In this document: positions 1 through 64,000 of the stretch, in pieces
Layout of the letters: every line of letters begins with the position of its first letter
Position numbering within the stretch: the stretch's first letter is position 1
NCBI GenBank assembly: GCA_037349105.1
Contig: JAYJMM010000111.1
Location: 1,116,001 to 1,180,000, forward strand
Source of the DNA: Limnomonas spitsbergensis
Taxonomy: Eukaryota; Chlorophyta; Chlorophyceae; Chlamydomonadales
DNA: 64,000 nucleotides
Direction of reading: 5' to 3'
Translations under genes and position numbers: made by a program
The notes under the pieces: generated by a model
Seen by the model: only the letters and a program-made list of their open reading frames with translations
What the model was told of the DNA's origin: nothing
Databases searched by the model: none

Positions 1-11
1 TCTGCCTGCCT

Positions 12-302
12 ATTCAGGCAGCACCTTCACCAGCGCCCTTAGCTGATTTTTGAGGAACTCACTGCCAGCGCCTTCATCCTCGTAGATCTGGATATCTTCA
101 CGATTTAAATTCAAATCCAGCTGCCATTCTGTCTAGGTGCCTGCTGAGGGTGCTGTTGTAGGTGTGTGGGCAGGCAGAACCTACAACAGCACCCTCAGCC
201 GATGTTCGAGGAGATTACCACCAGCGCCTTCATCCTGGCAGACCTGGATACCTCTAAATTTTCAAAATTCAAATCCAGCTGCCTGTCTGCCTGCCCATTC
301 AG
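12..302 (+). repeat. Two decayed copies of acceptor plus 5' part of exon 303-439
   Basis: The stretches at about 12-99 and 170-255 each resemble the exon that starts at 303: an attcag- or gcag-like acceptor context, then a match to the bases coding for [19 protein letters not shown] and the following AELEALG region. They sit about 130-155 bp apart and the shared sequence extends into the AT-rich tail (tcaaatccagctgcc). Both copies have lost the reading frame. They read as tandem duplicates of the intron-exon junction left inside the intron. Confidence 0.75.
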
Positions 303-2090
303 GCATTACCTACACCAGCACCCAGAACTGATGTTTGAGGAGAACACCACCAGCGCCTTCATCCGCGCTGAGCTGGAGGCGCTCGGGATCCCCTACAAGT
401 ACCCGTTCGCAAAGACGGGCATTTCGGCGACAATCGGGGGTGAGGCTTACCTGCTTAGAATTCAAATTCGAAGTATAGCAAGGCCCACACAAGTACCGTT
501 CATAGAGAAAGGAGCATCTGTGGCGATCAGGGATAAGGCTCCTGGACCTGGCTTTCGTCTTCCTTGCCTTTATTTGAATTCAAGCTCAAATAAACCGATT
601 GCTGTACAGATCGCACAGGTTTAGATTGCAAGTGAGTATCAGCCTGAGTGCGAGACTGACAGACTGAGGCTATGAGAGGGAGTGCTTGGACCAAATAGGC
701 TGCTGCTTCTGCTAAAAAACATGTTGGAATTTCGAGATGCTGTTCAATCAACAGCCTGGCGGCGGTGGGCTGACAGACGGCGGCCAATATGGGGTTGGGA
801 GGGGGGGGGGGGAGACATTTTTGGCGTTTCCCTTTCCCTCTTTGTCCTCCAGCAAAGCCTTGCCGTCATGTCACCCCTTCATTTCCCTCCTGCACTGAAA
901 TATATTATATACCGGTATGCTCTCTCCATCTAGGAAACACTTCTTGATTCGATTTCGAATTCAAATTCAAATGCCAGTTTTTCGACCCACAGGGGAGGGC
1001 TTGCCGCCCGGTCACCCCGTCATCGCCTTGCGTGCGGACATGGACGCCCTCCCCATCCAGGAACCTGGGGATGCAAGGGAGGGGGAGGGGGAGAGCGCTC
1101 ACGGCCTGCGCCGCGCACCTGTCAGCCTGTCTGCCGGAAAGATGCACGCCTGCGGTCACGATGCACACATGTCCATGCTGCTGGGTGCAGCCAGGTGAGA
1201 TTAGGGTTAGGGGTTGAGGATTGGGGCTTGGGGGATGAGGGTTTAGGATTCCTGATTCCTGATTGACCCCCGCCCCCCCCGTAAACCTATTACCCTAACA
1301 AACCATAAGCTCTCCCCAGGCTGCTTAATGCAATTGAGGTGAGTGCAGCGTCCGGCACAGCTAAACCCATGCCACATCTTGCCGTATTGTACCATATTGT
1401 GCTACCTCATTAGTACAATTAGGCTAGTCCTGTGCTGTATCGTGCCGTATTGTACCGTATTGTGCTACCTTGGTAGTGCAATCCAGCTAGGCCTGTGCTG
1501 TATCGTGCCGTATGGTGCCACCATGGAGCCCGGGCAGATGGCACTGCTCACACACATACCTCCATGAGGCCCATAATCCTCAACCCAGCAGGCTGCTCGA
1601 AGCAGCTGAGGCGCAGCTGCCAGGGTGCCCTGCACATTCACACTGTACAAAAACTTTAAGTCTTGATCATGAAACATGAAACCATCACGGTAACGGCGCG
1701 GATGTGGCTTCGGCCCAGGATGCGCTGTTTCCTTAACTCTCACGCCCCCAACGGGGCGTAGCTTTCTTTCCTTCTGAAACCGCCTTGCACACCTACAGGC
1801 TGCTCAAGGCCCGTGAGGCGCAGCTCCTCGGGCGCGTGGTGCTGATATTCCAACCGGCAGAGGAGGGTACTGGTGGGGCTAGGTGAGTGGCAGCAGAGGG
1901 GTTGTTGTTACGAAGTTGACGCAACCACCCACAGCCTCGTGCGAAAGGGCCAGGCAGAGCGAAGCGGGAGGAGACCAGACAACAAAAATCGAGACAGACA
2001 CCAGAGAACAAATAAAACCGAGGTCTTCACTCTCTGAACAGAGCTGCCAGTTACTGATGCTATTGTTTCAACCTGCTCCGGCTCCGGCTG

Positions 2091-2144
<54 letters not shown>

Positions 2145-5100
2145 TGGCTCTGGCTCTGGCTCTGGCTCCGGCTCATTTTCTGGCAGTGATGCTCCTGCTG
2201 TGGCAATGATGCCGATATTAATGCCTGCCCCCACACCTATGCATATCTTCAGGTACATGGTTGAGGAGGGTGCATTGCAAGGTGCTGAGGCGGTGGCTGG
2301 GATGCACGTGTGGCCCATGCTGCCTGGAGGTGAGATCAGGGTCAGGGTGAGAGGAGATTAGGAGGGGGGGCTGAATGTCAGGGTGGGGGAGAGGAGATTC
2401 GAGGGAGGGGGGGGCGAAGGGACGGGGGGCAGAATGTAAGCGTGGGGGAGAGGAGATTGGGGGAGGGGAGGGGGCGAAGGGAGGGGGGGCAAGGGGTTGC
2501 AAAAGGTGTAGTGGCTGGGATGCCCATGCTGCCTGGAGGTGAGACTAGGGGAGAATAGGGGCTACTAAGGGAGACTAGGGGAGAGATATGGAATCACAAC
2601 TTTCTTTCCTGCATGCGTCCTAATGGCGCTTCATCTCCATCAAGCATCACACTTTGGCTGCATCTTGCAATTTGATGTTTGCATTGAGAATTCCAAGTTA
2701 TGGTCGCATGTCTTTTCTACAGGCACCATTGCCACTCGAGTGGGCACCATCATGGCTGCATCAGACCGCTTCAGGTTGGTGGGATGAGGGTTTACGATCG
2801 CTTCAGGTTTGTGGGATGAGGGTTTACGATCGCTTCAGGTCTGTGGGATGAGGGTTGAGGATCGCTTCAAGTCCATGGGTTCAAAGTTGAGGCCCCGGAT
2901 TGATGTATGCTCCAGGTTTGTGGGATCAGAGGGTCACGGACCGCTTCAGGTCTGTGGGATCAGAGGGTCACGGACCGCTTCTGTTCCGTGGGATTAGGGT
3001 GGAGGGTTTAGGACCGTTTCACTTCCGTGGGTAAGGGGTGGTAAATAAGCGAGAAGGATACATGACTACATGACGGAAATGACAGGACTAGCGGATCCAA
3101 ATGCGAGGGATATGCATTCACAAGTGGTATTATTCAAGGCTGCGGTAGATCGCGATCCGCGATGAACAGGGCATCTTGGAGGGTGGGGACCGCGATGAAA
3201 CATGGAACCCTTCTCACTAAACTACAGACTGTAGACACCGCACCAGTCCCATGTGCAGCCCTCCTGGGGGTGGTTAAGGTTTAGGGTGCTAAGCTTTGAG
3301 TCCTAAACCCTAAATTCCCAACCCCAAAACAGCATCACTGCAACCCTCTCCTCCTAAACACACACATTTAGTAGGTGAAGGGTTTCACTTGTAAGGTCCT
3401 AACCATGCACTGTCGGGTGCTTGTATTTGGGGGTTCAAACCGGAGGTCCTAAACATGCAGGTGTGATTGGGGCCAAGAAGGCAGGGTTGCGAGTTATAAA
3501 CAGGAATGTGTCTGTTTTGGGTTCAGAATCTAGGGTTGAGTGATTGTGAAGTGTTATTAATATGTCGTATTTCTGTTTTCAGCTACAAGTCGAACTTCAG
3601 CTACCAAGTCCAGCTTCAGTAACCAAGCCCAACTTCAGCTACAAAATCCAACTTGAGCTACAAAGTCCAACTTCAGCAGGCCGCCCAGCAGCTGCCTAGG
3701 CCCGGATTAAGAACAAACCTGGACCGGCCTGTAACCTCCATGTGCGCCATGCTGCAGGTTTGTGTTGGAGGGTCGAGGTGGTCATGGAGCAATGCCCCAT
3801 TTGACAGCAGACCCGGTTGTAGCAGGAGCAGCTGTGGTCATGGCCCTACAGGTAATGGCAGGACAAGGCCTGGGAGGAGATATGGGGGGGGAGGGGGTGA
3901 ATGGGTGATATGGGGGGGGCAGCAGTGGTCTTGGTTCTACATGGAAGGTCAGGGAAGGGCCAGGGGGATATGGGGGGGGTGAGGTGAGAGGGGTTGATGG
4001 GAGCAGCTGTGGTCATGGCCCTGAAGGCGGTGACAGGGAAGTGCCAGGGAGGGGGGGGGGGGGGGGGGTGAGGTGAGAGGGGGAGGGGTAGAGGGAACCG
4101 CAGTGGTCATGGCCCTACAGGCGATGGCAGGGAAGGGGGGAGATATGGGGGGGAGGGGGAATAAAAAGAAATTACTGACCATGTCACGCCCTGGTCCACT
4201 CACCCCCACCCGCTGCCTCCATACGTACCCTAGTCTTCACTGGCAGTGACCATGCCGTCTGACAGTTCACACATGTCACATCTTTCACACTTCCCCCCAC
4301 TTCTGCCAGGCCCTGGTATCAAGAGAGACTTCTCCTACGGATGGCGCCGTAGTCACAGTGGCCAGGTGCGCAAATTGATGAAATGTGGTGCAGGGTTCCC
4401 TTGGTGCATGGTGCATGGTTCCCTTGGTGCATGGTGCATGGTGCATGGTTCCCTTGGTACATGGTGCATGGTTCATCGTTCCCTTGGTACATGGTGCATG
4501 GTTCCCTTGGGACATGGTGCATATTTCCCTTGGTACATGGTGCATGGTTCCCTTGGTACATGGTGCATATTTCCCTTGGTACATGGTGCATATTTCCCTC
4601 GGTGCATGGTGCATGTTTCCCTTGGTGCATGGTGCATGGTGCATGGTTCCCTTGGTGCATGGTGCATGGTTCCCTTGGTGCATGGTGCATGGTTCCCTTG
4701 GTGCATGGTGCATGGTGCATGGTTCCCTTGGTGCATGGTTCATGGTTCCCTTGGTGCATGGTGCATGGTTCCCTTGGTGCATGGTGCATGGTTCCCTTGG
4801 TGCATGGTGCATGGTGCATGGTTCCCTTGGTACATGGTGCATGGTTCATCGTTCCCTTGGTACATGGTGCATATTTCCCTCGGTGCATGGTGCATGGTTC
4901 CCTTGGTGCATAGTGCATGGTTCATGGTTCCCTTGGTGCATGGTGCATGTTTCCCTCGGTGCATGGTGCATGTTTCCCTCGGTGCATGGTGCATGTTTCC
5001 CTTGGTGCATGGTGCATGTTTCCCTCGGTGCATGGTGCATGGTTCCCTTGGTGCATGGTGCATGTTTCCCTCGGTGCTTGGTGCATGTTTCCCTCGGTGC

Positions 5101-8100
5101 ATGGTGCATGTTTCCCTCGGTGCATGGTGCATGTTTCCCTCGGTGCATGGTGCATGTTTCCCTCGGTGCATGGTGCATGTTTCCCTCGGTGCATGGTGCA
5201 TGGTTCCCTTGGTGCATGGTGCATGTTTCCCTCGGTGCATGGTGCATGGTTCCCTTGGTGCATGGTGCATGTTTCCCTCGGTGCATGGTGCATGGTTCCC
5301 TTGGTGCATGGTGCATGGTTCCCTTGGTGCATGGTGCATGTTTCCCTCGGTGCATGGTGCATGTTTCCCTCGGTGCATGGTGCATGTTTCCCTCGGTGCA
5401 TGGTGCATGGTTCCCTTGGTGCATGGTGCATGTTTCCCTCGGTGCATGGTGCATGGTTCCCTTGGTGCATGGTGCATGTTTCCCTCGGTGCATGGTGCAT
5501 GGTTCCCTCGGTGCATGGTGCATGTTTCCCTCGGTGCATGGTGCATGTTTCCCTCGGTGCATGGTGCATGGTTCCCTTGGTGCATGGTGCATGTTTCCCT
5601 CGGTGCATGGTGCATGGTTCCCTTGGTGCATGGTGCATGTTTCCCTTGGTGCCTGGTGCATGGTTTATGGTTCCATGGCTCGCAGCACCCTCTTCCTCCT
5701 TCTCCCCACAGGTTCAACATCATCTTTGTTCCAAGCTATGAAGTTCCCTCAACTCCCACGTTAGTAGCTTCCTATCTGATTTGTAGCGTACATGCACGGG
5801 AATAAGAACCCGCTCATGTGGCTAGCAGGCACCCAGATCTTTTTGTCCGACTGGCATGATCACTACCCATTATGGCATATCGTTACACAGTCCAATCAAA
5901 TGCAATGTCGTCCCCTCCTTCAGCGCGCAGGTTCACCACGGGTGACGGCATTTACGATCTGTTGAAATCCGGGCGGCACCGTTCCCTGGAGGGGTAGCTC
6001 TTTTTTTATTTGATGCCCTTTCTCCTGTAGGTTCAACACGGGCCCTGGCGCATCCAATGTCATCCCGGACTCCGTGGAGATCCAGGGGACTGTCCGCGCA
6101 CTGACCGAGGTGATTGGAGTTTAAGATCTAGGATGTAGATCTCAATGGACCAGGGTGGTTGGGGTTTAAGATCTGAGATCTAGACTTCAACGGACCAGGG
6201 TGGTTGTGGTTATAAGATCTGTCATCTAGACTTCAATGGACCAGGGTGGATGGGTTCAGGATGAAGGCTTGGAGTTGACTAAGGTAGTTAGTATCACAGA
6301 TATAGGATTTAAGGCCATTTTGGCCAAGGTGGTTAGCATGACAAACCTAGGATTTACAAGCACGCTGTTTTTTGAACCCTAAACTCGCTGCTCGCTCAAC
6401 ACTTAACACAGGCCACCTTTAAACGCCTGCATGTGCGATTGGAGGAGGTGGTGCGGGGGGTCTCCTCCTCCTATGGCTGTCGGGTGGATGCCGTGGATTG
6501 GAGCCCGACGCCCTACCCGCCAACAGTCAACGACGCCGACATGGTTAATTTGGTGAGTTGGGGCTGGTGGGGATTCGGGGTTTTATCTCTGCACCCTTGG
6601 TTACGTGGAAATGGTGGTTGCGTTTAGGGGGGGGGGGGCGGCACTAGCATCTTGCAACTGCTGAATCTTGGACCACATGGGGGAGGAAGATGATCTGGAG
6701 GGGACCCAATATTCTACCCACCTTGAGCCTGCCACACAGACTTGGTGGTGGGGGGGGGGGGCGGGGATGTGTGCGGGGGGATGTGTGTGGGGGGGTAGGG
6801 TTTTCAAATTGGTGGGTGAACCCTAGACCACACGGATCAGGTGTGAGGTGTGGTGAAGGTGTGGAGGGGGATCAGGTTGAGGGTTTAAAACACGCGCGAC
6901 TGGCAAATCCTATACCACGCAGATTTCGTAGATTTTGTGAGACGCGGACATAGGAGGGGGGGGCATAATTGACATCCTGGCCCACATGGTCAGCGTGGGT
7001 GTGGTTGAGTGGAGCCTGTTATCCAACCTGCCACTCTACCAACCGAGCGTCAAGCATGCTGACATGGTGGATGTGAGTTGAGGGAGCAGAAGGAGGGGGG
7101 GGGGGGGGGGAGGCAGCTGAGTGGGGGGAGTGGAGGGTGCTGGTTGTGGGGATGTGAGGGAGCTGCTGGGGGGGAAGTTGGGGGAGTGGACGGAGCTGAG
7201 TTGGGGGAGTGGACGGAGCTGAGTTGGGGGAGTGGACGGAGCTGAGTGGGGGGAGTGGACGGAGCTGAGTTGGGGGAGTGGACGGAGCTGAGTGGGGGGA
7301 GTGGACGGAGCTGAGTGGGGGGAGTGGACGGAGCTGAGTTGGGGGAGTGGACGGAGCTGAGTTGGGGGAGTGGACGGAGCTGAGTGGGGGGAGTGGACGG
7401 AGCTGAGTTGGGGGAGTGGACGGAGCTGAGTGGGGGGAGTGGACGGAGCTGAGTTGGGGGAGTGGACGGAGCTGAGTTGGGGGAGTGGACGGAGCTGAGT
7501 GGGGGGAGTGGACGGAGCTGAGTTGGGGGAGTGGACGGAGCTGAGTGGGGGGAGTGGACGGAGCTGAGTTGGGGGAGTGGACGGAGCTGAGTTGGGGGAG
7601 TGGACGGAGCTGAGTGGGGGGAGTGGACGGAGCTGAGTTGGGGGAGTGGACGGAGCTGAGTGGGGGGAGTGGACGGAGCTGAGTTGGGGGAGTGGACGGA
7701 GCTGAGTTGGGGGAGTGGACGGAGCTGAGTTGGGGGAGTGGACGGAGCTGAGTGGGGGGAGTGGACGGAGCTGAGTTGGGGGAGTGGACGGAGCTGAGTG
7801 GGGGGAGTGGACGGAGCTGAGTTGGGGGAGTGGACGGAGCTGAGTGGGGGGAGTGGACGGAGCTGAGTGGGGGGAGTGGACGGAGCTGAGTTGGGGGAGT
7901 GGACGGAGCTGAGTGGGGGGAGTGGACGGAGCTGAGTTGGGGGAGTGGACGGAGCTGAGTTGGGGGAGTGGACGGAGCTGAGTTGGGGGAGTGGACGGAG
8001 CTGAGTGGGGGGAGTGGACGGAGCTGAGTGGGGGGAGTGGACGGAGCTGAGTTGGGGGAGTGGACGGAGCTGAGTGGGGGGAGTGGACGGAGCTGAGTTG

Positions 8101-11100
8101 GGGGAGTGGACGGAGCTGAGTGGGGGGAGTGGACGGAGCTGAGTTGGGGGAGTGGACGGAGCTGAGTGGGGGGAGTGGACGGAGCTGAGTTGGGGGAGTG
8201 GACGGAGCTGAGTGGGGGGAGTGGACGGAGCTGAGTTGGGGGAGTGGACGGAGCTGAGTTGGGGGAGTGGACGGAGCTGAGTGGGGGGAGTGGACGGAGC
8301 TGAGTGGGGGGAGTGGACGGAGCTGAGTTGGGGGAGTGGACGGAGCTGAGTGGGGGGAGTGGACGGAGCTGAGTTGGGGGAGTGGACGGAGCTGAGTGGG
8401 GGGAGTGGACGGAGCTGAGTGGGGGGAGTGGACGGAGCTGAGTGGGGGGAGTGGACGGAGCTGAGTTGGGGGAGTGGACGGAGCTGAGTGGGGGGAGTGG
8501 ACGGAGCTGAGTGGGGGGAGTGGACGGAGCTGAGTGGGGGGAGTGGACGGAGCTGAGTGGGGGGAGTGGACGGAGCTGAGTGGGGGGAGTGGACGGAGCT
8601 GAGTGGGGGGAGTGGACGGAGCTGAGTGGGGGGAGTGGACGGAGCTGAGTGGGGGGAGTGGAGGGGCCAGTGTACTTCGGAAGCAATAAGGACGCTGAAC
8701 GGCTGCTCAGTGGAATTTAAAAGGCATTTTCTTGATGCTAGTATGTGTGAGTGGCAAACCCTGATAGCTCCAATGCAGCAACAACCCTAACTGACCCAGC
8801 CAAATCAATCGCCGATTCAAGGTGGCGGAGGTGGCTGCGGCAGCCGAGGCGTACGGGGTGACAGGTCCAGACGGCCGTCCGATTGCGTTGGTGATGCTGG
8901 ATGAGCCTTCAATGGCCGCTGAGGACTTTGCATTCTACGGCCAGAAGGTAAGGCAGAGTGTGGGCAAAATTGTGGACATAATAGGTGTGAATTTGATGAG
9001 AGATGATATGGTATGAACTGGTCAGGTGCGGACCTGTTGGATGTGCACCTTATTGTGGCCCAAAGTGTGGACCTGATGGGCAAGGGCGATGTGTTTCACA
9101 CTTCCAGCATGGTCATAATAGCCGTATCCTGCTGACGACGAGGGCCACAAGCGCACACCGGCTGTTTTTCGGTGTTTGCATCTCAGTTTCTCAAGGGCTT
9201 GGCGGCCAGCCCCACACTTTGTTAAGTCCAGGCAAAAGAATACCCATAACGCTGCAACTCTGCTTGTGTTTGTTAAGTTAATCCTCTTTGGCAAGTGTCG
9301 CTGTGTCGCATCCCCCTGTGCCCACTGCTGTAAGTGCCTTGGACCCCCTGAGATGAATAAACCCTAAACCCTATACTGTAAACCCTATACCATACACCAG
9401 AAACCGTGCTCTCTGCCTTCGGAATCCATATGCCCTGGGGCTCTCTGCCGGTGCTGCCATGCGGTCTGCTCGCGGCCCTGCGGGACCGCGGCTGAGAGAG
9501 AAGCCTCCAGATCTAGCAACAATAATAACCAGCAGTACGGCACACATCAGGGTTCACGGCTGCCGTACTCGGTCCCTGCGTAATCCATATGCCCGTGGGC
9601 GTGGATTTAAGGCACCACACGGTAAAGGCCAAGGCAGCAGGACCTCCCTGAGACCGCAAAAAAACTAAGGAAGTGTGATCTAACCAAGTGTGAACTATCC
9701 AAGTGTGATTTTGTGCGCCACCCACGCTACGCTTGATTAATGGACCGGCATTGCGGACGCTGATGCTGCGCCACATCGTTACAGAGCTGATTCATCCAGC
9801 CTAAATCCATGTCCAAAAGGGCAGGCAGAACAGGGAGTGTGTCTGCGATCTCTCGTCACTCCAGGGACATGGCCAAATTGTCAATATCTGTCATCTACCG
9901 GGATCTGGATGCTGCTCACCTATATTAGAGGCAGGCTCGCAGGCTCCGTCTGTTTCCTCTTCCTGGGGCACGTTTCAGGGTTGGCACCCAGTACCCTAAA
10001 CTCGAACTTGACCCGAAATCTCTAAAATCTGCATTTGGCTGCTTTCAAGTTCCGTCTGTCTTCTCCTTATTTCGGAGGGGTTGACCTCAGGGTTTGGGCC
10101 CTTTCCACAAAACACTTGACACTTCATTATTTACCCTTGACGTGGTGCTGATGTGGTGCTGACGTGGTGCTCACCTATTCCGTCTGTTTCTACTTCTTCG
10201 GAAGGGTTCTGATTTTCGGGTTTAACACCTATACCTTCATCGTAAACCCTTCACATTCATTGTAAGCTATTGAAGTGGCTGCATACAGAAGTATATGTTT
10301 TGTCTTTGTTCTTCCTCTTGGACAGGGTTTAGAGCTTGGACCCTTCCGTAAACCCTAAGTCATGAACAGCTAAACACCAAACCCTTCACCCTCAACTATT
10401 TGTGGATGCTGACAGGTTCCGTCAGTGTTCTCTTTCTTGGGTATCGGTGATGCCAAACTTGGAACCGACGCATCGCTTCACAACCCTCACTTCAGGTAAG
10501 GCAAAATAAAATATTGACACCGGTTGGGAGTGGAGGGTGGCCGATGGGTGGTCCCCGCTAGCTGGCAGCCCCAGGAGTATTTCAAAGTTGGCGGGTGAGG
10601 GTGTGTGGGTAAAGGTTTGTGTGGGTAGGTGTGGGTGGGTGAGTCAGTGTGGGTGGGTGGGTAGGTGTGGGCGGGTTAGCGTGTACAGGTGGGTGGGGTG
10701 GAGGGTGCGCATGAAATGGTGAGTGTGCGTGTAGGTGGGAGCGTGCATGTGTGGGTGGGTGGGTGTGAGTGGGAGGGAGCGTGCATGTGCATGTGCATGT
10801 GGGCAGAAGGGTGCATGTGTGTGTGGATGGAGGGTGGGGGGGGAGGGTCATGTGCATGTGGGTGGAGGGAGGGAGGGAGGGTGCGTGTGGGTGGGTGGGT
10901 GTGTGTGTGGGGGGGGGTCATGTGCATGTAGGTGGAGGGAGGGAGGGTGCGTGTGGGTGGGTGGGTGTGCATATGGATCAGGGGTGTGCGTGGGTGGATG
11001 TGGGTGGGGGGGGTCATGTGCATGTGGGTGGAGGGAGGGAGGGAGGGTGCGTGTGGGTGGGTGGGTGTGCATATGGATCAGGGGTGTGGGTGGGTGGATG

Positions 11101-11957
11101 TGGGTGGGGGGGGAGGGTCATGTGCATGTGGGTGGGTGGGTGGAGGGCGGGTGTGCGTGTGGGTGAAGGTTGTAGGTGGGTGGAAGATGTGTGTGAGTGG
11201 GTGGGTGGGTGGTGGGTACATGTGCGTATGGGTTGTGGGTGGGTGGGTGTGACTGTCATTTATCGAAGCGCAATGCCTTACGGCTATTATAGCCTTTACG
11301 GGATAAATGGACGCCAGCTGGCTTTGGGAGGCGCTGTTGAAGGTTTAGGCTGAGGTTGTATGACTCATATACCGATACCGATACCGATACCGATACCGAT
11401 ACCGATAGGTTGAATCGTAATTATTCACATGGATTCGTGAATCCCTTAAAAGGATGGAGGGCCGTCAGATGGCCCCTGGGTACAGCTATTCAAGGTAAAG
11501 GCTAAGGTTACCGTATATACTTATATGACAGGTTGAATCTTCCTTGCTTATGAATCCTGTACAGTCATCGGCCATCAGCCAAAATGGGCGGCATCCTTGA
11601 TCCACGCACTCGTTTGTGTATCTAATCATTTATAAGGAATTAAGAAAGGTACGCCCCTTGAGGGGCGTGAGAGTTAAGGAAACTCGGTTTATTTATTTAT
11701 ATCACCCATCACAGGATGGACGACCGCCAGATGCCCCTGGGTGCAGCGGTTAAAGGTTTAGGCTTAGGTTAAGGAAACTCAGTTGATTTATTTCACCTAT
11801 CACCTTTCACAGGATGGACGACCGCCAGATGCCCCTGGGTGCAGCGGTGCATGCAGCCACGGCTATACGCTTCCTCCAAGCACGGTCCATGTCCCTTAAT
11901 GAAGAGGCGAGCACCAGACCACGTGAGGAGGAGCCTGAGGCACATCAGGAGCTGTGA
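303..11957 (+). CDS. M20-family amidohydrolase (IAA-amino acid hydrolase ILR1-like), 12 exons, 5' end missing
   Basis: Metal-dependent amidase that would release the acid from N-acyl amino acids; the ILR1/hippurate hydrolase group is the best fit, substrate unproven. Exons: 303-439, 993-1194, 1799-1882, 2253-2329, 2723-2774, 3758-3851, 4310-4365, 6031-6109, 6412-6552, 8822-8947, 10416-10495, 11813-11957 (stop TGA 11955-11957). Every junction is GT-AG and every phase agrees, giving about 424 residues. Visible motifs: [10 protein letters not shown] near the N-terminus, [13 protein letters not shown], the metal-site HACGHDAH (Cys codon 1151-1153), the Glu pair in [51 protein letters not shown] and the late His in [16 protein letters not shown]. 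All expected metal ligands are present. Family length is about 440, so only a short N-terminus or signal/transit exon lies upstream of the window. Introns are stuffed with exon-edge copies and minisatellites. Gene identity is firm; physiological role is inferred. Confidence 0.9.
1319..1634 (+). repeat. Decayed copies of the start of exon 1799-1882
   Basis: At 1588-1634 the sequence caggctgctcgaagcagctg, followed by aggcgcagctgcc, closely matches the true junction at 1797 onward. A shorter match lies at 1317-1338 and is followed by a gtgagt donor-like string. Between them lies the GCCGTAT-rich dispersed repeat. Inferred to be duplicates of the acceptor side of the exon. Confidence 0.65.
1371..1525. 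repeat. Dispersed repeat family B (GCCGTATYGTGC-rich), copy 1
   Basis: Two to three degenerate units of a sequence built on gccgtatcgtgc, a gctacctTGGTAGTgcaat core and ggctaGgcctgtgc. Other copies in the window: 18752-18860, 29866-30170 (about five units) and, in the opposite orientation, 35225-35345, 35475-35510 and 35625-35745. A more diverged relative is at 20495-20650. No coding capacity seen. Confidence 0.7.
2074..2172. repeat. (GGCTCC)n hexanucleotide microsatellite
   Basis: About 16 near-perfect hexamers in the intron between exons 1799-1882 and 2253-2329, shading into ggctct at the right end. It opens a Glu-Pro reading frame on the minus strand, but the position inside a well supported intron argues against coding. 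Confidence 0.9.
2330..2560 (+). repeat. Donor-side duplicates of exon 2253-2329 and derived G-rich tandem repeat
   Basis: Just after the donor (gtgagatcaggg) the intron repeats gagaggagatt-type units at about 2349, 2390 and 2449. At 2496-2545 a decayed copy of the exon end appears: gtggctgggatgc, then ccatgctgcctggaggtgag, i.e. the same coding end and the same donor as the true junction at 2329/2330. Confidence 0.7.
2796..3040 (+). repeat. About six copies of exon end plus donor from exon 2723-2774
   Basis: The true exon ends ...gaccgcttcag|gttggtggg. The downstream intron repeats gatcgcttcaggtttgtggg or gaccgcttcaggtctgtggg at about 2798, 2828, 2860, 2938, 2975 and 3013, with growing divergence. 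Each of the better copies retains an AG/GT donor-like context. These are exon-edge duplicates, not functional exons, since no acceptor precedes each copy. Confidence 0.75.
3676..3735 (-). mobile_element. Partial SINE/MITE-like family A element, reverse orientation
   Basis: The reverse complement reads like the middle of the family A consensus (ggccggtccaggtttg, then a ctgggcggcct block). It lies 25 bp before the acceptor of exon 3758-3851. See the family description at 60240-60420. Confidence 0.5.
3910..4135 (+). repeat. Three decayed copies of the 3' end of exon 3758-3851
   Basis: The exon ends with bases coding [12 protein letters not shown] followed by gtaatggcagg. Copies at about 3913-3955, 3996-4038 and 4095-4135 repeat gcagctgtggtcatggccct and a following g-cgatggcaggga. 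Two of three keep the ATGGCC core. They lie between G-rich tracts and have lost a usable frame. Confidence 0.75.
4395..5672. repeat. 23-bp minisatellite (ttccctYggtgcatggtgcatg)
   Basis: About 55 units of a 23-bp repeat whose consensus alternates ttcccttggtgcatggtgca and ttccctcggtgcatggtgca, with occasional 9-bp extensions (an extra gtgcatggt). The C/T and final G/T variants are interspersed rather than blocked, showing ongoing homogenisation. It fills the intron after exon 4310-4365. Because 23 is not a multiple of three, all frames stay open and give long spurious ORFs on both strands. Confidence 0.95.
5703..5960 (+). repeat. Two decayed copies of the start of exon 6031-6109
   Basis: The true junction is tcctgtag|gttcaacacgggccctgg. 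At 5708 an acceptor-like ccacag is followed by gttcaacatcatc, and at 5930 gcgcag is followed by gttcaccacgggtgacggc. Both keep the acceptor AG and the first bases of the exon but diverge afterwards. Confidence 0.55.
6110..6260. repeat. Short tandem repeat after exon 6031-6109
   Basis: Three units of about 55 bp containing caatggaccagggtggttg and taagatct. The first begins close to the donor (gtgattggagtttaagatct), so it may be donor-side DNA that was tandemly copied. Confidence 0.7.
6960..7092 (+). repeat. Decayed copy of the 3' half of exon 6412-6552 with its donor
   Basis: Bases 6985-7080 align with the exon bases coding [21 protein letters not shown]: for example gttgagtggagcc, then ccaaccgagcgtcaagcatg, then ctgacatggtggatgtgagttg. 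The true exon end is gccgacatggttaatttg|gtgagttgg. The donor string gtgagttg is intact in the copy. The protein frame is damaged by indels. Confidence 0.8.
7174..8662. repeat. 23-bp minisatellite (ggagctgagtKggggg agtggac)
   Basis: About 65 near-identical 23-bp units, differing mainly by T or G at one position (gagttggggg versus gagtgggggg). The first unit lies shortly after the duplicated donor copy gtgagttgagggagcag, from which it could derive (inference). It opens a 555-codon minus-strand frame with a 23-residue period (three units), which is an artefact of repeat length. Confidence 0.95.
9940..10345 (+). repeat. Four decayed copies of the start of exon 10416-10495
   Basis: The exon starts gttccgtcagtgttctcttt, then cttgggtatcgg. 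Related strings occur at 9944 (ctccgtctgtttcctcttcc, then tggggcacg), 10048 (ttccgtctgtcttctcctta), 10169 (ttccgtctgtttctacttct) and 10298 (ttttgtctttgttcttcctc, then ttggac). Spacing is roughly 100-130 bp. Each is followed by a gggtt/ggttt-type stretch, so the duplicated block includes more than the exon edge. Confidence 0.65.
10570..11262. repeat. GT/GGGTG-rich low-complexity tract
   Basis: Imperfect repeats of gtgggtgggtgtg, gtgcatgtgggtggagggag and gtgcatatggatcaggggtg fill the intron after exon 10416-10495. Frames open on both strands are artefacts of composition. Confidence 0.85.
11300..11755 (+). repeat. Three decayed copies of the start of the last exon (11813-11957)
   Basis: True junction: cttcacag|gatggacgaccgccagatgc, then ccctgggtgcagcggtgcat. 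Copies: 11303-11350 (aatggacgccagctggcttt), 11451-11500 (aggatggagggccgtcagat, then ggcccctgggtacag) and 11711-11760 (acaggatggacgaccgccag, then atgcccctgggtgcagcggt). The third is identical to the real exon for over 30 bp, including the acceptor. After each copy comes aaggtttaggct-like sequence, so the duplicated unit also carries a telomere-like heptamer. Confidence 0.9.
11369..11406. repeat. (ATACCG)n microsatellite
   Basis: Six perfect hexamers within the ladder of last-exon copies. Confidence 0.9.
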
Positions 11958-12739
11958 TGGGAGACAATCCAGGTCTTCTCGCCCACGGACAGGAGGAAGG
12001 GGGTGAGAGGGACGACTTCACAGAGGGGGTGAACCAGGAATGGGGTTATTTAATATAAAGCATGTATTGAGGATGTTTGTCATCGGATTTGGATTGTGCA
12101 TCACTCACCCTCGCATATTACACATCCTCGTAGGTGTGACCAAGTGCAACAAACGACATGAACTGAAGGCAAAGTGTGAGGATGGGCGGTTGCATGGAGC
12201 CGTGTTTGGGAGTGGGAGGCGAAGTTTTTTTGTAGGATGACGGGTCGGGGATGAATTACTGAAGTGGTGGCAGTGTAATCATATAAACGATATTCACGGG
12301 AAAACATCATCATCCGGAATTCCGAACATGTATAGAGTTGGATATGTTTAGAACGGTGCATACGCGTTGAACATGTGCATCGCATGCACAGACAAGACGG
12401 GTCAGGTATGGCCGTATGGGATGGAGGGCATGAGATGCCCTAGCTTTGGTGGGAGATGTGGTCGAATGTCTGGACTCTGAAAGGCTAGGTTCGAAGAGGG
12501 GGCAGGTGTTGCGTGCCTGTGAAGTAATGCACATTTCTAGAGGACGAGGATGAGGCCATGAAACGGTACGCAAACGGAGTGTGGGACAAACTAAATGCAG
12601 CGGATTCTGCATACCGTATGTGTTCTGGAAGAAATGTGGTTGTTTTATCTTTCAGTGTATGATGAAAAGAGAGAATCATCTCAAAAATTTGCCAAATTTC
12701 CTGTCTCCCCCCTAACTCTCTAGGTGGTGCTCAATCGAA

Positions 12740-12960
12740 CTCTTTTGCACCCACGTCATGTTTTATGGCTGGGGCTTATCTTCTGCACTATGGGGTTCAT
12801 TCCCACGCCACTGTCGTAGTTGTGTGCTAGTTGCTTGCCCAGGGGGGTCACTGGTTTTCGCTTTCTGTCCTAGTGTATCAAGTGCCTTTACCGGTTTACG
12901 GGCACATGTGCCATGCATCAAGTGTGATGCTCTGTTGGACTGTAAAAAACTTCACATGAA
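12740..12960 (+). mobile_element. Dispersed repeat family D, copy 1
   Basis: About 220 bp sharing long runs with 40265-40480: gcacccacgtcatgtt, ggggttcattccca, cttgcccag, then tttttcgctttctgt-like sequence and a tail with gatgc-rich catcaa(g/t)tg units. The tail alone recurs at 33780-33870. No ORF of note. Probably a non-autonomous mobile element; ends not defined. Confidence 0.7.
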
Positions 12961-13064
12961 AGATGCATGCATGTAAAGGACGCTTCATTGACATGTAAAG
13001 GACTTGTTTATAACGGTGCATACTCGCTCGGCCCTGCTGGACGCTTGGCAAGACGGGGTGGTTG

Positions 13065-13130
13065 GTGCCCATGCGGCCGAGCCTTTTTGAGCAGGGCCCA
13101 GAGGTGTAACCTCATTGACAGGGCGTAGTT
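13065..13130 (+). mobile_element. Dispersed repeat family C fragment
   Basis: Contains the family core catgcggccgagcctttttg, then agcagggcccagaggtgtaa and attgaca. Other copies: 17725-17975 (-), 38460-38715 (+), 38870-38930 (+), 39838-39900 (-), 45035-45090 (+), 47645-47695 (+), 48490-48800 (-). Confidence 0.75.
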
Positions 13131-13787
13131 GGTGGGGGATGAGCTCGTCCAACCACCATGCACAGCCAGGACCATGGTGCAGCTATGCCACCCTTGTATT
13201 TGAGGGGGGGTAGGAATCTGGAATATGGCGATCTGGACAGGGGGAACCAGCGTGTGTCCAACTCGCTGCCACTACCGGTATATACATCAATTTAGTAAAT
13301 TGGTAGTACCGGTAGTTAAGAGAACTAGGTGGGACTGTCCGACATTGAGCAGAGAACAGCCCCACAGCGTCTTTATATGAGTGACATATGGTTGCGTTAT
13401 TGCTGATACAATGATCATAGTTGCTGAGGATGCTCAGCTAGCTTGAGCATCAATTATCACCAGATGACCTAACTGCTTTTATAACCGTCCAGCCAACCGC
13501 TTGGATGCACCACTCGGCATCTGCACGATCTTACACATTCCTACGATACGCGCTGTCGTCGACACTGCTGCGAACTAATAGCTTACTGCTTGCCACCAGA
13601 CCAACCGCGCGCTCAGCACTGAAATCGCCCGCCGGCACACTGCTGATAGCGCTCGCTCTGGCTCACGACCGGGACAAGAGGTGGTAGCTGCTCTCGTCAC
13701 CTCCACAAGATTCACCTCCAGCTCGCCAGGCCTGAATCTTTCGCAATAGCTATTGGGTGCCTGAGCTGACGCTGTATTGACATACAA

Positions 13788-16038
13788 ATGGACTTCACGT
13801 TCTCAGTCGTATCAAGCGAACGCGCGTCGTGTATACCCGCTATCGCTCCGCCCTTCACAGCAACAACAGTTTCAGCAGCAGAGCCAATACGAGAAGCAAC
13901 AGCACCAACAACAATAGAAGCAGCCCAGGCTCCACAGCAACCTCCAGCTCGCATCCCCCTGACTGCGCGCTCCACCGTCACGCACGCTGGTCCAAAAGCC
14001 GCCTCGGCAACGCCCCTAGCTGCTAGTCATGACGCAACCGCAGCTGCCAGTAGCAAAGATAGCATCGATGGCGTAACTACAAAGAAGTCCTCGGACAAGG
14101 CTGGCCAGAGCCAGATCGAGTTCCTCAGGTGAGCACCCTGGCCTGCCTTGCAACCGAAATGCAAACACAGCTGAGCCTAAACCGCTGCTGTAGTTGAACC
14201 GTCTGAGTAGCATCCCTATAGTGTGAAGGCCGGAGAGGAATGTCATGTTATACAGATATTTTGCTGCATCTCTTGGCTGGTACCATGCAAAGACGCCATG
14301 CAATGACGCCATGCAGTGACGACATGCAATGATGCCAAGCAGCCTTACACTCATTGTGACACTCAGGCCCCCATGCACACAACCACGCTGCCATGCATGC
14401 TACCATGTCGCTATGCACAAACCCAGGCCGCCATGCACGCACCCACGCCGCCATGCACGCACTCGTGGCGCCACGCACACACACTTGATAGACTTCTTGG
14501 TGCCCAAAGAACAAAACGAAAGATGTTTCTCAAGTGTCTTGTTTGGGGCACCTGGAAACGTTGTGAGCAAGAAATGTGTGGAATAAACCAGCTCGGAAAA
14601 GGATGTAATTGGTCTAGAAGGTAGAATGCTAAAATGAAGAAACTGAATGCAACGGTCTTACTCTGAACACAATTGAACTACTCTTCTCCTCACTCCCTGC
14701 CTTGGAAGGTCGCTCTCCCATGAGGCAGCTGGGTCATCAGCACCCGCTGTGTTGCGTAAAGACATATCTCTTGAGGAGCTGTATCAGCACCGCACAGTGA
14801 CTGACGCATGGATAGCCCTCAAGGGCAAGGTGTACGACATGACGGGGTACCTGCAGGTGGGTGGAGGGGCTGGTGGGTAGGGGGCAGGTGAGATGGCAGG
14901 TGGGCGGGCAGATGGAGAAGTGGGCAGGTAGGTGGGCGGGTGGAGAAGTGGGCAGGTAGGCAGGTGGGCAGGTGGGTGGAGAAGTGGGCAGGTGGGCAGG
15001 TGCGCAGGTATGTGGAGAAGTGGGCAGGTGGGCAGGTGGGCAGGTAGGTGGAGAAGTGGGCAGGTGGACGAGCAGGTAGGTGGAGAAGTGGGCAGGTAGG
15101 CAGGTGGGCAGGTAGGTGGAGAAGTGGGCAGGTGGGCGGGCAGGTAGGTGGAGAAGTGGGCAGGTGGACGAGCAGGCAGGTGGAGAAGTGGGCAGGTGGG
15201 CAGCCAGTTAGAGAGGCGGGCAAGCCAAAGGTCAGGATCCGGCGAATAAGTACGCAAGCAGGCATGCAGACTAAACCGGCCTCTTTGCCGCCCCTGCAGT
15301 ATCAGCCGCCTGCCACCCACCCACCCTAAACCTGCTCCACAAACCCTGAACCCTTGACCACCTCTTGCTATCAACCTGCCCCCCCCACACACACGCCCTC
15401 CGCACTACGCCCTTTACCCGCAACCCTGCCCCCACTGTCCTTCACCACATACCATCCTCCCTTCCCCCAGCCCCCGCTCTCCCGCAGTGCCGCCCTGCCT
15501 GCGCCTGCTCCCTCCCCCTCTGCACTCTCCTCTAAACCCTTACCCCCCCCACCCCTCTGTTTGTTGCCCTTATTACCCTGGGCCCTTACTCCTTCATTAT
15601 GAGCCTTAAACCCTCCCGCTCCCTCCCCTCATGCACTATTAAGTTGTGTTTAGGGTTCAGGGCTTGCCAGCCTTTCTTTTTTCTTAACCCTTAACCCTTG
15701 ACCCTAAACCCCTAACCCTCCCCTCGTGCAGTATTTAGTTGGGGCTACAATCTTGATGAAGGCTACGGGTACGGACACCCTAAACCCTAAATCCTCCCTT
15801 GCCCCCGCAGTATCACCCAGGCGGGGCTAGGATCTTGATCAAGGCTGCGGGTACAGATGCCACCGCGCTGTTCAAAAAGCACCATGCCTGGGTGGATGCC
15901 GACTACCTGCTCAGTAAGCGGGCAGTGGGGTGGCTGAAAAAGCCGGTTGATGGTGGGCTGACAGCTGATGACGTGATGCACTTGGCTGCCAAGGTGACAG
16001 CTGCTGCAACTCTGAAAGAAGCGCCATGCCTGGGGTGA
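13788..16038 (+). CDS. Cytochrome b5-domain protein, RLF/CYB5D4-like, 3 exons
   Basis: Exons 13788-14128, 14709-14856 and 15811-16038 (TGA 16036-16038), phases 2 and 0, giving 238 residues. The first 113 residues are Ala/Ser/Thr-rich and low complexity. The b5 domain begins at about residue 125 (ISLEELYQHRTVTDAWIALK, then GKVYDMTGYLQ). The first haem ligand is in YHPGG (His165) and the second in KKHHAWVDADYLL (His188). The F-x-K-x-HAW-V form and VGWL end are typical of the plant RLF and animal NCB5OR b5 domains rather than of microsomal b5, and no C-terminal membrane anchor is seen. It would bind haem and carry single electrons; partner unknown. The last 14 residues after HLAAK come from the start of a tandem duplication (see findings). 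Start chosen as the ATG at the head of the open exon. Confidence 0.83.
14290..14480. repeat. Degenerate gacgccatgca repeats in intron 1 of the b5 gene
   Basis: Repeats around gacgccatgcaatgacgcca in the first part, then ccaygccgccatgcacgcac-like units in the second. No coding support. Confidence 0.7.
14851..15215 (+). repeat. Minisatellite built on the exon 2 splice donor of the b5 gene
   Basis: The exon end ctgcag|gtgggtggag is followed by about a dozen imperfect repeats of gcaggtaggtggagaagtgg. The repeat keeps the CAG/GTRGGTGG donor-like core, so the array carries many potential donors directly downstream of the real one. Confidence 0.75.
15288..15795 (+). repeat. Decayed copies of the start of b5 exon 15811-16038, in a CCCTAAA-rich tract
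   Basis: True junction: ccccgcag|tatcacccaggcgggg, then ctaggatcttgatcaaggct. A strong copy lies at 15727-15780 (gtgcagtatttagttggggc, then tacaatcttgatgaaggcta) and weaker ones at 15294 (ctgcagtatcagccgcc) and 15632. Interspersed ccctaaacc heptamers resemble plant telomere repeats. Confidence 0.8.
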
Positions 16039-16405
16039 GGGAGACCATCTGTTCAGCAAGCTGTTCAGGGCTGGCTGCAGAAGCTGGCTGACGGTGGGCT
16101 GATGGCGTGCTGCGCTTGGCGGCCAAAGTGGCTGCTGCTGCAACAGTGAAAGAAGCACCATGTCTGGGGTGATGCCGACTACCTGCTGAGCAAGCGGGCA
16201 GTGGGCTGGCTGCAGAAGCTGGCTGTTGGTGGGCTGATGGTGGGCGACGGACTGATCATGCTGGCTGGTGGCGTGCTGAAGGTGCTAGGATGGTGGACTT
16301 CCTGATCCGCAAGCAGGCAGCGGGCTAGCGGGCCGACGGCGTCAGGCTACCTGCGGCGGCTATCTGCTGCTGCAGCGCAAGAAAGGGAGCGTGCAGTGTT
16401 GTATG
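16005..16405 (+). repeat. Tandem copies of the b5 gene coding end in its 3' flank
   Basis: The exon segment caccatgcctgggtggatgc, through the DADYLLSKRAVGWL bases to the GGLTADDVMHLAAK bases, recurs at 16149-16270 and, more decayed, at about 16045-16140 and 16290-16400. At 16170 ccgactacctgctgagcaag and gcgggcagtgggctggctgc match the exon almost exactly. No copy keeps an open frame with the upstream CDS. Confidence 0.85.
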
Positions 16406-18050
16406 TGTGCAGATGTGGGATGGTTTTGTTTTCTGAGCAGGGGGGCGCCGTCAAGGAATGCACTTTGTTACCCCCCTCAACGCGTATTCAGCCAGGGGGG
16501 TCAGCTGGGACAACGTCAGCAGCAGCAACGGTATTTTTGATGAGGGCACAGCCAGATCTGCAAGACCTATGAGTTCTGCAAGATTTGATGAGGCGTTAAC
16601 TGATGTGCAGTTTCCTTTGTTAGAACTCAGATGGGGGCACCGAATTTGTGATGTGCTGTATGACACCGTAGTATCTGCATGCTAAAAGTAGAGAAGGGTA
16701 GAGGGGGGGGGGGCTACCTAGTATAATATCTCCCCCCCCCTTGGGATTCCAGCTTAACCTGAGCTGTGTGTTGTCTTGCAGCTGAGGAATTCTACTGAAG
16801 CATGCCCTGCTACTTGGGCTGCTGTTCGTATGCCGGCCATGGTCTGGTCCCCACTGGCGGATGGCAGCTTCCTGGCAGCTCCCTCAAGGTGGTCTGTAGC
16901 GCACTTGAACAGCGCTAGTGCACACCAGAGTGGACACCTGCCTCGCAGTCGACTGGTTTCAAATTTCAGACCGTCGTTGAGCAAGAGCCACATTCGTATG
17001 ATTCTTTGGCCCTCTCTTGTGGTGCATTGGGCAGGTGCCGGAGCATGGAGATTGCAGTTTCATGGCAGGTGCCATGGAATGGTTTTGTAGTTCTGTCAGG
17101 TTTTGCGTACTTTGTGTGCGGTTTATTTTGTGCTAAGAAGATGTGATGGGAGTGCACCCCCCCCCGGTGTCAGCATGTGCGGCCTCATGGCCTTTTGACA
17201 AAAGTTCGGGATAGCTGAGAGTGCAAGGCATGTACACATCTTGTCCTTCTCTACCGGTACCATAGTATTTGCTGTACATCATAACGGTGATGAGCAAGCC
17301 CTGTCTCAGCATTCCAATTAATGTACCGGATTCATCAAGTAACTGAAGAAAACAGCACAGGTGAAGAGGTTTTCATCTCTGGATGGGAATTGGGAAGCCC
17401 TGGTCCTTGGCTTCTAATTTATGAAGGATCCTGGAGGTGGCCACGAGCAGGTTGAATATTTCAGATTATATTGAAAGTGCTTTGGGAAGCATTATCGATA
17501 TCTTGTACTTGCGAGCGCACCGGTTCTGAAAGGAATAAGCAGTCCGTTCGTGATGCTCCCCAGCCGCTTCCGGGATGCTGCCCAGACCAAAAACTGCCCA
17601 TCACCCCTCGCAAAAACAAGAGCGATGGAATTTGTTCCTATAGAGACCTGTAGTTCGTCTGGAATTTGGTCCAATGCTTGGTCTATTGATCGAACCGGGA
17701 TGCTAACACGGCACAGTGCCTAGTTGATGACGTAAGATCTCTGGGCCCTGCTCGGAAATAAAGCTCGGCCCCGTCGACAAAAACAATTTCTGCTAGGAAA
17801 CTGAAGAGAGGATGTACGAGAGAACATAAATGACAGCGTGTCTACCTTCCAAACAACAACAAAAGGACAGGTACACCCTATCCCCAGAGCCCCTCAAGAG
17901 ACTATTACACCTCCATGAGTTCAACAAATCTTCCACAAAAGCCAGGGCCTCCCACCCCTGCCTGCCCCGGTGCCTGATGTGCTCAGTCTATGCCTAGGCA
18001 AATGATTATTTTAAAACAGCGGTGTGAGGATAAATGACAATAAACAGGTC
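16406..18050. other. Intergenic sequence downstream of the b5 gene
   Basis: No supported exon on either strand. It contains a G/C homopolymer region near 16700-16740 and a family C copy in reverse orientation (17725-17975). Several 60-105 codon frames lack splice-site or family support. Confidence 0.5.
17725..17975 (-). mobile_element. Dispersed repeat family C copy, reverse orientation
   Basis: Starts with tctctgggccctgctcggaa and aagctcggccccgtcgacaa and extends to cttccacaaaagccagggcc, matching 48490-48760 over its length. Possibly a non-autonomous element of about 250-300 bp. Confidence 0.65.
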
Positions 18051-18061
18051 ACAATATATCT

Positions 18062-18196
18062 TGTGCTACACAAATCACCCCACAGTATGACCTTCACACC
18101 CTGACCTTCACACCCTGACCTTCACACCCTGACCTTCACACCCTAACCTTCACACCCTGACCTTCACACCCTGACCTTCACACCCTGACCTTCACG
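18062..18196. repeat. 14-bp tandem repeat (accctgaccttcac)
   Basis: About nine units, nearly perfect, with one ctaac variant. Confidence 0.95.
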
Positions 18197-18751
18197 GTCG
18201 TTGATAACTTATGGTCCTATGGAGGATCCTCATTTTCCAGATTTGTATCGCAGATCTTCGGTTCATAGCTCTTATCATCAGCACCCAAACACTTGCCCCC
18301 TCCACCCACCAAAGCTTTGACCGTCTTGAAGACAAAGATCATGATAAACAAATAAATGTTTTCCGGTGCCAAATAAAAACACCCCCATTCCCTCCAACAG
18401 CCCCTCCACCATCAGATTGCTGGGCGTCCTCTTCTTTGATCCAAAATAGCCGTGGGCCTGAAAACATACAGAAACCCCAGCCCCAAAGGGCATGCCAAGC
18501 TAGGGCCCTTCCGGAAGAGGCCATTTGGCCCATGCGCGTAGCCGCCGACGTCTATCGGTACAAGTTGCAACCAGGGTTGCAACATCAGCCTTAAAAAAAA
18601 ACTGGTATGTGCGTGTTTTGCAGCCCTTCAAGGCTGTCACCTTAGGAGGTATCAGGCTACACAGGCCTCTCACAACACCTATGCAGCACATCCACTCCCC
18701 ACCGCCGCAAAGGGGTGGCCATCACCAACATGGTAGCACAAACCAGCTTAA

Positions 18752-18860
18752 CCTGCACCGTATCGTGCCGCATTGTGCCGTATCGTGCTACCTTGGCAGT
18801 GCAATCCGGCTAATCCTGTGCCGTATCTTGCCGTATCATGCTACCTTGGTAGTGCAGAAG
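18752..18860. repeat. Dispersed repeat family B, copy 2
   Basis: Two units with cgtatcgtgccgcattgtgc and gctaccttggtagtgca. See 1371-1525. Confidence 0.7.
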
Positions 18861-18929
18861 GGTGGCCATCACCAAGCCTCAGGCATGTCGAGGGCTCATC
18901 CGCAGGCCTCTTGCTGCAATGCCCACAAG

Positions 18930-19549
18930 GAAGATCACCTCCCAGAACTGGTCTTCGTAACGAATCTGTACCTCAGGCTATTCGAGGGCCATATTGCACG
19001 CCTCGCATTGCGACGCTCATGCGGCGCATCTCACCTCCCGGATCTGGTCCCCACACAAGATCTGTACCTCAGGCTGGTTGAGGGCCCTGCAGGCTCCTCA
19101 CTGCGACGCCCATGTGGCGGATCCCCTCCCAGATCTGCTGATCCCCCCACAAGATCTGTACCTCAGGCTGGTCGAGGGCCCTGCAGGCTCCTCACTGCGA
19201 CGCCCATGTGGCGGATCCCCTCCCGGATCTGCTGATCCCCCCACAAGATCTGTACCTCAGGCTGGTTGAGGGTCCTGCATGCTCCTCTCTGTGACGCCCA
19301 CGTGGCGGATCCCCTCCCAGATCTGCTGATTCCCCCACAAGATCTGTACCTCAGATCGGTTGAGGGCCCTGCAGGCTTCTCACTGCGACGCCAATGCGGC
19401 GGATCCCCTCCTAGATCTGCTGGTCCACACACAAGATCTGTACCTCAGACCGGTCGAGGGCCCTGCAGGCTTCTCACTGCGATATGCCCATGCGGCGGAT
19501 TTCCTCCTAGACCTGCTGATCCCCCCTCAAGATCTGTACCTCAGACCAG
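18930..19549 (-). repeat. ~95-bp tandem repeat: copies of the aminotransferase coding end in its 3' flank
   Basis: On the minus strand, the bases coding IREGIRRMGVAVRSLQSP, the stop and the following ~35 bp are repeated about six more times beyond the stop codon at 19550-19552. The key shared string (plus strand) is gcgacgcccatgYggcggat, then cccctcc. Copies near the gene are about 90% alike by eye and those near 18950 are more decayed. Confidence 0.9.
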
Positions 19550-22500
19550 TCAAGGGCTCTGCAAGCTTCTCACTGCGACGCCCATGCGGCGGATCCCCTC
19601 CCGGATCTGATCCTCAGGCAGGCCCCCGAATGTGATCCTCATAAGCGGGCAGGCCCCACCGTCATTCTCTTGCGGCGCCGCGCCCTTGACCCAGAACAGC
19701 CGGCCCGGCACGGCCACCACGCCCTGCTCCACAAACGCATCCGCGAGCTGCTCGTTGAAATCCGCATCGGCGCCTGCAGCGGTGAATTCCCCAAATTTCA
19801 ATGGTGTGAGACGCTCAGAATTTGTTCTGATCCCGCGAAGGAATATTTGAAATTTGATTCACAAATCAATATGAGGGAACCGAAATATTTAATTTTCCCT
19901 TCTAGTGGTGTCAAGTCCTCATACCCATGTACCCGGTGGTAGCCCACCTAGTGCTACGGCCGAACGGGTGACTTCCTTAATCCACGCCCCAGGGTGTATC
20001 GACCAAAATCGAAACCCGTGTTCTGGGGAGGCTTCTGCCGTACTGCTGGTTGGAGGTCAGATGCACATGGGCAGCGGGCCCTCATGCCCGCCCGTTATTT
20101 ATTTATAACGGTTGGGGTGTGTGTTTCATTTGCCATCGCCTCTCACCTGCCAAGCGCAACCACATGAACATCCCGGCCATGGGCACGAGGATGTGCGAGA
20201 GATCTCCCATATGCTCTGCGACGGCAGCAACGGCCGCTTCGGCACGCGAGCGGTACAGCACCTGTTTAAGGATCAAACATTTGCATGACGGGGTCAATAG
20301 GTTCCATCAGGAATGCGGGTGTTCTTACTCATATAGAAGGAGAGGTCTTAGGGGGCGATGAAAGGCACATCAGCTGAATCCTACACCCAATTGGGGTGAG
20401 GGTTTAGGCAATTTGCAACTCAAGGGGGTGCCTAGCTTTGTGCTGGCAACTTGGCTGATTAGGCAAGCTGTAACTCCGGCCAGGGACACAAGATACAGAA
20501 TATCGTAATACGATGTGGTACGATACGGGTTTGTTTTGCCAATACGGGACATGTGCGTGGATTGCCAGTTGGTACACCGTAGTGGACCGTATCGATAATA
20601 TAAGATATAGTACGGGATTTTTGCCAAAACGGCCCGTATCCTGTGTCCCTCACTCCGGCAGCGTACCTTAACCTAGCCCTGTAGTCTTGCACTATCATTG
20701 TCCTTGATATTGTTATTTTTTGACAAAAGTTGACGCAACCACCCACAGCCTTTTGTTGCACGTAAGCTGTTTGATGACACGGGCTTCTTGCACTATCATT
20801 GTCCTTGATATTGTTATTTTTTGACAAAAGTTGACGCAACCACCCACAGCCTTTTGTTGCACGTAAGCTGTTTGATGACACGGGCTTCTTGCACTATCAT
20901 TGTCCTTGATATTGTTATTTTTTGATAAAGTTGACGCAACCACCCACAGCCTTTTGTTGCACGTAAGCTGTTTGATGACACGGGCTTCTTGCGCCTCTGG
21001 GGCAGTTCACCATGCCTTGCAAAAACAATCGCATTCGGAGATGCGAACAGAGCCTAAAGAAGCCTGACGCTAAAATAATCTGGGAATACTAATGAGACCA
21101 TGAAATGCACTAGTGGCATTGCCCCAGGCAGTACCTGTGGGGCTTACGGGTTCATGGTTTAGGGTTGATAATCTAGGTTTCGGGGTTTATTAGTACCTGT
21201 GTCTCCTTAACAAAGTCCTCGAATCGAACTTCTCCCCAGCTGCGGATCAGGCCCTCCAGCAGCACCTGCAAGGCAACAACAGGATAGGTATGAACAAATG
21301 TGGAGGTTAATCAGCCTACCAGGGTTTTAACCATATGCTTGATGTACAAACAAGTGTGAAGGCCAATCAGTTGGGGCCAAAACCCCAAGCACTATGTATG
21401 AACAAGTGGTATGCCCAATCGGTCCAGTCATCAATCTGAACCCAAAACCCAAGAAATCAGTGGGACACCGCTAGAAGGCGCCAAGGGACCCCATTTGCCA
21501 AGCTGCCGGGGGTAAAGGGTTCCATAGTTGGGGGTAACGACGGGGTTGGGGCTTGGGGTGGAATAAGTCAGGGCACACCCTCCACCCTAAACCCTCTACC
21601 CTACCCATCCTTCACCCCGCACCATGTACCCTCAATCTCCACCCCTACACAAACACTTTGTGTAATCCCAAAGGCGATAAATAGGGCCATCCGACACCAG
21701 TAGACCCCTGGGAATTCCCCTGGGTCACCCAGCCTAGGCTTTCGTTTATAATGGACAGGCTGCAGGGTTTAGGGTTTAGGCTTTCGTTTACCATGGACGG
21801 GCTGCAGGGTTTAGGGTTTAGGTTTTTGTTTACCATGGACGGGCTGCAGGGTTTAGGGTTTAGGTTTTTGTTTACCATGGACGGGCTGCAGGGTTTAGGG
21901 TTTAGGTTTATGTTTACCATGGACAGGCTGCAGGGTTAAGGGTTTAGGTTTTTGTTTACCATGCATAGACTGCAGAGTTAAGGGTTTAGGTTTTTGTTTA
22001 CCATGCATAGACTGCAGGGTTTAGGGTTCAGGTTTTTGTTTACCATGGACAGGCTGCAGGGTTTAGGGTCAAGGTTTAGGTTTACCATGGACATGCTGCA
22101 GGGTTTAGGGTTCAGGATTTTGTTTACCATGGACATGCTGCAGGGTTTAGGGTTCAGGATTTTGTTTACCATGGACAGGCTGCAGGGTTTAGGGTTTAGT
22201 TTTTTGTTTACCATGCATAGATTGCAGGGTATAGGGTTTAGGTTTTTGTTTACCATGGACAGGCTGCAGGGTCCAACACAGTTGCCCACGACGGCCATGG
22301 ACAACTTTGCAGCCAGCTTAGGTGCACATGTCACCCAGCCTATACGGTACCTGCATGTGATGGTTAAGGATTACAGTTGCGTTTCTGGAAGGCATAACAT
22401 GCAAGCAGCTTAGGCGTACACGACACCCAGCCTACACCATGCCTACATGTCAGGGTTCAAGGTGAAGGCCCAGGTTTCAGGGTCTGGGCTCGTTTTCAGG

Positions 22501-25500
22501 GTTTGGGCTCAGTGTCCATGGTCTAGGCTCCGGGTGAAGGTTTCGGGTTAAGTTTTCAGGGTTTGCCCTCAGGGTGAAGGGTTGGGGCTCAGTTTGTTAG
22601 ACCCATACCCTTAAAACAGGTAAACCACACGCATCTACCACCCTTTAGGGTACTGACATATGTCGTATGTGGCAGGGTTGAGCGCGTAGGGTTTGGGTAA
22701 GGCCTCAACTTACAGCAGTTGAGGTGCACGTGCTGCTCAGCCTACAAGGCATTGTAGGGTTCATGGTTTCGATTTAGTTTTTAGACTGCTCCCTTCACTT
22801 TAAGCCAGCTTAGACACACACCACACATATCATACAGCCCACATGATATGCCAGATAGTTGGATGCCAGGCTTTTAGGGTTAAAGTCTTAGAGTGAAGGT
22901 ACAGCAGGCCGGTATGCACAGCCTGTACAGCAGGCCAGTCTGTACAGCCTGTACAGCAGGTTGATCTGTACAGCCTGTCTAGCACGGCAATCTGTACAGC
23001 CTGTACAGCAGGTCAGTGGTTAGAGCGACACGTCAAAGAGAGCCGGGGAGAAGGAAACAATGAGGGAGGCACTATTGATTTTACAGGTTTTAAGCTACCA
23101 TTCAGCTACATCGCGGCCTACCACCAGGTACAGCAAGCCCTGTTGCTCCGGCCATCGGCTAAAAGCTGGTCAAGGCTGAGTCCCCAACTGCCATGGGGTG
23201 GCCGCTCATTAGCCTACCAAAGGGGGTCTGGTGCGCACTAAAATAAACACTTGAGGGAGGTTCTAAGCCCGCTTGGCTGGAAGAAATCAAATAAGGAAAG
23301 GAGGTATTAGCAGGAGCTGGACTGCCCACGTCATGGCCAGAAAAATCGCTATGCAAGCAATAGGCATCCTCAGCCAGGGCCGTGATGTAGCTGACGACTG
23401 CAGTGTAGCTTAAGCACTATAAAAGATCAGTGTTGGTCATAGCCCGGGAAAACGCGCACCCTGGCCCCATAAGCTTTGAGAGCGTGTCCACCCGCACAAC
23501 CCGCCCGTCCATGTCCAAGGAGAGGAAACTAGGCGGAAGCTGCAGGCCCGGTACATCACGTGATGGGTCAAGAGAGACATCCGCAGCTGACACAAAGCCG
23601 TCCGATGAGACGCTGGGCTGCTCCGCATCCGGATCCGCCCGCTGTTGTTGCTGCTGTTGTTGCTGTTGTTGTTGCTGCTGTTGTTGCTCTTGTGGTTGCT
23701 GCTGTTGCTTGTAGAATTGTAGCCAGTAGTATGCGTCATCTTCAATAATGATAATGTCGTGCTTCTGGCATACCTGCATACAAAACAACAGATAGGCTTG
23801 GATTTTGAGAACGCCTCCCATTCCGGCCGAAGCATGCGATAAGGCCACCATCATGGCACGCCTGCGTCGAGCGGGTCGGGCAAGATGCACGAGCAGCCTT
23901 AGGGTGGGGTGAATGGTCTCAGGCTCTTAGAGTCAGATATGGAAGGTCTAGGGGTTAAGGATTAAAAGAGTTGTGACAATGTTAGATCAGGGTTGGGGGG
24001 AAGGGGGAAGGTTCAGGGTGCAAGTCTTGGTTCCCATAGGGCTGTATGGGACTGCATGGTGTTGAAGAGTGCTCCATGGTGCTGCATGGGACTGTATGCG
24101 GGGGCGAGGTCTGCATGGGCCTGCATGGGGCTGCATGGGGCTGCAAATAAGTGTCTATGCCTGCGTGGAAAAGCATGGGGCTGCAGAAAACTGCATGGGA
24201 ATGGATTATGAGTGGGACTGCATCAGTAATCATGGCCATGCGCAGTGCTGCATGGCAATGCATGGCGATGCAAGGCTATTTTGGAACTGCATGGACCTGC
24301 ATGGGACAGCACGGAGTTGTATGGGGCAACATGGTGATGCATGGCAATTACGGGTCTGTAAGGGCTGCGTAAGTTGGCATGGGGCTGCATGGGGCTGCAT
24401 GGGACTGAACAGGGCTGCATGGGACTGCATGGGGCTGCATGGGGCTGCATGGCACGCACCAGGTACAGCTTCTTCTTGCGCTCCACCGACATGACCACCC
24501 CGGTTGGATTATGGCCGGAGGGCACAGTGTACAGTAGCCGGGGAGGCCTGGTGCCCGCCGCCCGCGCCTCCGCACCCGCCAAAGTCAGAGCCTGGTCCAG
24601 GGCGCGCGGGTCCATGCCTCCGCCGTCCATGCCGATCTGCAAGCGTTGAGAAAAGGAGGCAGAGATGTGGGCAGGTGTGGACACTGCAAGGGCGTGTGCT
24701 GCTGATCCCTGAAGGTGGGAGAGGTTACCGGTGCAGGGTCCTCCTTGAGGGCCGCTCAGGAATAATTCATTATAGGGTGATTGTGCTACATTTCAGGGGC
24801 ATCACAGCCAATGGCTGGGAAGCCGGCGGCTGCAAGCCCTGCGGCATGGGCCTCTGGCCCTTTGCTGTTCAGGATTCGGTCACCAAGGGCCTCTGGCCAT
24901 TTGCTGGTCAGGATTTAGTCACCAAGGGCCCAAGGGTGGCTACCTATGGACTGGCCAAATGTGGTATGGTGCTCAATGAAAGGGAAGCTAGATCTGCCAC
25001 AGACAGATCTGCAGGATAAGCGGTTTCAGGATCTTGGCGGATCTACTAAAACCGAATTGACTCCGCGCAGTTATAATATTATTTTTGGCTGGCGCAGAAT
25101 GTGTTGCGCGCGAATATATTAATTAAGAAATCGCCGCTGCGCAGAGTGTCAGACAGGGGCCAAAACAATTATTTTGGGGGTGCCCGGCTGTTTGATTAGA
25201 CATCCGTATATTATTCTTGTCTGTATCTAGCAAGACTGCTCAGTTCAGGGTCTACGTCAGGAGCAGAAGCAGGAGCAGGAGGCGGACGGTTTCCGGCTAA
25301 CCCAAGGTGTCACAACGGAAAATCAGGCAAAAAGTTTTAACCAATGCGTATCACTGCGACTGTTTACCTCAAAACCCTGAACCCGCCCACTGAAATCCTG
25401 CCAAGTGCGAATAGCCGCCCGAAGAATTTTGTAGCCCTCCTTTCAACCAAAAAGCGACGTTTTCTATCGCACATTTTCTTCTTTTCGCTCCAATGCAAGG

Positions 25501-28500
25501 GTCAGACCTTCCTCCTGGTCAGCGGTCACTTTTCGAGTTCATGAACGTCTCCCGAGTGGGCATTCAAATGTACCAACTCAAAACTAGGCATTCAAATGTA
25601 CCAACTCAAAACTAGGCATTCAAATGTACCAACTCAAAACTAGGCATTCAAATGTACCAACTCAAAACTAGGCATTCAAATGTACCAACTCAAAACTAGG
25701 CATTCAAATGTACCAACTCAAAACTCTCAGCTACATCCTTTGGTGCAGCAGCCGAAAGATCAAGGGATCGAGGAGCAGCGTAAAACCCCCCCAAAAACGC
25801 TTTAAAAACGGTCGCTCCGGAGCAGTTCCGTGTTTTAGGCGCGTAGGGGCCTTTCGCTGACTCGTTGCCACCAGCAAACAAGCAGGGAATGTCCGAACAG
25901 CGTTATCGGGCCTGCTGGACCAGGAGCCAGCGCGCAACAACAGAACGTTGAGACGTGAAGCTTGTACCAGGATTCTTGCACTTCTGATGTGCTGCCTCAC
26001 GTAGAATCAGTAAGGTCGATTTATATAAACCTTACCGGTAAATTTAAGGTTAATCAATCCTAAAACTTTAGCCAAAACCCTTAACCAAAATTATATCACC
26101 ATGCCTTGCTTTTCAATTAATTTTCTTTACCCGAAGTGATTGCATCGCCAAACCATCCGACTACGGTATTATCGTAACTGATGCGCGGCAATGAATTAAA
26201 TTACATACAAAATTTCCGCTGATGCGCAGCCTTTTTTGTTATTTTGCTGGGCGGAGAGCATTTAAATTACATGAAATTGTCATGGGCGGAGTCTATCCGG
26301 ATCCACGGTGTATGGGATCTGCTGCTTGTCTGGCAGCATCAAGATCAAAACGCATCCCCTGCAGTGTACTTCAGCCACCATTCAGCTACAATTCAGCTAC
26401 AATTCAGCAACATACCATCCTGATTTGAAGAGGATCTGGTGCAGAAGCAACAGCCCTGCAGCTTGGGCCGCGGGCTGGTCCTGGTCTGCTTCCAATAGCA
26501 GCCCAGTAGCAGCCGCCTGGAAGCCCCATTAAGGGTGATCTGGAGCACACTAAAAACAAAAGCGCTGTTCTTCTGATAATCATCCTCTCACCAGTCAATG
26601 GCCGTGGCATAGAGAAGTTACACCTGAATCACACTCACAAAAAAAATAAAGCCCTCTCCACCCATGGCCACCCACCGACAAATTTGAGGACCCTTGGCAT
26701 CAGTTATTCTTCTAGTCGGTACTGGGTACGACTCGTACCGAGACACTGCATCGAACAAATATTGGTCTGGAGTCCAACGCAGTCGCTCGATACAGAGAAC
26801 GAGCAGGAAACACGGAGGATTGGGGATTTTTCGCGCATGCGGCAATCGTTTCAAGGATTTCAGTACTCAACAATGAATGACCAGAATGAAATATTCACTG
26901 CTTGGCATGCAGAGACACATCGAAATGTGAATATTCACACACAAGAATTGTAGCTGACTCACACTGAATAAAAGCCCTCCAGCCCCCCAAACACCCACTG
27001 GCAGCAGTTTGAGGCCTCCTGGCATGAAGAGGCACGCTCTCACATCGACATACGATTACATGTATGCACCTCTTGTACATGAATCACACCAAAACATCAC
27101 AGCCCTCGTCCCCCCCCTCCCCCCTGACACCCACCGGTAGCAGTTTGAGGCCCTTTGGCGTGAAGATACATTCTGTCACGTGGACGTACGCATACTCATC
27201 CACTACGATGGTGTCACCACGGTCAGCCAGCACAGTAATGATGTTGGATATGGCGTGAACCTTCGGTGCAGTGAATGACATTTAGTTATCAGGTGAACCT
27301 AAAGCAAGAGACTCGTTTCTTCGAACATCAAGAATCATAAAGAACAATGCCTGCTGGGGTATTAGGGTGTGGAGGTTGAGGAAACAGGGCAGTCCAGTAC
27401 TCGTCCACAACCATGGTGTCCCCCTAACAGCCAGCACAGTGATGACCATGGTGTCCCCCTAACAGCCAGCACAGTGATGACCATGGTGTCCCCCTAACAG
27501 CCAGCACAGTGATGACCATGGTGTCCCCCTAACAGCCAGCACAGTGATGATCATGGTGTCCCCCTAACAGCCAGCACAGTGATGACCATGGTGTCCCCCT
27601 AACAGCCAGCACAGTGATGACCATGGTGTCCCCCTAACAGCCAGCACAGTGATGACCATGGTGTCCCCCTAACAGCCAGCACAGTGATGACCATGGTGTC
27701 CCCCTAACAGCCAGCACAGTGATGACCATGGTGTCCCCCTAACAGCCAGCACAGTGATGACCATGGTGTCCCCCTAACAGCCAGCACAGTGATGACCATG
27801 GTGTCCCCCTAACAGCCAGCACAGTGATGACCATGGTGTCCCCCTAACAGCCAGCACAGTGATGACCATGGTGTCCCCCTAACAGCCAGCACAGTGATGA
27901 CCATGGTGCCCCCTAACAACATGGACTTGCAATCGAATACAACTAATGAACAGTGACAACATGCTTGACAACCAGCGACGATGTTGGAAATGGCGTGAAC
28001 CTTCGCTGCAATGAATGCCAAGTTATCAGGTATGCATGCTCGTCCACAGGGATGGTGCCCCTCGGTCAGCGAGCACTGTGAACATCCTGCAGATGCTGCA
28101 GATGCTGGATCTGCAACTGGGTCGGCATGTGAAGATGCTGGATACGGCATGGATCTGCAACTGAGTCAAATTTTAGTGAAGAATGGTCGCATGCTTGCAT
28201 GCCCGTCAAACAGCCACGATCATGAAGAGGGCATGGATTTGCAATTGCAGCATCAAGTGTAACCGACCTACCTTATATAGCATCAAGTGTAACCTACCTT
28301 ATGTAACATCAAGTGTAACCTACCTTCTAAAACATCAAGTGTAACCTACCTTCTATATCATCAAGAGTTACATACCTTCCATATCACCAAGTGTAACCTA
28401 CCTTCTATAGCATCAAGTGTTACCTACCTTCCATAAAGCCAAGTGTAACCTACATTATATAGCATCAAGCGTAACGTACCCTCTATAGCATCAAGTGTAA

Positions 28501-31097
28501 CCTACCTTCTATAATAATACATTCCACCTAGCACCTGTGATATGAAGTGCAACCCAGCTTTTATAGCAGAAAGTGTAACCCATATCTACCCCTGTGGCTG
28601 GTGCATGACCCAGCAACCCACCGCTCCTGCAGTCATGATAATGTCGAAGGGAACCGACGGCGCATGGCAGCGTGTGACGAGGCCTCGCGCCCACAGCACC
28701 AGCTCCGGGTAGCCCGCTCCAAAGGAGTATTGTTGTGCCGCCGACACCTGATGGGGTCAATGACAGGACATGGGACAAGCTTTTAGGGTTCAGGGTTTAG
28801 GGGCATGCCATGACCAGGGCATGAGACAAAGGAGTATTGCTGAAATGCCGAAGCCTGTGCGGATGAAGGGCAGGGTGCAGGGTGCAGGGTCCCGGTTGAC
28901 AGCACCAAGAGAAAGATGCGGCGCAGTATTGACCAAAATAGTGGTGCTGTTCAGTATGGACCAAAAGTGTGGTGTTGCGCAGTATGGACCAAAAGAGTGA
29001 TGCTGCGCAGTATTGACCAAGCAGAGCCAAGGGGCATATCTTGCAAGTGTCCAGCGGAATGTGATAAGAGTCTAGGGGTATGGAGCAAAGGGTCGGGGTT
29101 TCAGGGACACGTGAAAGACAGGGGACATGGGTTCAGAGTCCAGGGGGTATGTGGAAATTTGTGAAGCTTGGAATGCAGTAATTGGAGATGCTTGGTTTTG
29201 TTTTGATGGACAAGGCCAATGGGACAACAGGTGCAGGTCAGCTGGAATTCCAAAGACCCATCAAGCATTCATGTCGGGATAACCGATAAGAAAAAAAGTG
29301 GTGACTGGCGAGTCTCATGTTTTACTTTTTACACGTCAGGCGTTCATAGGCGGGTGACAGAGGCGACGGGGCAAGTCTGATGCATCTGTCTGGCGGCACG
29401 ACATATTCAGGGTGCTTCAGCTACAGTTCAGCATCATCCCAGCTACTGGTGCAGCAAGACCTGCTGCTTGGGCCTCCCAGCAAGACCTGCTGCTTGGACC
29501 TCCAGCAGTCCTGCCTGGCCTTTGACCAGTCAAGGTTTGGTCCCCATCGCCCCAGTATGGGCCACCCAGCGGCCTGCCAACGCGCCTGCCAGCGGCCTGC
29601 CAAAGGCCACCCAGCAGCCTGCCAACGGCCACCCAGCGGCCAGCCATTTGAATCCTGCTGTCGAACTCTGCCGTTGAACCCTGCCGTTTCAAACCCAAGC
29701 TTTGAAACCCATGCTTTTCAAGTCCAAACTCCTGCATGGCGCCTGTGGGTCAATGCAGCACAAGTTCTGCACCCGTTGTGCCGCGTGCAGGCTGTACAAA
29801 CGCAGCAACGATTATGATTATGTTTCAAGCTCCCTGACCCTGTCGGAAAAGGCCATGGTGGTACAAACCGGCTGAACCAGCGCCGTATCCAGCCGTATCC
29901 AGCCGTATCGTGCCGTATCGAGCCGTATCGTGCCGTATCGTGACACTTTGGTACTACAATCTGGCTGAACCTGTGCTGTATCGAGCCGTATCGTGCCGTA
30001 TCGTGTCATTTTGGTAGTAGAATCCGGCTGAACGTGTGCCGTATCGAGCCGTATCGTGACACTTTGGTACTACAATCCGGCTGAACCTGTGCCGTATCGA
30101 GCCGTATCGTGACGTATCGTGACACTTTGGAAGTACAATCCGGCTGAACCTGTGCCGTATCGTGCTACCATGGAAAAGGCTCCTAGGTGGGTGCATTGGT
30201 GCTGTCAGTAAACAACAACACACCTGGCTTGGGTCCGACAGCTCAATTCGTTCGCCGGGTTTCCGCGTGCTTGCTGAAATCTGAGTGAGAGGGAAGGACT
30301 CGTCCGGCGGGAGGCCGACATGCATCTTGACTAGATCGGCCTTGCCGGCGAACTTCAGGACGAAGCCTGTGGATATTGGCATGCAAACGGATTGTGGTCT
30401 GCAAAGCATACAGAATGCTGTGTTTGCATGCAAGCGTTGGCAATCAGGCAGAGGGCTGGCCATGCATGCATACGGTATGTAACGCATGTGTGCCCATATT
30501 GCATGCGTGTGCATTTTGGCCTGCATGGAAATGTTTGCATCTCCGGATTATTGTGGCCTGCTTGCATGCAGAATGTTGCGCATACATGCAAGCGTTCGCG
30601 TGCATGCAGTCTTTTGACCATGCATGCATACAGAGTGTTGTACATGCATGCATGCATGTGTGTGCATGCATTGAAGCATGCATGCGATTTGTTTGGCCTG
30701 GCAAGCATGCGCAACGTTGCCCCCTGTATTAACAAGCACCGCAGGGATCACAAAGCTCTTTCATACGCTGGCTGGCTGGCTGGCATGCAAGCCCTTGATG
30801 CGTCCATGCCCTTTAGAACATGCTGCCTGGCTGGCAGGCTGGCATGCAAGCTTCATACGGGAGGCATGCACCCTTAGCAATGTTTCAGTCCAACAGGTCC
30901 AGTGGCTGCACCCCACGCATGCAGCGTCTTATAGACATTGTGGCATTGCTAATGAAAGATGTGGTGGTTTTTCTATCGCATTCCGATGCGTTGGTGTCAG
31001 GGCTGGGTAGGCCCATGTGTCGGTGCTCACCAGCTAGGGATGGAGGGAGCAACGCAGCGCCCTCGAGGCTCCACAGGGCATCGTAGTCCACCGGCAT
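19550..31097 (-). CDS. Class I/II PLP aminotransferase (ARO8 / 2-aminoadipate-type), 10 exons, polyQ insertion
   Basis: Transfers amino groups between an aromatic or aminoadipate-type donor and an oxo acid; exact substrate not decidable here. Exons in gene order: 31097-31031, 30366-30224, 28747-28622, 27260-27135, 24636-24460, 23773-23460, 22350-22254, 21265-21197, 20261-20147, 19773-19550. All junctions are GT-AG with consistent phases, giving 485 residues from ATG 31097 to TGA 19552-19550. Family marks: MHVGLPPDESFPL, QQYSFGAGYPEL, GDTIVVDEYAYVHV, VPSGHNPTG, IIIEDDAYYWLQF, the Schiff-base Lys in DTLSKLMGPG (codon 23474-23476), RIGWVT, GPCSLSM, and PMAGMFMWL. A polyQ-rich stretch of about 70 residues interrupts the fold between YYWLQF and PSFLSLDMDGRVVRVD; normal family members have only a short link there. 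The first exon is short and its start is the least certain part. Confidence 0.88.
20495..20650. repeat. Diverged family B-like sequence
   Basis: Contains gtggtacgatacgggtttg, ccaatacgggacatg and gaccgtatcgataat, resembling the gatacggcac motif of family B. Lies in an aminotransferase intron. Confidence 0.4.
20683..20995. repeat. ~102-bp tandem repeat, three units
   Basis: Three almost identical units with cttgcactatcattgtcctt and gttgacgcaaccacccacag. The 23-bp core gttgacgcaaccacccacag + cct also occurs at 1914-1936, 19 kb away in an intron of another gene, so the unit derives from a dispersed element. Confidence 0.92.
21742..22253 (-). repeat. 42-bp array: 12 copies of aminotransferase exon 22350-22254 end plus donor
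   Basis: On the minus strand the exon ends ccctgcagcctgtccatg|gtaaac. The plus-strand array immediately downstream in the gene repeats gtttaccatggacRggctgc + agggtttagggtttaggttt twelve times at 42-bp spacing. Each unit therefore carries the last coding codons, an intact ATG|GTAAAC donor and a tandem pair of TTTAGGG heptamers. The repeated block clearly originates from the exon-intron junction. Confidence 0.93.
22915..23010. repeat. Short tandem repeat (cagcctgtacagcagg)
   Basis: Four to five degenerate units around gtacagcctgtacagcaggt within an aminotransferase intron. Confidence 0.8.
23089..23255 (+). mobile_element. SINE/MITE-like family A element
   Basis: Has the family landmarks ccattcagctacatcgcggc, gcaagccctgttgctccggcc and ggtctggtgcgcactaaaat in the usual order and spacing. 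Confidence 0.75.
24030..24455. repeat. gcatggggct repeat beside the donor of aminotransferase exon 24636-24460
   Basis: Dozens of imperfect ctgcatggggctgcatggg units. On the minus strand the real donor context is gtgcgtgccatgcagcccca, so the array starts from donor-adjacent DNA. Confidence 0.85.
24775..24960 (+). mobile_element. Diverged family A element
   Basis: Weak match: gctacatttcaggggcatca, agccaatggctgg, gctgcaagccctgcggc. The following cac caagggcctctggcc segment is duplicated once. Confidence 0.5.
25050..26285. mobile_element. Element E region (TGCGC-rich, AT-rich interior), with 28-bp tandem repeat
   Basis: The stretch 25060-25215 (aattaagaaatcgccgctgc, gcagagtgtcag, attttgggggtgc, tttgattagacatccgt) matches 61615-61800 closely. 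The stretch 26170-26240 (aactgatgcgcgg, aaattaaattac) matches 62045-62110. Order is preserved, so both loci hold one mobile-element family with different internal content. No protein is encoded. Within it, 25563-25730 is a perfect 28-bp repeat. Confidence 0.6.
25560..25730. repeat. 28-bp tandem repeat, six units
   Basis: Essentially perfect units of ggcattcaaatgtaccaact + caaaacta. Confidence 0.97.
26366..26575 (+). mobile_element. SINE/MITE-like family A element
   Basis: Reads cttcagccaccattcagcta, then gcagcttgggccgcgggct, gcccagtagcagccgcctgg and ends gcacactaaaaacaaaagcg. The ttcagctacaa unit at the start is tripled. Confidence 0.75.
26650..27075 (-). repeat. Two decayed copies of the 3' end plus donor of aminotransferase exon 27260-27135
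   Basis: Plus-strand true junction: gacacccac|cggtagcagtttgaggccct + ttggcgtgaag. Copies at 26985-27060 (acacccactggcagcagttt + gaggcctcctggcatgaag) and 26670-26740 (ccacccaccgacaaatttga + ggacccttggcatcag). The nearer copy also matches further into the exon (cacatcgacatacg versus cacgtggacgtacg). Confidence 0.82.
27405..27910 (-). repeat. 35-bp minisatellite made from aminotransferase exon 27260-27135
   Basis: About 14 near-perfect units of gatgaccatggtgtccccct + aacagccagcacagt. The corresponding exon sequence is ctacgatggtgtcaccacgg + tcagccagcacagtaatgatg, i.e. the bases coding IITVLADRGDTIV. The array lies in the intron just upstream (in gene sense) of that exon and so is an amplified exon segment. 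A degenerate copy of the exon start follows at 27965-28060 (gttggaaatggcgtgaacct + tcgctgcaatgaatgcc). Confidence 0.9.
28255..28520. repeat. ~26-bp tandem repeat (catcaagtgtaacctacctt)
   Basis: About ten degenerate units with an adjoining ctatatag-type linker, in an aminotransferase intron. Confidence 0.9.
28810..29030 (-). repeat. Copies of the start of aminotransferase exon 28747-28622
   Basis: Plus-strand true sequence: ccaaaggagtattgttgtgc + cgccgacacctgatgggg. At 28818 acaaaggagtattgctgaaa + tgccgaagcctgtg is a clear copy. Further units (gaccaaaagtgtggtgttgc, gaccaaaagagtgatgctgc) at about 28930-29020 form a short ~30-bp repeat that may come from the same segment. Confidence 0.6.
29408..29650 (+). 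mobile_element. SINE/MITE-like family A element
   Basis: Clear member: gtgcttcagctacagttcag, tggtgcagcaagacctgctg, tcaaggtttggtccccatcg, then an internally tandem ccagcggcctgcca block. Confidence 0.8.
29866..30172. repeat. Dispersed repeat family B, five tandem units
   Basis: Units of about 60 bp: gccgtatcgtgacactttgg + tactacaatccggctgaacc. It lies just downstream of the donor of aminotransferase exon 30366-30224. Confidence 0.85.
30470..30720. repeat. gcatgcatg-rich degenerate repeat
   Basis: Irregular repetition of tgcatgcatacag and ttgcatgcaagcgtt around 30370-30720, in and next to an aminotransferase intron. Purine-pyrimidine alternation is strong. No coding support. Confidence 0.7.
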
Positions 31098-32937
31098 ATC
31101 GGCTCGTTTGATATTCTAATTTGAAGTTATGTTTAGGTGGTCGAGCAGCAAACGCGTCGGATGTGCGATGTGCCATACACCTAGCGCGTGACGTCCTGTG
31201 GCATAGATCTGGAGGTGACAGATCTAGCCACCCCTGACACAGCTGAGGCCACACCCCCTGGGCCACACATTCCTCAAGGCTCCACGTTACGGCGTTTCTT
31301 CCTTTGATCGACGTCAGCATTGAAGTTACAAATGATCGATACAACAAAATTTCGAGCATGAGGGGGTCTGAGAGCACAGTCAGCCGACAAAGGACCATCC
31401 TCACGTCCTGTGCTACATTCAAGTACCAGTAATGTGTGGGTGTTTGCATTATTGCCTTTATTGCAGCATTCGCAGCATTTGCAGGAATTGCAGACATTCC
31501 AGCTATCATCAGAATTCCTATCCTCAAGTGCCTTCATCAGAACAAGAGGGCTCATGCAGGGACAGGTAGGGACATGTAGACTTACATAAAAATAGAAAAA
31601 GACTAAAATAGCAAACACTAATAATAAACATAAAATTGCTCTTAAATATTTACTAGCAAAATAAGTACAAATGAATAGTGCTGCTTTGAGTTTTAATACC
31701 TGATGGATTAGTACTAAAGCTGCGTCAATTACACGCTTTAGAGAATCACCGGGATTGCTACTTGGTGGGGACGTGAAGATGCTGCAATTTCAACGTCCGT
31801 TTTTTTGCAGAAGCCCCACATGCCATGGGCCTGGCTCCTCCACTCCAAATTAAACTGTCCTTATATTCCTGGATTTTCTGTCCGGCAGTTACCTCAGTCC
31901 AGGCAGGGATACCTTAAAAAGCTCAGGTGCCACACAATATCTCTTTGACATTGTAAAATTTGTGTTCTTGTTGTTTGGTGGGTGGTCTTGCTATCCTTTC
32001 TTTCCTCTTGTGCCTTCTCCCTTGACTTTCCTATATGACTTTTGTTTGCCGACGTGGCCAAGCTTCATTTCAGCATGGCCCATGAAGTGTAACATTATTA
32101 ACCTATCTGACAGTGCAAAGTCAGTGGAGCTGTCCGTTGTGCTGACGTACATGTACATCACAACCTCTTTATTCAAATCAGTAGGGGGTCCGACGGTCCC
32201 TATCGCACAGCTATTGAGTTTTCACACGAACTGTGGAGGTAAAGCCCATAATTCACCTCAAAATACTGGCACCTCGTTTTAAGAACAAATAAACATACGG
32301 TATTTAAGCTGCCATCAAACGCATCAGACTTTCTGCACCTTCAATTATTTTTGGGGCGTACGACTGTACAGAGTTCCTGCAAGGTATATTCTAATTATCA
32401 TTAGGCAGGTGCGTGATGATATTAAAATAAATGGAGCCCGAGAGTGTGTTGAACTATGGGAGAACGGCAGGCCTGGTGGTTTGTAGAGCAGCTGCAGCCA
32501 GCTTCTGCACCAATGATGAAATGAAAACAAATTACTTTCCATTCTTTTCGGCCCTGCTTAAACATTTATAAGACACTGCTGTGTGCACTTATAGAAGCAT
32601 GGAGGTGAAAAAACATGGACGGTTGCTGGAGTCTAATGCGAATGACGGTACCGGTACTATTCATCTGCATCCCTGCCCGAAGAAAAGGGGCTCTAGTGGA
32701 GCTTGTCCGGCTGGTACAGCCCTTGTCCCTAGAGCTTGTCAAACTGGTACAGCTAGCCCAAGTGCTTGAGCCACTATCCAATTGCTAGTTGTGGTTCGGT
32801 CCCCATCGTCCCCAGGGTAGCCCCGGGGGGGAAACGGTCTGATGCGCACACAAAAACGCTGGTACCTTCCCAAATAACTGATCAGCTAGCATCAGGTGAC
32901 TTCGTACCTGCCGGTTGAAAGTGTGAAACACTTAGGG

Positions 32938-33095
32938 ATGCTTCAGCTGTTAGTCAGCCACGTCACTACAGGCCGCCTGAAGGTCTGGATGCAACAAGAC
33001 CTGATTCTTGGGCCATGGACCGGAGGCTGTTCAAGATGAGGTACCTATCGGTCAGTTGGTGACCGACAGGCAGCCTGCTTATAAGGAGATCCGTG
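32938..33095 (+). mobile_element. Diverged family A element
   Basis: Recognisable by gatgcttcagctgttagtca + gccacgtcactacaggcc and gcaacaagacctgattcttg + ggcc; the 3' half is rearranged. Confidence 0.6.
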
Positions 33096-33779
33096 AGCAG
33101 ACTTGAGTAAACATGAAGGACAAAAACCTCTTGTGGCTCACATTCTGTCCAGGTCCTGCCATGGCTACGTGTCATCTTACAGACAGCGCAATATTGCAAC
33201 CTATTCTTTGAGGATAAACCCTGCTACATATCACTCTGGCTAATCATCACACCCGAATACACGTTACTCCTGCGAAACATCACCCCTGCCGAGATGCAGT
33301 GGTGACTGATGGCACCCCAATTTGAAAGCTAACATCCTAAAATATGTTTTCACGCAGCACTCAAGATTATCCTAGGAAGCTCCTCAGTCACAGCAAATGG
33401 CAAGTTTGGAGCAGCCAGCCCTAATGGAACATGAAACTGGACGTTCAACGTGCCATGACGGATAGTAACGCACAATAGCGCAAACCACACAGTTGCAAAT
33501 AGAAGCACAGAGGAAAGTAAAGCGACGTACAGAGGGGCAAGCTACCATCAGTCAATGAACTGTGTGGCGTGGGCTTCAATGGGCCGGTCTAGGCGGCAGG
33601 CTAAGAATGAATGTCTAGGGTGGGTGCCTTGACAAAGGGCGGCTGCAACAAGGCTCGCGTCTTTGACCCACAAGGCTTGTAATACCTACTGTGCTTTGCG
33701 CACCATCAAAACCTGCAATCTCACGGACACACGTTCAGTGTTGAATGTCCCGAAAGTCTAGCTTGAAAGCGGGGGGGGA

Positions 33780-33870
33780 CGTCGCATTGCATCAGGCACC
33801 TGTCCCATGCATCCATTGTGATGCTCCATTGGACTGTCCCTGTCCCATGCATCAATTGTCATGCTCCGTT
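33780..33870 (+). mobile_element. Family D tail fragment
   Basis: Two tandem units of cctgtcccatgcatccattg + tgatgctccattgg, matching the right ends of 12740-12960 and 40265-40480. Confidence 0.55.
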
Positions 33871-33953
33871 GCTGAACAGAAAACAAAACACAAATCACTT
33901 CCCTGCGCTCTTCAAAGGCACCAATAATCATCACAAGGAGCTCGATCTCGAAG

Positions 33954-36465
33954 CTACAGGTAGCGCTTTCTTGTTGAGCATGCGGACACGGTCAGCCTGA
34001 TGTCCGGGTGATACCACGATCCGCTGGCAGGCCCACCGGGGCAGCCGTTGGGGATAAAGACCCGGGCTTGGTCAGAATGCACAAAGTCGGATCCGTACGT
34101 GCCCAGCATCCGAAGTGTCTACAACAAAGGGAGAGGGACCAATAGTGTCAGCATTCAGCTTAGGGGGTCACAACTTGCGTCTGCAAGGGGGAGGGACCAA
34201 TAGTGACAGCATTTAGTCCAGGGGGTCACAACTCGCGTCTGCCAAGGGGAGGGACCAAAAGTGTCAGCATTTAGCTCATGGGGTGACGGCTAGCGTCTGC
34301 AAGGCAGCCCTATATCCCCACAGCGTGCGAGGAAAAGCTTCTGCCCACTTCATGAATGAGATTCATTACAAACTGCATCAGCACCCAGGAGCTTGACTAC
34401 ACAGATATGCTCCAAGCAAACAGAGCTTGACTACACAGATATGCTCCAAGCAAACAGAGCTTCTGTCATCCCAAAACCAGAGCACCCACATACAAGCCCT
34501 CTTTGCATACGCCATGCGGCATCTGTATCCAAACGCTCTTTGCATGCACCATGCACTGCATGGATGCGCCATGCAACGCATGCAATAAAAGGGCGCTGGT
34601 TTCCTTCGGATTGGAGCCCGAGAGCCGGACAGCTGTCAAGGTGTTCAGCTGACAATCCAGCAAGCCGTCAAGATACTAAGTTGGCAAGTCATCAAGCTGG
34701 TAAATCTTGCACATGACGCATCACCTGGTTTGTTGACTCGGCATCTGGTCGGATGGCCGAAAAGTAGTCCATAGGGTAGGCCTGCAATCCAGCCAGGGAG
34801 TGGGTACAGGATCGCCTCCAGGTCTGATGCAGCACACATTCATGGTGCATCGTGGCAAAAGCCTAAACCCTGAACCCTAAACATGCGGTGTATGAATTCA
34901 GCGTTTAAATCTGGCCTCGCATGAAAGCCATGGGGCTTCCCAGCTCCACCACTTTGGTGCCACGCTCTACTTATCCCCGGCTGCCCCTTCATCGCTGCTT
35001 ATTTTAGGGTGGTTCAGGAACATTGAAGTTGCGTCTTGTCTTAAGGCCAAAGAGCTCTCGGGTAGCAAGCCCTGCTGCTTGGGCCACTGGCCATATGCTT
35101 TTCATGTTTGGTGCCCATCAGCCCAGTAGTGGCTGACCAGCACATGCCGAGGGTGATCCGGTGCGCACATAAATGACTCCTGCCCTAGGTAAAGCTGACA
35201 GGGAGAAAACAAAGTAGCAAAATACGCACGATACAGTATAGCTTTAATCAGGGGACCCCCGTAGCCGTACTGTGTTGCCCTGCCAAGGTGGCTCGATACG
35301 GCACAATACGGCACAGGTTTAGCCGCATTGTGCTGCCATGGGAGTAAAGCTAAACAGACTCACAGCTAGAGGCCCAAGCGCACTGGCGCATCTTGGAATA
35401 TGATGGGTTTCAGCTATGATTCTGCTTCATCGTGGGAATAGCAAGCCCAGTTGATTGGCGTTTCAGTCATCCACAGGGTACCATGATACGGCATATGATA
35501 CGGCACATGCTTAGCCAGAGGCACAAGAGCACTGGCGCTTCTTGGCATCTGATGGGTTTCAGCCATAAGTCTGCTTCATCGTGAGAGTAGCAGGCCCGGC
35601 TGATTAGCGCTCCAGTCATCCACAAGGTACCCCGATATTGCATGATGCGACGTGTTTAGCCGGATTGTACCACCAAGGTTGCACGATACGGCACGATATG
35701 GCAAGATACAACAAAGGGTTAGCCAGATTGTGCCACCATGGTCATCGGCGGTTGGCCAGTCAAGGTTTGCCCCCCTCCATCAGCCCATAGGTGGCTGACC
35801 AGCAGCCTGCCAAAGGTGATCTCGTGCGCGCAAAATTGAGCACTGGGTGCCAAGCCACAGAAACTGTAGCCGGAAGTAAGTCGTCAGTCGGCTTCAAAAC
35901 CGAACTGGGTGGCCTGCTTATCCCCGCTGCAACTGCGCAGGTTCATGTATGGGCCTTTCCTTCACACGAACCCATGCGGCCATGCCTGGGCGAGATATCT
36001 GAAATCTTGAATGCTCACGTGGGCTTGATCTGAGATGGAGCCTGGGCTTCATTTGGCCAGGTCCAAGGCTATTGCCTGAGATTGAACAGACATGTCAAGA
36101 GCGGCGGGGAGGCTGTCGCCCCTTCAAACTTCTGTATCTTTGGGCAGGAGGGCACCACATTTCCCCCCGCATGCCCACTGCAAAACTGCAGCGGCAACAA
36201 AGCCTGGAACGGGACCCCTGCATCTTCTGGTGGGAGTGCAAGCCCCCTTTCTCTCATGCCACCTCACCTGCTTGAACCTGCGAAGCTGCAGTGGCAACAG
36301 GGCCTCCACAGGGACCTCCCCAGGCACTTTGATGAGCCCGCTCTTCATGGGGGTGAATTTGTCAAAAACCACGCGGGAGGTGTTGCTGACGAAACCGGAA
36401 ACCTCTTGTTGCCCGAAAGAAGATGTACGAGGTTGCTGTGCGAACAGCTGTTCAGGGGGCGTCGG
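33954..36465 (-). CDS. Unrecognised gene, three 3' exons assembled, 5' end unknown
   Basis: Exons in gene order: 36465-36268, 34781-34725, 34118-33954 (stop TAG 33956-33954). All are phase 0 with GT-AG edges, giving 139 residues. The first exon includes VSNTSRVVFDKFTPMKSGLI + KVPGEVPVEALLPLQLRRF, the second AYPMDYFSAIRPDAESTNQ, the third LRMLGTYGSDFVHSDQARVF + IPNGCPGG. I do not recognise the family. The first exon is faintly like the lipid-binding part of plastid fibrillins, but the later exons do not fit, so I do not assign it. Support is open phase-matched exons and, for the first exon, a decayed exon-end copy at 36110-36235, the hallmark of real exons in this window. Additional exons between or upstream are possible. 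Confidence 0.5.
34135..34305. repeat. ~60-bp tandem repeat, three units
   Basis: Units share ggagggaccaatagtgtcag + catttag and gggtcacaactcgcgtctgc. It lies directly upstream (gene sense) of exon 34118-33954. Confidence 0.9.
34391..34460. repeat. 34-bp direct duplication
   Basis: gcttgactacacagatatgc + tccaagcaaacaga occurs twice in immediate tandem. Confidence 0.95.
35008..35180 (+). mobile_element. SINE/MITE-like family A element
   Basis: Core agcaagccctgctgcttggg + ccactggcc, then agcccagtagtggctgacca and end gatccggtgcgcacataaat. The 5' end is diverged. Confidence 0.7.
35225..35745. repeat. Family B copies, reverse orientation, around a duplicated ~190-bp segment
   Basis: gatacggcacaatacggcac-type units occur at 35290-35320, 35480-35510 and 35675-35715. 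Between them a block with gaggcacaagagcactggcg, gatgggtttcagc and catcgtg-gagtagcaggcccg is present twice (about 35370-35470 and 35515-35625). Confidence 0.75.
35742..35855 (+). mobile_element. 3' part of a family A element
   Basis: cggttggccagtcaaggttt, gtggctgaccagcagcctgc + caaaggtgatc and end tgcgcgcaaaattgagcact. Confidence 0.65.
36110..36235 (-). repeat. Decayed copy of the 3' end of exon 36465-36268
   Basis: Plus strand: true end cgaagctgcagtggcaacag + ggcctccacagggacctccc. Copy at 36183-36230: aaaactgcagcggcaacaaa + gcctggaacgggacccctgc. Same order and spacing, on the intronic side. Confidence 0.65.
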
Positions 36466-37927
36466 CTGCAGTGCCCTCGAGCTCGAGTTCCGGACGCCAG
36501 CGTCAAACGACAGGCGATGCCATACATGTTTCTGTGTGTTGCTGTTATTAAACAGCCTGCAGCAGATGCACAAGATGTTAGGCATGTCAAGACCTTGTGC
36601 GTTGCGTGTGGGGGAAGTCGGACCAGGTTTGTCATGGATGTGTTCCAAAATTAACATGCAAGCTCAGAGCTGCTGCATCGATAATTGCGTCGTATTCGTT
36701 TTAAGCTCGTGAGGGACTGATGCTGACATCTGACGTGACAAATGTCTCTACATGCTGAAATTTTGGGAGGAGGAAATACCACTTACTTCGAGTACGCATT
36801 GCTGTCAAGACTCTTCATCGTAAGCCGTTCTTTATATGTAAGCGTGGAGGGTAGAGGAGGGTCCATGATGTCAAGACGACACGAATCCTGTGAACGGCAG
36901 CTTTTCCAGCACTGGCACTACCTTGATTACACAAATGACATTAAGAGGAATACTCGAAGCTTGAATGTTGCAAAATTGACATATCAAAGTGATTCCAGTA
37001 TCAAAGTTGTCACCCCTGGTTGTCACTAACCGAAGCGGTACAATCCATCCGTGCAACTTCTGCTGCAACAGTTCAGCGCTAATCAAGCTCGCGTGTTCGA
37101 ATGGGCAATAAGCAGGACTTGGATTAACAGAACTAATGGCATTTTCTAGTTCTCGCTATGTATCGCACCCTGCGTAGCTGCGTACACCCGCCCAATGCCC
37201 GACTCCAGTAAACTGCTGAACTTCCTCCCCACAACCCGTCATCCGCCATGTTTCGAAGCAACAGAAGCTTCACCTCCGAGGTGCGTGAAACTCGTTTACA
37301 ATTTCCATGCTTACACAATCATCGTAACGACGGAGGATATGCAACATCTGCTCGTGTCAATCAGCGTCACACGTCACACACCGGGGTCTGACTGGACACC
37401 ATTTCTGACTCCAAATTGCATGCACATTCGACAGGCACTGTGGAGTCCGCCGGATATTGCAGGTCCTCTCATGAGACAAGGTGATGATGTGTAAAAGCTT
37501 TGAATGTGGCTCAGCCCCCAAGTGATGTGTTGATATGTGTCTACCGGCAATGACTGCTGGTGCTGGTGCTAGTGCTGGCGGTGGTGTTCTGATGTGTGAT
37601 CGCATCTTCAACGGGTATAACTGGTACCTGTGTGTAACGTATTAAGCCCGAGCGTTTTTCAGGTATGAACTGCTGAGACGGCCGGTACTTGTTTCATGTG
37701 ACAGGGTGTGACTACACTGCCTGTCACTGAAACACCGGTGAAATTTTGGGAGTCTGCCCCTTAACCATCAAAGGAGTCTGTCCCTCAGCGGCCCCTAAAA
37801 TAAATTTAGCTCCAGCCATGGCAGACTGAGATATATAAGAAGATAAGGTTGAATCACAGGACCACCGTTTGAATGCTGGCAGCCGTATCCGTAACCAACT
37901 TTTGATGCCGTATAAATGGATGTTAGG
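36466..37927. other. Divergent intergenic space, no supported gene
   Basis: Several frames of 60-100 codons on both strands, none with convincing splice edges or family features. Missing 5' exons of the minus-strand gene ending at 33954 may be here. Confidence 0.4.
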
Positions 37928-38095
37928 GAGCTTCAGCTATAATTCAGCTACATCACGACCTGGGGCAGTGGGTGAAACTCCTGTTTCTTCGACAACCGGC
38001 TGTTCTCTGGTTCAGGTTTGGTCTTCAACAGCCCAGTAATGGTTTACCAGCAGCCTGTCCAAGGGGGCCGGGTGCAGAATGGCAGAAGAAGGCAT
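37928..38095 (+). mobile_element. SINE/MITE-like family A element
   Basis: gagcttcagctataattcag + ctacatcacgacctgg, then agcccagtaatggtttacca + gcagcctgtcc. Confidence 0.7.
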
Positions 38096-38459
38096 GTGCA
38101 CAACATTTACTGAAAAATCACGTCATAAGCTCTGGTTTCTCACTAGAGACTGCAAGTGTGTGCTCCAGAAACAACGCTTTTCCTGCTGCATGCCTTATGT
38201 TGCACTGCTTCAAAGTTGAAGTGCTAAAATTCAAATTAGCGATTCAATGTTTTGTCTTGCTGTGGATGCACGCGCAGGCAAGACGGGAACATGGAAATGT
38301 AAATATTACACACTGAAGGTGAGAAGGCAGGAAAGCATTCAGGACTTGAAATAGGTAAACTCTGCCAGGCTGCATTATCCATATATTTTCAAACTCATAT
38401 TACGAGGGCCACGGCAGCCACCCATTCCATGTCGCACCGAAGCACTTATCGGATGCGCA

Positions 38460-38930
38460 TGGAGGATAGCACACAGCATTGTACTGGTCAGTGCACAGAA
38501 GTGGTAGATATCGTTGAGGCATAGATGTCTTCACCGGCTGGAACTTCCTTTGTCTTTCTTCTCCAGCCTTTTGATTGTCCCATCACTTCATTTCCCACTT
38601 TTCCTGCCCCCTTGTGTTTGTGTCGTGCTTTCCTCCCAACCCCTTAGCTAGGCGCCCACGCGGCCGAGCCTTTTTGAGCAGGGCTCAGAGGTGTAACTTC
38701 ATTGACATGTCAGTGCACACCAAACCCCCTTCATCAGGCCACCGGATGGCCATCCACAAATAGGCATATTGTGAGTTGTGACCAAACCTCGCGGGGCCGA
38801 CAGCCGGTGGCACAAGCAACAGCGCCTTAACTCTATTTAACCCTTCTCTTTTTTTCTGCCCCCTTTAGTTTGGCGCCCATGCGGCCGAGCCTTTTTGAGC
38901 AGGGCCCAGAGGTGTACCGTCACTGACAAG
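38460..38930 (+). mobile_element. Dispersed repeat family C, one long and one short copy
   Basis: 38460-38715 matches the reverse complement of 48490-48740 along most of its length (gatatcgttgaggcatagat, cctttgtctttctt, gcggccgagcctttttgagc). 38870-38930 repeats only the core. Confidence 0.75.
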
Positions 38931-39067
38931 CAACAGCGCTAACTATCTCAAGTCCTGACGGCTGTAGGCCACCTGAAGACTGAAGTGCAGCTGAAGTGTG
39001 GCTGTAGCAACCTAAAATATGCACATGCTCATTGATGTCAGCCCATCTTGTTTCTGCATTGCTTCAG

Positions 39068-40918
39068 GGCAGCAACCTCTTCTGGTTCCGGACGTCTGCC
39101 TCCCCCGGGGGTCGATTCCCGCCCCGTCCTGAGGGGCATCTGGCCCTAGAGGGCGCCCTGGTGGAACCTATCACAGTGGGCAGCCTTGCCAACCTGCGCG
39201 GCATCGGAGCAGAGGCCGCGGCTGAGGGCGCCGGAGCGCAGTGGGGTATAGCCGTGGAGATCAAGCCAAGGCCGGAGCGGCGCCGCCGGCCGCCTGGGGG
39301 CTGGAAGCTGTGGGGGGCGCTCAGTGGCGGCGGCAGCAGGGACAGGGCGGATTCCGAGAAAAGCGCACACGTCTTGGTGATCGTTGCAGCTGACAGCGCA
39401 GAGCTAAGGGTGCGTGCAAGAAGGGGGGGGGCTTCAGCATAAAACATTTGAATCACACTGCTTTTATCGAAAGCATTTGAATTGCACCGAGTGTACACAC
39501 ACATTTACATTGCACTTAGTTTAATCACACCTTTCGAATTGTATCAAGTTAATTGACGCGCTTTAGATTGCACCTTGTTTATTCACACAATTTGAATATC
39601 ACCCTATTTATGCACTTGTTGGTATGTTGCAGGATATCTGGCTGCAAGCACTGCAGCAGGCGACGGTGTCTAGGCCAGAGCTCATAGCTTGGGCGTACAA
39701 CTGCTTAGCGGCGAGTGAGGCCAGGTGAGGGGGGTCTACGGCCAGGGGGGCATGTGGCCACCGGTCTCGTTAACAACTTCGGTCACCCCACGGACTGAAT
39801 CAAATCTGGGAAGCTAACGGGTGCATGCCTTGGCGTGAGTTAACGACGTTACACCTCTGGGCCATGCTGAAATGAAGCTCGGCCACGTCGGCAAACAAAA
39901 AGTCAGCCTTGGCATGAGTGTGAGGCTAAGGCGAGGGATATTCCAGTAAGAAGATGCACACTGGTCTCATCAGCAACATAGTTTACCCGCAGACTGAATC
40001 AAATTTGAGAAGCTGCAGATTTGCATAGCTTGGTGGTGTGAGGCCAGGGGAGGGTTCATTCAGGAAGGGTGCATGGCTGGGAAAGGCTGCAAACTCATTA
40101 TCAGGCGGACAGGCACAGGTGTGGGCTCTTAGGTGAGGGCCCCTACATTGGACAAAATCCATCAAAGGTTATGCTCCGCTGGAATTCAACTTAGCGACTA
40201 CGGTCTTGTAAAAGCGACCCAGTCACCCCAGTTTAGGGTTAAGGGTTTCTAAACCTCCCTATTTCGCACCCACGTCATGTTCTGTGATTGGGGCTCCTCT
40301 TCTGCACCATGGGGTTCATTCCCATGCCACTTGCTTGCAGTCATGTTGTCAAGTGTCACTTGCTTGCCCAGAAGGGTCAATGTTTTTTCGCTCACTGTTT
40401 TAGTTTATTTGTGCACGTGCTGCTTTACGGGCATCCGTCCCAGACATCAATTGAGATGCCACGTTGAATTGTAGAAACTTCAAAACTCTGATAGTAGCAG
40501 CTGGCAGCCATTCAAATAGCCAGGATGTCCCACATAGATTGTGACCTTATCAGCGAGCTACAACCCCAGATCATGCAGGGCTTCCTTCTGTTTTGCGGCC
40601 GCAGCCCATGCTCGATGGATCCTTCACATTCACGTCCCTGCCTTTCCCTCTTTTTTCAGAAGCTATGGTGCGGAGGGGGAGGAAAAGAAACACAGGCTGC
40701 TCCAACCTTCGGCTATGCCACTTCAAGCACCAAGATCTGAGGCCAGCCAACAGGAGGGTGCCACATCAGCTCATGGCCCGCTCCTGAGATCCATGAGCTG
40801 CCCCAACAACCACTACTTGAGTGAGCAGCAGGAGCAGCAGGGGCAGGAGGAGCAGCAGGAGCAGCAAGAGGTCATACAGCTGCAGTGGCAACAACAAAAG
40901 CAACAGCAACAACAACAA

Positions 40919-40949
<31 letters not shown>

Positions 40950-43579
40950 CAATTCAGCTACGGTGGCAACCATCACCCAAACTCCAACGAGAGCTGTCCT
41001 TGAACGGTTATTCTTTCCGGCCGCAATCCACGCCCTCGGCTGCTCCCAGCCCCCAGCCATCCCCGCCCTCGCCTACAGCTGGCGCGGAGAGCACCCCGAT
41101 CGTGCGGCAAAGGGAAGCCGAACAGAAGTCCATCGGCGTGACCTGGCTGCAGGGCGACGTGCAGCGGGGAGATGCTGAGCGCAGCAGAAGCAGAAGCAGC
41201 AGCCAGGGGGAAGAGCCGGGGCGGCCGTGCCCTGACTCTCCGCCACAGTCGCGTGGCTTGTTCGGCTGCCTCAGCGGTCCCACCGCCCGGCGGCCTGTCC
41301 CCTCAGCCAGCGAGACGGCAACCCAAGGACAGCGGCCGCGGGCCTTGTCCACATCTAAGGCCACTCCGCCGACTGCACAAGCGGGCGATGCCTCCTTGCG
41401 CCACATATGGTACAATGGCACGTTCGCCCCAACCTCACACCTCCAGCTGGGAGCTGCGGGCATCAGGCAGCAGCCGGGCCCCAGCTCCAGCCGCAGCTAC
41501 TCAGTACCGTCAGCAGCTGACCGCTGGGAGCGTCCGGAAAGCCTAGACAGCCGGCAGCTTAGACAGCATTCAGCCATGGCTCCAGCGCCAGCCCTCCCCA
41601 TGCCCCTAGGAGGGATGGCTCAGGTGCGGTCCTCAGCGCAGGTCCGTTCAAACATCTACCGTAGCTCAAAGACCTCATTTGTGCATCAATCTCAGCAGCA
41701 GCAGCAGCGGGGACCCTCAGCAGCTGGCTACAGCCTAGAATACGACTTAGACGGGGAGCAGCAGCAGGATCGTCATGGGCCTGCAGCAGCAGGCTACAGT
41801 CAGGAGTGCGATGCCGACCGCATTTCTGTCGCGAGCTGGGCATCCACTGCACATGCTACCGTCACGGTATCTCACAGAGATGTGCCAGCCAGCATCATGA
41901 CGAACACATGGGAGTTCCGGACGGCCTCCGATGAGGCATGCCCCCCTGTAATTCCAGGCCCCACCGGGCCGGTCAGGTCCCTCAGTGTACATGGAGGCGG
42001 GCGGAGCAGTACAAGCTCTGAGAAGCAGTACACAGGCGCACTAGGAGGCGGGCGAAGAAGTACGTATGCAGAGATGCGGCACGCCAGTGACCCTCCGCCA
42101 TATGCTGGTCTGCGGGGCCGATCAGCCACTGATGACACCAGCCACCATCGGGTCACCCCACTCGAGGCAGAAGCAGCAGCAGAGGGCCGAGGCACCGAGG
42201 AGGCTTCCAACTGCTCTGGAGCTGCTTCTACTGCCGCCGCAGCCGGTTCTGACTACCCCAACGGGGCCGTTGCTGCTGCCGGAACGGGCGGCGTTCGGCG
42301 GCTGGTCGACTTGCAGGACTATGATGGCGCCTCTCAGGAGGTCAGGAAAGAATACGTCCAACATCAGATGATGCAAGAGGCATGGGAGCAGCATCCACAC
42401 CCACATCCACACCCACACCCACATCCACAGGGGTGTGCCTCTGATGGCCCAGGTCAGGAAAGGTATGGTGATGAGGATCAGGAGGAAGATGACGGACTGG
42501 GTCGGTGGCGGACAGGGCATGCTGACCTGGCACAGGGAGCGGCACGTCTCGGCAGCAGTGCCCTCAATGCCGTGGCCAGAAGCGGCGGCAGCGGCGGCGG
42601 CGGGAACACGCACCTGCAGGCGTGGCTGAGCTCATGCGTATCATGCCCCAGCAGGCCCGCATCGGCATCGTTGTGGGGCGGGCCACTCAACGGGGACAAA
42701 GCTGCGCATCTGCCGGAGGAGTGGCCCGACCTGATCGACGGGGCGCGCTGCCTGACCGCCAGCAACTGGGTGCGAGCGGCCGACATGGAGGAAGACGCAC
42801 CCGGGGGACCAGCACGCCACAACCTTAGCTCTGCAAGGCAGAGTTTTGGAACATCAAGGCGCGTGATGGCGCAAGATTTGCGCCAGGGCCGGCAGCACCT
42901 TGACAGTGCAGCGGATGGGCGTATGCCACCGGCGGCAGCAAGGCAGGGTGCAGGAGGAGAGGCGGCGTGCACTGGCAGCTTGGCCGGCAGCAGCCCCAGC
43001 CTGACCTACATGGCCCCCCTCCCAATGATGCCCACCAGCACCGCTAGTGCTGCTGCAGTGCCTACTCCGAAAGCCTGGAGTCCAACAAGTGCGGAGATGG
43101 TCCTTGCGGAGGAGGTTCGCGATTTGCGAGCCTCCGTGCAGTCGGTGCAGAGCCAGCTGGCGCAGATGACTGCCAGGCGCATGGCGTCGCTGTCCACAAT
43201 GGACGAGGCCATCAAGGGGCTGCAGGCTCAGCGGCAGCAGAAGCGGGGACTGAGCAGCGTGATGAGCTATCGGGACGGCGCGAGGATGCCTGGGTGCGGG
43301 GGCAGCGTCGTTAGTAAGAGCGGCAGCGTGGTAACTGCGGTGGACTCGGTAGCGGTGGAGCCACCGTTTTATTCCTCTTGGGAGAAATCTGGCAGTAGGG
43401 CAAGCCCATCGTCTTCCTCGCGGGGGCAGCATGATCAACAGCAAGTGCAGATGCCCCTGGGGCAGGGATCCTTGCTATCGTTGCCGTCGGTGCCAAACAG
43501 CCACGCTCCCAGCATCTCTTCGTTGCACACCCCGAGCATTTCATCGGGCGCGGGATCTTTTAGAATAGGGAGCACATGA
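39068..43579 (+). CDS. Large PH-domain protein with polyQ, His-Pro run and coiled coil, 5' end unresolved
   Basis: Exons 39068-39409, 39633-39724 and 40660-43579 (TGA at end), phases 0 and 2, at least 1,117 residues. Exon 1 opens GSNLFWFRTSASPGGRFPP and continues HLALEGALVEPITV; with HVLVIVAADSAELRDIWLQAL in exon 1/2 this is the middle strands and C-terminal helix (conserved Trp) of a PH domain, a phosphoinositide- or protein-binding module. The preceding strands should lie in an upstream exon not found; an ATG at 39035 is an alternative start that would truncate the domain. Exon 3 is largely disordered: a polyQ tract around 40820-40950, Ser/Gly/Ala-rich stretches, alternating His-Pro near 42395-42430, then a short coiled coil (AEEVRDLRASVQSVQSQLAQ) near 43100-43180. 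Inferred to be a membrane-associated scaffold or regulator; no enzyme motif seen. Confidence 0.72.
39730..40060 (+). repeat. Tandem duplicates of exon 39633-39724 end and intron start, with a family C insertion
   Basis: The true exon ends ggcgagtgaggccag|gtgagggggg. Copies of this edge occur at about 40030-40055 (ggtgtgaggccaggggaggg) and 39910-39932 (atgagtgtgaggctaaggcg). The following intron segment (accggtctcgttaacaac, actgaatcaaatctgggaag) is repeated at 39962-40015. Between the two units lies a reverse family C fragment (39838-39900). Confidence 0.7.
40265..40480 (+). mobile_element. Dispersed repeat family D, copy 2
   Basis: Aligns with 12740-12960 over its length: gcacccacgtcatgttctgt, ccatggggttcattcccatg, cacttgcttgcccag, ttttttcgctcactgtttta. 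Sits in an intron of the PH-domain gene. Confidence 0.7.
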
Positions 43580-45381
43580 TAGGGTGTGGAGCAGTTGCCA
43601 ATATCTGATTGCAGATTGAGGCAGACCAGACACAGGATTGAAAAGCCGAATGCATTCTTTGACCCTTCCTTAGATTTAGTGGTGCGTTACCGGTATTATA
43701 ACTTTACCTTGTTGTGGGCTACTTGCTCCCTTGCGAACCCAACCAAATCTCTATGCGCATGTTCATTGACCTTGAACCCAACAAGATCTTTGTATGCAGG
43801 TTGATTGACTTTGAACCGCTTCAGTCCAGAACAATCTATGCATGTCGTTCTTCCCCACCATTCTTAGAATCTTCTTGGTGCTTCACTTTTGCTTGGACTC
43901 TACCGCTTCACTTTTGCTTGGACTTAAATGTTTCATGAGCTTGGTATTCACTGCTTCATGAGCTTGATAGCACTCAGATTGCCACACTTCAGGAGCAAAT
44001 AAGCTCAGACTGACTGGGAGAGCATAGGTCCAAATCAAAGAACAGTTTCCTTTCTCACTTTCTTTGCCCTTGGGAAAGTAAGCATACGACGCTCCTCCGC
44101 ATGGTCTGCTCTGTACCTTGACCTTGCACACCCCCTCCCAGAGGTAGATGCAGCTGTAGATTTCCTAGCAAATCTACTTGCTCTCGTCGTCAAAAACCAG
44201 CCCCGGGACTCCGGGAGAAGAGGGGCACGTGTGACACCCAGACCCTCTAGACCGACCTCCCTGTTTTGGATGGAGGAACTATTGCGCAATTCCACAAGCA
44301 AGCTCAAGGTTGAGCTGCCCGCCTGCCTGGAAATTGCCCCTAAGACCCGCCACCCCGCACCTTGTATGGAGTGCTAGCAGTGGCAAGAGGGTTGAGCCTC
44401 CTTGCAGGGTTGAGCCTCCTTGCTCCTCCGAGGAGCCACGACATGACTGTACGAACAAGTGCAAGGTTGACTTGCCTGCCCCACGGACTCTTTGAATTGG
44501 AGTGCAAGGAGGCTCAACACTCTCGCCACTACTAGGAGCGAGGCTGTTGAAGGGGGTGTAGACGCTGCAGTTGTTCCTCCCCCTTCGTCATCCCCTAGTC
44601 CCTTTGTGGCCTCAATTTCACCATCTCGTCCAAGCGGAAAGTAGCGATTACCTACGCGTGTTTGTCATGAACAAAATCATCAGACATCCACATGCATCAG
44701 TCCCTTGATTGATGTCACGTCTGGGTCACATGACTATTTTTGAGAGCAAATGGACTATGAGGGCAAAGACCATGCGGTGCAGCTTGCCATGGCGACATTC
44801 CTCAATCCTCACATACCTAGTGTCCACCGCCTTGAGCTCCTCGTCGGGGTGGACATGGATGCCGAACACCGTGCTGAGCTTCTTAACCTTTGGCCAGGCT
44901 CGAGAAGGATGGGTGGGCAAGATGGTTGTGTCATACTTGATGCGTATCTGTCTTGGCAGCCATCATACGGTTGACATATTATGGAACTGGGTATCACCTA
45001 CCAGTACCGTCACTCTAGTCTGATACATGTCATTGGCTCACGCGGCCGAGCTTTGAGCGGGCCCAGAGGTGTATGGTTATTGACATGTCATTGGCTCAGA
45101 CGCTCGGAAGTCTTTCGTGCATTGGCCAGTTTGCCACCGTGAAACAGTCATTCTTTCTCTCTATGGCCTGTGGCTGTCACCTCTTGCATGGCCATCTCCT
45201 GCAGATCTCCCAGAATTCCTTTGATAGGACTCTACAAAGGGTGATTTGAATGAGAGATGAGCTAGGTGTGAACTGCTGCACTGAGATCCGGCCGTAACTC
45301 GAAGCGGCACATTGCTGACGAACAGCGAACAAGAGCGCAGCGCAGATTCAAAAACCTGCATCTGTATCATAATTACATACA
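43580..45381. other. Intergenic region between the PH-domain gene and psaG
   Basis: No supported exon. It contains a duplicated gttgaccttgaacccaacaa-type segment (43735-43820), a gttgagcctccttgc duplication near 44390-44425 and a family C fragment (45035-45090). A 65-codon minus frame at 44726-44920 looks protein-like in composition but has no splice or family support. Confidence 0.5.
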
Positions 45382-48009
45382 ATGGCATCCGCTATGTGCA
45401 ACAAGGTCTCCATGCGTACCTCTTCCAGGCCCACTATGGCGCGCAAGCCTGGTAAGGACAGCAAATCGATGGGTCATCAGGGAGGAGTCACGGAGTGCAT
45501 TAGTTGATTTCTTCAGAGCATTTCTAACAATCCAATACTTGGAGGCTAGGACAGCATCCTGCGCAGAGATCTCTGATCGTTCGGGTTACTGTGTGACTTC
45601 TGCCCCTACGTCCCCAACTCGTGCGCCTTGCCGTTTGGCATTTGTGTTCTACATGGCAGCGACTGATGCGTTTATGTGGGATACCGATTCATGCGTGGAC
45701 ATTTGCGGTCCTCTGTTGGGGATCCTCTGCCGGTTGTCCTCAATTGGGAGACCTGCACCCCGACTGCTGCTTCCCTACCCCTAACGCAGCTCGCGCCACG
45801 GTCGTCAAGACCCGCGCGTCCCTCGACCCCAGCATCATCGTGAGTTGAAACAATTGCCATGCTGTGAGCAAGATTTTCTGCCTGGCAGCCAGATCACAGG
45901 ATGTGCTGGCAGACTAGCAGCAGCAGCATGAGAGCATCAGTTAGCTCGGCTACCAGGGTTCAAATGCTCATGCTTTGAAAGAGTTACCTGTCTGGCCAGA
46001 GCATCCAGTTGTTTGTTGTCGTTGTTGCAGCTCCTACGCATGCACAAAATAGCCTACAGCACTCAGCTAGCTAGCAGTCTAGCAGCATCAGTCATGGCTA
46101 GCACTCGGTTTGAGGGTGTCCTGCCGCATTTATCTTATACTAAGCTGCCGGTGCAGCTTATTGGTGCATGCACGCTATTTGGCATCTTTTGACGCTGGGC
46201 GCTGTTTTATGCTTGCTGCATTCATGCTTCTGCGCTGCCGATGCTTCCTGAGACTGAGCGCTATATGTTGCCTTGTGTGCAGGTGAGCGGATCCACCCTG
46301 GCATTCCTCTCTCTGGGCCGCTTTGTCTTCCTGCCGTGAGTTGCGGGGAGCCTGCCATGCCCCCAGTTCTGATGGCTTTTATTTAAAATACGCAACAGAG
46401 AAAAAATGGGGCATGCCTAGTGGCTAGCTGGACATGGCTCTCCCACACTCGAAATGAGTGCCACCTAGCATTATCACTGAACATGGCACGAGCCAACTAG
46501 CGATTTGTGTGGCAGTATCCTGTCTTCGATTATGTTTGTGCAATTGTTTTGTCCATACACTTTTCTGCCTGTTTTGCGATTGGTCGACATTCCAGCACAC
46601 TTCCTCATGCAAGCTATCTATCGTGATTCAGCTGCACCTCAGCCTCCGGACTTGGGGTCTTGGTGCAGCAAGCCCTGCTGCTCTGGCCACTGGCAGGTCG
46701 GTCAAGGTTTGGTCCCAATCGTCTCATTGGTGGCTGCCCGGCTGCCCACTAAGGGTTGGTTCATATTGCCCAGTGGTCTAGCTCACACTAAGATAAGCGC
46801 TGTTATGCCTTTTGCTCCTGCAGGTATCAGCGCAAGAATGCTGATGACTCCCGGGTGAGTAAGATATCTTGGTTTTGAGCTTTAAAAGGCAAGCACAAAT
46901 TAAAAACCAGTACTGTACTTATTACGAAATATGGGAATTGGGAAATCTAAAATCAGACAATCACCATCTGCCTGCAGCTGCATTGATAGATATGAAGCTT
47001 CCAGCTGCGGCTCCGTGCCAGCATGCAGCTACATGAATGGATATTACCTTTAAGCAGCTGCGAGACGGAAATATGCTCAGCAATCAAGCTGTGAACCTGC
47101 CTGTCATCCTGCCACCCTGCACCCTCGTTGCTTGCATTTTTCTTCTCGGTTCTTTCCAGGGGTTATGCACTGCCTCTGAAAGGCTTTGGTTAGGTATAAT
47201 GAAGACGATTTGACAACAATTTACAGCCCCTTTGCCTGAAGGCGACTCTTGCATTTTTTAACAATGCTGCTGAAAACGGTCAAATCTGAACGGTAAATTT
47301 TATTTAATATAGACATCACAGTTTGTGACTCCTGTCACCCCCCTTCTCCCCCCCAGCTTGCCCCTAAGACAACTGGCAACACCTACTTCAACAACCTGTC
47401 CAAGCCTGCAAACTTCACCATGACGTCCAACGACCCCTCGGGATTCAGTAAGTCCAGGGCTCTTCACCTTGAGATTCATGTCAAACCCTAAAATGCAGGC
47501 ACCCTTTCGGATTTTGTTACTAAAGATGAAGGCATGGCGATTGATAGTCAGCTCTTAACTGCAGAGATCCCTTTGGACTCAGTCAGTACTTGCCCCTGGT
47601 AAGCTTTGGGAATATCGATTGAGGCAGGCCAGGCTAAGTCCCTACCAGCCCCACGTGGCCGAGCGTTCAGCAGGGCCCAGCAGGTGTGCACCGCTCTAAA
47701 CTCATGTTGCCTATGGGTGGGCTAGGGATTTATTTCATGCACCAACATACGCCCCACATAGACCCGTGTCTTACTTCGAGGTACGCCTATGAGCTCAATA
47801 TCTCTCGAACTTGCCCCCTATCTCGCACCGATATGCGTCCGAGCCGGCACTGTATCTTTCGATTAACCTGCATCGATTCCCTTGCCCTGCTGCACGCAGC
47901 CATCATTGACGTTTTTGGATGGGGCGCGCTCGGCCACGCCTTCGCCTACCTCATTCTGGCCACCAGCTCCCTGCATGACTACGGTGTCACCCCCTGGCCT
48001 GTGGTCTAA
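45382..48009 (+). CDS. psaG: Photosystem I subunit PsaG (subunit V), plastid-targeted, 6 exons, complete
   Basis: Thylakoid membrane subunit at the edge of the photosystem I core, stabilising light-harvesting antenna binding; nuclear encoded and imported. Exons 45382-45451, 45790-45839, 46283-46335, 46824-46854, 47357-47447 and 47900-48009 (TAA). Phases 1,0,2,2,1 all agree, giving 134 residues. The N-terminus (MASAMCNKVSMRTSSRPTMA) is a typical short plastid transit peptide. The first membrane span is around STLAFLSLGRFVFLPYQR, a PsaG signature; the stromal loop includes TGNTYFNNL; then SNDPSGF and the second span DVFGWGALGHAFAYLILATS. PsaK shares the fold but lacks the GRFVFLPYQR and NDPxGF-x2-DV-x-GWGALGH combination. 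Exon 4 is only 31 bp. A tgtaa at 48299 is a candidate polyadenylation signal. Confidence 0.93.
46620..46815 (+). mobile_element. SINE/MITE-like family A element in psaG intron 3
   Basis: gtgattcagctgcacctcag, ttggtgcagcaagccctgct, tcaaggtttggtcccaatcg and tctagctcacactaagataa. It ends eight to ten bases before the acceptor tract of the 31-bp exon 4. Confidence 0.75.
47460..47615 (+). repeat. Possible decayed copies of psaG exon 5 end
   Basis: True edge: gacccctcgggattca|gtaagtcc. Similar strings at 47499 (gcaccctttcggattttgtt) and 47566 (gatccctttggactcagtca). Weak, but same side and spacing as ladders elsewhere. Confidence 0.4.
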
Positions 48010-49976
48010 GCAAGCAGCAACGCCAGATGCTGTTCAGCAACGCAGCCAAACTCTCTTTCAAGGGAGCGGCATGTTCTCGGTTGACTCCCCACACGGACTG
48101 CCAATGCTCTGATGATTGCCCGACGACGCAGAGCGCATTGGGTTCGGATAAATGCCTGTAGGTGGGGGAGGTTAGGTAGGCTTTCTTTTTTCCATACAGA
48201 TGGATCGGAATTAGCGATAGGTATGCATCAACCACAAAGAGTTAATAAGCGAGGAGATGTACTGATGATGGGTTTTCATATTGTATCGAAATATCGATTT
48301 TGTAACAACAACAAGCTAGACACACCCCTGAATCTGCCTTGTAACTATGGTAAACGGGATCAGCTGTGGATCTTTGCTTACTTATCATGATGCTCAGAGG
48401 ATGTACCGCTCTGCTCTAACTGCCCAGAGGACAGACCACAGCGGGTGGACCACAACATGCAAATATCATGATTTAACGAAGGACTTGCTGAGAGAGTCAA
48501 TGACGTTACACCTCTGTGCCCTGCAAAACAATGCACGGCTGCGTGGTCGCCTAACTAAAGGATTGGGAGGATAGAACGAAACATACACCAGGTGACAGGA
48601 AAACCGAGGGAAATAAAGTGGAGGGACAGACAAAAGGCTGGAAAAGAAAGACAAAGGAAGTGCCAGCCTCTGAGAAACGTCTACGCCTCAACGATATCTA
48701 CCACGTCTTCCACAAAAGCCAAGGCATCCCACCCAAGCCTGCCCCGGTACAACTAAAAGAAGTCTCTAGCACTGTTCGCAGGTCCTGCCCATCCCCGCTC
48801 CCTAAGTAGATCCAGTACGCTGGGGCATTGAAAGCAAGCAAGTGTATCCAGTGCATCGCTTGTCTGGTAGATGGATCCTCAGCCCTGGAAGAAAATTACC
48901 CAATACATCCCAGAGGATGGGGACATGCTGGGAGAGGAACAACCAGGCAAACCACGAGTTTTTTTTCTGCAACAGCATGAAGATCAGGTCGCCCCGCATC
49001 ACGAGTACTGGTAAGCACCACCCTAAACTCCGCTGCATATGACTTGTGAACCAAGCTGAGGGGCACAGCCGCATGGAAGCTTAAATTTCCCGCACATAGC
49101 TTGGTGTGCAAGTGGCAGACATTTGAACGATGTTGGTTGAGATAAAAGGAAGGCTAATACCCCTGCTAATACTCCTGAGCTTTGCTTTACTTACCCGCAA
49201 GCCATGAAGGTGCAGGTTGCAAACAGGCTGACCATCCCCTGCTTACATGGTGCACAACTCTGGTGTACAGTGTTACAAATATTATGCCTCGGGCCTTTGC
49301 TCAGAAGGCTCTGCCGCATGAGTACAGAACTGCCTAGTTGGGATAAAGGGAAACTAAATAACGTAACAAACAGAGGCTCTGATAACCGTTCACGCAGTTT
49401 TCCAAACTGGTCGTCCTGTTTTACTACGAGCTTGCCATCCAGGGACTTGAGACTGCAAGGTCTAATTGCCCCTCAGATTCCAGTGGGATAAATGTAGGCA
49501 GAGGCCACCGGCTTCCTTCTGATCCATTACAACTGTCGATCACGTTAAATGCCGATTCACCAAAATGGAAATATCACAACAGGGGCAAATGAAGCTGAAA
49601 TGAAGTAAGGTCTATCTTGAATTCTGTATGCGCCCCCCTGGATTCTCATAACCTTGTGGTCCATTACAACTGTCCTTCACGTTCCAAATGTGTGAAATAC
49701 AGTATCACTGCAAAGTAATATATTACATCTTGGGGGAATCAAGCTTGCTTGGTATGAGGTCCATGTTGAATATGTAACCTAACGGTGTGTCTAAGGATGC
49801 CTTTGCCATGCATGGCCGGGAAGGAAAGACATGCAGCATGAGATGAGGCTGCTTTCTCACCGTAACCTTCTGGGCTGAAGAGGCCTATTTATTCGCCCTG
49901 TTTGCACCGAATGCACTTCAAACAAAGCTGAAATCAGGTGCCTGGCTCTTTGGAAAGTTCTTTCCAAATCAAGTTG
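48010..49976. other. Region between psaG and the convergent secreted-protein gene
   Basis: No supported exon. It holds a reverse family C copy (48490-48800). Other frames are short and unsupported. Confidence 0.5.
48490..48800 (-). mobile_element. Dispersed repeat family C, long copy, reverse orientation
   Basis: Matches the reverse complement of 38460-38715 and also 17725-17975 (cttccacaaaagccaaggca + tcccaccc). The inverted arrangement with 38460 spans 10 kb including psaG. Confidence 0.7.
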
Positions 49977-52900
49977 TCATGAAGATGACGCTCCAATCTT
50001 CTGAACTGACTGCAGGAGGCTACTCGCAGCATCCAGCTTCTTCACCCCGCCACGGAGATCAGACACCACGCCGCCTGTGGGCAATTGTTGAAGGCACAGG
50101 GTCAGACAGTTATTAGATTTTAAAATCGACAAATACAACTTTCCAGTCATCTGACCAAGAGAAAGAGATCAGACAGCAGATTGCCTGTTGGTAGGAAAAT
50201 TAGACACAGACCAGGGGCAAGACAGATTTCAGATTTCAAAAAAACAAAATGTATAGATCTACAGGCATGAACACAAATTGGACAGCACTCCGCCTGTGGG
50301 TCATTGAGTTCAACAAAGGGCAGCAAAAACGTGACCACTTTCCTGGTTTATTCATCGCCAAGCCATCCCTGATCTATGGCCGTTTTCCGGAGCAGCCAGG
50401 CTTGGTGCACCAAGCCCCCTCCGCCTTACGCCGCTTCGTACCTGATTTTGGCTGATGCATGCTCACATAAACAGTGGTCCATTGGAGGCTCTCCAGGACC
50501 AAGGTGCTGATCGAAGGTGCTGGCATGAGCTTTTAAGATCCAGCCTCACCAGACAGAACAGAATACAGGCTATTGGTGATGCCCTGGCATGAGCTATCCA
50601 AAGCCCGCCTCACAAGACTGGACAGAAAACAGGCTACAGGTACTCCCTGGCATGCTATTTTGAGAGCCAGCCTCACGAGACTGATCAGACGAGTAATCAG
50701 AGGTGCTGCTTGCGCAGCACGAAAAACGGCAGAGCAGTCGGGTATGTGACTTTTCAGAGGGCAGGCGCAGGTGCGGACTGCGGACGGGGTCACCTGGACC
50801 CCATGCAAACCCCCTCGCCCGTGTTGCAGGCTTTCAAAATATGTATCACAACTCCATCGCTGGCTGAGTGCGTGTTGTTAATTATGCGTATCTAATTGCC
50901 TATAGAGAAGCGAAGTTGCAGCTGTCGCGTGACACCTTACGTCATCCGCTGTGAGATCCAGCCTTGGTAGCTGAGTTTCTCATTTCTGCACCTCGGCCTT
51001 TGAGGTCTGACAGGAATAACCTTAATAAATACAGTCGATTGATTTGCGCTGTAGCGCGTAAAGTTTCCGGGACGTTCCAGAAACATCGGGCTGACGGACG
51101 GCCTGACGGATACGGGGTGACTCTGGGGGCTTCGCCCCCGCCACCTTCGGCCGCCGTTGCTCTGCCGAAAAGATACGCTTCCGTAATTACCCGGTGTAAG
51201 CTTTTCAGAGCCCCCCCCCTTGGACTGACCAGGAAACAGGCTTCTGATAATACCTGGCATGACCTGTCCAGAGCTAGCCACACACGACTTCAGCTGCTCC
51301 CTGAGGTCGATCCATACGAGGTTTCATCTCCAAGATCTAGGTGCAGACCCAAGGTTCTGAAAGGAAAGTTCCAGAACCTCTCTCACGCATCAAAATAGAT
51401 GCTCTGCTAGACTCCACAAATCCACAATGCTTAGAACCTGGCTCACCAGTGTTGAGCTGATCCCTGAAGTCGTTCCACATCTTGAGGTACTTGGCACCAT
51501 CCTTGAGATAGTTCTTGGAGTCAATCTGTTTGTTGATGTCCTTGTACAAAGACTGCAGGTGACAGGTTTTCAAATACCGTATAAGGGGTGGAAAGTCAGC
51601 CCTGAGGACCTCAGTTACTAGAGTCAATCTGTTTGTTAATCAGTGATTATTTTAGTGGATAAGGGACCACATTTGCTGGGCCGCCCCGCGGCCACCCCTG
51701 GGCCGATTCACACCAAACCTGGACCGGCCCCGGCCACTGGCCCACGCAGCAGTGCTGCCCGCATCTGGGGCTTGTGGCCTGGGGCCACAGTGTAGCTGAA
51801 CTGTAGCTGATAGTGTTTACCACTGACTAAAAATACTACTGCTGTTGATGTCATTGTGCAGGGGCATGTCTGCATATACAAGGCATGGCCATTCAGCCCA
51901 GAGGGCCTAAATCATTTGTGTGAGTTTCAAATGACTTCCCTCCAAACCAGGTTACTACAACCCACAATCACCCTGCCCAAAATGTCTGTTTTCATCACAT
52001 TTTAAGAACTAATTTAAAATACAAGTGTCCTGCCCGAAGGCAGATCCGAGCGCCAATGCCAAATCACGTTACAGTCCAGACACCCTGTCTTCCCCAGCGC
52101 TATACACTCGCTCAACGAGTTGACAATATTTGAAATCCACCATCACAAACATCCGACCACATCCACCTCAGCCTGAACTTATGGTTGTCGTGTCAATCGA
52201 CAAAACACAATTTGAAACCCACCATCACACACATCTCACCTCATCCCAGGGGCGGGTTCTGCCACACCCAATTTTCAATTTTGCGCGCTCCAGCAACGTT
52301 TAAGCTACATCACAGCCAACGGCTATGCGGGCCTTGTGAAGCATGTCTTGCCGCCTAGGCCATCGGCGTAGGCCGGTCATGGTTTGGTCCCCATCGGTCC
52401 AGCGGTGGCCGCCCAGCGGCCCCCCAAGGGTGGTATGGCTAGCACGCAAGTAAAGTTGAAATAAGCACTGACCCACCGCCACTGAGGTCACACCACCTCC
52501 ACCAGGGGGGCCTCCACCTCAACAAGATCGCACATATTTCACCTTCTCACCACCACCACATTCACAACGATCACTTACCAAATCCAACTGCAGGTCGCTG
52601 ATCACAAAGTTGGCCTGGTCCGTCACATACTTGAAACCCGAAACGAAGTACTTGAGGGTTTCTTGAACAGCAGTGATATCGGCGGTGACGCCCGTTATTA
52701 CGGCGTTGGTGAACTTTAAGGCGGTACCGATCAGTTGCAGCGTTGCTGCATCAACCTGCTTAATCCAAGGGCAGGGGCAGGAATATAAGACCTGTCGGCT
52801 AGAGCAAGTCAAGGTCAAGGGCAAGGAAAGATGACTTGGTGCAATACATGTCAGGGGGAGGGAAATCACAATTTGGAAGTAGGCCAGTCTCAACAGGCTG

Positions 52901-54963
52901 TCAATGCTGAGCTCAGTGCCTCCAATTTCTTGCCAAGCGCACCATGCCTGTTTAATTGTGTGACTAAGGATCAGTCCCATGCACCTCCGGAAGGACCGGC
53001 ATGCACATTTCATGTTCCTGGCCTTGTGATGCCTCATCCTTAAATACATTTTCACACAGTGGCAAGCTGTGTTGTACCTAAATAAGGGTCTAGGGTTTAG
53101 GGGTGTGCTAGTGGGCACTGGTAGTGGCACGTCTGCAGTTCTGCACTGCAACAACGTTAGTGGGGAAATGAAATGCTCAGCCCTTCAGGGCAGAACCAAA
53201 TGCCCGTTCCAACAGGCCCCATTGGCATGTACTTGTTAGTAACCAACATAAAATTGGCTAAACAATTAGATTGTTCTCGCTTCATAGCCAACACGTTCCC
53301 CCGGATGCCTTTTACGGTAAGGCCTGACAGTGTGAACTGGAGCACCTGCACACACCCAATCTGTTTGAGCACCCCTTCACCAACATTTATTAATCTTGGC
53401 CATCCGCCGTGAGCCCAAGGGACAGGGCTTCCTGAATTTCTGCACTAAGTCCTGCCGGCCGTTCATTGGGTTGTAGATTTAGGGTAAATGTAGCTCCTGA
53501 AACAAGCAGTATCTTTCACTCTCTCACCGCGGCCACAGTCCTTTGCTGTGATGGGGTCAGCGCCGTGCCATTATTGAAAACATATTTGCTGCGAGCATTT
53601 GCGAGGTCCATGGGACCGATGCTTCCGCCAGACGAGGACGGATTGCTGTTCAGAGAGCCAAACAGGGCTGCGATGTCCGCAGGCATCACGGAGCTGCTGA
53701 GCAGGGGCTGAAGGCCCATGGGCATGATGAATACGCCGGAGGTCGTTGAATCAGCAGACAGGGTCCTGTCTCTGCTGCTGCTGCTGCCGCCAGGGATGTC
53801 TGTGGCTTCGTCGAGCCCGGGCTGCAGCTGCGAAGCTGAGCCTGCAGACATGCAGCAGGGCTACTTGTCTTTCGCACACCATTCCATCTTTGGGCAACTG
53901 CAGTGCAGCCACCCATGAGCCGTTTGGGAGCAAACCATGGCCAGCCTACAGCCAGTGGCCCAGGCAACAGGGCTTGTTGCAACAAGAGCCGTCCGCCACA
54001 GGCTAGACGTGGCTGAAATTGAGCTGAATTGCTCTAAAGATAACAGGTGCATCCGGAAAAGTGCATGTGCAAAGTGGCCGGGGCAGGGCGTCAGGGTGGA
54101 GGCTTGTGACAATCGCTTTCTTATCATGAAATAGGAAGGCGCCAGTATTGCAGGCAGTTGAGAGTGTTTTTATAACTTTCAGGAAATCCAGACAGGACTA
54201 CAGTCCGCTTCTAGGTTGAGGGACACGTCTGGTCGGTTTTTTGTAATGTCGTCATTGGGGTATCAGTTGTGGGTCGCAACTGACACCCAGATGTGTTCTT
54301 CAAATCTAGTAGCTGTGACAACATGTGACAGTGTTAGCCCTGTCATCAGTACCGGTACAGCAGATGAACTGCCTTCCAGGAGTTACGGCAAGCTTGAACC
54401 AGGTTTGTGGGCTATAAGGATGTTGGGCTGCAGTCCTCCAACCTAGCAATTAGGCACTTCAAGTACGGTATCATGATAAAATAACCAGTAGCTAGTGTGC
54501 AGGACAGAACTGGTAGGTCGTATAGCACAGTGCCACTGCCTTGTATGGCGCTAGACATTCGCACGGCACAGAACTTAACCCTCTCCCCAGGGTAAGGCAG
54601 GACTGCCAGGATGCCTTGGTCTGTCAAGGCAAATGTAAGGGGGCACATGCATACCCTGAACATGAAGGCTTGGCTATGTGACAGGCTCGGTTTGGCCCAC
54701 TGGGTTTGAAATTTCAAGCACTCAAGAATTAAGCGGCCCTTGAAGTAGCTAGGTCAGGCCATTGTCAGCCTGCGTGTTTGAGATACCCATGTGGATATAA
54801 TCTGGTGTAAGAATTACTTGCCAGCTGTGCCTTGCATTGTCTGTAGAAGAGCGCGCAGCGCCTCGGTGGACTTGGCTTCAAGATCATCAGCGGCGAAGGA
54901 TGCTTGCCAGCAGGCGCAGGACGCAAGGAGGACCAGAATCGAGGGGAAAAGAATCTGCGACAT
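49977..54963 (-). CDS. Secreted helical protein of unknown function, 6 exons, complete
   Basis: Exons in gene order: 54963-54822, 53841-53528, 53345-53316, 52755-52579, 51540-51447, 50074-49977 (TGA). Phases 1,0,0,0,1 agree, giving 284 residues. Residues 1-24 (MSQILFPSILVLLASCACWQ + ASFA) form a signal peptide, so the product enters the secretory pathway. Residues 25-150 are Ser/Gly-rich with a DLEAKSTEALRALLQTMQ helix. The C-terminal half is predicted helical by composition (QLIGTALKFTNAVITGVTAD, ETLKYFVSGFKYVTDQ, DGAKYLKMWNDFRDQL, KKLDAASSLLQSVQKIG) and may be an amphipathic bundle. I know no family that matches. Intron 1 appears to start with GC rather than GT (ACAGCTG|gcaagt); a nearby GT donor (CAA|gtaatt) would shift the frame. 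The adjoining introns carry exon-edge copies. Confidence 0.75.
50135..50320 (-). repeat. Two decayed copies of the start of last exon 50074-49977
   Basis: Plus-strand true edge: agatcagacaccacgccgcctgtgggcaa, split as agatcagacaccacgccgcc and tgtgggcaattgttgaagg. Copies at 50165-50215 (agatcagacagcagattgcc + tgttggtaggaaa) and 50277-50320 (ttggacagcactccgcctgt + gggtcattgagttcaac). Spacing is about 105 bp. Confidence 0.8.
50490..50705 (-). repeat. ~65-bp tandem repeat, three units, related to the donor side of exon 51540-51447
   Basis: Units share tggcatgagct, agcccgcctcacaagactgg and acagaaaacaggctac. The piece gcctcacgagactgatcag resembles the true edge ggctcaccagtgttgagctg + atcc. A fourth unit with a clearer exon match is at 51215-51335. 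Confidence 0.6.
51215..51345 (-). repeat. Decayed copy of the 3' end of exon 51540-51447
   Basis: Plus strand: true sequence ttgagctgatccctgaagtc + gttccacatcttgag; copy at 51289-51320 cttcagctgctccctgaggt + cgatccatacgag, preceded by agccacacacg in place of ggctcaccagt. Confidence 0.65.
51610..51650 (-). repeat. Decayed copy of the start of exon 51540-51447
   Basis: agtcaatctgtttgttaatc (51622-51641) matches agtcaatctgtttgttgatg inside the exon edge at 51519-51538. It lies on the upstream (gene sense) intronic side. Confidence 0.65.
51675..51820 (-). mobile_element. SINE/MITE-like family A element, reverse orientation
   Basis: Reverse complement reads tatcagctacagttcagcta, gggccagtggcc, ggccggtccaggtttggtgt, atcggcccaggggtggccgc. 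A clear full-length member on the opposite strand to most others. Confidence 0.75.
52298..52475 (+). mobile_element. SINE/MITE-like family A element
   Basis: gtttaagctacatcacagcc, ggtttggtccccatcggtcc + agcggtggccgcccagcggc and end tagcacgcaagtaaag. Confidence 0.75.
53880..54035 (-). mobile_element. Family A element, reverse orientation
   Basis: Reverse complement gives aattcagctcaatttcagcc, gcaacaagccctgttgcctg + ggccactggc and gccatggtttgctcccaaac. Located in intron 1 of the secreted-protein gene. Confidence 0.65.
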
Positions 54964-55015
54964 CTCGGACCACAAGCTGATAACGAGTAAATAAAAGTCA
55001 GCCAGGCCTTGCCAC

Positions 55016-55030
55016 GGTTATATAAAAGGT
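55016..55030 (-). promoter_or_regulatory. Candidate TATA box of the secreted-protein gene
   Basis: Minus-strand ccttttatataacc lies about 55-65 bases upstream of the ATG at 54963. Position and sequence fit a TATA element with a short 5' UTR; no other promoter evidence. Confidence 0.35.
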
Positions 55031-55355
55031 GACGTCGAGTTTTCTCCACCAAGCCCTTTCGACCTAGGAGAGTCATTCTCTGGATCGTGCCAAAAAGGGG
55101 GCATTCCAAGCATTACTGTCGAGATTCCTCGAGGGGATTCGTGCCTTGCCGGCTTTGCATGATTCTGCATGCCGTGCGTTTTATACCTTTGGTTTTATGA
55201 TCGCTTACCCTCACTTAACGGCATAAGGAGATTAGCCAGTTTAACGATTCATACTGCACAATTGGAGAATCAGCATGATGTAGCGCGACAATTCCAATGT
55301 GCCATACATGATCAGTTCACAGCAGGGTTCACAGCAGGGGGGGGGGCACTGGGGC

Positions 55356-57745
55356 AACCAGCGGTTCCGGGGCGGGAAATTTTTAAAAGCGTGTGATTTG
55401 CATCCTAGAGCGTAAGCGTGGCTATAACCAAATAGTATGGTTGTTTTGAGCCGACCAGGGCCAGTCGGCGATAGATTCGGTGCCCTGTAGCGAAAGTAAG
55501 GCCTGACAGGTCCAGGGCAGGGGTCCAGGGTACTGACGCGCCTTGTTTTCGTTTGTGCGAGGGATTTCCGACGGGCATGAATAGCGTGTGCGAACTCAAA
55601 ACCAGAAGAGCGACTGCAATGGTTGCTTGTCGAGAAAGTTTCGGGACTTAAAACTTTGGCAGGCTGGGGCAACATGGGGGCACTGCTTTTTGGGGTGGTA
55701 GAGGCGGTCCCGGATCTCGATGCGACATGGACCATTTTACAAGCCACGAAATATGTAAGCGGTCTGAGCTGTTACCGACAATTGCACAAAAAATATTTAT
55801 AATCCAGTGAGAGGAGGTCGAGTAAAGTCTCATGGACTGTTTTAATCATTTTGAAAAAGTTAGGCCAGGTCTTGGACTCTAACTTTTTATTTGGGAGGGG
55901 CATCCAACATTTTATTTGTGCAAACGATAGCAAACATCAGGGTCCATATATACATGAAAGACAAGTTGCAAGGCCCACCGGAGGAAAAGCTGTGTTTAGA
56001 ACCCTGCACCCTTCCAAATTTGAAACCCTGAACCTCAGCAATGCCCCTCAATTCCACAGATTCAACTCAAGTGACATCAAACCCTCCCTTATCTACACAT
56101 CTGCACTGCAATGAATGCTTAAAAATTGGCAAATACGGATAAACCTGATGAGCCTGGTCAGCTGAGTGAGCCGGAGCCGGAGCAGCAGTAGCAACAACAG
56201 CAGCAGCAACAGCCGGAGGCAAAGCAGCAACCAGAGCACACACGGAAAATTGACGTGCTGCAGCAGTAGCTGCAGAGGACTGTGTACGGAGAGTCAGCTG
56301 CTGTTTTAGCGGCAGCTGCATGAGCCGGAGCAGGAACAATAACCACCACCACCACAACAGCCGGACCAGAAGCAGCAACAACAGCATCAACAGCATTAGC
56401 AACAGTAACAACAACAGCAACGCCAGCCTCGCTTCTATGCCAGCTAGTGCGATCCCCAGCTCATGCCCCTTGAGAAGCTAGCTGACTTAGCGCTTTTGCC
56501 CGCAGCCAAGGATCGGCAGTTAAACTGTGTCATGCAGGCAGTTATCTCCAAGGATCAGGAGCATGGGCAGCACGAGACTGCAATCGTCAAGCTACACGTG
56601 AATGCAGCTGCGGTTCTAACGTATGCAGCAAGATCATCAGAAGCAACACCATAGGGGCAGCATGAGCAGCAGCAACAACAGCAGCAGGAGGAATAGCAGC
56701 AGCAATAGCTGGAGCCAAAGCAGCAGCCAGAACATACAAGGAATATTGAGGTGCTGCAGGTGCAGCCGCAGGGGGGACTGGCTCCGGACATGGGGCTGTT
56801 GCTTCACCGGCTACCGCACGAGCTGTAGCATCAGCAACAATAGCAGCAGATTCCATACTTCCGTTGAAGCGATGAAGCTGCATGACGCAGCTGTGCATGC
56901 TTGCGTGCGTATCTATTAGCAGTAGCTGGGTAGCAGCTGCCACGGGACTGCGATGGTCAAGCTACACCTCGAAAAGGCCACCATGCAACCGGTTACCGGT
57001 CGTCCTTGCCAGGGGCCAGAACCTGACAGTTGCCATGCAGCTGAACTGGCTTCCCATGCTGGGCAATCCGGTCAGCCAATCAGGTGACCTGTTGTATCTG
57101 CTGTGCGAGCTGGGGTTAAGCTGGTCATGCGTCATGCGGCGCCATAATATCTTCAGGCAGGTGCTAGAGGAAATGGCAGGGCAAGCACTGCAGTCCACTG
57201 GATCTAGCAGATCATCTCCCTTATTAATTACCTTGGTTTCCTCCATTTGTTTGCCATGGAGCTCATCAACCTAAAGGGATGCTCCCTCAGCCAGCTATGC
57301 CCTCTGGCTGTGCTGGGTCAACTGGTAGGCCCGCTTGAAGACGCAAGCACCCGCCGTCACCTATCGCACTCTTACATTTACGCTCGAATATGATGCAAAT
57401 GTATAATGTTTTGAATTCCGAGTGCAGGAAGTAGCGGACACAAAGTTCTGCGACCTGACGTCCCAGGCACAGGCCAGCTGTCCGTGAATCAGCGATCACT
57501 CGCTTAACTGAGTTGGTAGGGTGAAATTGTATGGTATAAACTAAGGCTACGAACTGGCAAACGTGGCCTCAAGGTCGTATGACAGCCTAGTTCGGACGTG
57601 CCATATCGAGGGCACCAAGTCGACCCTTGCCTGGCTCAGGCCTGGCTCAGACAAGCTTCAAATAACAAGATATTTCATTTCTTAGCTTCCAATTTGCAAA
57701 TTGCACGCTTTGACAAATTTCCCGCCCCGGAACCGCTGGTTCTAG
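55356..57745. other. Possible DNA element bounded by inverted repeats
   Basis: Left aaccagcggttccggggcgg + gaaattt and right aaatttcccgccccggaacc + gctggtt are exact inverted copies of 27 bp, with partial similarity continuing about 30 bp inward (aaaagcgtg versus cacgcttt-gac). Spacing 2.39 kb. No transposase frame or target-site duplication was recognised. Confidence 0.4.
56160..56830 (+). pseudogene. Two related decayed CAG-rich (polyQ-like) blocks
   Basis: 56170-56290 and 56660-56790 share order and wording: agcagcagcaacaacagcag-type repeats, ggagSYaaagcagcarccag + arcaYacaMRgaaWattgas, then gtgctgcag. In one frame both read as Gln runs followed by a conserved EAKQQPEH-TR-ID/EVLQ-like stretch, but each has in-frame stops. 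Best read as a duplicated, dead coding segment. Confidence 0.4.
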
Positions 57746-58507
57746 TCTGGTTCACAGGATCTATATGCCAGATCTGATCAGGGAATATCCGATGCCATGC
57801 AAAGACGCAAGGCGCCCCAGGGAGAGGCCTGCCCCCTGCTGTCTAGTTTGTTGGTTAAGACTTGGCGCATGTCGAGGCTCTTGTCCCTATGCCCCAGTTG
57901 CATCATCCTTGCTTTCATGGCTACGATGCACAGTCCAAGGCACTGCCTGTCACAACATAATTGGCACGATACTTGTGAATGAATCCGCGCGTGCACGAGT
58001 GCGCGCCTTGTCATTTTCCAAGAAAGATCCTATATATCACATGAAGCCACGAATTTTCTAGCCGTGGCCCATTGGTCGGATGGGATGAGGTACCGACTCG
58101 ACGGGAGGCACCGACTCGACAGGAGGCGATCACATAAGCGGGAGCTGACTGCATACCTTCTAATATTCGGCTTGCTTACAAATCAGGCAAGCAAGCTTTC
58201 AAGCAGCAGAGAGAATCATACTTTGCTAGTTGCTTAAAATCAAGATGCAGTGCCAGACGCTGGCAGACACGCTGCAATAAACAAGCCACATCGTGAAAAC
58301 TTGCAGGCCTTTCTATTGCTGGTGTCACCACCGCGGGCATAGAGCCAGATGTGCTGGTTCAGAGCTGCCTTATCTAGCACTCTAGCAGTAACACCTTCTA
58401 ACTGACTAGCTACAGATGGTTGCTGCAGCACTGTCACCAGTCCATCCGCCTACCTGCTTGGTTGACAATTAGCCGTTCCAGTGGCGCTTTGCCGCTTAGT
58501 TAGGGCT

Positions 58508-58700
58508 CTTCTGCTACTGTTCAGCTACATCACGTCTTGCACTGGGGGGGCTGGTGCAGTAAGCCCTGTAGCTGGGGCCACCGGTTGTGGGCCACCGGTT
58601 GTGGGCCGATGGGGCCACCGGTTGTGGGCCGATCTTAGGGTTTATTTTCAGTGGAGACTACCCAGCAGGCTACCAAAGGTGGTATGGTGTGCATGGCAAT
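58508..58700 (+). mobile_element. SINE/MITE-like family A element with internal triplication
   Basis: gctactgttcagctacatca, gctggtgcagtaagccctgt, then ggccaccggttgtgggccga repeated three times, and ccagcaggctaccaaaggtg. Confidence 0.75.
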
Positions 58701-59024
58701 GCACGCTACAGGGTAATGCATGCCGCCTTCAGGATACGTTATGCTCTCAGCAGGGCCATGTGAATATCTGGCATGAGATCTGGTTTCAGATCCTTCCATT
58801 GGCACTGCAAAGACCTTCTTATGAACAAGGTGGTTGCTGCTGCAACCATATCTAGCCGACACCAGATCTTCCGCTGGCACAGCACTTCTCATGATGCCTC
58901 ATCCATATCTGACCCTATTAAGATAGACTGCATGGAGCACCTACCCCGTTGCCCACCTGCTGTTAAGCATCAGACCCTCACTCCTGAACAGGAACCCAAC
59001 CGCATGGCCCAGCAAAGTTCATTT

Positions 59025-59245
59025 CAGGGTGATTATGCTAAAATTCAGCCATATCATGGCCGGATTTTAGCTTAATGTGGGCCATGTGGGCCTGGCGCAG
59101 AAAGCCCTTCTGCCTGGGCCACAGGCCTCCGGCCGGTCCAGGTTTGGTCCCCATCGGCCTTGTGGTGGCCGCCCAACGACCTACCAACGGCGGTCCTGAA
59201 CATGTTTGTGAATATGTGCGCACCTAAAGAAATGAAATACTCTTG
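59025..59245 (+). mobile_element. SINE/MITE-like family A element
   Basis: tgctaaaattcagccatatc, cagaaagcccttctgcctgg, ggtccaggtttggtccccat and end tgtgcgcacctaaagaaatg. Confidence 0.75.
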
Positions 59246-59264
59246 CCTCATGAGCAAATACAGG

Positions 59265-59954
59265 TGTGCATGACACCTGGCAGATGTTGCTGCTGGGAAC
59301 CGCCTAGACAGCATCAAATAAACTCAAAGCAGCATGGACCTTGATCACGTAACCTCTAGCCCTACACCGCACTGACCTAATGAGCAAGTCTATTTGTGTG
59401 TCATGTCCAGCTCGTACTGCAGCTGGACTCCGCCAAAACAGTATGAAGCGTTACCTTGGGCAACGTGGGCCCTGAATCCAATACCCGTAACACTAAAACG
59501 TATCTATCTGATGAACCCATACACACATGCTTGAAGCCCGGCAGATGCTGCATCTGGGCACCAACAAGTCATGATACAATCCCCTGATACAATGTTGCTA
59601 TTGGCAGTATTGAACCCTGACCCTGCAAATTTAAGCCAAACCCGCGTTCCCCCTACTGAGCAAATACACCTGTGTGTGACGCCCGGCAGATGCTGCATCT
59701 GGGCACCAACAAGACAGCATCAAATGCTGCTCTTGTTAGTATTGTACCTAGACCTTGAAAACTTAACTTAAACCCACGTTCCCCTGCTGAGCAAATACAC
59801 ATGTGTGTGATGCCCTTGCAGATGCTGCATCTGGGAACCAACAAGTCAAGATACAATGTTACTCTTGGTAGTATTGAACCTAGACCCTGCAATTTTACCC
59901 CAAACCCACATATTCCACTGCTGAGCAAATAAACGTGTGCGTGACGCCTGGCAG
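59265..59954 (+). repeat. Ladder of four decayed copies of acceptor plus start of exon 59955-60089
   Basis: True junction: cctggcag|atgctgccgctgggcaccgc + caagacagcgtcgaac. Copies near 59277 (cctggcagatgttgctgctg + ggaaccgcctagacagcatc), 59538 (cccggcagatgctgcatctg + ggcaccaacaagtc), 59678 (cccggcagatgctgcatctg + ggcaccaacaagacagcatc) and 59815 (ccttgcagatgctgcatctg + ggaaccaacaagtc). Spacing is about 140 bp from the second copy on, and each copy also repeats the preceding ctgagcaaatacacctgtgt. Confidence 0.92.
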
Positions 59955-62900
59955 ATGCTGCCGCTGGGCACCGCCAAGACAGCGTCGAACGTAACTTTGG
60001 GCAGCATTGACGACATTACCAAGTCCTTGGTGGAGGCCTTCTCGCACGCGATCCCCGGTGAAGATGCGTACGGAATCAGCAACAAAAAGGTGTGCAACTA
60101 TGGGGACAAACCCTGCCCGCTGCCTAGGATAGAGTGAGTCAGCTACAATTCAGGTACATCACCAAGTCCCTGGTGAAAACGCGATAGGGACACACAGCAA
60201 GGTATGTATGGATAGGAAACATAGCTTTTATTTTGTGTAAAGGGTGCTTCAGCTATAAATCAGCTACATCACGGCCTGTAGCTGAGGGTGCCTAGTGCTG
60301 CAAGCCTTGTTGCTTGGGCCGGCAACTGTAGGCTGGCCCATGTTTGGTCCTCGTGGGCCCAATGGTGGCCTAGTGGCTGCCCTGTGGCCTGACTAAAGAA
60401 CTCTGGTGCGCACTAGCAGAAGCAAGATAGGCCTGGTGGCTGCCCTGTGGCCTGACTAAGGAGTGTGGTGCGCACTAGCAGAAGCAAGATAGGCCTGGTG
60501 GCTGCCCTGTGGCCTGACTAAGGAGTGTGGTGCGCACTAGCAGAAGCAGGATAGGTCTGGTGGCTGCCCTGTGGCCTGACTAAGGAGTGTGGTGCGCACT
60601 AGCAGAAGCAAGATAGGCCTGGTGGCTGCCCTGTGGCCTGACTATGGAGTGTGGTGCGCACTAGCAGAAGCATGATAGGCCTGGTGGCTGCCCTGTGGCC
60701 TGACTAAGGAGTCTGGTGCGCACTAGCAGAAGCATGATAGGCCTGGTGGCTGCCCTGTGGCCTGACTAAAGAACTCTGGTGCGCACTAGCAGAAGCAAGA
60801 TAGGCCTGGTGGCTGCCCTGTGGCCTGACTAAGGAGTGTGGTGCGCACTAGCAGAAGCAAGATAGGCCTGGTGGCTGCCCTGTGGCCTGACTAAGGAGTC
60901 TGGTGCGCACTAGCAGAAGCAGGATAGGTCTGGTGGCTGCCCTGTTGCCTGACTAAGGAGTGTGGTGCGCACTAGCAGAAGCAAGATAGGCCTGGTGGCT
61001 GCCCTGTGGCCTGACTAAGGAGTGTGGTGCGCACTAGCAGAAGCTGGATGCCGCTACATACCGCTATAACACAACATGTACTGGTGTGCAGCCTGGTAGG
61101 CTGGCATGATTCATACGGATGTGATTTGGTGCTGCCAAGATCCTTGGCGATACAAATTATGGGTTTGAATTGCACCTGTGTCTGTTTTAATGTTCTAGAG
61201 GATCCTTCAGTCATCCATGACTCCATTTTGGAGACTTTCTAAAAGCTGACTGTTACCATGAATTCGAGGCGAAGCCTCGGTGGGGGGGACTGTGCACCGC
61301 CTGCAGTATCTTGAACTCCCTGAAACATGAACCTTTTCGCACAAAAGTAGAAGCACACTCGCATTTTAGGAAGCCTCTTTGGGCAAAACCGGCAGGTTTG
61401 CAGCGGATCTTGGAGCTGCAGCGGAAGTTCTTGCACCAAAGCTGAATCCCGCCCCCCAAAATACAGCCAAACCCTTTCACCAAACCTTGATCATCCCATC
61501 TTTGATTCTGTATCCATTTCCCCCCCTACCCATGTCATCGTGTCACCAAACCAGGGGTGCACCTGCACCAACCCTCTTGGCAGTACCGTAGAACGCCAGA
61601 GACTTCGGTCATAATTAATTAATTAGTGGCGTGCGCGAACATGGGTGCGCGCTAATGATAATTCAAAAATCGCCGGTGCGCGGAGTGTCAGTCAGGTGCC
61701 CAAAGAACTATTTTGGGGGCGCGCGCTACGATTAAAAACAGAAGAAACAAAAAAACTGCGCGCTCGCGCGCGATTGTTTGATTTGACATCCGTCAAGTGA
61801 TCGTTACGCCAGTCCCTGTAGCGAAGCTCGATTCTGGAGGCAGAGACGGGTGCTGACGACTGCTGACGTTTCGTGGTCCCAACAGCCACACTTTTCCTGA
61901 GGCCAGGAACCGGCGGAGGAGGAGGGTGACGACAATGCTGAGTATTGCTGACCGTGTACTATCCTTGCTAGCATAAAACGAGGGTTTTCACTGTGTTTTA
62001 CTGCACTGGCTGAAAGTGCTTCGCAAACGTTTTTTTTTTTTTTTTTAACTGATGCGCGATGTCAAATTAAATTTCCTGCTGCGCAACGTTATTAGTAAAG
62101 CAACTTGCGTGGCAGCAGGATTTAGTGGCGACTCAGTGGTGACTCAGTGGCGACTCAGGGGTGACTCAATGGTCCTACCGTAGGTTCTTCAGTAGGATTT
62201 CAATGGCTCGTGAAATGGGGTTTTATCAACGATTCAGGTGATTTGAGACACAAGTTGGAAATAATTATTTAATTTTTAGAGACGTCGCCATATGTTAGTT
62301 AAGTAACGTTAATTTAAATTAAAATGTTGCCGCTGCGCGGCCGTTTTTAAAATTCTTTCTGGGGTGCGTGATGGAAACAAAAACTGTTTTGGGGGGTGCG
62401 CGTACCCTTAGGCGTTTTACGGTAAGGTTTACACAAGCAAGCGACAAACCAACGAGGAATTAATCGTGTACACAATTCAGGACATAATACCAGTATAAAC
62501 CAACCATTCACATATCGGTACACGGCCGGCACGGGGGCATGGGGGCACGGGTGTAACACGGGGGCATTGGTGGCTTCATGAAGTTGTCGTTGTGTACGTT
62601 GCTCAAGGTTCTTCTTCCAACATAAGCTTTTTTTTAATCGGATGAGTCATACTGTCTGTCACCATGCAGCTACACTACAGACGACAGCTATCTTGGCTGG
62701 CTTCAGCAATCCCAGCTGTTTGTTCCAGTAGCCATTAGCCGGCCCAGGTTTGTCTCCCATCGGCCCAGGTTTGTCTCCCATCGGCCCAGGTTTGTCCCCC
62801 ATCGGCCCAGTCGTGGCTGAAAACCGGCCTGCATAAGTTGATCTGGCACGCACAAAAACTGTCGTGGATTTGTGTGTAGGGAATGCCTTGCCGTGATTGT

Positions 62901-63215
62901 AGAGACAATTGTTCATTTACTAGTCGCTCCTCCAGCAACCAACAAAACCCTGTGGTATGAGAATGCTCAGAAGTAACAGACAGGACTGTTTGCTTGCCCG
63001 CAGGTCCCCATCCGCACTCGCATTTCATTCCTCAAAATAACATGTTTACAAATGCCTCCCACTTGCAGGTCCCTCCTCCAGCAAACCTGACGGTGGCTGT
63101 ACAGATCAGAGATGGCTATGTCGCCCCCACCGCTGCCGTGATGGCCTCGTCCACCGCACCCGTCATGAGCGTGAGAGCGTCGGACTCAAAAGAGCAGGAG
63201 ATTGACAAGATCAAG
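59955..63215 (+). CDS. Unrecognised gene, two exons assembled, both ends open
   Basis: Exons 59955-60089 and 63069-63215, both phase 0 with GT-AG edges. The first codes MLPLGTAKTASNVTLGSIDD then ITKSLVEAFSHAIPGEDAY; the second PPPANLTVAVQIRDGYVAPT + AAVMASSTAPVMS and ends KEQEIDKIK. The ATG at 59955 follows an acceptor directly and need not be the start. No family recognised; the Ala/Val/Thr composition and NLTVAVQ strand-like segment fit an extracellular or luminal domain, which is a guess. Exon status is supported by acceptor copies before the first exon and donor copies after the second. The 3-kb intron holds a family A element and its expanded tail, plus an element E copy; further exons within it or past the window are likely. 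Confidence 0.55.
60240..60420 (+). mobile_element. SINE/MITE-like family A element, reference copy
   Basis: Family consensus by eye: ggtgcttcagctacaattca + gctacatcacggcctg, agctggtgcagcaagccctg + ctgcttgggccactggc, ggtcaaggtttggtccccat + cggcccagtggtggc, gcccagcggcctgccaaagg + tgatctggtgcgcactaaaa. Length is about 180-210 bp, no ORF, no obvious terminal inverted repeat or poly(A), and found on both strands. About 17 copies were seen in the window. Classification as SINE or MITE is open. Confidence 0.8.
60366..61045. repeat. 62-bp satellite grown from the tail of a family A element
   Basis: Eleven units of ggcctggtggctgccctgtg + gcctgactaaggagtgtggt + gcgcactagcagaagcaaga. The first unit is the 3' part of the family A element at 60240-60420, so the element end was tandemly amplified in place. 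Confidence 0.95.
61600..62420. mobile_element. Element E, copy 2
   Basis: Matches 25050-26285: ataattaattaattagtggc, aaaaatcgccggtgcgcgga + gtgtcag, ctattttgggggcgcgcg, tgtttgatttgacatccgtc, and later aactgatgcgcgatgtcaaa + ttaaatt. A shorter repeat of the same type follows at 62280-62405 (ccgctgcgcggccgttttt, gttttggggggtgcgcg). Includes a gtggcgactcagtggtgact repeat near 62125-62170. No protein coded. Confidence 0.6.
62660..62870 (+). mobile_element. SINE/MITE-like family A element with internal triplication
   Basis: ggcttcagcaatcccagctg, then catcggcccaggtttgtctc three times in tandem, agtcgtggctgaaaaccggc and end ctggcacgcacaaaaac. Confidence 0.75.
62995..63025 (+). repeat. Decayed copy of the start of exon 63069-63215
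   Basis: gcccgcaggtccccatccgc resembles cacttgcaggtccctcctcc at the true junction; only about 15 bases are shared. Confidence 0.4.
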
Positions 63216-63760
63216 GTGAGGGCCTCTAGATGTGAAGATAGGCTAACACAGACAAGTGCATAGACCCACAAGCCAATAGCCAAGAGGCGTTGAATATGGT
63301 ATAAATCGAGGTGAGGGCTGTTTGGCATGGAAAAGGGTATTTGCAGTCCAAGAAGAAAATAGGGGATGGCAACGCTCTCCCCCTGCATCCGTCATGGCCG
63401 TCACGGCAGCCGACTTAAAAGAGCAGGAGATTGACAAAATCAAGGTGAGGGCCTCTTAGTGTGAAAATAGGCGCACGCAGACGAGTGCATAGACCCACAG
63501 TAACTGCTGGAGAGGTGTTTTATACCATAGCCATAAATGCCGCCTCTGTCATGGCTGTGATGGCTTCGGAATGGAATGTGCGGGAGATCAACATAATCAA
63601 GGTGAGGGCCGTGTGGCATAAGGAAGCGTATGTGCTGACACAGAAAAAATAGAAAACGGCAGCGTACTCCCCTGCATCCGTCGTGGCCGTGATGGCAGCC
63701 GCATTGAAAGGGTAGGAGGTTGACAAAATCCAGGTGAGGGCCGCGTGGAGTGAAAAAAGG
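63216..63760 (+). repeat. Three decayed copies of the 3' end plus donor of exon 63069-63215
   Basis: True edge: aaagagcaggagattgacaa + gatcaag|gtgagggcctc. Copies end at 63444 (aaagagcaggagattgacaa + aatcaag|gtgagggcctc), 63602 (gtgcgggagatcaacataat + caag|gtgagggccg) and 63734 (gggtaggaggttgacaaaat + ccag|gtgagggccg). Upstream parts repeat tgcatccgtcatggccgt, matching the exon bases coding APVMSV. The donor is perfect in all three. Confidence 0.93.
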
Positions 63761-64000
63761 CATGCATAGACCCATGGGGAAATGACCATGCAAGATCAAC
63801 ACGAGGGTCTCACAGCAAAAACATATTTACGTGCAAACCCAGTGGGGAGCGAGCTTGGCACTGGGTATCGCTTCCATCTGAGGCCCTGCATCTGTCCCAG
63901 GCACGTCATAACTCCGCGGTGTTGCTGCTCCTTCACAATCCCACTGCTCCAGGTTTTGCACACGTGGGCTAGGCAAGGCTTTGCTTTCCCAGGGGTGACA

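Follow-up and report, generated by a model that had tools for sequence, protein, structure and literature searches.

Tandem duplications straddling splice junctions exceed chance placement in introns of Limnomonas spitsbergensis, where they appear to lengthen introns and leave putative dummy splice sites

Tandem copies that straddle splice junctions are found in the introns of the green alga Limnomonas spitsbergensis in excess of chance placement and, to judge from the sequence, they lengthen these introns and leave dummy splice sites behind. The copies are in direct orientation and tandemly spaced, decay, exceed placement models at exon edges and occur on many contigs. The lengthening of introns is poorly understood; where tandem duplication is called upon, it is usually to explain rare gains of introns. 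Common, position-biased duplications that straddle a junction and can be dated against a conserved exon would make intron growth measurable, and the putative decoy splice sites of graded age would offer a natural series for testing spliceosome choice. For gene finders they are a warning that in such genomes an exon edge is often repeated nearby.

Exon-edge copies in the window

The window is the whole 64,000-nucleotide stretch of DNA analysed. A sequence-only reading had listed 21 exon edges in it as sites of ladders, that is, rows of copies of the adjoining edge on its intronic side. We compared 25 exonic edge bases with the adjoining 700 bp at all 21 coordinates, using distant window stretches as controls and p≤0.0111 as the level of significance; 11813 was tested one base off (11812) and 51540 together with the gene finder's 51552. 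The adjoining intron held a significant copy at 15 of the 21 sites (303, 1799, 10416, 11813, 59955, 28747, 51540, 50074, 2329, 2774, 3851, 63215, 27135, 22254 and 51447), and the remaining six lay above the threshold: 39724 (p=0.028), 6031 (0.047), 36268 (0.085), 6552 (0.13), 15811 (0.27) and 27260 (0.92). A weaker junction copy, scored without a p value, was seen at 39724 and 15811 (scores 29 and 26). A neighbouring copy with a score of at least 24 was found for 16.5% of random window 25-mers, compared to 12 of the 21 chosen sites. The telomere-like heptamers that had been reported at intron ends are present in the sequence.

Gene 1, on the plus strand, is an M20 peptidase of the IAA-amino acid hydrolase type, with a ten-exon phase-consistent model whose joined protein matches Pfam M20 (3.8e-31) and is 65% identical to a Chlamydomonas eustigma protein. 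Its first exon in the window (303..439) is preceded by two decayed copies of the acceptor and exon start at 13..265, one with its exon start near 179 and the other, as judged by eye, near 18; the exon 25-mer has a copy with p=0.0007 at distance 124, and a junction copy lies at about 300. For the next exon, 993..1194, a second genomic copy was wanted for dating the ladders and none was found in the genome. The start of exon 1799..1882 recurs, decayed and with an AG before it, at 1590..1640 (copy start 1592; p=0.0033, distance 207), and the end of exon 2253..2329 recurs with the donor GTGAGA at 2514..2550 (exon copy score 34, distance 209). At the end of exon 2723..2774 there is a ladder of 32- and 34-bp units (2767..2994; TRF 2767-2869 and 2909-2994; junction score 42), which carry the exon end (C)GCTTCAG together with a donor-like GT; the first two units also contain the telomere-like GGGTTTA. 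Three copies of the end of exon 3758..3851 occupy 3915..4140, their boundaries being about 91, 175 and 269 bp downstream (TRF 3988-4159). The model continues with exons 4310..4365, 6031..6109 (claimed upstream copy at p=0.047 only), 6412..6552 (claimed downstream copies not significant, p=0.13) and 8822..8947. The gene finder adds an exon at 10416..10495, whose start recurs about 367 bp upstream (p=0.0015), and similarity to P0001 places the last exon, through the stop codon, at 11813..11957. The last acceptor and exon start are copied 98 bp upstream, at 11673..11812 (TRF 11673-11848, period 98), with 37 of 37 exonic bases identical.

Gene 2, on the minus strand, is a class I/II aminotransferase for which the gene finder gave a partial model at 19660..30366, with exons 30224-30366, 28622-28747, 27135-27260, 24460-24636, 21197-21265, 20147-20261 and 19660-19773; the joined exons without 21197-21265 match Pfam PF00155 at 1e-8. 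A copy of the 27135 exon end and donor lies at 26985..27025 on the same strand (p=0.0007, distance 135), and a 42-bp array of 12.8 copies by TRF, with the telomere-like CCCTAAA on the minus strand, adjoins the 22254 edge at 21735..22272 (minus strand; exon copy score 38, junction score 58). On the plus strand, a 132-bp triplicate detected by TRF runs across the 59955 acceptor and exon start (59587..59983; p=0.0007, junction score 43), and the end of an exon predicted by the gene finder at 63105..63215 is copied about 229 bp downstream (exon copy score 45). Because the exons are short, Pfam scans of raw three-frame stretches, taken from a single selected strand in each region of the window, yielded little.

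Edge copies across fourteen genes and in known systems

For replication we assembled 94 introns of 14 genes, namely the window's M20 peptidase gene and 13 chaperonin genes from other parts of this chlamydomonadalean genome of 260 Mb, the latter drawn from outside the genes chosen by the sequence-only reading; the sample is small and includes three paralog pairs. The sampled genes hold 68 of the 72 chaperonin matches in the genome, the other four falling outside the sample. Exon edges were those of our own gene finder guided by Pfam matches (before guidance, 55-59 of the 68 matches were recovered in frame); the chaining of exons left out weakly scored ones, and one acceptor among the 94 introns was placed one base early (11812 for 11813). 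Removing introns shorter than 150 bp, or with a flanking exon shorter than 25 bp, before the edge counts left 89 introns with 178 edges.

In this set, an edge copy was present in the edge's own intron at 33 of 178 exon edges, compared to 9 of 3244 trials in which an intron of another gene held one; reverse-complement edge copies numbered 0 of 178. Chance matches of low complexity amounted to 0-1.1% in other-gene introns at the same offset, and a weaker set of gene-finder exons gave copies at 3 of 35 edges versus 2 of 911 controls. The sequence-only reading had seen such copies in nearly every gene: 11 of the 14 genes do carry at least one, but the wording is too strong for a feature of 33 edges in 178. 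It had also described the introns as filled, an overstatement given that detected duplications of any kind cover 32% of intron bases. Two or more copies, forming a ladder, were present at 16 edges, and the decay with distance read in several ladders was recovered when the 14 genes were pooled (rho -0.47 for 45 copies of at least 28 bp, p 0.001). Such divergence among the rungs makes an assembly artefact unlikely. That copies sit on the intronic side only is correct and trivial, since an exonic copy would presumably alter the protein.

Introns with duplication events are longer than those without (median 682 vs 370 bp). The median period was 116 bp for edge events and 59 bp for other events. 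Edge events match 10-72 exonic bases, on average 29 at donors and 41 at acceptors, and the deepest extends 95 bases into the exon; their unit lengths show no bias among the multiple-of-three classes (9/11/10). Introners are mobile intron-making elements, with similar sequence dispersed in the introns of many genes, and mutually exclusive exons arise by whole-exon duplication, in which the copy holds the entire exon and both splice sites. In contrast, edge 25-mers of the 14-gene set rarely matched the introns of other genes, and the copies hold partial exonic stretches.

Among the matches listed from the open-licence literature, no paper named ladders of exon-edge copies. The earlier statement that no such system is described was nevertheless too strong, as repeats at algal intron ends (PMC3887541) and a boundary duplication in potato (PMC4974935) are in print. 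In Chlamydomonas reinhardtii and Volvox carteri, a survey of repeats with units of 1-50 bp by relative position reports the highest repeat density in introns, with repeats nearer the intron-exon junctions (PMC3887541). These are related algae, and here too repeats are enriched toward both intron ends; unlike the surveyed units, however, those at our edges repeat with a median period of 116 bp and share 10-72 bases with the exon, and the relevant passages of the survey describe no exon-containing units, whereas the units here contain exon sequence (PMC3887541). The potato RdRp gene gained an intron through tandem duplication across an intron-exon boundary, the unit being the 3′ part of the intron with the 5′ part of the next exon (PMC4974935). 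Direct adjacent copies of exon plus intron are likewise found here (36 of 83 events; 0 of 178 reversed), but the potato case concerns one gene in which the copy became a new intron, while here many genes are affected and existing introns appear to be lengthened (PMC4974935). The introns studied here lie between conserved exons. In the model of Rogers, as told in PMC4974935, duplicated exonic AGGT segments give rise to introns, and cases of such gain are reported in Drosophila (PMC2891723). There as here, introns are shaped by tandem duplications that arise locally, at splice motifs or close to them, although that model duplicates exon and makes a new intron and the introns here pre-exist (PMC4974935, PMC2891723). 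In the stwintrons of Lipomyces, a donor element is thought to have been duplicated within an existing intron, as in our donor-edge ladders, and this is attributed to double-strand break repair; there, however, the units are of 4-7 nt and yield functional nested introns, whereas here units of about 100 bp leave decaying copies (PMC7138796).

Placement of duplications relative to splice sites

Of 83 duplication events, 36 span an edge by at least 10 exonic bases, compared to 22.4 (sd 3.5) expected. This ratio was 1.55-1.68 when any one of the 11 event-bearing genes was left out, 1.49-1.55 with one member per paralog pair and 1.52 without the low-complexity filter. Many edge-spanning events are to be expected, because units of about 100 bp lie in introns of about 480 bp. 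Much of the edge overlap is thus geometry, yet duplications are also concentrated at the edges. The 28 youngest events illustrate this: 21 lie within 36 bp of an edge versus 11.2 expected (P 5e-5) and 16 touch or span the splice site versus 7.9 expected (P 2e-4), with P 0.0013 and 0.0007 at two other cut-offs, though nine of the 28 rest on 18-26 matched bases and are weak evidence of age. Non-spanning events are located at 0.30 of the possible distance from an edge, versus 0.48 simulated, and the youngest of them at 0.23 (n 18) versus 0.39 and 0.31 for older ones. Equal frequency away from junctions, which the sequence-only reading had set as a test of its claim, was therefore not observed (36/83 vs 22.4 spanning; 21/28 vs 11.2 youngest), and splice junctions look like duplication hot zones, 1.6- to 2-fold.

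The excess could also arise from uniform tandem duplication combined with visibility, where events at edges are recognised for longer, one copy being conserved and intron ends turning over more slowly; we regard this as possible, though unlikely to be the whole account. It agrees with the raw counts, in which interior segments have a neighbouring copy at least as often as edges do (2881 of 11193 vs 33 of 178), a high rate that is due to arrays, and with the 22.4 of 83 edge-spanning events that geometry alone predicts. Moreover, between paralogs 0.43 of windows in orthologous introns exceed the 95% control level at the acceptor end and 0.29 at the donor end, compared to 0.10 in the middle (21 introns), so that longer survival contributes to the excess. 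In the youngest class, events with at least 10 exonic bases were not significantly enriched (10 of 28 vs 7.0, sd 2.0). On the other hand, the copying rate is 0.235 at 0-50 bp inside the intron versus 0.139 at 120-220 bp (raw, 46 introns of at least 500 bp), and 0.197 versus 0.068 once arrays are trimmed to two copies each (44 introns); this excess is not due to exon conservation, because the first 50 bp of intronic sequence are not protected by it. Exon conservation, raised as a counter-view beside the original claim, explains part of the excess and not all of it.

Simulations pointed in the same direction. With neutral uniform births, the real edge-spanning ratio was reached in 6 of 240 runs, and with slower-evolving ends in 9 of 48, which leaves room for uniform placement. 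The real closeness to edges was never reached in any of them (0/240; 0/48 and 0/48; 0/40): conserved exons, protected ends and slower-evolving ends gave 0.43-0.48 versus 0.30 real. Uniform placement is further opposed by the youngest non-spanning events, which are no farther from the edges than older ones, and by the share of young events within 36 bp (21 of 28, versus 0.45, sd 0.09, in the unbiased simulation, where 0 of 40 runs reached the real value). Among five settings of birth bias, the best fit placed the start of 45-60% of duplications near a splice site, while the share of edge-spanning events was at most 0.32 in any of them versus 0.43 real; the rates were hand-set for similar event numbers, and in an early run with four settings the ratios were 0.93-1.19.

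Duplication across junctions, which had been proposed as a main route of intron growth, is recurrent and exceeds the rate away from junctions, but the data do not support copies of the adjoining edge as the main intron content, given the 2881 of 11193 interior copies and the 47 of 83 events that lack a span of at least 10 exonic bases across an edge.

Copy boundaries, decoy sites and the origin of the ladders

In 16 of 19 donor copies a GT, and in 16 of 23 acceptor copies an AG, is found no more than 2 bases from its expected place, against a chance level that we estimate at about 27%. Seven of 16 donor decoys and five of 16 acceptor decoys score at least as high as the true site, and mean scores were 1.68 for decoy versus 3.44 for true donors and 0.27 versus 3.04 for acceptors. 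Selection might retain junction duplications if splice-like copies or G-/C-rich motifs aid or regulate splicing, an explanation that we hold improbable. The retained GT and AG and the high-scoring decoys fit it, as do the end- and strand-specific intron-end motifs and the sharing of copies between paralogous edges beyond chance (copies at both edges in 5 cases, at one in 8 and at neither in 33; Fisher p 0.005). However, inheritance alone predicts retained GT and AG, copies decay with distance, mean decoy scores fall far under those of true sites and, read by eye, at least three of the five shared edges were duplicated separately rather than kept.

Among 37 copies, 31 reach the splice site; similarity stops there in 21 and continues into the intron in 10. 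The abrupt stop would be consistent with RNA-templated copying, by which spliced or unspliced RNA carries exon edges back into introns, but we consider this very improbable: 16 of the 21 abrupt copies keep AG or GT at the boundary, and decay alone gives abrupt ends at a rate of 0.42 in simulated DNA duplications. Beyond the splice site, the 37 copies had no convincing match to the neighbouring exon (scores 7-18), unlike what a spliced template would leave, and on this ground mRNA-templated copying was rejected. We also set aside the idea that copying begins precisely at the splice site, the abrupt ends being mostly decay, with an excess left over in the best-preserved copies: similarity ends at the splice site in 9 of the 14 copies that extend to it with an exonic identity of at least 90%, versus 96 of 463 simulated, an excess that plain substitution leaves unexplained.

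Our preferred reading, which we hold with modest confidence, is that the ladders are ordinary DNA-level tandem duplications whose breakpoints preferentially arise no more than about 40 bp from a splice site. Minisatellites are made by the same kind of tandem-duplication process. When a unit straddling an exon edge is duplicated, splicing would continue at the original site and the extra copy would land inside the intron and drift, which may be why such units are tolerated. Over repeated rounds the intron would lengthen and a ladder would form, its rungs more decayed the farther they lie from the edge.

Intron ends are strongly strand-asymmetric, G-rich after donors and C-rich before acceptors, with telomere-like GGGTTTA/CCCTAAA, and the birth bias may originate there. 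Strand-asymmetric G-rich/C-rich sequence is prone to slippage, R-loops or G-quadruplex-linked breaks. We tentatively suggest, at somewhat less than even chances, that junctions are mutational hot spots: about half of intronic tandem duplications would originate with a breakpoint no more than roughly 40 bp from a splice site, because transcription or replication through the asymmetric telomere-like ends leads to breaks or slippage, so that introns would grow from their edges and mint decoy splice sites continually. In 12 comparisons, uncorrected, the flanks of duplication-bearing edges were richer in G at donors (p 0.037) and poorer in G at acceptors (p 0.003).

Gene models and exon-edge copies

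The genome comprises 260,226,709 bases in 124 contigs, with CCCTAAA telomere repeats at the start of contig C1, and the window corresponds to G000:C111:1116001-1180000. Gene 1 (303 to 11957, plus strand), identified by Pfam and exon reading, encodes an M20 peptidase of the IAA-amino acid hydrolase type; ten phase-consistent exons were read directly, two further ones came from gene finding or similarity, and the joined protein is closest to one of Chlamydomonas eustigma (65% identity), followed by those of other chlamydomonadalean algae. Gene 2 (about 19660-30366, minus strand), found by gene finder and Pfam, encodes a class I/II aminotransferase. Test genes were chosen by a genome search for the chaperonin family PF00118 (72 matches), and 13 genes with 68 of these matches were fetched. 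A small gene finder trained on the chaperonin genes and gene 1 recovered 55-59 of the 68 matches in frame unaided, and the matches were afterwards used as its guide; its consensus was AG/GTGAG for donors and CAG/G for acceptors. The resulting small sample of 14 genes from one strain, with exon edges taken from our own gene models, yielded 94 introns with a median length of 481 bp.

In this sample, the intron contained a copy of its adjoining exon-edge 25-mer for 12 of the 89 donors and 21 of the 89 acceptors, and 11 of the 14 genes carried at least one such copy. The same 25-mers matched introns of other genes in 9 of 3244 comparisons, none of 178 had a reverse-complement copy in its own intron, and control 25-mers taken 50 bp further into the exon had an intronic copy in 4 of 121 cases. 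A second, weaker set of 35 edges from the gene finder gave 3 with a copy, vs 2/911 controls. The exon-edge copies in introns are real.

The sequence-only reading had listed 21 exon edges in the window as having intronic copies. When the 25 exonic edge bases were aligned against the next 700 bp towards the intron and distant window stretches served as the reference for p, 15 of the 21 were borne out at p<=0.0111 and six failed this threshold; a neighbouring copy scoring at least 24 was present at 12 of the 21 chosen sites vs 16.5% of random window 25-mers. Copies were clear at 2329, 3851, 11813, 59955, 63215, 27135 and 22254, and at 2774 the copy was clear at the junction (score 42).

Form of the copies and their history in paralogs

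Edge events had a median period of 116 bp, vs 59 bp for other events, and 16 edges had two or more copies, as in the ladder of the fetched stretch L024 (copies at 121, 240, 360, 480 and 619 bp). The proposed decay of ladder copies with distance was confirmed as a drop in identity (rho -0.47); among the 16 multi-copy edges the nearest copy was better than the farthest in 9, worse in 5 and equal in 2. A GT lay within 2 bases of its expected place in 16 of the 19 donor copies, and an AG likewise in 16 of the 23 acceptor copies; these decoys score lower than true sites on average, with equally strong ones in 7/16 (donor) and 5/16 (acceptor). The splice site was reached by 31 of 37 copies and similarity was lost there in 21 of the 31, which decay explains for the most part (0.42 in simulation). 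Among copies of at least 90% identity, similarity ended at the splice site in 9/14 vs 96/463 simulated, an excess likely due to small intronic insertions and deletions, which the simulation did not include.

At corresponding edges of paralog pairs, copies were present in both members in 5 cases, in one in 8 and in none in 33, which is above chance (p 0.005). At three or more of the five shared edges the copies group by eye with their own exon, so that the duplications in the paralogs would be separate events. The chaperonin pairs L025/L026, L027/L033 and L034/L035 lie on different contigs and are 78-92% identical over aligned pieces, their introns being mostly unalignable, with ends retained better than middles; these three pairs offer an internal clock for intron turnover.

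The sequence-only reading knew of no described system of this kind, which does not hold for its components. Intronic tandem repeats (units of 1-50 bp) are reported as commoner near intron-exon junctions, especially in C. reinhardtii and V. carteri, in a survey covering 31 plants and algae (PMC3887541), and a potato study describes a duplication across an intron-exon boundary that turned into a new intron (PMC4974935). Repeats concentrated at intron ends and duplications across junctions are therefore each known already; what is added here is their density, the anchoring of the ladders in exons and evidence that births are biased.

Placement and age of the duplications

Raw interior segments had copies in 2881 of 11193 cases, no rarer than edges, because arrays dominate; with arrays collapsed to two copies, the interior rate was 0.08-0.09 vs 0.185 at edges. 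Since exon conservation could perhaps have doubled the visibility of edge duplications, we tested the intronic bases adjoining the edge, which lie outside its protection, in introns of at least 500 bp with the search space fixed. Segments with copies were more frequent at 0-50 bp into the intron than at 120-220 bp, both raw (0.235 vs 0.139, 46 introns; bootstrap interval of the ratio 1.2-2.5) and with collapsed arrays (0.197 vs 0.068, 44 introns; 1.95-4.6); chance matches arising from composition ran at 0-1.1%.

A lag scan of the 94 introns found duplications in 51 of them, 83 events in all. An edge was spanned by at least 10 exonic bases in 36 of the 83, vs 22.4 (sd 3.5) expected for identical units placed at random in their own introns. 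By identity, edge-spanning events numbered 10/28 at >=95% (7.0 expected, sd 2.0), 15/30 at 88-95% (8.5), 10/22 at 80-88% (6.3) and 1/3 below 80% (0.5). The 47 events that did not span an edge also lay near one, with a closeness of 0.30 of the possible distance, vs 0.5 if uniform. The youngest class (>=95% identity) is the best one to tell birth from survival: of its 28 events, 16 touched or crossed a splice site, vs 7.9 expected (P 2e-4), and 21 lay within 36 bp of one, vs 11.2 expected (P 5e-5), nine of the 28 being based on just 18-26 matched bases and hence of uncertain age. Leaving out gene 1 gave 15/20 within 36 bp (8.1 expected, P 0.0008). Dropping each of the 11 event-bearing genes, or one member per paralog pair, changed the edge-spanning excess little.

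Simulated introns under uniform duplication, deletion and substitution, with exons conserved, gave mean edge-spanning ratios of 1.09-1.25 and a closeness of 0.48, reaching the real ratio of 1.61 in 6/240 runs and the real closeness in 0/240. Intron ends were then slowed, because the paralogs suggest slower evolution there, giving a ratio of 1.35 (9/48 reach the real value) and a closeness of 0.44 (0/48); slow ends with no events in the last 60 bp gave 0.68 and 0.43, with 0/48 reaching either real value. Nearest among five birth-bias settings were those in which 45-60% of duplications begin no more than 40 bp from a splice site. They gave a closeness of 0.35-0.31 and put 0.69-0.73 of young events within 36 bp, their edge-spanning share of 0.31-0.32 falling short of the real 0.43; as the rates were hand-picked, this agreement is a fit, not a measurement.

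Detected duplications contain 32.3% of intron bases. Median intron length was 682 bp with an event vs 370 bp without, a difference that does not prove cause, since longer introns have more room for events.

Intron-end composition and other repeats

Introns are G-rich at the 5′ end, with a skew of +0.44, and C-rich at the 3′ end, with a skew of -0.44. Among 12 uncorrected comparisons, edges with duplications had G-richer donor flanks (0.41 vs 0.34, p 0.037) and G-poorer acceptor flanks (0.15 vs 0.19, p 0.003). The mechanism considered most likely is that strand-asymmetric ends of this kind would promote slippage or break repair and so duplications near edges. Telomere-like heptamers, seen at intron ends in the window (1195-1240, 2767-2870, 15683-15800), are end- and strand-specific in the 14 genes with a polarity matching the skew: the CCCTAAA type occurs in the last 100 bp of 18/86 introns and the first 100 bp of 2 (p 0.0004 taken alone), the TTTAGGG type in the first 100 bp of 11/86 and the last 100 bp of 3 (p 0.057 taken alone). 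Against this signal, the top 7-mer in shuffled acceptor flanks had a mean count of 9 and a maximum of 13, the real top ACCCTAA reaching 11; composition alone can make some 7-mer equally common. Genome-wide, CAGGTGAGT had TTTAGGG in the next 33 bases at 77 occurrences and CCCTAAA at 37; with arrays counted once by eye, these come down to about 36 and about 15 places, respectively.

At C114:5204357-5204952, the donor consensus CAGGTGAGT recurs eleven times in 44-bp steps (some skipped), mostly followed by GATTAGGGTTTAGGG, possibly a donor ladder outside the window; C39:1962981-1963693 and C75:657226-659605 hold donor-like arrays that contain CCCTAAA. Two introns of gene 1 hold 23-bp arrays (4386-5665 and 7176-8662, about 53 and 65 copies) that far exceed the nearby edge ladders in length and, unlike edge copies, form most of both introns. 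Among other fetched stretches, L010:47-8134 repeats a 211-codon open frame at 47, 2532, 5016 and 7502 (a ~2485-bp tandem repeat), and TRF assigns 99.8% of L009 (C3:500001-510000, GC 36%) and 100% of L019 (C90:300001-310000, GC 65%) to tandem repeats. L014:1-10000 (C30:300001-310000) holds dense long open frames on both strands, several with high third-position GC, and gives the impression of an integrated large DNA virus.
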